From Lachnospiraceae bacterium (lineage in GTDB: Bacteria > Bacillota > Clostridia > Lachnospirales > Lachnospiraceae): a stretch of 37,480 bases of DNA. This document shows, in pieces, positions 1 through 37,480 of this stretch (position 1 is its first letter; each line of letters opens with the position of its first letter). The notes below the pieces were generated by a model. The model had not been told where the DNA came from and searched no databases. It was given only the letters and a program-made list of their open reading frames with translations. The position numbers were made by a program, and so were the translations under genes. Location of the stretch: contig JAQXGF010000092.1 in NCBI GenBank assembly GCA_029006155.1, positions 1 through 37,480 on the forward strand, in the 5' to 3' direction.

Positions 1-1176
1 GCGTATCACAACAGCCCATATGCCCTGCAGGTCGCAGAGCGCTGGGCGGGACAGCAGGAAGAGACGGCAGCGTTTGAAGCATTCATCGAGAAGCATGCGG
101 CATGGCTTCCGGATTATGCCCTGTACAGTGCGATCAAGAACGCATCCGGCGGCAGGAGCCTGAGCGACTGGGATGATGCCATCCGTCTGCGCCGTCCGGA
201 GGCAATGGAAACGTACAAGAAGGAGCTGGCAGATGAGATCCGCTTTTATGAGTTTCAGCAGTATCTGTTCCGGAAACAGTGGAGCGCGTTGAAGCAGTAT
301 GCGAATGAAAAAGGGATCCAGATGATCGGAGACATTCCGATCTATGTGGCATCCGACAGTGCGGATGCATGGGCGAATCCGGAACTGTTCCAGCTCGATG
401 AGCATGGCAGACCGTCCGCAGTGGCAGGCTGTCCGCCGGACAGCTTTTCCGCGACCGGACAGCTCTGGGGCAATCCGCTGTACCGCTGGGATTACCATAA
501 GGAGACGGGCTATAAATGGTGGCTGGAGCGGCTTTCGGCCTGCTTCGAGCTCTATGATGTCGTGCGGATCGATCATTTCCGTGGATTTGACGAGTATTTT
601 GCGATCCCGTATGGTGATACGACGGCGGAAAATGGCAAATGGATGCCGGGGCCTGGCATGGATATCATGAATGCGATCAAGGCAAAGTTCGGAGACCGGC
701 CGATCATCGCGGAGGATCTCGGATTTCTGACGCCGACGGTGCTGAAGCTCGTGAAAGACACCGGCTATCCGGGTATGAAGCTTTTGCAGTTTGCCTTTGA
801 CAGCCGTGAGCCGGGCGACTATCTGCCGCACAACTATCCGCACAACTGTGTCCTCTACACGGGTACCCATGACAACGATACCGTCATGGGCTGGAAGAAC
901 CATGTGAGTCCGGAAGATCTGGACTTTGCGTACCGCTACCTGAATATGCATCCGGAAGATGCCCTGAACTGGGTCATGATCCGGGCAGCCTTTGCATCCG
1001 TGGCGGACACTGTGATCATTCCGATGCAGGACTATCTCGGTCTTGGAAGCGAGGCACGTATCAATACACCGTCGACCCTTGGCAACAACTGGCAGTGGCG
1101 CATGCAATCGGATGCCATCGAGCCGGAGCTGGCCGGGCAGATCCGGGAACTGACGGAGCTGTACGGGAGAGCATGA
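1..1176 (+). CDS. malQ: 4-alpha-glucanotransferase (amylomaltase), 5' end outside the window
   Basis: Glycoside hydrolase family 77 enzyme that transfers maltodextrin segments between alpha-1,4-glucans in the cytoplasm. The frame is open from base 1, so the ATG at 205 is internal and roughly the first 100 residues of a ~500-residue family member lie upstream. Visible family motifs are VRIDHFRG with the nucleophile Asp at 571-573, IIAEDLG with the acid/base Glu at 712-714, and YTGTHDND with the third catalytic Asp at 871-873. The block IPIYVA-SDSADAW (about 334-372) is also typical of MalQ. The gene ends with a TGA at 1174-1176 and appears intact as far as visible. No clear terminator follows; a 6-bp AACGCC/GGCGTT stem just downstream lacks a T-run. 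The family assignment is very secure. Confidence 0.96.
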   Translation, partial: AYHNSPYALQVAERWAGQQEETAAFEAFIEKHAAWLPDYALYSAIKNASGGRSLSDWDDAIRLRRPEAMETYKKELADEIRFYEFQQYLFRKQWSALKQYANEKGIQMIGDIPIYVASDSADAWANPELFQLDEHGRPSAVAGCPPDSFSATGQLWGNPLYRWDYHKETGYKWWLERLSACFELYDVVRIDHFRGFDEYFAIPYGDTTAENGKWMPGPGMDIMNAIKAKFGDRPIIAEDLGFLTPTVLKLVKDTGYPGMKLLQFAFDSREPGDYLPHNYPHNCVLYTGTHDNDTVMGWKNHVSPEDLDFAYRYLNMHPEDALNWVMIRAAFASVADTVIIPMQDYLGLGSEARINTPSTLGNNWQWRMQSDAIEPELAGQIRELTELYGRA

Positions 1177-1312
1177 ACGCCGGAGCAAAGGCGTTACGAA
1201 ATTCGTAGTGAATATTCTGACTGCACCGTGGCGGAAGTATTTACATTCAACCATGCAGAACATAGAAAACAGATGGAATATATCATATGAGAAGAATATG
1301 CAGATAAGCAGA

Positions 1313-1341
1313 TTGTGGGAATCCGTATCTGGTGTTATAAT
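1313..1341 (+). promoter_or_regulatory. Candidate sigmaA promoter for the small DAK-like gene
   Basis: TTGTGG (1313-1318) and a perfect TATAAT (1336-1341) are separated by 17 bases. It lies about 80 bases before the start codon at 1422, so this gene is probably transcribed separately from malQ. The rest of 1177-1421 shows no coding potential that I can recognise. Confidence 0.6.
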
Positions 1342-1421
1342 AGAAACGAACAGGCGCAAGGTGAGACAAACCACGCAGCGCGCATGAATCCTGCAGAATA
1401 CATCAGAAAGGACGAACGATT

Positions 1422-1673
1422 ATGCTGGAATTTCGATATGACACACAGCTCCTGATCGAGGGAGAGAATCTGGACGAGGATGCGATCAACGACTACTTTG
1501 TCGAGCACTTCAAGGGGGACTGCCTGCTGGCGGTCGGCGACGAGGAGCTGATCAAGATCCATTTCCACACAAATGAGCCGTGGAAGGTGCTGGAATATTG
1601 CTCCACACTTGGCGAGATCTACGATATCGTCGTGGAAGACATGGACCGGCAGTCACGGGGCCTCAAAGGATAA
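1422..1673 (+). CDS. Small orphan protein resembling the C-terminal domain of DAK/FakA-type kinases
   Basis: An 83-residue protein. The order of a sensing segment (RYDTQLLIEGENLDED), GDCLLAVGDEELIKIHFHTNEP and VLEYCSTLGEIYDI-VVEDM matches the repeating unit near the C-terminus of the FakA/YloV family (fatty-acid kinase, DAK-related), where VKVHVHTN is conserved. The kinase domain is absent, so kinase activity is not expected; a binding or regulatory role is only a guess. The ATG at 1422 follows AGAAAGGACG, a reasonable ribosome site. The gene has its own promoter (1313-1341) and a strong terminator (1708-1758), which argues for a real gene rather than debris. It could still be a remnant of a fakA-like gene. 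Confidence 0.7.
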   Translation: MLEFRYDTQLLIEGENLDEDAINDYFVEHFKGDCLLAVGDEELIKIHFHTNEPWKVLEYCSTLGEIYDIVVEDMDRQSRGLKG

Positions 1674-1707
1674 TAGGTCAGAGGATCAGAATCAAGCAAA
1701 ATAAAAA

Positions 1708-1758
1708 GGTGGCTGGGATGTTTCCTACATAGAGGAAGCGTTTCGGCTGCCTTTTTTT
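1708..1758 (+). terminator. Rho-independent terminator, 19-bp stem
   Basis: Left arm 1708-1726 pairs with 1733-1751 over all 19 positions if G-U pairs are allowed, around a 6-base loop (ACATAG). T7 follows at 1752-1758 and a run of five A precedes the stem. It ends the small DAK-like gene. The loop and upper stem resemble the two terminators at 2330 and 3657. Confidence 0.85.
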
Positions 1759-1841
1759 ACTTCTCAGAAACAAAATTTTCTGGTTTTGGAAAAAATATGG
1801 ATAAATAAGAGAAAAGTTTCCGAAATGGGAAAATAATTTGA

Positions 1842-1970
1842 ATTTTATAAAACAAAAAGTTGCAATTAAACATGGGATATGACAATATAAAAAGAGACGC
1901 GTATAAAATAGAAAGAGATTTACACGAAACGAGAAAATATGAAAATGAAAGGAAAAGGAACTTATGGGGA
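1842..1970 (+). repeat. Direct repeat copy 1: leader of the first Rpn-family unit
   Basis: This AT-rich stretch is clearly similar to 2506-2640: shared blocks are AAACAAAAAGTTGCAAT, AATATAAAAAGAGA and AAAATGAAAGG in the same order. It contains TTGCAA (1860-1865), 17 bases, then CAATAT (1883-1888), a weak promoter candidate. The remainder of 1759-1992 carries no gene I can support. Confidence 0.65.
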
Positions 1971-1992
1971 ACTGAAAAGATACTTTCCCTGA

Positions 1993-2283
1993 GCATGTAA
2001 CTGTGATAGAATAATTGCAAAACAGGCAGCCGCTAGAAAGGCAGAGGGAGGTTTGTTTAATATGTGTACGGCTATGGAAGAATTAGAACAAGAATTAAAA
2101 CAAAAAGGAAAACGCGAGGGAAGACGCGAAGGAAAACGTGAAGGAAGACAAGAAGGTATGATATTGTATTCGAAACTATTAAAATATTTAAAAGACAATA
2201 ATATGATAACTGAATTAAATCGGGCTATCTGTGAACCTGACTGTGTAGATGAGCTCTGCAAAAAGTATAATATCGCTAATTAA
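1993..2283 (+). pseudogene. C-terminal remnant of an Rpn/PD-(D/E)XK nuclease-transposase family gene
   Basis: The open frame after the TGA at 1990 reads into AARKAEGGLFNMCTAMEEL, then a highly basic KGKREGRREGKREGRQEG stretch and a short helical tail. The MCxAMEEL segment followed by charged KxGxxEG repeats is the usual tail of PDDEXK-family putative transposases; the nuclease domain itself is missing. An ATG at 2062 preceded by AGGGAGG (10-base spacing) could still give a 73-residue protein. The leader before it and the terminator after it match those of the intact gene downstream, so it is best read as an internally deleted tandem copy. Confidence 0.6.
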
Positions 2284-2329
2284 TAATCATCGCAGCCATC
2301 AGGTAGAGTAGAAAATCATAATTGCGTAG

Positions 2330-2385
2330 AAAGACAGTTGGCATGTTTTCCATATAGTGGAAGCCGCCCAGCTGTCTTTTTAGTT
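2330..2385 (+). terminator. Terminator hairpin after the Rpn remnant
   Basis: AAAGACAG at the left base pairs with CTGTCTTT at the right base, TTCCA pairs with TGGAA near the ATATAG loop, and TTTTTAGTTTT follows. Small internal mismatches occur mid-stem. It is about 85-90 percent identical by eye to the hairpin at 3657-3709. Confidence 0.75.
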
Positions 2386-2505
2386 TTGCGAGTGAAGATA
2401 CGAATAGAGATATAGCCCCTACATTTATAAAACAATCATTATATCATGCCAAAGAGAGGTTTCCCTTTAGAGTATTTTTTATAGAGAGAATAATATGACT
2501 TTGTG

Positions 2506-2640
2506 GATTTATTAAACAAAAAGTTGCAATAAAATCTAAAACATGATAATATAAAAAGAGATATATCTAAAACAAAAAGAATTTTTATATGAAGCAAGAA
2601 AACATACAAAATGAAAGGCAGAGTACAAACGTGCATCCGG
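2506..2640 (+). repeat. Direct repeat copy 2: leader and promoter of the intact Rpn-family gene
   Basis: It matches the 1842-1970 leader. TTGCAA (2524-2529) and TAATAT (2547-2552) are 17 bases apart and are the best promoter candidate for the gene downstream. Confidence 0.6.
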
Positions 2641-2684
2641 TTGCCGATTTTACCAAAACATGCTATAGTGAAAGGAGAAATGGA

Positions 2685-3638
2685 TTGGAAAAACCAGAGA
2701 AAACTGAATCAACACAACAGAATATTGATTTTACCACGTCATCCGAAAGTTTCCGCCCATTGCAGGATCTGAATCTGATCGATGACTACATGTTTGACAT
2801 AGCGACGATGGATCTGGAGACATGTAAATCCATTATAGAACTGTCATTAAACATCCGGATTCAGGAAATTCGCTGGCAGCAAAGCCAGAAAGTCATTCAC
2901 AACCTTCCGGGAAAGCGAGGCATCCGACTGGACTTCTACGTCAGGGATATCAACGGAACGGTATTCAATGTAGAAATGCAGAAGCGAAACGGTGGTAATC
3001 TGCCCAAACGCACACGATATTATTCCGCCCTGCTTGATGCACCGCTTCTGAAAAAAGGGGAAAAGCAGTTCGATCAATTGCCGGAAACCTATATCATCGT
3101 AATCTGCGGCTTCGATCTGTTCAAAAAAGGGAAATATCGCTATCGTTTCCGCTATCACTGCGATGAAGAACCAGATCTGATTTTACAGAACGGTCTGACG
3201 GTCGTATTTTTAAATACAAAAGGGCGGAATGATGTCGAGGTAGAGCCGGAGCTGATAGCATTTCTCAGATTCGTCGAGAACAGCACAGCCGAAGAAGCTC
3301 ATCAGTCCAAAGATCTACGCATTCAGGAGATGTATGGAAAAATCAATACTCTGAAGAACAGCGAAGCTGTGGAGGCAGACTATATGACAGCAGAAGAGTA
3401 TAAGAGAATGATCACGGAAGAAGCACAGCGCATAGGCATGCAGAGGGGTAGACAGTTAAAATTAATCAGTCTGGTCATGCGCAAAATCGCAAAAGGCTGC
3501 ACCCCGGCTCAGACCGCAGACATGCTGGAGGAAGACCCTGCGCTGATCCAGCGCATCTATGATGCCATTGAGCAGACTGCTCCGGAGCACGACATGGAAA
3601 AGATCTACGATCTCCTCGCGGAGGATCCGGAAGAGTAA
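2685..3638 (+). CDS. Rpn family recombination-promoting nuclease / putative transposase (PD-(D/E)XK)
   Basis: The domain opens with LQDLNLIDDYMFD, then carries a PD-(D/E)XK-like core: RLDFYV followed 9 residues on by NVEMQ, matching the D...ExQ pattern of the PDDEXK_2/Rpn family. The C-terminal third is helical with a short basic GMQRGRQLK motif. Rpn proteins are DNA endonucleases that can promote RecA-independent recombination; the physiological role is unclear. Start choice: TTG at 2685 has AAAGGAG 7 bases upstream, while the in-frame ATG at 2589 has no ribosome site and would add 32 residues without obvious homology. A promoter (2524-2552) and terminator (3657-3709) frame it. It follows a deleted tandem copy. 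Confidence 0.85.
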   Translation: MEKPEKTESTQQNIDFTTSSESFRPLQDLNLIDDYMFDIATMDLETCKSIIELSLNIRIQEIRWQQSQKVIHNLPGKRGIRLDFYVRDINGTVFNVEMQKRNGGNLPKRTRYYSALLDAPLLKKGEKQFDQLPETYIIVICGFDLFKKGKYRYRFRYHCDEEPDLILQNGLTVVFLNTKGRNDVEVEPELIAFLRFVENSTAEEAHQSKDLRIQEMYGKINTLKNSEAVEADYMTAEEYKRMITEEAQRIGMQRGRQLKLISLVMRKIAKGCTPAQTADMLEEDPALIQRIYDAIEQTAPEHDMEKIYDLLAEDPEE

Positions 3639-3656
3639 AAAATTATAATTGGACAG

Positions 3657-3709
3657 AAAGACAGTTGGCATGTTTCCCATATAGTGAAGGCTGCCCAGCT
3701 GTCTTTTTG
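3657..3709 (+). terminator. Terminator hairpin after the intact Rpn gene
   Basis: AAAGACAGTTGG pairs with CCAGCTGTCTTT around an ATATAG-containing loop, with T5 at the end. It starts 18 bases after the stop codon. It is a near copy of 2330-2385. Confidence 0.8.
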
Positions 3710-3872
3710 TGTATCTGTACCTGATTTTTAGTGGAAAAGTTCATAGATTTCTCACATCACAGATCGCCCGGAAAGGTTGCACCGCGCCTCTTTTTGTGAT
3801 ACCATGACAATGGCTTTTTAAGGTATGTTCATAAAATGGATAAAATATCAAATATATAAAGGACAATCATAC

Positions 3873-4934
3873 ATGACAGATAAAAAGAAGCAGCCCGAAA
3901 GCCGCCGCACCGAAGATCTCTCTCCGGCGGAGCTGCGGGCGCAGATCGAAGAGGATAAGAAAAAAGTAAGCCGAAGCACCGTTTTTTTGTTCGCGGCACT
4001 GATCGCGATCATTGTGATCTGTATCGCGTGGTTTGTCGCCAATACGCGAGTGAATGTGACGACCGGTGCGATCAGCGCGCAGGACTCGACGCTGTTTGAG
4101 CTGGCGAGTGTGGGGAGCCGGACGGAGGCGGAAAGCGGGCACTTAGTGGATGCTAATAAAAAAAATTTGCTTACAGTGGGAAATGAAGAAAATTATAAAA
4201 CGTATTATGACATGCAAACTCAGACAGAGGTAACAAAAGAGCAAACATATCATGTCGGCACCGCTGACCTTGCGTGGTATCTTCAGTCAGCGAATGGTGT
4301 TGTATCACCGGGCGCAAGCGGAAAACTGGAATTTTATATCATTCCAAAAGTAAAGAATTTAAAAAACGTAACAGTGAAGTTAAATGTCGCTGCATACGGA
4401 AAGGCAAATAATAACGGCACAATAGAAGAAACCAATGATGAAGCACTGAAAAGACTGATAAAAGGCCATATCTTACTGTTTCAGAATCTGGATGACCAGA
4501 AAGGATACAGCAACTGGCTGACCCCTGCTGATGATGGGAAATATACATTTACTGTATCAGCAGCGAATTCGAAAGCGTTTACACAAAATGTTCCTTATAA
4601 GGTGACAGTTTACTGGATCTGGCCAAAGTATTTTCGGAATTATATTTACACGCAGAAAAGTACACAGGAAGACTTGTTTGGCAACTCACCGGATAAACCG
4701 ACATATGATAAGTTACTGGCCTATGTAAATAACCAGCGTACATTGACGAGCAGCACACTTTTCTACAAAGCCGGAAACGAACCGAACATTACCGGGGACA
4801 TTAATAATTCCATGGACGATACATTACTGAGCACATGCAGTCAATACTACGATGATGCCGACGAGTACATTGGCACCAAGGCGGGATATCTGTATGTAAG
4901 AGCTGAGGCAGAAGGCGCTACCAGTAACGGCTGA
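3873..4934 (+). CDS. Exported protein with SipW-type signal peptide, first gene of the surface locus
   Basis: A 353-residue protein. The charged N-terminus (MTDKKKQPESRRTED...KKKVSR) is followed by one hydrophobic helix ending IVICIAWFVANTR at about residues 36-60, the form of a SipW-dependent signal peptide. The ectodomain has no domain I can name and no cell-wall anchor. I chose ATG 3873 because AAAGGA sits about 10 bases upstream; an in-frame ATG at 3825 has AAGG only 2-3 bases away. Base composition changes sharply near 4140: the signal region is GC-rich, whereas the ectodomain is AT-rich with runs such as A8 (4158-4165). It may be a minor subunit or adaptor of the surface structure; that is inference from context. 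Confidence 0.8.
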   Translation: MTDKKKQPESRRTEDLSPAELRAQIEEDKKKVSRSTVFLFAALIAIIVICIAWFVANTRVNVTTGAISAQDSTLFELASVGSRTEAESGHLVDANKKNLLTVGNEENYKTYYDMQTQTEVTKEQTYHVGTADLAWYLQSANGVVSPGASGKLEFYIIPKVKNLKNVTVKLNVAAYGKANNNGTIEETNDEALKRLIKGHILLFQNLDDQKGYSNWLTPADDGKYTFTVSAANSKAFTQNVPYKVTVYWIWPKYFRNYIYTQKSTQEDLFGNSPDKPTYDKLLAYVNNQRTLTSSTLFYKAGNEPNITGDINNSMDDTLLSTCSQYYDDADEYIGTKAGYLYVRAEAEGATSNG

Positions 4935-5013
4935 ATCGAAGCAGAGGAATCTGTGCGGCAGAAGAGATCTGTGCATACCGAAGATGAAAGCATAAATGAT
5001 AGGATAGACAGGC

Positions 5014-5731
5014 ATGAAAAAAAAGACAGAAGATAAAACAACAAAAAAGACAGAAAAAAAAACGGCTGCTTCATACCGGTGTGGCCCTGATTGTGGTGCT
5101 GGTATTGTTGATCGGCTTTTCCTATGCATGGTTTATCAATCGAAATGATATAACAACGCTGATGGAAATTCAGGAACCGTCTGAGATCTCGATACTCGGA
5201 TCGGATGGGAAAAGGCTGGACTCTCTGGATCTGACCTATCAGCCGGGGGAGAAGAATGCGGACGGAACCGTTACGATCCGGAGGGTATTCTGCGTCCAGA
5301 GTGCGACGGATTACAAACTGGAACTCGTACATACGACGAATCTGAAAGGACTGAATTTCACACTCTACCCGGCGGTGAAAGCTGGAGCGACAGGAACAAG
5401 TGTGACCGACGGAGACACTACCTTTTCCTATAATTCAAGCGATAAAATAGGAGGAGCATATATTAATCTGACCGAACCGACAGGCGATTACAAATATGCA
5501 AATACGGAAAAACACAGCCAGAACTATCAGGAATATCAACAGGTTCAGGCGCATGCGGAGCCGGCATACTGGCTGGCGAACGACACGCAGGATTTTGATA
5601 AAACTGGAAGTGAATCGTTTACAGACAAGAACAAAACATATCACCGCAACTATTACGTCTGTGAAGTCACCTGGACAGAGACAGAAGAGAAAGAAACCGA
5701 TATCTTTTACATATTGGCAAAAAGTGCCTGA
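5014..5731 (+). CDS. SipW-type exported protein with start out of frame across an A9 tract
   Basis: The main frame reads from 5063 as RLLHTG-VALIVVLVLLIGFSYAWFINRN, a lysine-less but clear SipW-type signal core, then ~200 residues of unknown ectodomain. In that frame no ATG exists; a GTG at 5081 would begin inside the hydrophobic core. An ATG at 5014 opens a second frame, MKKKTEDKTTKKTEKK, exactly the expected basic N-region, and the two frames meet at nine A's (5054-5062). Removing one A gives a sensible 238-residue precursor. This is therefore a slippage site (phase variation or transcriptional slippage), a mutation or a sequence error. It ends shortly before the next gene. The function is unknown beyond secretion. 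Confidence 0.75.
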
Positions 5732-5755
5732 GTATGAGCAGCAAGAGGACGAAAG

Positions 5756-6700
5756 ATGAAAATTACGCAGAAACCAAAGTGGAAAATGATATTCATAGCA
5801 GCACTGTGCCTGACCGGAATACTGGCGCTCGCAGGGGGAAGCCTTTCGATCTACAACAATCAGGCGGTTCAGCGAGGCGTAGCGCGGAACAAAGATAATG
5901 AATCAGCACGATTTAGTTCCAACTATCTGCAGGCATGTGCAAACGGAACGGCGACATACCCTTCCAGAACGATCACATTTTCATCAGACACAACGGCGGA
6001 TCAGACATTTGAGATTTATGTATATAATTATGCAAATGGAAATGAAAATCTGGTAAGCCAGAAAGATATCACCTATACGATGACGATACGGTTCGAAGGC
6101 GGAACTAAGGACAGTTATACAGTGACATATGGTAATGGTCAGTCGAAGACGACAACAGACCAGAATTTAACCTGCACAATTCCAAATATGACACTGACAG
6201 GCCGTACCCCACAGCAGCATACTTATTCCATCACCATACCGGCGGCAGATCTGGACAAAGTGCAAATTACGGCGACAGCAGTTCCGAATAGCGTAGCTGT
6301 GACCAATAATCAGATCCTCGCGGCAGTCATCGTACCATGCACCGGAACGTCAGAAGAGACATTTTCCTATAAAGGGGTATTCACAGATGCTTCGGCAGGA
6401 ACCCCAGGGGATTATGACGGATTCAACTATGAGGTATCGATTTCCGGAGGAAAGGCACAGGCGACGATTACATGGAAGGATGTAGTGGAAATCGATCCAT
6501 TCTTTTTGAAAAAACTTGGAATGGAAAAAAACGAAAAAGATATTTTATCTAAAAAAACGCTGACTTTTATAATGGATCAATCTGCGGGAACATCGGATTA
6601 TCTGATACCATTTTATATAAAAAATAAGAATGAAATATCTAAAAAAAGCTGGGCTGATATGAATTCTATCATTACCTTTAGTGCAGAACAGCAATCGTGA
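5756..6700 (+). CDS. Exported protein of unknown function in the surface locus
   Basis: A 314-residue protein starting MKITQKPKWKM followed by a hydrophobic helix (IFIAALCLTGILALAGGSL, about residues 12-30). The helix lacks the AWF ending of its neighbours; the segment after it, SIYNNQAVQRGVARNKDNESARFSSNYL in two parts, looks like a conserved mature N-terminus of a pseudopilin-like or matrix subunit, but I cannot name the family. The rest is predicted beta-rich with no cysteine pair or anchor except one Cys in each of a few places. It follows the previous gene by 24 bases with GAGGACGAAAG before the ATG, and the giant gene begins 32 bases after it, so the three are probably cotranscribed. 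Confidence 0.75.
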   Translation: MKITQKPKWKMIFIAALCLTGILALAGGSLSIYNNQAVQRGVARNKDNESARFSSNYLQACANGTATYPSRTITFSSDTTADQTFEIYVYNYANGNENLVSQKDITYTMTIRFEGGTKDSYTVTYGNGQSKTTTDQNLTCTIPNMTLTGRTPQQHTYSITIPAADLDKVQITATAVPNSVAVTNNQILAAVIVPCTGTSEETFSYKGVFTDASAGTPGDYDGFNYEVSISGGKAQATITWKDVVEIDPFFLKKLGMEKNEKDILSKKTLTFIMDQSAGTSDYLIPFYIKNKNEISKKSWADMNSIITFSAEQQS

Positions 6701-6732
6701 TAAATGCTTGAGATTTGGAAGGAGCGACATCA

Positions 6733-9700
6733 GTGAAGAAATACAGACGCATTTTAGCCGGTTTTCTGGCAATGAATTTAACGATAAGTATGGCATCGAC
6801 CAATATGATCCGAGTGAACGCTGACGAGGTGTATCAGGAAGAAACATACGCGGCAGAGCCGGTGCAGACCTATGCAGAAGAAGGCCAGGGAGAAGTCGTG
6901 GAAGGGAATGATTCCAGTCAGGCGTCGTCAGGTGGAGAAGATGCGTCCAGATGGATCGCGGAAGGGGAAGAAACGATACAGGAGACAGATGCGCCCATAT
7001 CAGGTACAGAGACGAATGACGATGATATACAGGAAGAGCCGGCATCAGAAGCAGACTATGGAGACGAGGTCAGCATTCTGAATATAGAGGAAGTGGAGCC
7101 GGATGAGAGTGTAGTGCAGGCAGATACGCAGACGGATGGGACACTGAGTATAAAACAGTTTAAAACTTATGAAGAAGGCACAGATGGACATAAATCAGTG
7201 AAAGTGAACAATGTCACAGAACTGATTTTGCTTTCAAACTGCAAACCGGAAGAATTACAGGATGTTGCGATTGATTTAAATATGACAGGTGATTGTGACC
7301 TGTCAGAAAAGACTGTGATAAAAGCGGGAGATGATTTATCTGGAATATTAAAGCCTGCGTCAGATGCGACATCTGTAGCGGCGGATACGCCGACCGAGGA
7401 TCAGGCGGCAGCAGAAGCGGATACGATGGCAAGTGCAGAAGTACAGGATACAGGAATGACTGTAGATGAAGCATCCGAGGAGGAAGCACAGGCACAGAGC
7501 ACAGACAGCAATGCGGCTACCGGTACACCGGTCGTTGCAGCGAAGGACTATACTTATCAGAGTCTTGGAACGGAAGCATATCCATTTCAGGGTGAAATCA
7601 CTGGACAGATTCCGACGATCAAATTGGATAAACCGTTCTTTGGAACACTTTCTTCAAAGGCCACTGTGCAACAGCAATTGAAGATCACATGGGTCGGCGA
7701 CGGAAGCGTGCCGTTGCTGGCGAATGAGTATGTATTTCAGGATGAAAAAGAAACATATACCCTTCCGACACTCTGCTTTACTTCAGATGGAACGAGCAAG
7801 TTGGGAAGTATTCTTGGTGTAGTTAAAGCAGAACCTAGTTATACAACAAAAACGCTTACAATTAATAGTGCAAATGTGATTTATAATGCAATGGTTAATG
7901 TCAGCCCGGCATCCGGCAATGCGGGGCTTATTTGTAATACACTGGAGAGTGGAAATATCTGTCTGGATGGCTATGTATTTCCGGCAAGCTATACGGTTCA
8001 GGCTGGAGATAGTGGTAATGCGGGCGGAATCATAGGAGCGATGGGTGCGAATACGAGCCTAAATATAAAAAGTGTAACTGGAATTGATACTGCATCTGTA
8101 ACGGTCACATCGGCTACGGGCAGTGCAGGTGGTCTGGTCGGAAGCATGGGAGAGAAGGCAACGATCCAGAATGAGCAGGAAGTTATCTTACAGAGCCAGA
8201 CAATTACTGGTAAATACGCAGGTGGCATCGCGGGAATGGCGACAGATATCACATTTACAAGTACGGGCGATGGGAAGATTACTGTGAATACGCCGACGAT
8301 AAGCGGTGGAACGAATGCGAAAGCAGCAGTTGGTGGATTTATCGGATATTATCAGTTGAAGGCAAAGGCTGATACTACGGAGCAGACCTTGCCGGCAAAT
8401 GTGACAATCAGTAGTCCGACGGTTACGACAAATGCAGGAACAAAAATCGGAGGAGGCGTTGCCGGGGGATATTTTGGTGTACTTGACTTTGACGGAAAAC
8501 TGACTTATAGAATGGCTGGAAATAGCGAAGAAACAATTAGTGTAACATACGCTGCTGGGACTGGCGAGGCATATGGCGCACTGATCGGAAAAGTGCTCAG
8601 CAGTACAATACAAGCTTCTTTGCTGATAGAAAATTATACAATAAACTCTCAATATAATAAGGATATCTATTTTCATGGGGGATTGATAGGAGAGCTTGGA
8701 ACAAGTGGAAAAGAAAGCGAAGCAGTTTATTTAAACACTCAAAATATCAATGTGAAAATATCAAATCCATACGCGAATCATTCAGCGAAAGGATTTGGCG
8801 GACTCGTAGGACGTTTAGCAAAAGGCAGTATTTTGGAAATGCAGAATAATACTACAATTGCTGTAACAGATAAGATATATGAAGGCGGTGGAGTCGTTGG
8901 ATACGCAGAGGAAGGAAGTGTAGTAAGATTTTCGGGAGCGACAGATCTGACAGGGGTAAATTATAATGCGGCTGCGACAGTAGGACAGCTTATCGGATAT
9001 CAGGATAGTGCGCTGATTTATGCAGTCGGAGATGGCAATGGCAGTGGCAATGGATGGACTTATAAACGAAGCAATTTTACTGCGGGAAGTGCGTATGTTA
9101 ATGATATTGGAAATTATGGTCAGGTAATTCGGTTAAGTGCAGATCCAAGTAGTACTACAGGGTTAAGTAATGGGCTAATCACGATAAATGAGGATCACGA
9201 GGTCAGATTTTTATCTTCACCGGATTGGTCTAAGGAGATTAAGATAAATTCGGTAGATGAATTTGCGCTGCTTTCGATTGCGTGGAATTCCAGAGGATAT
9301 TTTAGTGCTGGTTCAGGGATTACATCTAATAATTGGAATAGTTTGTGCAGTAAAGCAATTACACTTAAAACGAATATTGATCTTACAGGAACCGGAATCT
9401 CTGGACTGTCACGGGACGCTGGAAATGAACAAGTGTATACGGGAACATTTGACGGTGGAAATTATATTATTACTTTGGCAATAGGAGAAACATTTGGCTA
9501 TAAGGGAGACGGCGTTGCGTCTCCAGGTACGGATGGCTGTGGAAAGGTATATGGCTATCAGAATTGTCATGACTATCAGGGATTGTTCTCAAAAACAGAT
9601 TCTTCATCAATTATTAAAAACTTAACGATTACTGGAAGCATTAATGTTAGTAACGGTGCAAATGCAATCACGGCTGGGGGAGTCGCTGCTGCTGTGACAG

Positions 9701-12120
9701 GAACGACGACCATTCAAGGGGTAACGGTAGCAGAAACAATTACAGCGGATGTTCCTAAAAATAATGTTTTGTCAGTAGGTGGCTTTTATGGAAACGGAAA
9801 TGGAAATGCGAATCCGTTACTTTTAGATAAAAAAACAGTAGCTTCTGCCAATATTGTAATACAGAATAATAGCTCAGAAACAGATGATACAAAAATATAT
9901 GCAGGAGGGGTTATCGGACAAATTTCATCTGACGGATTTAAATTAACGGTACAGGATTTAACTGTACAGGGATTTATTACAACTTCGTTGAATGAGTACG
10001 CCTATGTTGGTGGCTTGGTAGGAATCATAAAAGCCCGCAAACAATATGATGATAGTACGCAGGAAAGTCGATGGATGGAGATAAAAGGTCTTGTTTATAA
10101 TGGCTTTAAAATAGATGCGCAAAATGCAACAGAGGTATGTGGCGGTTTGTTTGGAAGTATTTGGTCTAATGTTGGCGTATTCTTTATGGGGCCTGATAAT
10201 AAAAATGATGGGACAACTATCAAATTAGACGTTATAGATGCGGAAATTAATGCACCAAGAGCAGCGAGTGTTGGCGGCTTGGCTTATCGTTCCAGTGGAG
10301 CATGGGAGATTCGTGACCTTGGAATTAAATTGGAAAAGTTCATAGTTAATGCAGGCAAAGATGTGGGGCTTCTTGTGTGCAAAGGGGAAAGAGGAACAGA
10401 AAAAGTAGAAGGGACGAGTAGCACGAAATATGGCGCTTTATATCTTAGCACTACTAAGTACTGGAATAGCGCTTATCAAATCTCTGAAAATGTGAAGATA
10501 ACTGTACTAGGCTCAGGTGGTGTATTTGATGAGTTCGTGGCATATACTGCAACGGCTGCAGGCGAAATCACAGAAAGTGGAAAAAACGGTGTGGTATCTA
10601 TTGCGACAGAAGATAATGCTAACGAGCGAGTAGGAGTCGATCAGTCTGCGACTGTTTGTACTACTTATCAGAACCGTACACAATATGGAAAAAAGCATTC
10701 GACAAATGGCTGCAGCCGGTATTATTATGATTTGGATCAGTGCCTGACAGAGGCAGCACAATCTAATAAAAACAATGATGGCAAAATAAATACACCGCAG
10801 GAACTTTTACTATGGAGTGTTTATCATTATGCATATACAAATATTCAGTATCTTTTTACAAGAACAGAACGAGACAAAATACTGGTTCCAGATGTAAAAT
10901 TAGACCAATTGCAGATTGAAGATTCTTTGGACATGAAGAAGTATAGTTATTATCCAATTCAGCTTGACACCAATGTGACGATTCAAAATGCAAACATTGT
11001 ATTTTATAATGAAGAAATCGAAAATGCAGAGACAACAGCAAAAAATAAAGTAACCTCAAATCAGACATCCGGAACAAGCGCTACGCATACGCAGCATTAT
11101 ACGATGCATTGTGGTTTGTTTTTAGGCTATACTCCGAGTGCAGTGCCATATGGAAATAAGATTATGTTGGACACAGTGACTTTTGGTGGAAGTATAGGGA
11201 AAGTGACTGAAGGTGTTTCTGGTGTACTGTTTTCTGGCAGTGTAGGAGGAAAAACAGCTAACGGTAAGATTTATATGGCTGATCTTCAGATGTCAGACAT
11301 TACTTTTGATGGTTTAAAGGTAACGGGCTATACGGATTCGGAGTATGCACCGCTGTTGATGAATCAGATCGGCAGTTATACGATGCTGAATATGTCAAAA
11401 GTTGAGACGACGAATAAGTATACTTTGGGAACAGCCGCAGCGTCCAGTATGATCGGAAATGTGGGTTCTGGGACGAGCGCTCAGATGAATCTGTCATTTC
11501 TGGATATTGTGCTGCCGGATAAGGCCGCAAGTGGCTCGGAAGGAATTTTTACGCATGCGACATTGCTGGAAAGCTACAGCTATGCGGATGGTGATACATC
11601 GGTTGCGACCTACAATTTCTATAAGGATGACGACTGGGAAGCAGATGGATCTCATAAGCATCAGGTGACCTATGGAAAAGAAATATCAGAAACGACCGAG
11701 TATCCGGAGCTTCAAAAATGGTATTATGATGTGAACGGGTATGGAACTGACAGTGGTCTTGTTTACGCAGATGCGAATAATGCGGGAAAAGGACAGAAAT
11801 TTGCTGCATGGCTTCCATACGTAGCCGTGTCTTATGATGCAGGAAATAAGACACACGAAATCAAAGTCAATCAGCGTGTATACGATATTGTAGATGGATG
11901 TGGTACGTATGGACATCCGTATGTGATCACATTTGCGGGTGAGATGACGATTATTTCAGAGTACCTGTCTACTGGAATGCCGCGTAATGACTGGAAAGTG
12001 ACGATTACAAACCATCAGTCGGTACTTTGCGATGGGAATACAGATATTACTTTCCGGTATAATGGAAGAACTTGGGAAGAAGTCAAAACGAAGGTGAGAA
12101 AGATAAGCCTAATTGGGTAA
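6733..12120 (+). CDS. Giant GLUG-repeat surface protein, 5' part (frame broken near 12090)
   Basis: The start is GTG 6733 with AAGGA 9 bases upstream; a TTG at 6715 would overlap that site. The precursor begins MKKYRRILAGFLAMNLT and has a classical Sec signal peptide with likely cleavage after RVNA (about residue 30). Two acidic Ala/Glu-rich linkers follow (about residues 30-130 and 200-270). From about residue 280 on there are many GLUG-type turns: GGIIGAMG, GGLVGSMG, GGIAGMA, GGGVAGGYFG, GGLIGELG, GGLVGRL, GGGVVGYAE and others, implying a right-handed beta-helix typical of large adhesins. It stops at TAA 12118 after a frame change; joined to the next ORF it would make about 3,696 residues. 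The substrate or ligand is unknown. Confidence 0.85.
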   Translation: MKKYRRILAGFLAMNLTISMASTNMIRVNADEVYQEETYAAEPVQTYAEEGQGEVVEGNDSSQASSGGEDASRWIAEGEETIQETDAPISGTETNDDDIQEEPASEADYGDEVSILNIEEVEPDESVVQADTQTDGTLSIKQFKTYEEGTDGHKSVKVNNVTELILLSNCKPEELQDVAIDLNMTGDCDLSEKTVIKAGDDLSGILKPASDATSVAADTPTEDQAAAEADTMASAEVQDTGMTVDEASEEEAQAQSTDSNAATGTPVVAAKDYTYQSLGTEAYPFQGEITGQIPTIKLDKPFFGTLSSKATVQQQLKITWVGDGSVPLLANEYVFQDEKETYTLPTLCFTSDGTSKLGSILGVVKAEPSYTTKTLTINSANVIYNAMVNVSPASGNAGLICNTLESGNICLDGYVFPASYTVQAGDSGNAGGIIGAMGANTSLNIKSVTGIDTASVTVTSATGSAGGLVGSMGEKATIQNEQEVILQSQTITGKYAGGIAGMATDITFTSTGDGKITVNTPTISGGTNAKAAVGGFIGYYQLKAKADTTEQTLPANVTISSPTVTTNAGTKIGGGVAGGYFGVLDFDGKLTYRMAGNSEETISVTYAAGTGEAYGALIGKVLSSTIQASLLIENYTINSQYNKDIYFHGGLIGELGTSGKESEAVYLNTQNINVKISNPYANHSAKGFGGLVGRLAKGSILEMQNNTTIAVTDKIYEGGGVVGYAEEGSVVRFSGATDLTGVNYNAAATVGQLIGYQDSALIYAVGDGNGSGNGWTYKRSNFTAGSAYVNDIGNYGQVIRLSADPSSTTGLSNGLITINEDHEVRFLSSPDWSKEIKINSVDEFALLSIAWNSRGYFSAGSGITSNNWNSLCSKAITLKTNIDLTGTGISGLSRDAGNEQVYTGTFDGGNYIITLAIGETFGYKGDGVASPGTDGCGKVYGYQNCHDYQGLFSKTDSSSIIKNLTITGSINVSNGANAITAGGVAAAVTGTTTIQGVTVAETITADVPKNNVLSVGGFYGNGNGNANPLLLDKKTVASANIVIQNNSSETDDTKIYAGGVIGQISSDGFKLTVQDLTVQGFITTSLNEYAYVGGLVGIIKARKQYDDSTQESRWMEIKGLVYNGFKIDAQNATEVCGGLFGSIWSNVGVFFMGPDNKNDGTTIKLDVIDAEINAPRAASVGGLAYRSSGAWEIRDLGIKLEKFIVNAGKDVGLLVCKGERGTEKVEGTSSTKYGALYLSTTKYWNSAYQISENVKITVLGSGGVFDEFVAYTATAAGEITESGKNGVVSIATEDNANERVGVDQSATVCTTYQNRTQYGKKHSTNGCSRYYYDLDQCLTEAAQSNKNNDGKINTPQELLLWSVYHYAYTNIQYLFTRTERDKILVPDVKLDQLQIEDSLDMKKYSYYPIQLDTNVTIQNANIVFYNEEIENAETTAKNKVTSNQTSGTSATHTQHYTMHCGLFLGYTPSAVPYGNKIMLDTVTFGGSIGKVTEGVSGVLFSGSVGGKTANGKIYMADLQMSDITFDGLKVTGYTDSEYAPLLMNQIGSYTMLNMSKVETTNKYTLGTAAASSMIGNVGSGTSAQMNLSFLDIVLPDKAASGSEGIFTHATLLESYSYADGDTSVATYNFYKDDDWEADGSHKHQVTYGKEISETTEYPELQKWYYDVNGYGTDSGLVYADANNAGKGQKFAAWLPYVAVSYDAGNKTHEIKVNQRVYDIVDGCGTYGHPYVITFAGEMTIISEYLSTGMPRNDWKVTITNHQSVLCDGNTDITFRYNGRTWEEVKTKVRKISLIG

Positions 12121-15100
12121 AGAAGGCAAATGGGGAGACCAGAACAGATGCTTTTATGCAGCGGTATATGCGCAATGCGTATTATGATCTTCAGGGCAGT
12201 GGAACTGAAACGGGTAAACAAATTGAACTGGAAGATTTCAAAGGTTTTGGAACTGCGCAGAATCCATTTAGAGGCGTACTTACAAGTACAAATGAAAGTG
12301 GCGTAAAGCTCATACTGAAAGGCGCGTCTACCGGAAATGGTTTGATTCCATATAGTTATGGAAGCGTGGTAAAGAATCTGACTATCAGCTATGAAGGAAC
12401 AGGAAAGACACTGACTTATCAGGCCAGTATGGCAAAGTATTATCCGGAAGTCTGCTTTGGCGGTGTGATCGGCTGTATCCTTGGCGGGGATAATATCATT
12501 GACAATGTCAAGGTAGAGATGACCAAACCGTGGCTGACGATAAGCGGCGATGCACACCTGCTGCAGATCGGTGGGTATGTAGGTTCTGTCTGCGGCGGTG
12601 GTGTGCTGTTTCGGAATGTGAGTGGATCTGGACTTACAAATGATATGCTGTCTCGCGGAAGCGTTGCGGAAGGTGCATATACCAGCATGTATATGAATCC
12701 GTATGTGGGACGGGTGCTGGATGGTTTTGCTTTTAATGAGACAGCAGGTAATACGTTCAATAATACGGACAAGAACTATGTGATCAATACCGTGAGTCCG
12801 GACAGTACGCCGTGCATTTCTGTGAATGACACAACGATAACAGTAAACGATGCAAAGGGACTGTTTTTACTGTCAGCGATCGTGAATAGCGGTGCAGCGT
12901 CCAATGGACTGAGCAATGCATATAATAGCACAAATGGAGCGCTGGAGAACTATCAGTTTGGTAATGGAAAGTATGGAAAGGTCAGAAATGCAGCGTATAA
13001 TCATATTGGAGAAGCGGGAACAGATGCTGCTGCAGATTTTGCAAAAGCGGAGCAAGATGATCAGACCGCACCAGGAACGGGGAATGCACCGTATCTTGTA
13101 ACAAAGTATGCAGATGGTGCGTTATTTTCTATGGCTGGGAATAACAGTACTGGTACACTGATTGCGCTGGCTTCAAATGCAGAGTTTAATATGTCTGTTT
13201 ATGGAAGTGGCTATCAGGGTATCTCTGCAAGGTATGTGTCGAGTGCGGTGACAAATGGAGAAAATGCTACGGAGCCGATTGGGGTAGTTCCCAGAATATC
13301 CGGCTTAAATGGAAATGGAAATACACTTACATTAAATACACAGGTGAAAGAATACGTTGATGACGATTATCATGTGGCATCGGTAGGCGGTGTATTTAAT
13401 TTACTGCATTCAGCAACGAAGTGCAACATTCAGAATCTGACATTGACAGGAACGAATAAGACAACAGGGGTTTCATTGCAATATTATACAGCTGATGGAG
13501 AAACAACAGATGTAGCTTCAAGCAAATGGAATTACAGCAATTATCAATTTAAGGAAAGTGTCGGTGTAGGTGGTTTAGTCGGGAGTACTTCCGGTGTGTC
13601 AGCTAAGATAAGCAAAGATCCGATGAAAACATTAGAAATACAAAAAGTAAAACAGAGTAATATGGGAATATATGGTCCAATAAGTGCAGGAGGACTAGTT
13701 GGAAATGTGGGAAGATGGATAAATGCAATGAAGGAGGATAACACAAAAAATCCAGCTGGTGATATTGCAATTCTTATACAGCCGTGGGGGTGGATTAGTA
13801 GTTTTTCTGTGAGCATAGAAAATTGCCAGTATGATGAATTGACTGTTAGTGGACAATATCAGGCAGGAGGCTTTATCGGATATTCATATAATGATATGGC
13901 AGGAGCTACAAATTCTATACAGGTTACAGAGGAGAACTTTAGTATAGTTGGAAGTAGAGCAAATATTATTGCTAATGGAGTAGGTTCGGCAGCAGGTGGA
14001 GCATTTGGCTATGTGAGTAGGCGTATACGCATTAATGAGAGAAGTACGGATAAAACAGCTAAATGGGAGGGTATTCAGGTTACTTCAAAGCGGTATAGCG
14101 GAGGTCTTGTTGGAAAGGCAGACAATGGCCCAGGAGGTAATTATATAATTAATAATGTAAAAATTCAGAATTCTAGTGTACAAGCATCTGCGACGGATAA
14201 TACGTATGCGGGAGGAGTGATAGGTGAATCGGCAATAGCTACAGACGGGAGCAAAATCACCAAATGCAATATAGATGGTATGGTAATTAACGACGAAAAC
14301 AAGAGTAAATTGGACACAAAAACATTAATAGCAGGAGGAGTGATAGGACAAGTAACAAGCGGAAAAACAACTATTGCGACATGCACGGTGAATGATATAA
14401 AAGTATATGGCTCTATGTCAGGTGGAGTAGTTGGTTGCACGAAATGTGAGATAAATTTTGAAGGCTGCAACGTACAAGGGACGGAAAAAACGACAATTAT
14501 AACGGGGCGAAAAACTTCAGCTGGAATTTTAGGGGAATTAAGTTACCCAAGTGACAGGAATAAGAACAATACAGTTAATATACAGAATTGTGCGGTAAAT
14601 AAGGCTTCGATTACTTCTATAGACGACTGGGGGTCTGGTGGCTTAATTGGAGATATAGACTGGAATGCAACGGCTAAAACGTATTTCTTCAATTGTATTG
14701 TGGAGCAATCAGATATTAGTGGAATTAGAGCTGGCGGCTTTGCGGGGGATATGAGAGGAAACCTAAATGCATCAAATTTGCTGTTGAAGGATGTTACGAT
14801 TGTAGGAACCACTCGGGTGAGTTATAGTCAGACTGGTTTGCTAATTGGCCTAACGGGCAATCAGAACTTGCAGCCTATGTGCCTTGCTGGTATTAGTATA
14901 CAGAATACATCAGCAACAGATAAGGGAAAGACTGTTACTCAATTATATGGAACAGAAAATGATGAACAGAGAAAGAATGTTCAGGCAAAGAGCTATTTCT
15001 CATTTGCCGATTACTCTGGCACCGCATCAACTGTCTCTGATCCGGGAACAAGTTCTGATTTGCTTGATCAGGAAAAAAGAGTGTCTCCGTATGTTGTGAC

Positions 15101-17822
15101 CAGCCCAAAGAGTTCACTTTATGAAGGAAATTATACTGCGACAGGTGGCGAGAAAAAATGGTATTTTTATGGTGATGGTGCATCATGGACAAGCTCTGAT
15201 GACGGTAAGAGCTTTACTGTAAAAGCAAAGCAAATTATCGATGAGAAAAAAGCCGGAACATCATCAGATGGGCATTATCTGTACGAAAACACTGGTGCAG
15301 ATGATTTCGATTTTTCTGCAGTCTCGACTTATAATGACAATCAGTCTGACAAAAGTAAGACGAATTTCCCTGTATTACAGATTACCGGCGATAATGTGGA
15401 TGCTTTGACACAGTATCTGGATATCCTGACAAATGGAGGTTTTTCTGCGGCAAATGCCTTAAACAGCGTTACTGAACGGCATGTGACAGCGACGGCAACG
15501 GTTTACACGTATGATAGTGTGAAGGGCTGTTTTATTAAGAATAAGAGTAATTCACCGTCAGCACTCAACATCACGTACTCAACTGATAATAAGATCAGCT
15601 TCAGTACAACAACGGACTATGATAACGAAAAGAACCGCTACAATTTGCTGAAGGTAACATTTACAGAAAAGGACAGTGCAAGGAATGATCATAACTATAA
15701 TGTCCTTGTACCGGTCATTGTCCGGCGTATGCTGGAGATGGATTTCTCTGCGACCCTGAGCTACGGGACGAATTTCCGGAGCGCGAACTACGAGAACCTG
15801 ACTGCGCATGTGCTGGAAAGCTTCGGAAGCCCGATTACCGGATATTTACGGTATACGTATAACAGTGATGAAGGTGTCTATACGGACTATGGCTGGCAGA
15901 GTTATATTGAGGCCGGTGGAAATGTGGCGGAGGCGATGGAGAAAACGATTCTTTTTGTGCAGACAGCTACTCTTCCGGTGGGAACGCAACTGACGCTGAT
16001 TGATTGCCAGAATGACAGTAAGGCATACTATTATACGGTAACGACCGGAGATGGGAATGAGATCCCACTCAGTAAGTTTACAGATTCCGATGACAAATCA
16101 TTTACACCACAGAGCGTGGGCGAACTGATGGGGGTAACGGCGAAGGAAAATACCTCTTCTGGATTATTTATTAAGGTAACGGAGGATGGAAAGCCGGAAG
16201 AAGCATTGGACGATAGTTCCGCATCGACCACGTACAGTAAACCGACAGTTCGAATTAAGAACGGGGATGGTACTTACAGCTATTACCGTCTGGCGAAGGA
16301 GACAGAAGCGAGTTATACGCACTATGATATTTCTGTTTCTGAAAAGTTGGAATCAGAAAAGAAAAGTACCGTCAGCGAGAGTTATTATCTCGTACTTACG
16401 GTTCCGGCAGATAGTAACAGTGTAGCGTTGAATGGTTCGATACAGACAAGAGTAGAGAGCAACATTCCACATCAGATACATTACCGCAAGATAAAGGGCG
16501 GAGAAGACAATCATAGCAGTACCGCCAGCACCTATCAGATTTCAAAGGGATATCAACAGCGTTTATCAGAGAATTTGGCTGGAAATAACTGGAAAAAACT
16601 AAGTGCTGCGGACAGAAACTTGCAGGTGGATGTAGTTGATACCATTACATTCCCAAATAGTCAGGCGTATGATTCAGCTAACGATGAATTATATCTGCGA
16701 TTTACGGGAGGGTTAAATACGTTCAAGACAAGTGGTACTTCCCCTACGAGTACGCCGGTAACTTTTCCGAATAATGCGAGCGGAACGGCTGAATTTTATG
16801 TGTATGCGGAAAGTGGTACAAACAAAACCTATTATGTATATCAGAATGGAGCATGGTCTGAATCTGGAAACAGTGAACAGAAAGCATTGAGCTATTCATG
16901 GACATCCTCTGGCGGAAGCATGGATGTAATATTGTCGGGGGATGGTACACTGAATACGGCAATCAGTCTGAGGCAGATCCGTACTTTCGTAAAAGGAACT
17001 AACAGGAACGAAGACAGTACCTTTTTTGTAGAGCTTAAAATGACGGTAACGCTTCCGGTTTCCGGACTGGATGTCATCCCGCAGTCCAAGGTAAACGGTG
17101 AAACACCGGAGCAGTATGCAAAACTGGAGTATTCCTCACAGCTGTCTACAGTGAGCCAGAGTCTGACGTATACGAGCAACCGTGCATCAGTTTCTAATAC
17201 GCATGTGGGCTATTATAAGGAGGATACTGCGCTGACACAGCTGACTTATGATGCGGATGAGACCAGCCAGCTTGGCATCAATTTGCTGGATCTGCGGCAT
17301 ATGACCGGCGATAATGCACTGATTGATTCGACTGCGAGGTATGACTTGTCTCCGATGAAGGATCGGAATGCCGTATTAAAGAGTTCGAGCGGGATTAAAT
17401 TTACCCTGACCTTATCACCGAAAAATAAGGCGGAAAATAGTCAGGAAACATATCAGCAGGCGCTTACAGACGCAAAAAACTATCTGGATGTAGAACTGCT
17501 TTCGTCGGATTCCGGAACGGTTAAGTATAATGACAATGGATCGTGGTCATGGACGATCCCGAAGGAATCTTATTGTAACAATGGCAATATTATCACCAGT
17601 AAGATTTTCGATGGAAAGGAATTTGTGCAGTCTATTCGACTGAAGGTAGATGCGACAAATGTAGAGGCGTTAAGTCATGACTATTCAAACTATAAAGTGG
17701 TTTTGACGGCGGAAATTCTGCAGACTAATGGGACCGGGACAAGCGCGGTAAAGGACACGCAGGCCAGCGACGGTTTTATTTATACACTGGCGAAGATCAA
17801 GCCGGAGTTTGTCGACAATTAA
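12072..17822 (+). CDS. Giant GLUG-repeat surface protein, 3' part
   Basis: The frame starts formally at a TTG (12072) inside the end of the previous ORF, without a convincing ribosome site or signal peptide, and continues the same type of sequence: FGGVIGCILGG, IGGYVGSVCGG, GGLVGSTSG, AGGLVGNVG, AGGFIGYSY, AGGVIGES, GGLIGDID, AGGFAGDMRG. After about residue 960 the GLUG turns cease and Ser/Thr/Tyr-rich beta-type domains run to the end (IKPEFVDN). There is no LPXTG motif, membrane anchor or surface-layer repeat, so the attachment mode is unknown; non-covalent association with the co-encoded subunits is possible. Adding one base between 12082 and 12095 fuses it to the upstream part. If the break is real, this half is probably not made or secreted. 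Confidence 0.8.
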   Translation: MGRSQNEGEKDKPNWVKKANGETRTDAFMQRYMRNAYYDLQGSGTETGKQIELEDFKGFGTAQNPFRGVLTSTNESGVKLILKGASTGNGLIPYSYGSVVKNLTISYEGTGKTLTYQASMAKYYPEVCFGGVIGCILGGDNIIDNVKVEMTKPWLTISGDAHLLQIGGYVGSVCGGGVLFRNVSGSGLTNDMLSRGSVAEGAYTSMYMNPYVGRVLDGFAFNETAGNTFNNTDKNYVINTVSPDSTPCISVNDTTITVNDAKGLFLLSAIVNSGAASNGLSNAYNSTNGALENYQFGNGKYGKVRNAAYNHIGEAGTDAAADFAKAEQDDQTAPGTGNAPYLVTKYADGALFSMAGNNSTGTLIALASNAEFNMSVYGSGYQGISARYVSSAVTNGENATEPIGVVPRISGLNGNGNTLTLNTQVKEYVDDDYHVASVGGVFNLLHSATKCNIQNLTLTGTNKTTGVSLQYYTADGETTDVASSKWNYSNYQFKESVGVGGLVGSTSGVSAKISKDPMKTLEIQKVKQSNMGIYGPISAGGLVGNVGRWINAMKEDNTKNPAGDIAILIQPWGWISSFSVSIENCQYDELTVSGQYQAGGFIGYSYNDMAGATNSIQVTEENFSIVGSRANIIANGVGSAAGGAFGYVSRRIRINERSTDKTAKWEGIQVTSKRYSGGLVGKADNGPGGNYIINNVKIQNSSVQASATDNTYAGGVIGESAIATDGSKITKCNIDGMVINDENKSKLDTKTLIAGGVIGQVTSGKTTIATCTVNDIKVYGSMSGGVVGCTKCEINFEGCNVQGTEKTTIITGRKTSAGILGELSYPSDRNKNNTVNIQNCAVNKASITSIDDWGSGGLIGDIDWNATAKTYFFNCIVEQSDISGIRAGGFAGDMRGNLNASNLLLKDVTIVGTTRVSYSQTGLLIGLTGNQNLQPMCLAGISIQNTSATDKGKTVTQLYGTENDEQRKNVQAKSYFSFADYSGTASTVSDPGTSSDLLDQEKRVSPYVVTSPKSSLYEGNYTATGGEKKWYFYGDGASWTSSDDGKSFTVKAKQIIDEKKAGTSSDGHYLYENTGADDFDFSAVSTYNDNQSDKSKTNFPVLQITGDNVDALTQYLDILTNGGFSAANALNSVTERHVTATATVYTYDSVKGCFIKNKSNSPSALNITYSTDNKISFSTTTDYDNEKNRYNLLKVTFTEKDSARNDHNYNVLVPVIVRRMLEMDFSATLSYGTNFRSANYENLTAHVLESFGSPITGYLRYTYNSDEGVYTDYGWQSYIEAGGNVAEAMEKTILFVQTATLPVGTQLTLIDCQNDSKAYYYTVTTGDGNEIPLSKFTDSDDKSFTPQSVGELMGVTAKENTSSGLFIKVTEDGKPEEALDDSSASTTYSKPTVRIKNGDGTYSYYRLAKETEASYTHYDISVSEKLESEKKSTVSESYYLVLTVPADSNSVALNGSIQTRVESNIPHQIHYRKIKGGEDNHSSTASTYQISKGYQQRLSENLAGNNWKKLSAADRNLQVDVVDTITFPNSQAYDSANDELYLRFTGGLNTFKTSGTSPTSTPVTFPNNASGTAEFYVYAESGTNKTYYVYQNGAWSESGNSEQKALSYSWTSSGGSMDVILSGDGTLNTAISLRQIRTFVKGTNRNEDSTFFVELKMTVTLPVSGLDVIPQSKVNGETPEQYAKLEYSSQLSTVSQSLTYTSNRASVSNTHVGYYKEDTALTQLTYDADETSQLGINLLDLRHMTGDNALIDSTARYDLSPMKDRNAVLKSSSGIKFTLTLSPKNKAENSQETYQQALTDAKNYLDVELLSSDSGTVKYNDNGSWSWTIPKESYCNNGNIITSKIFDGKEFVQSIRLKVDATNVEALSHDYSNYKVVLTAEILQTNGTGTSAVKDTQASDGFIYTLAKIKPEFVDN

Positions 17823-17903
17823 TGTTTGTGGAAACATGATCGTATAAGCGAGCGGTAAAGCAGCTGCTTGGCTATGAGTAAGTAGTGGAGCAGATTGAGA
17901 GAA

Positions 17904-17910
17904 AGGAGGT
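17904..17910 (+). promoter_or_regulatory. Ribosome binding site AGGAGGT without a standard start codon
   Basis: This near-perfect Shine-Dalgarno sits 6 bases before an in-frame ACG (17917) and 9 before an in-frame ATT (17920). It decides the start of the first paralogous subunit, which has no ATG, GTG or TTG between the upstream TGA (17896) and the internal ATG at 18010. Confidence 0.75.
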
Positions 17911-17916
17911 GCTATC

Positions 17917-18822
17917 ACGATTAAAATAAACTTTCACCCACCCCGTCCCCGCGACTCGGTCCTCACGCTCCGGCTTCGCCGCAGGTTCTCTGCGGCGCTG
18001 GCGGCGCTGATGATTACGCTGGTGGCGGTTGTGTCGGCGACGTATGCATGGTATATTTATAACACGAGCCGTCATACCACGAATGTGCGTATGGCGGCGG
18101 GCGCGGGCGCGAGCCTGCAGATCAGCAACTCCTATGACGGGACGTACGGATCGGCGGCGGTGCTCGACAGCTTTGCCGGACGGCTGACGCCGGTGTCGAC
18201 GAACCGCGTGAGCGGCGGCTTCCAGAAGGTCGAAAAGTTCACGGAAGGGAGCGATAACCAGCCGGATCTGGTGGCGAGCATTTTCGGAAGCGGAGAGCGG
18301 ACGGACTACTATCACACGAGCCTGTATCTGCGGACGACCGGATCGGCGACGGATATCTATCTGGCGGACATCGGATTCGAGGACAGCAGTGCGAGCAGTC
18401 CGATCTCCTCGGCGATCCGCGTCGGGCTCGTCATACATCGGCCCGGCAGGCAGACCGCGATCGCGGACGAATACATATTTGCGATCAGTGACAAGAAGAA
18501 TCCGGAAGCCCAGTACAATACGGCGACCGGGCAGGAGGGCTACGTGCTGGACTGTACGAAGACGGACGGCAGCACGGTGCGCTTCACACCTTATACCTCA
18601 GCGGCATGGTGTGACTACAATCAGAATACCGGAGTGGTGACGTTAAAAAATCAGTCCCTGAAGCTCTGCACGATCTCCGGTACGGATACAGGACAGGCCG
18701 GGACACCGGTACAGGTGGAGCTCTACATCTGGCTCGAGGGCTGTGATGAGGACTGCACCGCAAACCTCGCAGACCAAACACTTAGAAATCTGGCGGTGTC
18801 ATTCGCAGGAGTTGTAGAGTAA
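17917..18822 (+). CDS. SipW-type secreted subunit, paralog 1 of 4 (non-standard start)
   Basis: About 300 residues. Read from ACG 17917 or ATT 17920 the N-terminus is IKINFHPPRPRD...RLRRRFSAALAALMITLVAVVSATYAWYIYNT (in pieces), a full SipW-type signal peptide with an arginine-rich n-region. The ATG at 18010 would remove the n-region and half the hydrophobic core. Shared family landmarks are LTPVSTNRV after the mature N-terminus, a central AIRVGLVIH, and the C-terminal IWLEGCDEDC followed by LAVSFAG. Paralogs 2-4 carry the same landmarks. Such WLEGxDxxC endings are common in SipW-dependent Firmicutes proteins; TasA-like fibre subunits are the nearest functional analogy. Role as a polymer subunit is inference. 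Confidence 0.8.
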   Translation, partial: TIKINFHPPRPRDSVLTLRLRRRFSAALAALMITLVAVVSATYAWYIYNTSRHTTNVRMAAGAGASLQISNSYDGTYGSAAVLDSFAGRLTPVSTNRVSGGFQKVEKFTEGSDNQPDLVASIFGSGERTDYYHTSLYLRTTGSATDIYLADIGFEDSSASSPISSAIRVGLVIHRPGRQTAIADEYIFAISDKKNPEAQYNTATGQEGYVLDCTKTDGSTVRFTPYTSAAWCDYNQNTGVVTLKNQSLKLCTISGTDTGQAGTPVQVELYIWLEGCDEDCTANLADQTLRNLAVSFAGVVE

Positions 18823-18874
18823 AGCAGTTACACAGTATAAATTATAATAAGTACATTTGAAAAAATGTGTATTT

Positions 18875-18909
18875 CCGGTATTTGCCCATTTATGAATGAA
18901 AAATACCGG
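18875..18909 (+). other. Intergenic hairpin between paralogs 1 and 2
   Basis: CCGGTATTT (18875-18883) and AAATACCGG (18901-18909) form a perfect 9-bp stem with a 17-base loop and no T-run. A smaller ACATTT/AAATGT stem lies just upstream, and TATAAT-like AT-rich sequence occurs at 18837-18850. It may modulate expression of the downstream subunits or be a processing site. Confidence 0.4.
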
Positions 18910-18969
18910 GTTCGGGCTGGCTGAATCGGAATCACAGGAAACAGCTGGCCGGAAAAAGAAGGATTACGA

Positions 18970-19842
18970 TTGAGAAAGGCAGGCAGGAGCATGAATAACG
19001 AAGTGAAAACTCTGAAGAAATCTTTTACGATGGCGATTTTGTCGCTCCTGCTTTTGCTCGTCATCGCAACGGGCGCGACGTACGCCTGGTTTACTTTGAC
19101 TGGAATCACTTCGACGAATGTGACGCCGATGGGCGGCACGGTGGGCAGCGGCGATACGGTGCTGCTGATCTCGAATGCCCAGGGCGGACCGTTTGATAAA
19201 ACCTGTGAGCTGAAGCTTGCGGCGAACCCGGACACCTTAAAGCCGGTGTCGACGGCGGATCTGGAGCATTTTTACCGCGTGACGGCGCAGAATAAAGAGG
19301 GCATTGCGATGCTCTATGAGAGCGCGGACCGCCAGATCGATGAGCGTGTGCTGCATGGGACGGTGTACCTGCAGTGCAAAAATGCGCCGTGTGATGTGTA
19401 CTTTAATAAGGAAGGACTGAAGCTGGGGAGTGATCCGCAGGCATTGGCGGCGATGCGGCTGGGGCTTGTGATCACATCGAAGTCCGGCACAGAGACTTTT
19501 TTCTTCAAATTGGATGATCTTGGATCTACCGGGAGCGCGACGTCGGTGAAGACGATTCCGCGAAGCTCTGCGGTAGTCTCCTCTATCTCCGGAAGCGGGG
19601 CGGCGAACTATGTGGACGACCCGGCGAAGGAGCTTAGCGGCTACATGGCCGGGAAGGGGGAGCATGAAAATGAATATAATCCGGGAGCCAATAAGCTCGT
19701 CAGCCTGAATGCGGACGAGGTGGCGACCGTTTCATATTATCTGTATCTGGAGGGCTGTGATGAGCAGTGCTCGAATGCGGTACAGAATAAGAGCTCGGAA
19801 ATTCAGCTGGCATTTGCCGGAGTGGACACGAAGAGTGAATAG
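18970..19842 (+). CDS. SipW-type secreted subunit, paralog 2 of 4
   Basis: A 290-residue precursor. The signal region is MNNEVKTLKKSF-TMAILSLLLLLVIATGATYAWFTLTG, ending in the ATYAWF motif. TTG 18970 is preferred because AAGAAGGA lies 7 bases upstream; ATG 18991 has GGAG only one base away. Family landmarks are LKPVSTADL, YLQCKNAPCDVYF, AMRLGLVITS and C-terminal YLEGCDEQC with LAFAG. An extra Cys pair in the middle (CKNAPC) is particular to this paralog. It is separated from paralog 1 by ~150 bases with hairpins and followed after 14 bases by paralog 3. Predicted to be exported and processed by the SipW-like peptidases of the locus. Confidence 0.85.
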   Translation: MRKAGRSMNNEVKTLKKSFTMAILSLLLLLVIATGATYAWFTLTGITSTNVTPMGGTVGSGDTVLLISNAQGGPFDKTCELKLAANPDTLKPVSTADLEHFYRVTAQNKEGIAMLYESADRQIDERVLHGTVYLQCKNAPCDVYFNKEGLKLGSDPQALAAMRLGLVITSKSGTETFFFKLDDLGSTGSATSVKTIPRSSAVVSSISGSGAANYVDDPAKELSGYMAGKGEHENEYNPGANKLVSLNADEVATVSYYLYLEGCDEQCSNAVQNKSSEIQLAFAGVDTKSE

Positions 19843-19856
19843 AAAGGGGAGAGGGG

Positions 19857-20714
19857 ATGAAACATGCGTTCAGGACCTGGTTCCTGAGTGTTACGACGCT
19901 GGCGGCGATCCTTGCGCTGGCAGCAGCGACCTATGCGTGGTTCACATCGAACCGTGCGGTCGAGACGAGCACGGCTACGGCGCGCACCGGTGAGGAGACG
20001 CTGACCTTGCAGCTGAGTTCGTCCGGAGGAGGCGCGTTTCGCGATATGCCCACAGCGGCGATCACGCAGGTGAACCGGACATCGGCGACACGGCTGATGC
20101 CGGTATCGACGTCGGATCTGGTCAATTTTGTCTATGCGCCGTCGACGGTCGCGGATCAGGCCGTCCATTTTGAAAAAGTAGAAAATGAAGCGTACTATTA
20201 CCATGGACGCATTTACCTGCGTGCGTCAGGCGAGGGCTTTTCCGGCAGTCAGGTGATGAACCTGTATCTGGATCAGAGCGAAGGGCTGCTCGGGAAAAAT
20301 GTGGACGGGCGGCTTTTGAATGCAGCGCGTCTCGGACTTGTCTTTGACGGGGATACGGCGAATCCGATCATCCTGCGCTTAAGTGAGTCCTCGAATCCTT
20401 CGAATATGCGGAGAAATAATACGGTAGTAAATGGAGTGGCTCTCACAGGCAGTCAGGTGCTCCGGTACCGGAACGGCTCTGTCAGTGCGGTGAGTGACCC
20501 GAGTGTTCCGATCGCGGACTATGCGATGGATACTGCTTCGTCCGGTGTGCCGTCGAAGACGCTGCTCGCGATGCAGATCGGGAAAATTTATTCCCTGGAT
20601 ATTTATTTTTATCTGGAAGGCTGTGATCCGGACTGCACCGATTCGGTGAGCTACAATACAGCGGATCTGCATCTGTCCTTCTACGGCATGCTCGCCGGGG
20701 AGGGAAGCCGATGA
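19857..20714 (+). CDS. SipW-type secreted subunit, paralog 3 of 4
   Basis: A 285-residue precursor beginning MKHAFRTWFLSVTTLAAILALAAATYAWFTSNR (in pieces), with a compact SipW-type signal peptide. The landmarks are LMPVSTSDLVNF, IYLRASGEGFSG, AARLGLVFDG and C-terminal FYLEGCDPDC with LHLSFYGM. GGGGAGAGGGG stands directly before the ATG. Its TGA overlaps the ATG of paralog 4 (ATGA at 20711-20714), which suggests translational coupling and fixed stoichiometry of the two proteins. The mature protein has just the two cysteines of the EGCDxxC motif, so they may bond to each other or between subunits. Confidence 0.85.
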   Translation: MKHAFRTWFLSVTTLAAILALAAATYAWFTSNRAVETSTATARTGEETLTLQLSSSGGGAFRDMPTAAITQVNRTSATRLMPVSTSDLVNFVYAPSTVADQAVHFEKVENEAYYYHGRIYLRASGEGFSGSQVMNLYLDQSEGLLGKNVDGRLLNAARLGLVFDGDTANPIILRLSESSNPSNMRRNNTVVNGVALTGSQVLRYRNGSVSAVSDPSVPIADYAMDTASSGVPSKTLLAMQIGKIYSLDIYFYLEGCDPDCTDSVSYNTADLHLSFYGMLAGEGSR

Positions 20715-21508
20715 GAGAGAAAAAGACAAATTTAAAACATATGCGGACACGGGTGTATACGTCGCTGCTGCTCGTGCTGCTCGCGCTCGTCGCGGTGACG
20801 GCAGCTACGGTGGCGTGGTTCTCGATCGCAGATAATACGAGAGTCCGCACGCTGGGGCTGCAGATCATCGCAGACCCGGATCTGCGGATGGATCTGGATG
20901 CGCACAGCACGATCAGCGAGTATGTGAAGACGCTCTCGTTTGAGCAGATCGCAGCGCGGATCCAGAAGGAGAAAGGGTTTTCGATGAAGACGACGCCACT
21001 GAAGCCGGTGACGACGTCGGATGCGAAAGCATTTACTTATGAAAATGGCAGCACGGCTTCGGACAAGAGCGGATCGTATCTGGAGTTTACCCTGCACTTT
21101 ATGGCGGAGAAGGATATGATCGTCCATCTGACGAGTGCGAACAGCAAGGACGGCGCGTCGGACGGTACGGCGGTGACGTCGAAGCAGCAAAAGCTGCCGG
21201 AGGCGATGCGGATCAGCTTTACTGCGGATGGAAAGACGTGGGTGTATGACCCTGGCATGGGGGATGCATCCGGGAAGGAAAATGGCCTGAACAGCTTCGG
21301 GCTTCCGGCGGCGGGAGCGATGAAGCTTTCGGATAAAAATGCGCTGTTTGCGCTGAAGGAGCATGTCGATAAACCGGTCGTTGTGCGCATCTGGATGGAG
21401 GGGACAGACCCCGCATGCACGGATGAGCTGCAGCAGGCGGACTATGAGATCCGGCTTCGGTTTACCGGAGAGACGGAAGAAAAAAATCAGAACGCACAGA
21501 GTGAATAA
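20711..21508 (+). CDS. SipW-type secreted subunit, paralog 4 of 4 (one motif cysteine lost)
   Basis: A 265-residue precursor: MREKKTNLKHMRTRVYTS then a hydrophobic helix ending TAATVAWFSIADN. The same landmarks appear: LKPVTTSDA, a central EAMRISFTADG and a C-terminal IWMEGTDPAC with IRLRFTG. Here the first cysteine of EGCDxxC is Thr, leaving an unpaired Cys, and the protein has a charged tail (ETEEKNQNAQSE). A distinct role such as cap, tip or base subunit is conceivable but unproved. It overlaps paralog 3 by 4 bases and is followed by the signal peptidase after 26 bases. Confidence 0.82.
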   Translation: MREKKTNLKHMRTRVYTSLLLVLLALVAVTAATVAWFSIADNTRVRTLGLQIIADPDLRMDLDAHSTISEYVKTLSFEQIAARIQKEKGFSMKTTPLKPVTTSDAKAFTYENGSTASDKSGSYLEFTLHFMAEKDMIVHLTSANSKDGASDGTAVTSKQQKLPEAMRISFTADGKTWVYDPGMGDASGKENGLNSFGLPAAGAMKLSDKNALFALKEHVDKPVVVRIWMEGTDPACTDELQQADYEIRLRFTGETEEKNQNAQSE

Positions 21509-21534
21509 CGGGTGCGAAAGAAGGAGAGAACAGT

Positions 21535-22494
21535 ATGAAAATTTTAAAACGGGCAGGCACAGTTGTGCTCAGTGTGATTCTGTGGGCGATCATTCTGATC
21601 GCGGCGCTGTATGCGTTCACGACGATGGCGACGAGGGACAATCAGAATGTTGCAAATATATTTGGCTACACGCCATTGACGGTACAGTCGGATTCCATGG
21701 TACCGACGTTTGCTTCCGGTGATCTGATTTTTATCAAAAAATGTGACCCGGCGACGTTGAAGGAAGGGGATATCATCTGCTTCCACACGATCATTGATAA
21801 CGAATATGCGCTGAACACGCACCGCATCCAGTCGATTGAGACGGTAGGTGATGCGAGAAGCTATACGACCGTCGGTGATAATAATAACGGCATCGCCGAC
21901 CAGCATGTGATCTCGGACGGCGATATCGTCGGAAAGTATGTGGGACATCTGTCCGGCTTCGGAAAGGTGATGGATTTCCTCTCGAGCAGCACGGGATTCC
22001 TCATCGTGATCATTCTGCCGATGATGCTGTTCTTCATCTATCAGATCTATCATCTCATCACGATCAGTATCCGTCTGAAGCGTGCGCTCGCAGTGGAAAA
22101 TGCACGTGCGGAGGAGATCGCGCGCATGGAGACGGCGCAGAAGATGATGGGCCAGCAGCCGATTCCTCAGATGGGCCGGCCGATGCCGCCGATGGCGGGC
22201 GGTCAGGGACAGCCGGGAGCGCCGATGGCAAATCAGCCAGCTGCCGGAATGCCGAACGAAAATGTAAATGAAGGCAAGGCGGCTGCCGCGAGAAGTGAGG
22301 CGGAGCAGGCATTAGCGGAAGCGAAGCGGATCAAGGAAGAGGCCGAGGCGATCCGTGCCAAGGCCGAGGCGGAGCAGGCGCTCGCGGAGGCAAAGCGGAT
22401 GAAGGAAGAAGCAGAAGCGATCCGCGCGAAGGCGCAGGCAGAGCTTGAGAAGGCGAAAGGTGAGAAGCCTGACGGGAAGGGAGCAGAGCAGTGA
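21535..22494 (+). CDS. sipW: SipW-like (ER-type) signal peptidase I with coiled-coil tail, first of two
   Basis: Family S26B membrane protease that removes signal peptides from exported SipW-dependent proteins. TM helix at residues 8-28; catalytic Ser54 in QSDSMVPT; His96 in NTHRI in place of the Lys of bacterial-type peptidases, which is the ER-type signature; Asp115 in VGDNN and Asp130 in SDGDIVG. A second TM helix lies at about 154-176. Residues 177-319 form an unusual cytoplasmic extension: a Pro/Met/Gly-rich linker and then a helical tail made of two 23-residue repeats (AEQALAEAKR...). SipW proteins are usually ~190 residues, so this tail is additional. GAAGGAGAG precedes the ATG. It overlaps the next gene (GTGA). 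The tail may dock the coiled-coil protein at 24259. Confidence 0.92.
   Translation: MKILKRAGTVVLSVILWAIILIAALYAFTTMATRDNQNVANIFGYTPLTVQSDSMVPTFASGDLIFIKKCDPATLKEGDIICFHTIIDNEYALNTHRIQSIETVGDARSYTTVGDNNNGIADQHVISDGDIVGKYVGHLSGFGKVMDFLSSSTGFLIVIILPMMLFFIYQIYHLITISIRLKRALAVENARAEEIARMETAQKMMGQQPIPQMGRPMPPMAGGQGQPGAPMANQPAAGMPNENVNEGKAAAARSEAEQALAEAKRIKEEAEAIRAKAEAEQALAEAKRMKEEAEAIRAKAQAELEKAKGEKPDGKGAEQ
22300..22437 (+). repeat. Two tandem 69-bp coding repeats in sipW tail
   Basis: 22300-22368 and 22369-22437 encode two 23-residue units AEQALAEAKR-I/M-KEEAEAIRAKA-E/Q. Several silent differences separate them, so the repeat is kept at protein level and is not a fresh duplication. It forms a predicted coiled coil. 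Confidence 0.85.
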
Positions 22495-24158
22495 GTGAGT
22501 TTCTGAAATTTGCATATGAGCTGTTGTCTCAGGTGCTCTACAATATCGTACAGTGGCTGGCAGCGTTTGTGAAGCTGCTGTTCACGGGCTGGGTGGAATA
22601 TTTTCTGATCTTCCGGACGTATTTTCCGACGTTAAATATCCCGGCGAAGATTTTATCGGTACTGCTCATGCTCGTGCTCATCGCGATCCCGATCCTGATC
22701 ATCGTGCTCCTCGTGCGGCATCTGATCATGCGGCATAAATTGAAGATGGACAAGACGGATAATGCGGAGCTGTACCGCGAGATCGGACGGCTGAACAAGC
22801 AGGTCATCTCGCTCGTCGATGAGAAGAACCGCATCCTTGCCCTGAAGGTCAATGCGATGGGCGGTACGGCGCGCATCCCGTATGTGGGCGCGTCTGCACT
22901 GGCAGATGATGTGATCCCGACGGTGGAAAATGTGACCGGAAATGCTCCGGCAGCCGCAGGCGGCGTGGCCGTGGCGGGTGGAAATGTGAAGCTCGACGCG
23001 ACGGAGAGCTTCGCCGAGGCAGCGGCGACGGCAGTCGTCAACGCGAAGGAAAAGGTCGAGGAGACGCAGCGCAATCAGGTACAGCGTTTCCCGAAGCTTG
23101 CACTTGTGGATGAGAAATATGAGGGCTATGTGGAGCCGGCTTATGACAATCTCATTTCTCTGGAAGACTTTACAGAGGGCTACCGGCTGTATGCGGCCAG
23201 CCAGCTGCATCTGTACTATACGCCGGAGATCGTGCGGCGTTTTGTCGCAGGCATGGCGTCCAGTAAGCTGCTCATTCTGGAAGGTATCTCCGGTACCGGT
23301 AAGACGAGTCTTCCGTATTCGTTCAGCCGGTATATGAACAACCCGGCGACGATCGTTTCCGTGCAGCCGTCGTTCCGTGACCGGACGGAGCTGCTCGGCT
23401 ACTTTAATGAATTTTCGAAGCGGTTCAATGAGACGGAGTTTTTACGTGCATTGTATGAGGCTAACTACCGTCCGGATCCGACCTTAATCGTGCTTGACGA
23501 GATGAACCTCGCACGTATCGAGTATTATTTTGCGGAGATGCTCTCCGTGCTCGAAATGCCGAGCAAGGATGAGTGGGTGCTCGACCTCGTGCCGACGGCA
23601 TGGCCGGGTGATCCGAAGCGGCTGGATGCGGGCAAGCTGCACGTGTCGGATACGACGTGGTTCATCGGTACGGCGAACAACGACGACTCGACGTTTACGA
23701 TTACGGATAAGGTATACGACCGTGCGATGCCGATCGAGCTGAATGAGCGCGCGGATGCGTTTGAGTGTGAGCTGCATCCGCAGTGCTTTATCACTGCGGA
23801 ACATTTGCAGGTGCTCTTTGAGCGGGCGAAGATCGACCATCCGATCAGCGAGGAGATGCTGGAGAATCTGGAGAAGCTCGACAGCTACCTCTCCACGCGC
23901 TTCAAGCTCTCGTTTGGTAACCGTATCATCAAGCAGATGTATGATTTCGTGCCGGTCTATGTGGCCTGCGGCGGAACGGAGCTCGGCGGTATGGACTATA
24001 TCATTGCGCGTAAAGTGCTGAAGAAATTTGAGAGTATGAACGTCAATTTTGTGCGGGATGAGATCACAGGACTGATCGAGTACATCGAGAAGCTGTTCGG
24101 TGCAGCAGGTATGCCGGACAGTGTGGATTATCTGAGACGGATTCAAAATCTGTACTAA
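22491..24158 (+). CDS. Membrane-anchored McrB-type AAA+ ATPase
   Basis: A 555-residue protein. Residues 10-40 and 52-76 are hydrophobic (two probable TM helices), then a charged linker with Ala/Gly-rich stretch to ~200. The AAA+ module has Walker A GISGTGKT (265-272), Walker B LIVLDEM (332-338), sensor-1 GTANND (393-398) and DKVYDRAMPIEL (406-417); the spacing and the KVxDRA segment are those of the McrB/MoxR-like branch, in which McrB enzymes are GTP- or ATP-driven hexamers. There is no DNA-recognition domain; membrane helices replace it. The GTG start at 22491 overlaps the sipW stop by 4 bases. The partner gene follows after 100 bases containing a strong hairpin. An assembly or remodelling motor for the surface structure is inference. 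Confidence 0.85.
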   Translation: MSEFLKFAYELLSQVLYNIVQWLAAFVKLLFTGWVEYFLIFRTYFPTLNIPAKILSVLLMLVLIAIPILIIVLLVRHLIMRHKLKMDKTDNAELYREIGRLNKQVISLVDEKNRILALKVNAMGGTARIPYVGASALADDVIPTVENVTGNAPAAAGGVAVAGGNVKLDATESFAEAAATAVVNAKEKVEETQRNQVQRFPKLALVDEKYEGYVEPAYDNLISLEDFTEGYRLYAASQLHLYYTPEIVRRFVAGMASSKLLILEGISGTGKTSLPYSFSRYMNNPATIVSVQPSFRDRTELLGYFNEFSKRFNETEFLRALYEANYRPDPTLIVLDEMNLARIEYYFAEMLSVLEMPSKDEWVLDLVPTAWPGDPKRLDAGKLHVSDTTWFIGTANNDDSTFTITDKVYDRAMPIELNERADAFECELHPQCFITAEHLQVLFERAKIDHPISEEMLENLEKLDSYLSTRFKLSFGNRIIKQMYDFVPVYVACGGTELGGMDYIIARKVLKKFESMNVNFVRDEITGLIEYIEKLFGAAGMPDSVDYLRRIQNLY

Positions 24159-24162
24159 TATG

Positions 24163-24230
24163 TATTCTCGGAATTTTTCCTGTACGTTCTTTTGCGGCGT
24201 CGAAAGCGGGCAGGAAGGGTTCTGAGAATA
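24163..24230 (+). other. Perfect 20-bp hairpin between the AAA+ gene and its partner
   Basis: 24163-24182 pairs with 24211-24230 at all 20 positions, four of them G-U. The 28-base loop contains a smaller GC-rich element. No T-run follows, so it is unlikely to be a simple terminator. It starts 5 bases after the upstream stop and ends 28 bases before the next start, so it could protect or process the mRNA or set the ratio of the two proteins. Confidence 0.7.
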
Positions 24231-24258
24231 TATTGCTATATGAAGGAGAACAGGCCAG

Positions 24259-26355
24259 ATGGCAAATACAATCAGTGAGTTATATGAAAAATATGCGGAG
24301 CAGGTAGGACTTGCCCTGGAGGATGACCGGTATTTCCAGTACCTTTTTGAGATGGTGCAGGCCGGGGACAATACGATCGACCAGAAACACCGGGTGCTGC
24401 ACAAGGTCGTCGATGAGACATGGCTGAATGTGATCGAGGATGGGATCGATGCGATCTTCAATATCGTGGACAAGCCGCGCCGGTTCATCACGACGTCGGA
24501 GGAGGTCGTGCCGGTCGCGCTGGCGAAGAAGATCACGGCGGACAGTGTCCGGCACCTGAGCATGAATACGCAGTTCATTGCGAGTGATGAGAACGGTGAT
24601 ATCCAGCCGACGCGCGTGCTCAATGTCACGACGGAGGAGAGCTATGATCTGTATGAGAACCGGTTTATCTACCATCTGATTCAGCGCCTGTTCGCATTCG
24701 TGGACAAGCGGACGGACGTGATCTTCTGGTCGACCGGCGATGAGACCTGCAATGTGATGAGCATGCAGAGCAAGGTCGATGATGCTTACGAGGAGATCTC
24801 CTACAAGATCGAGATGACGATCAAGAACCGCCAGAGCTATGCGGAAAATGACAGCGACAATATGGAAGTCTTCAAACGGATCGACCGTGTGCGCCGGATG
24901 GTGCGGACACTGCGGGCGAGCTCGTTCTGCGAGATCATGTCGGGATGCGCGAAGGTACACAGCCCGATCCAGCGGACGAACCTGATGATGAAGGATCCGA
25001 GCTACCGCACTTGCTACAAGCTGTGGCAGTTCATGGAGAGCTATGATGACGTCGGCTACACGATCGAGGAGCGGGATACGGCGCTGGAATTCGATGAAGA
25101 GTACCTGCTGCAGATGTACACGAACCTGATCACGAACTATACGGTGTTCAAGAGCCTTCTGGAATCGGATCCGCGCAAGATGTCGGAGCTGGCGGAGAAG
25201 AAGTATGAGCCGGTGAAGCCGAAATTCATAAAAGAGATCAAGGAAGAGATCGTCGAGGACCGGAACATCCCGGATGTGGAGATCCGGCAGGTCTTTGTCG
25301 AGGAGGTCACGCAGGCGCAGCTCGATGCGGAGGAGAAGCTGAAGCAGGAGACGGAGCGCTGTGCCGAGCTGGAACGCGAGAATGGTGATCTTTCGTGGGA
25401 GAAGGCGACACTCTCCCAGCAGCTCGATTTTGAGACGCAGTCGCGCGCACAGGCAGAGCAGCAGCTCGATGCCGTGCAGACACAGCTCGATGCGACGCAG
25501 GCCAAGCTGGAGACGGAGCAGGGTACGAAAAAGGAGCTGGAGGAGCAGCTGCACGAGGCAGAGCTGGCAAAGGAGGCTGCCGAGCGTCATGCCGAGGAGG
25601 AGATGGCGGCGGTGCGTCAGGAGGCAGAGGAGCTCGTCGCTTCGGTGAAGGCTCAGGCGGAGGCGGACCTTGCAGCGGCAAAGGCGGCGGCTGAGGACAA
25701 TTTGGCAGCGGAAAAGACGCGGGCGGAAGCGGAGCTGACGGCGGCGAAGCAGGATGCCGAGCGTGAGCTTGCAGAGCTGAAACGGCAGACGGAGGAAGCG
25801 CGGATCACCGCCGAGCGGGAAGCGGCGAAGGCACTCGAAGCGGCGCAGCAGCAGGCGGAAAAGGAGCGCCGGACCGTAGAGAAGGATGCACAGGAAGTGC
25901 TGGAGAAGACGAAGCGCGAGGCACAGGAGACGGTGGCGGCCGCCCAGAAGCAGACGGAGCAGGCGAGCCTGGAGCGCGAGGCGCTGAAGGCGCAGCTGGA
26001 GCAGCTGCGTAAGGAACTTGCCGCAGAGAAGGAGTGGTCGGCGACGGCGCTCGCAGACGCGAAGCGCGAGACCAAAGAGGCACTGGCTGCACAGCAGAAA
26101 GCGCAGGAGGAGACGATCCGGGATGCCGAGCGCAAGGCGGTGCAGGAGGCAGAGAAAGCACGACGGGAAGCTGCCGGTGAGATCCGTGCGATCCGCAAGG
26201 AGAGCGAGCGGGAGCTCGCAGAGGCGCGTCGCAGCCTTCAGGAATCAGAGAAAGCAAAGCGCGAAGCCGAGGAGCAGCTGAAAAAGCTCACTGCGGATGA
26301 GTCACAGGCGGGAACGGCCGCCGCAGGCCATCGCCGGTTCGGACGAAAAAGGTAA
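24259..26355 (+). CDS. DUF2357-like protein with long coiled coil, partner of the McrB-type ATPase
   Basis: A 698-residue protein. The N-terminal ~330 residues include YDLYENRFIYHLIQRL and DPSYRTCYKLWQFM, which resemble the DUF2357 domain found next to McrB-like ATPases in McrBC-type systems; this is recognised from memory and needs a profile search. The usual C-terminal PD-(D/E)XK nuclease is absent. In its place, residues ~350-680 are an almost uninterrupted Ala/Glu/Lys/Arg-rich coiled coil, and the tail ends in HRRFGRKR. No signal peptide or TM helix is seen, so it should be cytoplasmic. ATG 24259 follows GAAGGAGAAC. A structural scaffold that links the membrane ATPase to sipW tails is a speculation. 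Confidence 0.75.
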   Translation: MANTISELYEKYAEQVGLALEDDRYFQYLFEMVQAGDNTIDQKHRVLHKVVDETWLNVIEDGIDAIFNIVDKPRRFITTSEEVVPVALAKKITADSVRHLSMNTQFIASDENGDIQPTRVLNVTTEESYDLYENRFIYHLIQRLFAFVDKRTDVIFWSTGDETCNVMSMQSKVDDAYEEISYKIEMTIKNRQSYAENDSDNMEVFKRIDRVRRMVRTLRASSFCEIMSGCAKVHSPIQRTNLMMKDPSYRTCYKLWQFMESYDDVGYTIEERDTALEFDEEYLLQMYTNLITNYTVFKSLLESDPRKMSELAEKKYEPVKPKFIKEIKEEIVEDRNIPDVEIRQVFVEEVTQAQLDAEEKLKQETERCAELERENGDLSWEKATLSQQLDFETQSRAQAEQQLDAVQTQLDATQAKLETEQGTKKELEEQLHEAELAKEAAERHAEEEMAAVRQEAEELVASVKAQAEADLAAAKAAAEDNLAAEKTRAEAELTAAKQDAERELAELKRQTEEARITAEREAAKALEAAQQQAEKERRTVEKDAQEVLEKTKREAQETVAAAQKQTEQASLEREALKAQLEQLRKELAAEKEWSATALADAKRETKEALAAQQKAQEETIRDAERKAVQEAEKARREAAGEIRAIRKESERELAEARRSLQESEKAKREAEEQLKKLTADESQAGTAAAGHRRFGRKR

Positions 26356-26364
26356 GGAGTATTT

Positions 26365-27060
26365 ATGGTAAAAAAAATCCTGTATACGTTGATCAATACG
26401 ATTTCGCTGCTGATCATCGTAGCAGCGGTCGCGGTGCTCTGTCTGGTCGTATTTACGCCATCCGGGCAGGCACCGCAGGTGCTGGGCTACACGATGCTGC
26501 GCGTCACGACCGGAAGTATGGAGCCGACGTATGCGATCGATACGTTAATTGTAGTGAAAAAGGAAGCGCCCTCTGCGATTCAGGAGGGCGATATTATTTC
26601 CTTCTATTCTTCGGATCCGGCCCTGGACGGGGCGGTAAATACGCACCGGGTGACGGCGGTGGAGGCACAGCCGGATGGCAGCTACACGTACCGGACGAAG
26701 GGCGATGCCAACAATGTGGAGGACGCCTACGAGGTACGCTCAAACTATCTGCTCGGTAAAGTGGTGGCTTCTTCGCTGCTGCTTGGCAAGATTTCCCGTC
26801 TGGTCGCGAACCCGCTGATCTTCGTGCCGGTGATTCTCGTGCCGCTGTTTGCCATTTTGCTGGCGAATTTGCTGCGCACGATCCGGCTCGCCGGAAAGAT
26901 CGCAAAGGATGAGGAGCAGGCAGCGGTGCGCGAGGCGATCGAGGAGCTGCGGAAGCGACAAGAAGCGGGACAGATGCCGGACAGTCCAAAAGAGCAGGGT
27001 GAAGAGCCGGTAAGTCCGGAGGTGCAGCAAGGAGCAGATGGAGGGCATATTGTGAAATAG
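26365..27060 (+). CDS. Second SipW-like (ER-type) signal peptidase I
   Basis: A 231-residue S26B peptidase. TM helix at 9-30; catalytic Ser51 in TTGSMEPT; His94 in NTHRV; Asp114 in KGDANN and Asp120; C-terminal TM helix at ~150-172 followed by a short charged tail. Compared with the first copy (21535) it has a more canonical SGSMEP-type Ser box and lacks the repeated coiled-coil extension, so it is a distinct paralog, not a recent duplicate. AAGGAG lies 6 bases before the ATG, 9 bases after the preceding stop, so it belongs to the same operon. Two peptidases in a locus with seven candidate substrates suggests division of labour, for example one for the subunits and one for the small proteins. 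Confidence 0.92.
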   Translation: MVKKILYTLINTISLLIIVAAVAVLCLVVFTPSGQAPQVLGYTMLRVTTGSMEPTYAIDTLIVVKKEAPSAIQEGDIISFYSSDPALDGAVNTHRVTAVEAQPDGSYTYRTKGDANNVEDAYEVRSNYLLGKVVASSLLLGKISRLVANPLIFVPVILVPLFAILLANLLRTIRLAGKIAKDEEQAAVREAIEELRKRQEAGQMPDSPKEQGEEPVSPEVQQGADGGHIVK

Positions 27061-27113
27061 CTCTTTAAACAATAATGATATCAGTTATTATTTTAATTTA
27101 TTAATAGAAAACC

Positions 27114-27142
27114 TTGAAATATAGGAAAAAATGGGATAAAAT
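27114..27142 (+). promoter_or_regulatory. Candidate sigmaA promoter of the flavo-diiron gene
   Basis: TTGAAA (27114-27119), 17 bases, TAAAAT (27137-27142). It lies 60 bases before the ATG at 27203. A weak AT-rich inverted repeat (AATAAT/ATTATT, 27071-27092) just upstream may mark the end of the surface locus. Confidence 0.65.
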
Positions 27143-27202
27143 AGGTGCCGATAAGTACAGATAAAGCAAATTTATACGCAGAAAAAGACAGGAGGAGACA
27201 AC

Positions 27203-28396
27203 ATGTATTGCTATAGAAAAGTGACCGATGACCTTTACTGGATCGGTGGAAATGACCGCAGACTGGCGCTGTTCGAGGGTGTCTATCAGATCCCGAGAGG
27301 CGTTTCTTACAATTCTTATCTGTTGATGGATGAGAAGACCGTTCTGCTGGATACGGTCGATAAGGCAGTGAAGGGTGTCTTTTTTGAAAATATCGAGAAG
27401 GTGCTCGATGGACGGAAGCTCGATTATCTCGTCGTGCACCATATGGAACCGGATCACTCGGAGGCGATCTGGGAGGTCGTGATGCGGTATCCGGAAGTGA
27501 AGATCGTCTGCAATGCCAAGATCGCGCAGATGATGAAGCAGTTCTTCTCCTTTGACGTAGATGCGAGAGTCGAGCTCGTAAAGGAAGGCGATACGTTCCA
27601 CACCGGAAAGCACAATCTCGTATTTGTATCCGCACCGATGGTACACTGGCCGGAGGTCATGGTTTCTTATGATACGACGGACAAGATTCTGTTTTCCGCC
27701 GATGCGTTCGGTACGTTTGGTGCTTTGAATGGAGCGCTGTTTGCGGATGAGGTCGATTTCCCACGTGATTATCTCGATGAGGCGAGACGGTATTATACGA
27801 ATATCGTTGGAAAGTATGGCGTGCAGGTACAGGCGCTGCTGAAGAAAGCGGCGACACTGGATATCCAGATGATCTGCCCGCTGCACGGCTTTGTGTGGAG
27901 AAAGGATATCGGCTGGTATCTGGATAAGTATCTGCACTGGAGTTCCTATACACCGGAGGAGCAGGGTGTCGTGATCGCATATGCGTCGATCTACGGAAAT
28001 ACGGCAAATGCCGCAGATATCCTGGCATGCAAGCTGCGGGAGCGCGGTGTGCGCACGGAGGTGTTTGATGTGTCTGTGACACCGGCTTCTGAGATCATCG
28101 CGGCGGCGTTCAAGTACAGCCACCTTGTCTTTGCCGCTCCGACGTACAATTCGGGCGTGTTCGTGACGATGGAGGCGCTGCTGATGGATCTGGCTGAGCA
28201 CAATATTCAAAACCGCACGGTGGCCTTTATGGAAAATGGCACCTGGGCAGCGACGAGTGCACGCCAGATGGGCGCGATGCTGGAGAAATGCAAGAATCTG
28301 ACGGTGCTGGAGCAGAAGGTGACGATCAAGTCCTCGATGAAGGAAGCGCAGATGGCGGAGATCGAGGCACTGGCGGATGCGCTGAATGAGGGTTAA
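27203..28396 (+). CDS. A-type flavoprotein (flavo-diiron protein, O2/NO reductase family)
   Basis: A 397-residue cytoplasmic enzyme that in anaerobes reduces O2 to water or NO to N2O with electrons from rubredoxin. The N-terminal metallo-beta-lactamase-like domain has the diiron ligands H80-x-E82-x-D84-H85, H148 (VHWPE), D167 (FSADAFG) and H228 (PLHGF). The C-terminal flavodoxin domain from ~254 has the FMN phosphate loop SIYGNTANA (262-270) and a later TYNSGV loop. The length is standard for the two-domain class (FprA/ROO) with no rubredoxin fused. AGGAGG precedes ATG 27203 and its own promoter lies upstream. Oxygen or NO is not distinguishable from the sequence. Confidence 0.95.
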   Translation: MYCYRKVTDDLYWIGGNDRRLALFEGVYQIPRGVSYNSYLLMDEKTVLLDTVDKAVKGVFFENIEKVLDGRKLDYLVVHHMEPDHSEAIWEVVMRYPEVKIVCNAKIAQMMKQFFSFDVDARVELVKEGDTFHTGKHNLVFVSAPMVHWPEVMVSYDTTDKILFSADAFGTFGALNGALFADEVDFPRDYLDEARRYYTNIVGKYGVQVQALLKKAATLDIQMICPLHGFVWRKDIGWYLDKYLHWSSYTPEEQGVVIAYASIYGNTANAADILACKLRERGVRTEVFDVSVTPASEIIAAAFKYSHLVFAAPTYNSGVFVTMEALLMDLAEHNIQNRTVAFMENGTWAATSARQMGAMLEKCKNLTVLEQKVTIKSSMKEAQMAEIEALADALNEG

Positions 28397-28420
28397 ATCA
28401 GAAGAATGTTTCGCATGCAG

Positions 28421-28478
28421 GCCACAGACACGCCTGCTGCGCAGGCTATCCGCTGCTGAAGCAGCTTCTGTCTGTGGC
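28421..28478 (+). other. Three-way-junction RNA/DNA structure after the flavo-diiron gene
   Basis: An outer 9-bp stem GCCACAGAC (28421-28429) with GTCTGTGGC (28470-28478) encloses two inner hairpins: GCCTGC/GCAGGC (28432-28446) and GCTGC-TGAA-GCAGC (28452-28465). All stems are perfect Watson-Crick. No T-run follows. It could be a 3' end element, a repeat-family member or a small structured RNA. Confidence 0.6.
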
Positions 28479-28523
28479 TGATAGGCTCGGGTAGCTATTT
28501 TGCTGCTATACGAAACTGTTTAC

Positions 28524-28552
28524 GCAAAAAAGAGGAGCTCATTGAGCTCCTC
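28524..28552 (-). terminator. Rho-independent terminator of the cold shock gene
   Basis: GAGGAGCTC (28532-28540) and GAGCTCCTC (28544-28552) form a perfect 9-bp stem with a 3-base loop; on the minus strand it is followed by T6 (AAAAAA at 28526-28531 on the plus strand). It begins 22 bases past the csp stop. Confidence 0.88.
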
Positions 28553-28574
28553 CTTTGAACATTCGGTATTCTTA

Positions 28575-28775
28575 TTAAAGCTTTACTACGTTAGCAGCCT
28601 GCATTCCGCGAGCGCCTTCCGTTAAATCATAAGAAACTGCCTGTCCCTCTTCGAGAGTCTTGAAGCCCTCGCCCTGGATTGCAGAAAAATGTACGAATAC
28701 ATCAGATCCGTTCTCACCGGTAATAAAACCATAGCCTTTTTCTGCGTTGAACCACTTTACTGTACCCTTGTTCAT
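28575..28775 (-). CDS. csp: Cold shock protein (CspA family)
   Basis: A 66-residue single-domain OB-fold nucleic-acid chaperone. It starts [18 protein letters not shown], with RNP1 KGYGFITG (residues 13-20) and RNP2 DVFVHFSAI (26-34), and ends ANVVKL. These proteins bind single-stranded RNA/DNA and melt mRNA structure in the cytoplasm. AGGAGGTACC stands just before the ATG. The gene has a strong promoter (28908-28935), a ~120-base leader with a large hairpin (28809-28872) and its own terminator. The long structured leader is as expected for autoregulated csp mRNAs. Confidence 0.97.
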
Positions 28776-28808
28776 CTTGGTACCTCCTAACTTTTACGCG
28801 TGAACCGG

Positions 28809-28872
28809 AAAACAAAAAACACTCACTATTATAGATTATAAAGGTTTATTTCATGATCTATAATAGTGAGTG
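28809..28872 (-). promoter_or_regulatory. Long hairpin plus T-run in the csp leader (possible attenuator or RNA thermosensor)
   Basis: 28820-28836 and 28856-28872 are a perfect 17-bp inverted repeat with a 19-base loop. In the minus-strand transcript it is directly followed by U6-G-U4 (28809-28819), the layout of an intrinsic terminator, ~33 bases before the csp start. The stem is AT-rich (about 6 G-C pairs), so its stability should depend on temperature. Confidence 0.7.
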
Positions 28873-28907
28873 AAATACATTAACCAGTCAATCTTTTAGC
28901 AGTTTCC

Positions 28908-28935
28908 ATTATATCACAACGAATTTTTGTGTCAA
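28908..28935 (-). promoter_or_regulatory. Consensus sigmaA promoter of csp
   Basis: On the minus strand, TTGACA (28930-28935), 16 bases, TATAAT (28908-28913). Both hexamers match consensus perfectly. Transcription would start near 28901, giving a leader of about 125 bases. Confidence 0.88.
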
Positions 28936-28997
28936 GCACAAATTGGAATGCCTGTTACATCTGATGGAAGCATTCTGCTATGGAAATGCTGGAAAAT

Positions 28998-30284
28998 TCA
29001 GGCGTTTGTCTCAGCCTCAGTTGCAGCTTCTTCTGTGTCGGAAACTTCAGAAACTGCCTCGGTCGTAGCTTCGGTAGCGTCTGTAGTCTCGGTCTCATCC
29101 AGAGAGAAGTCATCCTCGGAGAGCACATCGTCCTCTGTATACGGTGTCTCGGTGACCTTTGCATTTTTGTAGAGCTGCTCGGCCATCTTGGACTCGTAGA
29201 GGTTCCATACGAGAGCCTCGCGGGTGTACATATCCTCGAGCTCAACGGCGTCAGCAGCACCGTAGTAAGCGGCGTTGTCGGTCACGAAGGAGACGTATTC
29301 GTCCTCAGTCACTTCGATCTTGTTCTGCTCACAGTAAGCGCTGATCAGCAGGCGGTGGTTGACCTCGTCGAGTGTCTCGCTGTCGATATCCGCATCCGTG
29401 ATGCCAAATGCCTCGAGTACATCGTCGACGCTCGTGTCGTCATCTCCGGCAAAGACGGTGTAAGCGGAGAGGACATCCTCCTTGCAGGAGTCGTAGAGAT
29501 CCTGCGGATAGCCATTGAAGGTGGTCGCATCTTCAGCAGCCTGGAACAGCTCATCGATCGCATCGGAGTAGCTCGTCTGCGTATATTCGTCTTCCAGAGC
29601 GGAGCGGATGGAGGCTTCATAGTCGTCCTTTGTCGTGTAGTCGGTGTAGGTCGCAAGGAAGTCGTCATCATAGTCCGGCACGAGAAGCTGTGTCACCTGT
29701 GTGATGGTCGCGTCGAAATCTACGGTATGTCCTGCCCAGGTATCGATCCAGAAGTCGTCCGCAAAGGTGACGGAGAATTTTTTCTCATCGTCTGCGGATA
29801 CGCCGGTCAGTTCGGCATCGAAGTCCTCGCCGTAGTCCGCCTCACCGATCGTAAAGTACGTATCCTCGGATTCTTCGCTGTTCTCGACGCCCTGTACGGA
29901 ACTCTTCAGGGTCACATAAACGATGTCGCCGGTCGTGGACGGATCGGTCGTCTCTTCTTCGGTAGCGGCATCCTGACGTGCGGCATCGATCTGCTCCTGA
30001 ACCATCTCATCGGTGATGTCGTAGGTGTACTGTACGACCTCGATGCCGTCATAGGAGCCGAGCGTCACATAGTCGGAAGCATTTTTTACAAGGTAATCGG
30101 ACGGAGTGATCGGCTGCAGTGTATGGCTCTCGGTCTCTGTCTCCGTTTCCGTCTCGTCAACGGCTTCGGTCGATACGGAGGCTTCGGTCTCATCTGCGCT
30201 CTTATCGTCGTCTTTTTTGCCACAGCCGGAGAGCACCACGGTACCGGCAAGGGCAAGCATCAGATATCTGTATGTTTTTTTCAT
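28998..30284 (-). CDS. Trigger-factor-like lipoprotein (FKBP-type peptidyl-prolyl isomerase), extracellular foldase
   Basis: A 428-residue protein with lipobox VLSGC (Cys21), so it is predicted to be lipid-anchored outside the membrane. A Thr/Glu/Asp-rich linker (22-60) precedes a trigger-factor-like helical arm, an FKBP-type domain at ~119-198 (GDIVYVTL...FTIGEADYGEDF...WAGHTVDFDATI in order) and a C-terminal helical domain as in trigger factor; the ribosome-binding N-domain is missing. The tail is strongly acidic (SEDDFSLDETETTDATEA). It probably assists folding of exported proteins, a possible PrsA-like function, and could serve the surface proteins of the window, though it is 2 kb away and on the other strand. 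AGGAAGGAA precedes the ATG. Confidence 0.85.
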   Translation of the reverse strand: MKKTYRYLMLALAGTVVLSGCGKKDDDKSADETEASVSTEAVDETETETETESHTLQPITPSDYLVKNASDYVTLGSYDGIEVVQYTYDITDEMVQEQIDAARQDAATEEETTDPSTTGDIVYVTLKSSVQGVENSEESEDTYFTIGEADYGEDFDAELTGVSADDEKKFSVTFADDFWIDTWAGHTVDFDATITQVTQLLVPDYDDDFLATYTDYTTKDDYEASIRSALEDEYTQTSYSDAIDELFQAAEDATTFNGYPQDLYDSCKEDVLSAYTVFAGDDDTSVDDVLEAFGITDADIDSETLDEVNHRLLISAYCEQNKIEVTEDEYVSFVTDNAAYYGAADAVELEDMYTREALVWNLYESKMAEQLYKNAKVTETPYTEDDVLSEDDFSLDETETTDATEATTEAVSEVSDTEEAATEAETNA

Positions 30285-30320
30285 AAAGTGCGTTCCTTCC
30301 TGAAATAAATTAGTAACATT

Positions 30321-30350
30321 ACTATAACATTTTCCGGCCGGAAATGTAAA
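30321..30350 (-). promoter_or_regulatory. Promoter of the trigger-factor-like lipoprotein gene with palindrome in the spacer
   Basis: On the minus strand TTTACA (30345-30350), 18 bases, TATAGT (30321-30326). A perfect 14-base palindrome TTTCCGGCCGGAAA occupies 30331-30344, i.e. nearly the whole spacer, so a regulator bound there would block polymerase. Confidence 0.6.
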
Positions 30351-30387
30351 TAGCTTTCGGACAGAACTCAGAATTTTAATTTTTGGC

Positions 30388-30416
30388 TTTAAAGAGGGTG
30401 GGCGCTGTGCTATGAT
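30388..30416 (+). promoter_or_regulatory. Candidate extended -10 promoter of cca
   Basis: TTTAAA (30388-30393), 17 bases, TATGAT (30411-30416) preceded by TG one base before. It lies about 50 bases before the cca ATG and is divergent from the lipoprotein promoter. Confidence 0.5.
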
Positions 30417-30464
30417 AAGAAAGAATGGCGGCCTTTGAAAGAAAGGCGGCGGAAAGGAAAAAGG

Positions 30465-31844
30465 ATGACTTTTATTGAGATTCCAGAAAAGGCAGAGCGG
30501 ATTTTAGAGACATTACACGGGGCGGGATATGAGGCTTACGTGGTCGGAGGCTGCGTGCGGGATTCCATTCTGGGGCGCACACCGGGGGACTGGGATATTA
30601 CGACATCGGCATCTCCACAGCAGGTAAAGGCGCTGTTTCCAAGGACGATCGACACGGGCATTGAGCATGGCACGGTGACGGTCATGGATGGAAAAGAAGG
30701 ATTTGAGGTGACGACGTACCGGATCGATGGCGCGTATGAGGACTGTCGCCACCCGAAGAGTGTGACATTTACTTCGAATCTGACGGAGGATCTGAAGCGC
30801 AGGGATTTTACGATCAATGCGATGGCATATGCACCCAAGACCGGGCTCGTGGATGAGTTCGGCGGGATGGAGGATCTGAAAAATAAGGTGATCCGCTGCG
30901 TTGGCGATCCGAGGGAGCGCTTCGGGGAGGATGCGTTGCGGATGCTTCGGGCGGTACGGTTCGCGGCGCAGCTCGGATTTACTTTGTCAGATGATGTGCG
31001 GGATGCGATCCGGGATATGGCGGAGGAGCTGGACCAGATCAGTGCAGAGCGGATTCAGACGGAGCTGGTGAAGCTCGTGACCTCTCCGCTGCCGCACTGG
31101 TTCCGGTTGACATATGAGACCGGGATCACTTCTGTGATCATGCCGGAATTTGACCGGATCATGGTACAGCGGCAGCACAATCCGCACCATGCATATACGA
31201 CGGGCGAGCATACGCTCGTGGCGATGCGCAGTATCCCGTCGGACAAGGTGCTCCGGCTCGTGATGCTGTTCCACGATATGGGCAAGCCGGATGTGTTTAC
31301 GACCGATGAGAATGGCAAGGATCATTTTCGCGGACATGCCGCCTACAGTGCGCCGATCGCGGAGCGGATCATGCGGCGGCTGAAGTTTGACAACGATACG
31401 ATGCGGCAGGTGTGCACGCTGGTGCGCAATCATTCACTGTATCCACAGCTGACCGGAAAGGATGTGCGGCGCGCGGCGTATCAGATCGGTCCGGAGCTGT
31501 TTGACTCGTTCCTGCTCGTGAAGCGGGCGGATATCATGGCACATCATCCGGATGTGATTCCGGGCAAGCTGGACTACCTGCGGGAGCTGGAGCGGATCTG
31601 GCGGGACGTGCAGCTGCACGGGGACTGCCTGAGCCTGAAGGATCTGGCTGTGACCGGAAAGGATCTGATCGCAGATGGCATGACGCCGGGGCCGGAGATC
31701 GGCCGCGTGCTGGAGCATCTGCTCGAACTGGTGCTGGACTATCCGGAGAAGAATGAGCATGACGTGCTCATGGAGGAGAGCAGGCGGTACCGTGCCGGCG
31801 AAGAGCAGGCCGGCGAGGTAGAGCCGAGCCCGGTGGAAGAGTAA
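30465..31844 (+). CDS. cca: CCA tRNA nucleotidyltransferase with HD domain
   Basis: A 459-residue enzyme that adds or repairs the 3' CCA end of tRNA. The class II nucleotidyltransferase head has GGCVRD (28-33) and the metal-binding DxD GDWDITT (D42, D44). RRDFTINAMAY and GEDALRMLRAVRFAAQLGF are the usual template and neck motifs. An HD domain with FHDMGKPD (about 269-276) follows, as in many clostridial CCA enzymes, and may add phosphatase or phosphodiesterase activity. ATG 30465 has GGAAAGGA at suitable distance; a TTG at 30435 would add ten basic residues and is less likely. A short acidic tail ends the protein. The gene is intact. Confidence 0.95.
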   Translation: MTFIEIPEKAERILETLHGAGYEAYVVGGCVRDSILGRTPGDWDITTSASPQQVKALFPRTIDTGIEHGTVTVMDGKEGFEVTTYRIDGAYEDCRHPKSVTFTSNLTEDLKRRDFTINAMAYAPKTGLVDEFGGMEDLKNKVIRCVGDPRERFGEDALRMLRAVRFAAQLGFTLSDDVRDAIRDMAEELDQISAERIQTELVKLVTSPLPHWFRLTYETGITSVIMPEFDRIMVQRQHNPHHAYTTGEHTLVAMRSIPSDKVLRLVMLFHDMGKPDVFTTDENGKDHFRGHAAYSAPIAERIMRRLKFDNDTMRQVCTLVRNHSLYPQLTGKDVRRAAYQIGPELFDSFLLVKRADIMAHHPDVIPGKLDYLRELERIWRDVQLHGDCLSLKDLAVTGKDLIADGMTPGPEIGRVLEHLLELVLDYPEKNEHDVLMEESRRYRAGEEQAGEVEPSPVEE

Positions 31845-31861
31845 ATCATTTATGATATTCT

Positions 31862-31875
31862 CGCAACCGGTTGCG
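31862..31875. promoter_or_regulatory. Palindrome resembling a LacI-family operator
   Basis: CGCAACCGGTTGCG is a perfect 14-base palindrome with the central CG common in LacI/GalR operators. It lies 18 bases past the cca stop and ~125 bases before the next gene. No regulator gene is in the window. Confidence 0.35.
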
Positions 31876-31999
31876 CCGTCCACATTTAGGAAAAATTGCC
31901 CCAAAACTGGGAAGCATATCATATAGGGAACATTTTTTACACAGTATAAAATGTAAGGAAGTTGGAATCAGGAACGTACATGAGAGAAGGAAGAGAAGA

Positions 32000-32509
32000 A
32001 TGACGAAGGAACAGGAACTGCGGCTGCGCATGGTTTCCTATGATGGGGGAGATCCGGCGCGGATTCAGCATTTTATTAAGGTATATACATTTGCAGCGAT
32101 GATCGGCGAGGGTGAGCAACTGCCGGAGGATACGATGGAGATTTTGCGTGCGGCTGCGCTGGTGCATGACATCGGGATCAAGGTCGCAGAGGAGAAATAC
32201 GGGAGCAGTGATGGAAAGCTCCAGGAAAAGGAGGGACCGCCAGTGGCACGGCAGATGCTCACAGAGATCGGCTATCCGCAGGAGGTCGTAGACCGCGTGT
32301 GCTATCTGGTCGGGCATCATCACACCTACCTTGATATGGATGGGATGGACTATCAGATTCTCGTGGAGGCAGATTTCCTTGTGAATCTGTATGAGAATGC
32401 TTCGCCCCGGAAAGTGATCCGGAGTGTGGATACGAAGATTTTCCGGACGGAGACCGGACGGCGCATTTTGCATGCGATGTTTGCGCTGGATGGAGGGGAG
32501 GAAGAGTGA
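32000..32509 (+). CDS. HD-domain phosphohydrolase-like protein
   Basis: A 169-residue cytoplasmic protein. The HD signature is complete: H24 (RIQHFIKVY), H56-D57 (LVHDIGI), H106-H108 (GHHHTY) and D124 (VEADFLVN). Such small HD proteins hydrolyse phosphate esters or nucleotides; the substrate is not evident. ATG 32000 is chosen since AAGGA lies 8 bases upstream; the frame is open further upstream to 31871 but those codons lack family resemblance. Its TGA overlaps the start of the next gene (TGATG at 32507-32511), so the two are cotranscribed and coupled. Confidence 0.85.
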   Translation: MTKEQELRLRMVSYDGGDPARIQHFIKVYTFAAMIGEGEQLPEDTMEILRAAALVHDIGIKVAEEKYGSSDGKLQEKEGPPVARQMLTEIGYPQEVVDRVCYLVGHHHTYLDMDGMDYQILVEADFLVNLYENASPRKVIRSVDTKIFRTETGRRILHAMFALDGGEEE

Positions 32510-33534
32510 TGCGATCACCGCTTACCACGCTTTGTTATGTGGAGAAGGATGACAGCTATCTGATGCTGCACCGTGTGAGTAAGAAGCACGATGTGAATAA
32601 GGATAAATGGATCGGGATCGGCGGACATTTTGAAGAAGGGGAGAGCCCGGAGGAATGTCTGCTGCGCGAGGCGATGGAGGAGACAGGGCTTCGGCTGACC
32701 TCGTTCCGGTTCCGCGCGCTCGTGACTTTTATTGCGGATGGATGGCCGTCGGAGTATATGTGCCTGTACACGGCAGATGGATTCGAGGGCGAGCTGACAG
32801 ACTGCAATGAGGGAACGCTCGAATGGGTAAAAAAGGCAGATGTCACGAAGTTGAATCTGTGGGAAGGGGACAAGATCTTCCTGAAGCTGATCGCAGAGGA
32901 GGCGCCATTTTTCTCCCTGAAAATGGTGTATCAGGGCGACGTGCTGAAGGAGGCAGTGCTCGACGGCAGACCGCTCGAATTATTTGATGTCTGCGATCTG
33001 GACGGGAACCCGACCGGCAGGACGACGGAGCGCTCGGTCGCACATACGCTTGGCACGGTGCATCGGACGGCTCACACATGGGTCGTGCGGCAGTCGGCGG
33101 ACGGTGGCTGGGAGGTACTGCTGCAAAAGCGGAGCCTTCGCAAGGATTCGTTTCCGGGCTGCTATGATACGTCATCTGCAGGACATATTCAGGCGGGGGA
33201 TGAGCCGCTGCCTTCTGCGATACGGGAGCTTTCAGAAGAGCTTGGCATCGAAGCGCAGGAAGAAGATCTGACGTACATCGGTCGATTCGACAGCGGAGAG
33301 ATACTGGCGAACTTTGACGGGAGACCGTTTCATGACCGGGAGATCGGGTTCGTCTATGTATATCAGAAGCCGGTAGAGACCACGGATCTTTCGCTGCAGG
33401 CGGATGAGGTGGATGCGGTCGAATGGGTGCCGTATGAGAAAGCGCTGGATGCGGTAAAGAATCATGCGAGTGGATACTGCATCAAGGATCGGGATCTGGA
33501 ACTGGTCGGGGCGTATCTGGAAGCGAAGGAATGA
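32509..33534 (+). CDS. Double Nudix hydrolase: MutT-like domain fused to an IDI-like Nudix domain
   Basis: A 341-residue protein. The first Nudix box is GHFEEGES...REAMEETGL at residues 39-61, in an 8-oxo-dGTP-diphosphatase-like domain (1-~150). The second is GHIQAGDE...RELSEELGI at 225-247, preceded by ELFDVCDLDGNPTG and HRTAHTW, the start of the IDI/YfcD-like Nudix family. Both boxes keep the GX5EX7REUXEEXGU residues, so both may bind metal and be active. ATG 32509 overlaps the upstream stop; a GTG at 32506 adds just one residue. The fusion suggests two linked sanitising or housekeeping reactions; real substrates cannot be read from the sequence. Confidence 0.92.
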   Translation: MRSPLTTLCYVEKDDSYLMLHRVSKKHDVNKDKWIGIGGHFEEGESPEECLLREAMEETGLRLTSFRFRALVTFIADGWPSEYMCLYTADGFEGELTDCNEGTLEWVKKADVTKLNLWEGDKIFLKLIAEEAPFFSLKMVYQGDVLKEAVLDGRPLELFDVCDLDGNPTGRTTERSVAHTLGTVHRTAHTWVVRQSADGGWEVLLQKRSLRKDSFPGCYDTSSAGHIQAGDEPLPSAIRELSEELGIEAQEEDLTYIGRFDSGEILANFDGRPFHDREIGFVYVYQKPVETTDLSLQADEVDAVEWVPYEKALDAVKNHASGYCIKDRDLELVGAYLEAKE

Positions 33535-33666
33535 GTCGTGCTTTTGATACACAGCAGAATTGCTGCCGGAAAAGTTGCAGCAATGATCTGCAGAGGGGAA
33601 AAGGTTGCCTGACTGTGTGAGGCATCAGACCGGAAAGGGCTGTAAGGGATAAGAGGAGAGCATATT

Positions 33667-34617
33667 ATGAGAAAGACAGCATGGAAAAGCCCGGCGCTGC
33701 TGTTTCTGACGGCAGTGGTGTGGGGCGTTGCGTTCGTGGCGCAGAGCGTGGGGATGGACTATGTTGGCCCGTTTACGTTCAACTGTGTCCGTTGCCTGAT
33801 CGGAGCGGCGGTGCTGGTGCCGTGTATCTGGTTTCTGGATCGCTGGAAGCAGCGGCAGGATGGTGTGCAAAATGGCGCACTGAATCACAGAAGCGTAAAT
33901 GCAAGTGGGAAAATGACAGAGGAGCGGTCAGAAACACGCCGCATGCTTTTGACAGGTGGCATCTGCTGTGGTCTGGCATTATTTGTTGCGAGCAATCTGC
34001 AGCAGATCGGGATTCAGTATACGACGGTCGGTAAAGCCGGATTTATCACAGCGCTGTACATCGTGATGGTGCCGGTGTTCGGGATCTTCCTGAAAAAGCG
34101 TGCGGGGATCCGTGTATGGATCAGCGTGGCACTGGCGGTGGCAGGACTGTATCTGCTCTGCATCACAGACCGGCTGGCACTCGGGAAGGGCGATATTCTG
34201 GTGCTGCTCTGCGCGGTAGTCTTTGCCATACATATTTTAATCGTGGATCATTTTTCTGCGAAAACCGATGGTGTGCGGATGTCCTGCATACAGTTTCTGG
34301 TGTGCGGGCTGCTCTCCGGTGTGGGCATGCTGCTCACCGAGCATCCGGAGATAAGCCTGATTTTGCAGGCATGGCAGCCGATTCTGTATGCGGGAGTCTT
34401 TTCCTGCGGAGTGGGCTATACCCTGCAGATCATCGGGCAAAAAGGGACCGATCCGACCGTGGCATCCCTGATTCTGAGCCTGGAGTCTGTCGTCTCGGTA
34501 CTGGCAGGCTGGCTGCTGCTCGGACAGCGCTTAAGCGTGCGGGAGCTTGGCGGCTGTGCGCTGATGTTTGCGGCGATTCTGCTCGCGCAGATGCCGGAGC
34601 GGAAGGCTGAAAAGTAA
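33667..34617 (+). CDS. DMT-superfamily transporter (EamA family)
   Basis: A 316-residue integral membrane protein with about ten hydrophobic helices in two EamA-like halves: the first half contains AVVWGVAFVAQSVGMDYVGPF, then a charged loop (~55-95) with RWKQRQ and EERSETRR, and the second half contains LILSLESVVSVLAGWLLLGQ, the typical C-terminal EamA pattern. Substrates in this family are metabolites such as amino acids or nucleobases; the one here is unknown. AAGAGGAGAG precedes ATG 33667. The 130-base gap before it carries weak GCAGCAAT-type repeats only. Confidence 0.9.
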   Translation: MRKTAWKSPALLFLTAVVWGVAFVAQSVGMDYVGPFTFNCVRCLIGAAVLVPCIWFLDRWKQRQDGVQNGALNHRSVNASGKMTEERSETRRMLLTGGICCGLALFVASNLQQIGIQYTTVGKAGFITALYIVMVPVFGIFLKKRAGIRVWISVALAVAGLYLLCITDRLALGKGDILVLLCAVVFAIHILIVDHFSAKTDGVRMSCIQFLVCGLLSGVGMLLTEHPEISLILQAWQPILYAGVFSCGVGYTLQIIGQKGTDPTVASLILSLESVVSVLAGWLLLGQRLSVRELGGCALMFAAILLAQMPERKAEK

Positions 34618-34680
34618 GTGATGGATTCAGTTTCTCAGGCAAAACAGTTATCATAGATAGAAACAAGGATTTAGAAATTT

Positions 34681-35634
34681 ATGGATAAGATAAAAAAAGA
34701 GCAACGCAGCGATACGCAAAAATTTTCACATACATTATGTACGTTATGCCCGCGTGCCTGTCAGGCAGACCGGGCAGCGGGACAGAAGGGGCGCTGCCAT
34801 GTGGATGATCAGATCCGTGTCGCACGGGCAGCCCTGCATATGTGGGAAGAGCCGTGCCTGTCGGGCCGCGCCGGATCCGGGGCGGTCTTTTTTTCTGGCT
34901 GTGCGCTCGGGTGCATTTTCTGCCAGAATCGGGAGATCGCATCGGGAAAGGCCGGGCTGGTGATTTCAGAAGAGCGTCTTTCTGAGATTTTTCTGGAGCT
35001 GCAGGAAAAAGGTGCCAACAACATCAATCTCGTCACGGCGGGACATTACGTGCCGCAGGTCATCCGGGCGCTTGATCGTGCAAAGAGTCAGGGGCTGCGG
35101 ATCCCGATCGTCTACAACAGCAGTGGCTATGAGAAGGCGGAGACACTGCGGCAGCTGGAGGGGCTGATCGATATTTATCTGCCGGATTTGAAATATCTGA
35201 CGTCGGAACTGGCAGCGGCGTATTCACATGCCCCCGATTATCCGCAGTATGCGATGGAGGCGATCGCGGAGATGGTGCGTCAGCAGCCGCGGCCGGAATT
35301 TGCACCGGATGGTCTGATCATGCAGCGCGGCGTGATTGTGCGGCATCTTCTGCTGCCGGGTCATGTGCGGGAGGCGAAGAAGGTCGTAGGCTACCTGCAT
35401 GAGACTTACGGAGACCAGATTTACATCAGTATGATGAATCAGTACACACCGATGTCAGAGAAATTTGCCGACCCGAACCTGAACCGCCGTGTGACGAAGC
35501 GGGAATATGAGCGGCTGCTCGACTATGCCGCGGAGATCGGCGTGGAGAACGGCTTCTATCAGGAGGGTGCGACGGCGGATGAGAGCTTTATTCCGGCGTT
35601 TAATTATGAAGGTGTGAGGTGTAAAGGGATGTAA
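34681..35634 (+). CDS. PflX-like radical SAM protein
   Basis: A 317-residue iron-sulfur protein. The radical SAM motif CALGCIFC is at residues 74-81 (Cys74, Cys78, Cys81). An extra N-terminal cysteine group C20-x2-C23-x3-C27...C39 (TLCPRAC) is typical of the COG1313/PflX family, related to pyruvate formate-lyase activating enzymes. NLVTAGHYVPQV and VYNSSGYE follow as in that family. The target is not known; no glycyl-radical enzyme gene is in the window. ATG 34681 has AAGGA about 10 bases upstream. The 232-base gap after it is AT-rich and holds nothing I can support. Confidence 0.9.
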   Translation: MDKIKKEQRSDTQKFSHTLCTLCPRACQADRAAGQKGRCHVDDQIRVARAALHMWEEPCLSGRAGSGAVFFSGCALGCIFCQNREIASGKAGLVISEERLSEIFLELQEKGANNINLVTAGHYVPQVIRALDRAKSQGLRIPIVYNSSGYEKAETLRQLEGLIDIYLPDLKYLTSELAAAYSHAPDYPQYAMEAIAEMVRQQPRPEFAPDGLIMQRGVIVRHLLLPGHVREAKKVVGYLHETYGDQIYISMMNQYTPMSEKFADPNLNRRVTKREYERLLDYAAEIGVENGFYQEGATADESFIPAFNYEGVRCKGM

Positions 35635-35866
35635 GTATGCTGTCCACCAACTTTTGTGAAAAATGCTGAAGTAATCAAATGCTATTGGCGGATTTTAAAT
35701 TTACTCATTTATAGATTGGTAGAAAATACAGGATTAATCGGGTCAAGTAAGTTTCCAGTTTCGATTGTGGAAAGTAATGAGTAGCAGGTGGGCTTGTGCT
35801 ATAAGTGAGACAGGTTCAGTTACGATATTGGTTAGGATATATTAGTAAGAAAGGATCAGATGAATC

Positions 35867-37366
35867 ATGCGAGAACAGAATCAGAAAAAAGAGCCGCGGC
35901 GGTCATCTGCAGCAGGCAGAGAACGAAGTGAGAGAAAGCAGACACGTTTCGAAAGAGACGGTAAGAAAATTGAGGAAAAGCGATTTAGCAATGGAACAGG
36001 CAAGAGTCGTTTTGAAAAAAATACAGAGGTAGGAGGCAAAAGTGCCGATAGCCGCAAAGCACACTTTGACACGAAGAAAGAGAAATGGACGGCGCCGGAA
36101 GAAAAAAAAGGAAATTTTCAAAAGAACAGCGGAAAACGACCAGTCGAGAGAAACACGGAAGGTTCAAGGTTTTTAAAAGCGGAATCCTCGACACCGGTTT
36201 TGACTCCGAAAAAGAAAAAGATCCCGGGGCAGATCTGCCGTGTGGAGAAGAAATGTGGTGGCTGTCAGCTGCTTCATCTGACGTATGAGGAACAGTTGAA
36301 AAAGAAGCAGAAGCAGGTATCGATCCTCATGAAGCCGTATTGTACCGTGCACAAGATCACGGGCATGGAATCCCCACTGCATTATCGCAATAAGGTGCAT
36401 GCCGTCTTTACACATAAGCGGGACGGACAGATCGTCTCTGGCATTTATGAGGAGGGAACACACAATGTCATCCCGGTCGATGAGTGCCTGCTGGAGGATC
36501 AGAAAGCGGACGCGATCATCCGGGATATCCGGGATCTGCTGAAATCCTTTAAGATCAAGACGTACAATGAGGATACCGGATATGGTCTGTTCCGGCATGT
36601 CCTGATCCGTGTCGGGCATGTGACCCGTCAGGTCATGGTCGTGCTCGTGCTCGGCTCACCGATCCTTCCGTCGAAGAACAATTTTGTTAAAGCGCTTCTG
36701 AAGCTGCATCCGGAGATCACGACGATCGTGCTGAATGTCAATGACAAAAAGACGAGCATGGTACTTGGAGACCGGGAGACGGTACTGTATGGCAAGGGTT
36801 ACATTGAGGATGAGCTCTGCGGCTGTCGTTTCCGGATTTCTCCGAAATCTTTTTACCAGATTAATTCAGTACAGACGGAAAAGCTCTACGCGAAGGCGAT
36901 GGAACTGGCGGGCTTAAGTGGAAAAGAGCGGGTGATCGATGCCTACTGCGGCATCGGTACGATCGGACTGATTGCAGCCGGAAAGGCAAAAGAGGTGATC
37001 GGTGTCGAACTGAATGGAGATGCGGTGAAAGATGCAGTGCGCAATGCAAAGATGAATGCCGTGACAAATGCACGCTTTTACGAAAATGATGCGGGCGTTT
37101 TTATGACAGAGATGGCAGCAGCCGGAGAGAGTGCGGAGGTGGTATTCATGGATCCGCCGCGCGCAGGCAGCGATGAGGCATTTTTATCTTCTGTCGTCAC
37201 CCTCGCCCCGAAGAAGATCGTCTACATCTCCTGCAATCCACAGACCCAGGCGCGCGACGTCGCTTATCTGAGAAAGCATGGCTATCAGGCAGAAGGCTGC
37301 TGGCCGTATGATTTGTTTCCGATGACTGTTCATGTGGAGACGGTTGTTCTTTTGTCCCAACATTGA
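35867..37366 (+). CDS. 23S rRNA (uracil-C5)-methyltransferase, RlmD/TrmA family, with basic N-terminal extension
   Basis: A 499-residue SAM-dependent enzyme that methylates uracil C5 in RNA (RlmD/RlmCD class; the exact site is not certain). A 4Fe-4S cluster is indicated by C124-x5-C130-x2-C133 (KKCGGCQ) and C207 (VDECLLE). The SAM-binding motif is VIDAYCGIGTIGL (356-368), the substrate motif DPPRAG (429-434) and the catalytic Cys456 in YISCNP. Residues 1-120 are an unusual Lys/Arg/Glu/Ser-rich region without a TRAM domain, probably disordered and RNA-binding. ATG 35867 has AAAGGA 11 bases upstream. The basic extension raises the possibility of a later start, but no better-placed in-frame start is obvious. 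Confidence 0.92.
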   Translation: MREQNQKKEPRRSSAAGRERSERKQTRFERDGKKIEEKRFSNGTGKSRFEKNTEVGGKSADSRKAHFDTKKEKWTAPEEKKGNFQKNSGKRPVERNTEGSRFLKAESSTPVLTPKKKKIPGQICRVEKKCGGCQLLHLTYEEQLKKKQKQVSILMKPYCTVHKITGMESPLHYRNKVHAVFTHKRDGQIVSGIYEEGTHNVIPVDECLLEDQKADAIIRDIRDLLKSFKIKTYNEDTGYGLFRHVLIRVGHVTRQVMVVLVLGSPILPSKNNFVKALLKLHPEITTIVLNVNDKKTSMVLGDRETVLYGKGYIEDELCGCRFRISPKSFYQINSVQTEKLYAKAMELAGLSGKERVIDAYCGIGTIGLIAAGKAKEVIGVELNGDAVKDAVRNAKMNAVTNARFYENDAGVFMTEMAAAGESAEVVFMDPPRAGSDEAFLSSVVTLAPKKIVYISCNPQTQARDVAYLRKHGYQAEGCWPYDLFPMTVHVETVVLLSQH

Positions 37367-37432
37367 GACAAGAGTACTTGTCTCGATGAACGCGGCAGTC
37401 GGCAAATCGAGATGCAAGCATCTCGGCTTGCC
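37365..37432 (+). other. Two hairpins downstream of the RNA methyltransferase gene
   Basis: GAGACAAG (37365-37372) pairs with CTTGTCTC (37377-37384), and GGCAA...CGAGATG (37401-37414) with CATCTCG...TTGCC (37419-37432). There is no T-run, so classical termination is doubtful. Confidence 0.35.
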
Positions 37433-37480
37433 TCGTTGCTCGCGCAAAAGCCAGATGACACGATAGAGATCGACTTAGAC

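Follow-up and report, generated by a model that had tools for sequence, protein, structure and literature searches.

What would a relative of a restriction ATPase do among genes for signal peptidases and exported proteins? The question is raised by contig 92 (37,480 nucleotides; hereafter the window) of a Lachnospiraceae assembly of 3.32 Mb in 150 contigs that is 89.7% complete. The original prediction had seen here an undescribed locus, although McrBC-like pairs beside signal peptidases have already been named CoCoPALM by Bell et al. (2024; PMC11090510), where, in the portions of the paper drawn on, they receive a few sentences and are then deferred. The explanation that we favour, and consider reasonably probable as a whole, is that the locus belongs to this CoCoPALM group, named yet functionally undescribed, and that assembly of a TasA-like surface fibre is driven or gated by an NTPase that is anchored in the membrane and coupled to SipW, probably under c-di-GMP control.

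Gene content and exported proteins

Positions 3825–27060 hold 13 ORFs, all on the + strand, several of which overlap or sit within 30 bases of a neighbour (4-base overlaps at E6/E7 and S1/AAA+). This agrees with the at least ten close or overlapping same-strand genes that had been predicted; the first gene begins at 3825 rather than at 3873. A promoter scan gave 11 sites compared to 6.1 from shuffling and is not informative. Directly upstream of E1, in a stretch of low G+C, lies a gene of the PD-(D/E)XK transposase family (2589–3638; PF12784, 1.3e-16). At 28980–30308, long opposite-strand ORFs of 442 and 428 aa cover the same bases.

Seven predicted exported proteins are encoded, the number originally counted. 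E1 (3825–4934) carries a SipW-type signal with AWF at residue 68, E2 (5081–5731) an AWF signal and a KETD motif near the C-terminus, and E3 (5756–6700) lacks the AWF motif. The other four, E4 (18010–18822; AWY signal), E5 (18970–19842; AWF), E6 (19857–20714; AWF) and E7 (20711–21508; AWF), are members of what we term the X-family, whose common signature EGxDxxC reads EGCDxxC in E4–E6 and EGTDxxC in E7. The six AWF/AWY signals of the original prediction are thus found in E1, E2, E4, E5, E6 and E7, each after a hydrophobic N-terminus. Across the loci analysed, AWF-type motifs occur in 145 of 284 X-family ORFs and in 3 of 418 unlabelled ORFs; the X-family models were iterated and may pick up signal sequences. 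Counting EGxDxxC motifs is more stringent. A PDB sequence search with the exported family gave matches of E 0.066 or worse only. The structure model of E7, a confident one (pLDDT 90), had the TasA fibre as its top match in a second-look fold comparison, a weak likeness. No LPxT[GA] sorting signal was found in any of the nine exported ORFs, and we reject a sortase-assembled pilus because of this absence.

Between E3 and E4 lies a putative giant secreted repeat protein, which had been described as a single GLUG protein. The large repeat ORFs are there, but they are two (6715–12120 and 12072–17822), in different frames with a 49-base overlap and 11 copies of a GG-x-x-G core each, and Pfam assigns no family to either, GLUG included, at E up to 1. 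In six relatives a single open frame spans the giant protein, with 3678–4135 aa in five loci (L132–L136) and 3515 codons in L160, from genome G400. Separate searches with the window's two ORFs place them, in order, on the first and the second part of each of these six (identity 23–31%). The split in the window may be a real break or an assembly error. At the boundary of the giant gene and E4, near 18000, G+C rises from about 0.40–0.46 to 0.55, and the two halves look as if their histories differ.

SipW-type peptidases and the McrB-like pair

Both SipW-type peptidases of the original prediction are present. S1 (21535–22494), which has a long charged tail past its second TM-like segment, scores above the cut-off of TIGR02228 (1.1e-26); it also matches the Bacillus SipW model NF046067 (2.1e-25), but with 89.4 bits against a cut-off of 190 it stays below the equivalog level. 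S2 (26365–27060) has weaker matches, to DUF4330 (2e-5) and Peptidase_S26 (1.3e-4), both just below cut-off, and is identified by alignment: Ser, His and several Asp residues are invariant in 20 aligned SipW-type sequences, S1 and S2 among them, in keeping with ER-type members of the signal peptidase I family.

The AAA+ protein (22491–24158) is, as judged from its sequence, a relative of McrB with a predicted membrane anchor. In Pfam it has a weak AAA_5 match alone, below cut-off. In a PDB search, a profile built from 26 relatives matched nothing but McrB at E <0.1, the best match (7.6e-4) covering the ATPase core. Two TM-like segments are present at 23–41 and 57–75, in agreement with the original prediction of an McrB-type core with two TM helices. 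Between one and four such segments occur within the first 180 residues of all 76 full-length AAA+ proteins examined; the coiled-coil part was judged by eye. Walker A is kept in 81/81 proteins, Walker B in 77/81 and GTAN-x-DD in 80/81. As N-x-D-[DE] is also found in 34/39 other McrB-family matches, this motif alone does not separate the group.

The partner gene (24259–26355) encodes a McrC-like, DUF2357-type N-domain followed by approximately 350 charged, coiled-coil-like residues. In the 12 partners inspected, the C-terminal region is charged, of low complexity and coiled-coil-like by look. A clade with HD-GYP neighbours departs from this pattern, as 8/9 of its whole partners have just 382–424 or 381 aa and little charged C-terminal region. 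A PDB sequence search with the partner's N-domain found no match. Pfam detected no PD-(D/E)XK nuclease family in the window partner or in the partners of 10 relatives, where a very diverged nuclease is possible. As no nuclease was found in the partner, type IV restriction is disfavoured as the function of the pair. In one relative, a Clostridiales-1 RNA (RF01699) lies between the AAA+ and partner genes (L009:11675–11848).

That no nuclease was found also speaks against the idea that the pair is a membrane-bound, McrBC-descended defence system whose SipW-processed surface proteins are used against phage or rivals. Ancestry in McrB/McrC fits this idea, as does the predicted role in defence of CoCoNuT, the sister group of CoCoPALM (in the portions of PMC11090510 drawn on). 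The AAA+ core also matches the PADLOC candidate PDC-M26A (8.9e-38 over 120 residues), although the match spans 121 of 724 model positions. The neighbours, however, are exported proteins and c-di-GMP proteins, and we consider a defence role improbable compared to fibre assembly.

Conserved gene order and a natural fusion

Relatives were picked by the AAA+ protein alone, and the best 80 of 125 together with the window make up 81 loci. The set is therefore weighted towards close relatives, and contig ends truncate many of the loci. SipW was found in 81 of these loci, the X-family in 76 and the partner in 76. In 71 of the 73 loci with more than 1.5 kb of upstream sequence, SipW immediately precedes the AAA+ gene and has the same orientation; in L037, one of the two exceptions, a 95-residue opposite-strand ORF separates them. 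Among the 56 loci whose flanks are long enough, 54 show the arrangement exported protein, SipW, AAA+, partner, SipW, with fused loci taken as conforming; L036 and L079 are the exceptions. For comparison, other McrB-family loci (29 of 3.5–4.0 kb and 12 of 12–20 kb), mostly N-x-D-[DE] members rather than canonical E. coli-type McrB, were matched by none of the models for SipW, X, PilZ and EAL. The 29 were drawn from 43 other McrB-family matches in a phylum sample, and the 12 are 12 of the 13 other-McrB places in family genomes (G316 left out), with the AAA model not passing in two. The neighbourhood is thus kept beyond chance, as expected of a locus that behaves as one system.

Seven loci (L056, L065, L067, L070, L074, L076 and L081) go further: a SipW-type peptidase (E 1e-46 to 9e-59) is appended to the partner within one ORF and there is no further S2 behind it, with Pfam in agreement on the fusion for L074. 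The fusion joins the motor side and the peptidase side in one polypeptide. Together with the fixed order, the overlapping genes and the co-occurrence across genomes described below, it makes it very improbable that the genes for the motor pair and those for export are chance neighbours with separate roles. Chance would find some room in the AAA-CC-AAA variant, which occurs without SipW in two genomes, and in the E1–E3–giant module, which stands on either side of the core: upstream in the window, after S2 in many relatives, and in G400 approximately 35 kb from the motor in the order E3, giant, E1, E2.

The layout with two peptidases is not general. Among 13 loci from family genomes, SipW flanks both sides in L121 and L122 only, the sole loci in which a SipW gene separates the exported protein from the AAA+ gene. 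In the majority (L123–L127 and L129–L131), a single copy follows the partner; L128 is cut by its contig, and the same genome has SipW adjoining a partner fragment on another contig. A deep Lachnospiraceae clade has one SipW only. These layouts mark two peptidases as a trait of the window's clade and not of the whole group. In L119 and L120, which carry the AAA-CC-AAA variant, SipW was found neither in the locus nor in the genome (E up to 1e-15), and the adjoining exported proteins have what we take to be repeats resembling MBG/YDG and a transglutaminase-like part. It should also be noted that a small protein of approximately 150 aa follows soon after the motor genes in 21/81 loci, each from the more distantly related half of the set (within L052–L081); the one tested had no Pfam match. 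Carriers include the named genomes Ruminococcus albus 8 (L074) and Blautia sp. MSJ-19 (L003).

Distribution across genomes

Across 200 genomes of the family (199 genera), motor and SipW occur together in 13 and the AAA-CC-AAA variant in two. E2 was found in 12, 11 of them among the 13 with motor and SipW (hypergeometric P 2.4e-15, uncorrected for relatedness); the twelfth has a match of 44 residues (2.5e-5). X-family ORFs adjoin E2 in relatives. E2 belongs to the gene set, and tracks the AAA+ protein across genomes. With the 81/81, 76/81 and 76/81 counts for SipW, exported family and partner, this upholds the co-conservation on which the original prediction turned, and linkage, fixed order and E2 co-occurrence all support its view of a SipW-dependent surface-structure locus to which the AAA+/coiled-coil pair, a putative motor or scaffold, is integral.

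SipW itself is more widespread, detected in 63/200 family genomes (E up to 1e-15), 50 of which have no motor. Most SipW genes in the family therefore work without it. This points to a second role for the pair that we regard as possible, though with a clearly smaller chance than the drive of assembly: as gatekeeper or quality control, the AAA+ protein and its partner would extract stalled or uncut pre-subunits or control access to the peptidase, while fibres self-assemble like BsaA, which polymerises alone (as described in the portions of PMC7395162 used here). The fusion is of the same tenor, since the partner is joined to the peptidase and not to a subunit. Such a role does not account for the association of the E2 module with the motor instead of with SipW in general, and a pair that drives or gates assembly is the reading that we retain.

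In a sample of the phylum, a full-length AAA+ orthologue was found in 1 of 299 genomes (the window's own); matches in 39 further genomes are other McrB-family proteins (best E 8e-37). A tree of 127 AAA+ rows, made by a quick method, places 94 proteins in one clade with support of 100, and PilZ, EAL and HD-GYP labels fall mainly in three separate subclades (L030, which has PilZ and EAL, is labelled PilZ). Three loci titled Collinsella or Erysipelotrichaceae (L021, L023 and L030) nest within other Bacillota, by horizontal transfer or as mis-binned contigs.

c-di-GMP proteins near related loci

The locus is probably under c-di-GMP control. A PilZ protein is present in 20/81 loci (PF07238, 2.2e-12 for L017), and RxxxR with [DN]xSxxG is found in 20/21 PilZ ORFs. 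In the window's genome, the sole PilZ match lies on contig 135 (4.8e-112, an E-value from a small set) and overlaps an X-family gene. An EAL protein is present in 27/81 loci (PF00563 for L071); DDFGxG is missing from 25/28 EAL ORFs, suggesting that most of these proteins are probably receptors rather than enzymes. Genes that we take to be HD-GYP-like from a motif lie directly upstream of the exported genes in 7/13 family-genome loci. The model built from these seven also matches 5/81 loci and 1/8 extended loci, and HD-GYP is not restricted to one clade. GGDEF-EAL or EAL genes lie at most two genes from the giant gene in 5/8 extended loci, with both domains confirmed by Pfam in the three checked. 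At Rfam gathering scores, no c-di-GMP riboswitch was found in the window or in sets of 6, 7 and 6 loci, where the only matches were two tRNAs, the Clostridiales-1 RNA and a drum RNA.

A proposed mechanism

In the explanation that we favour, the locus would produce a TasA-type fibre or matrix of SipW-processed protein at the cell surface. The pre-subunits E1, E2 and E4–E7 would pass through the Sec channel, be retained via their N-terminal helices and be cleaved by S1 and S2. The McrB-like protein would form a membrane-anchored ring that the DUF2357 domain of the partner stimulates and that coiled coils link, on the cytoplasmic side, to the peptidases; NTP hydrolysis there would drive or gate the transfer of subunits to the fibre as it grows. 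The giant protein may be exported by an ordinary Sec signal and act as adhesin or tip. The PilZ, EAL, HD-GYP or GGDEF-EAL proteins near relatives would make the machine responsive to c-di-GMP. PilZ and FimX give the type IV pilus motor its c-di-GMP response.

A bolder form of this proposal, which we hold as a tentative possibility, is that a restriction-enzyme motor was turned into an NTP-driven, c-di-GMP-controlled engine for donor-strand fibres, giving gut and rumen bacteria a cytoplasm-powered pilus machine via a peptidase-coupled coiled coil. TasA-type fibres are known to assemble without an ATPase. If true, the favoured explanation would mean that gut and rumen bacteria have an additional, energised route to surface fibres and that a restriction-type motor was recruited for export. 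The CoCoPALM name gains a testable job, with a core, likely substrates, a natural motor–peptidase fusion and likely c-di-GMP inputs.

Comparison with known systems

Besides PMC11090510, we drew on portions of PMC7395162, PMC9715654 and PMC9674648. In open-licence literature, the word CoCoPALM led, beyond Bell et al. and its preprint, to unrelated titles only; McrBC with pilus assembly and signal peptidase returned the same paper and preprint among its matches. McrB with SipW gave nothing related by title, SipW with c-di-GMP no title on the pair among the matches listed, and TasA with SipW and Lachnospiraceae a review only.

The locus shares an AAA+ core and a DUF2357 domain with McrBC restriction systems, whose partner is a DUF2357-PD-(D/E)XK protein, but differs from them in that no nuclease was found, a predicted membrane anchor is present and the neighbours are surface proteins. 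With tapA-sipW-tasA of Bacillus subtilis it shares a SipW peptidase and exported beta-rich subunits, as well as the TasA fibre as top fold match of E7; no sequence match was found here. The B. subtilis operon, whose make-up is in part described in PMC9674648, has a single peptidase and is not known to include an AAA+ pair or a giant protein. The sipW-bsaABCRSD operon of Clostridium perfringens is a clostridial source of a SipW-dependent polymer and has several exported proteins, but it is under two-component control and, as described in the portions of PMC7395162 used here, comes without an AAA+ pair.

CoCoPALM itself is sketched in the same portions of PMC11090510 as an NxD-type McrB with TM and coiled coil, a coiled-coil McrC homologue and an adjoining signal peptidase. 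The NxD motif, as a rule with D or E behind it, is present as GTAN-x-DD in 80/81 AAA+ proteins, though it is not discriminating; the signal peptidase adjoins, with SipW in 81/81 loci and beside the AAA+ gene in 71/73. As to the FtsB-like fusion of TM and coiled coil on McrB, at least one TM-like segment is seen in 76/76 full-length proteins, and a possible coiled coil was judged by eye. The McrC coiled coil may correspond to the charged, low-complexity C-terminus of 12 partners, short in 8/9 of the HD-GYP clade. Compared to the main-text portions of PMC11090510, the putative TasA-like substrates, the E1–E3–giant module, the SipW fusion and the c-di-GMP genes appear only here.
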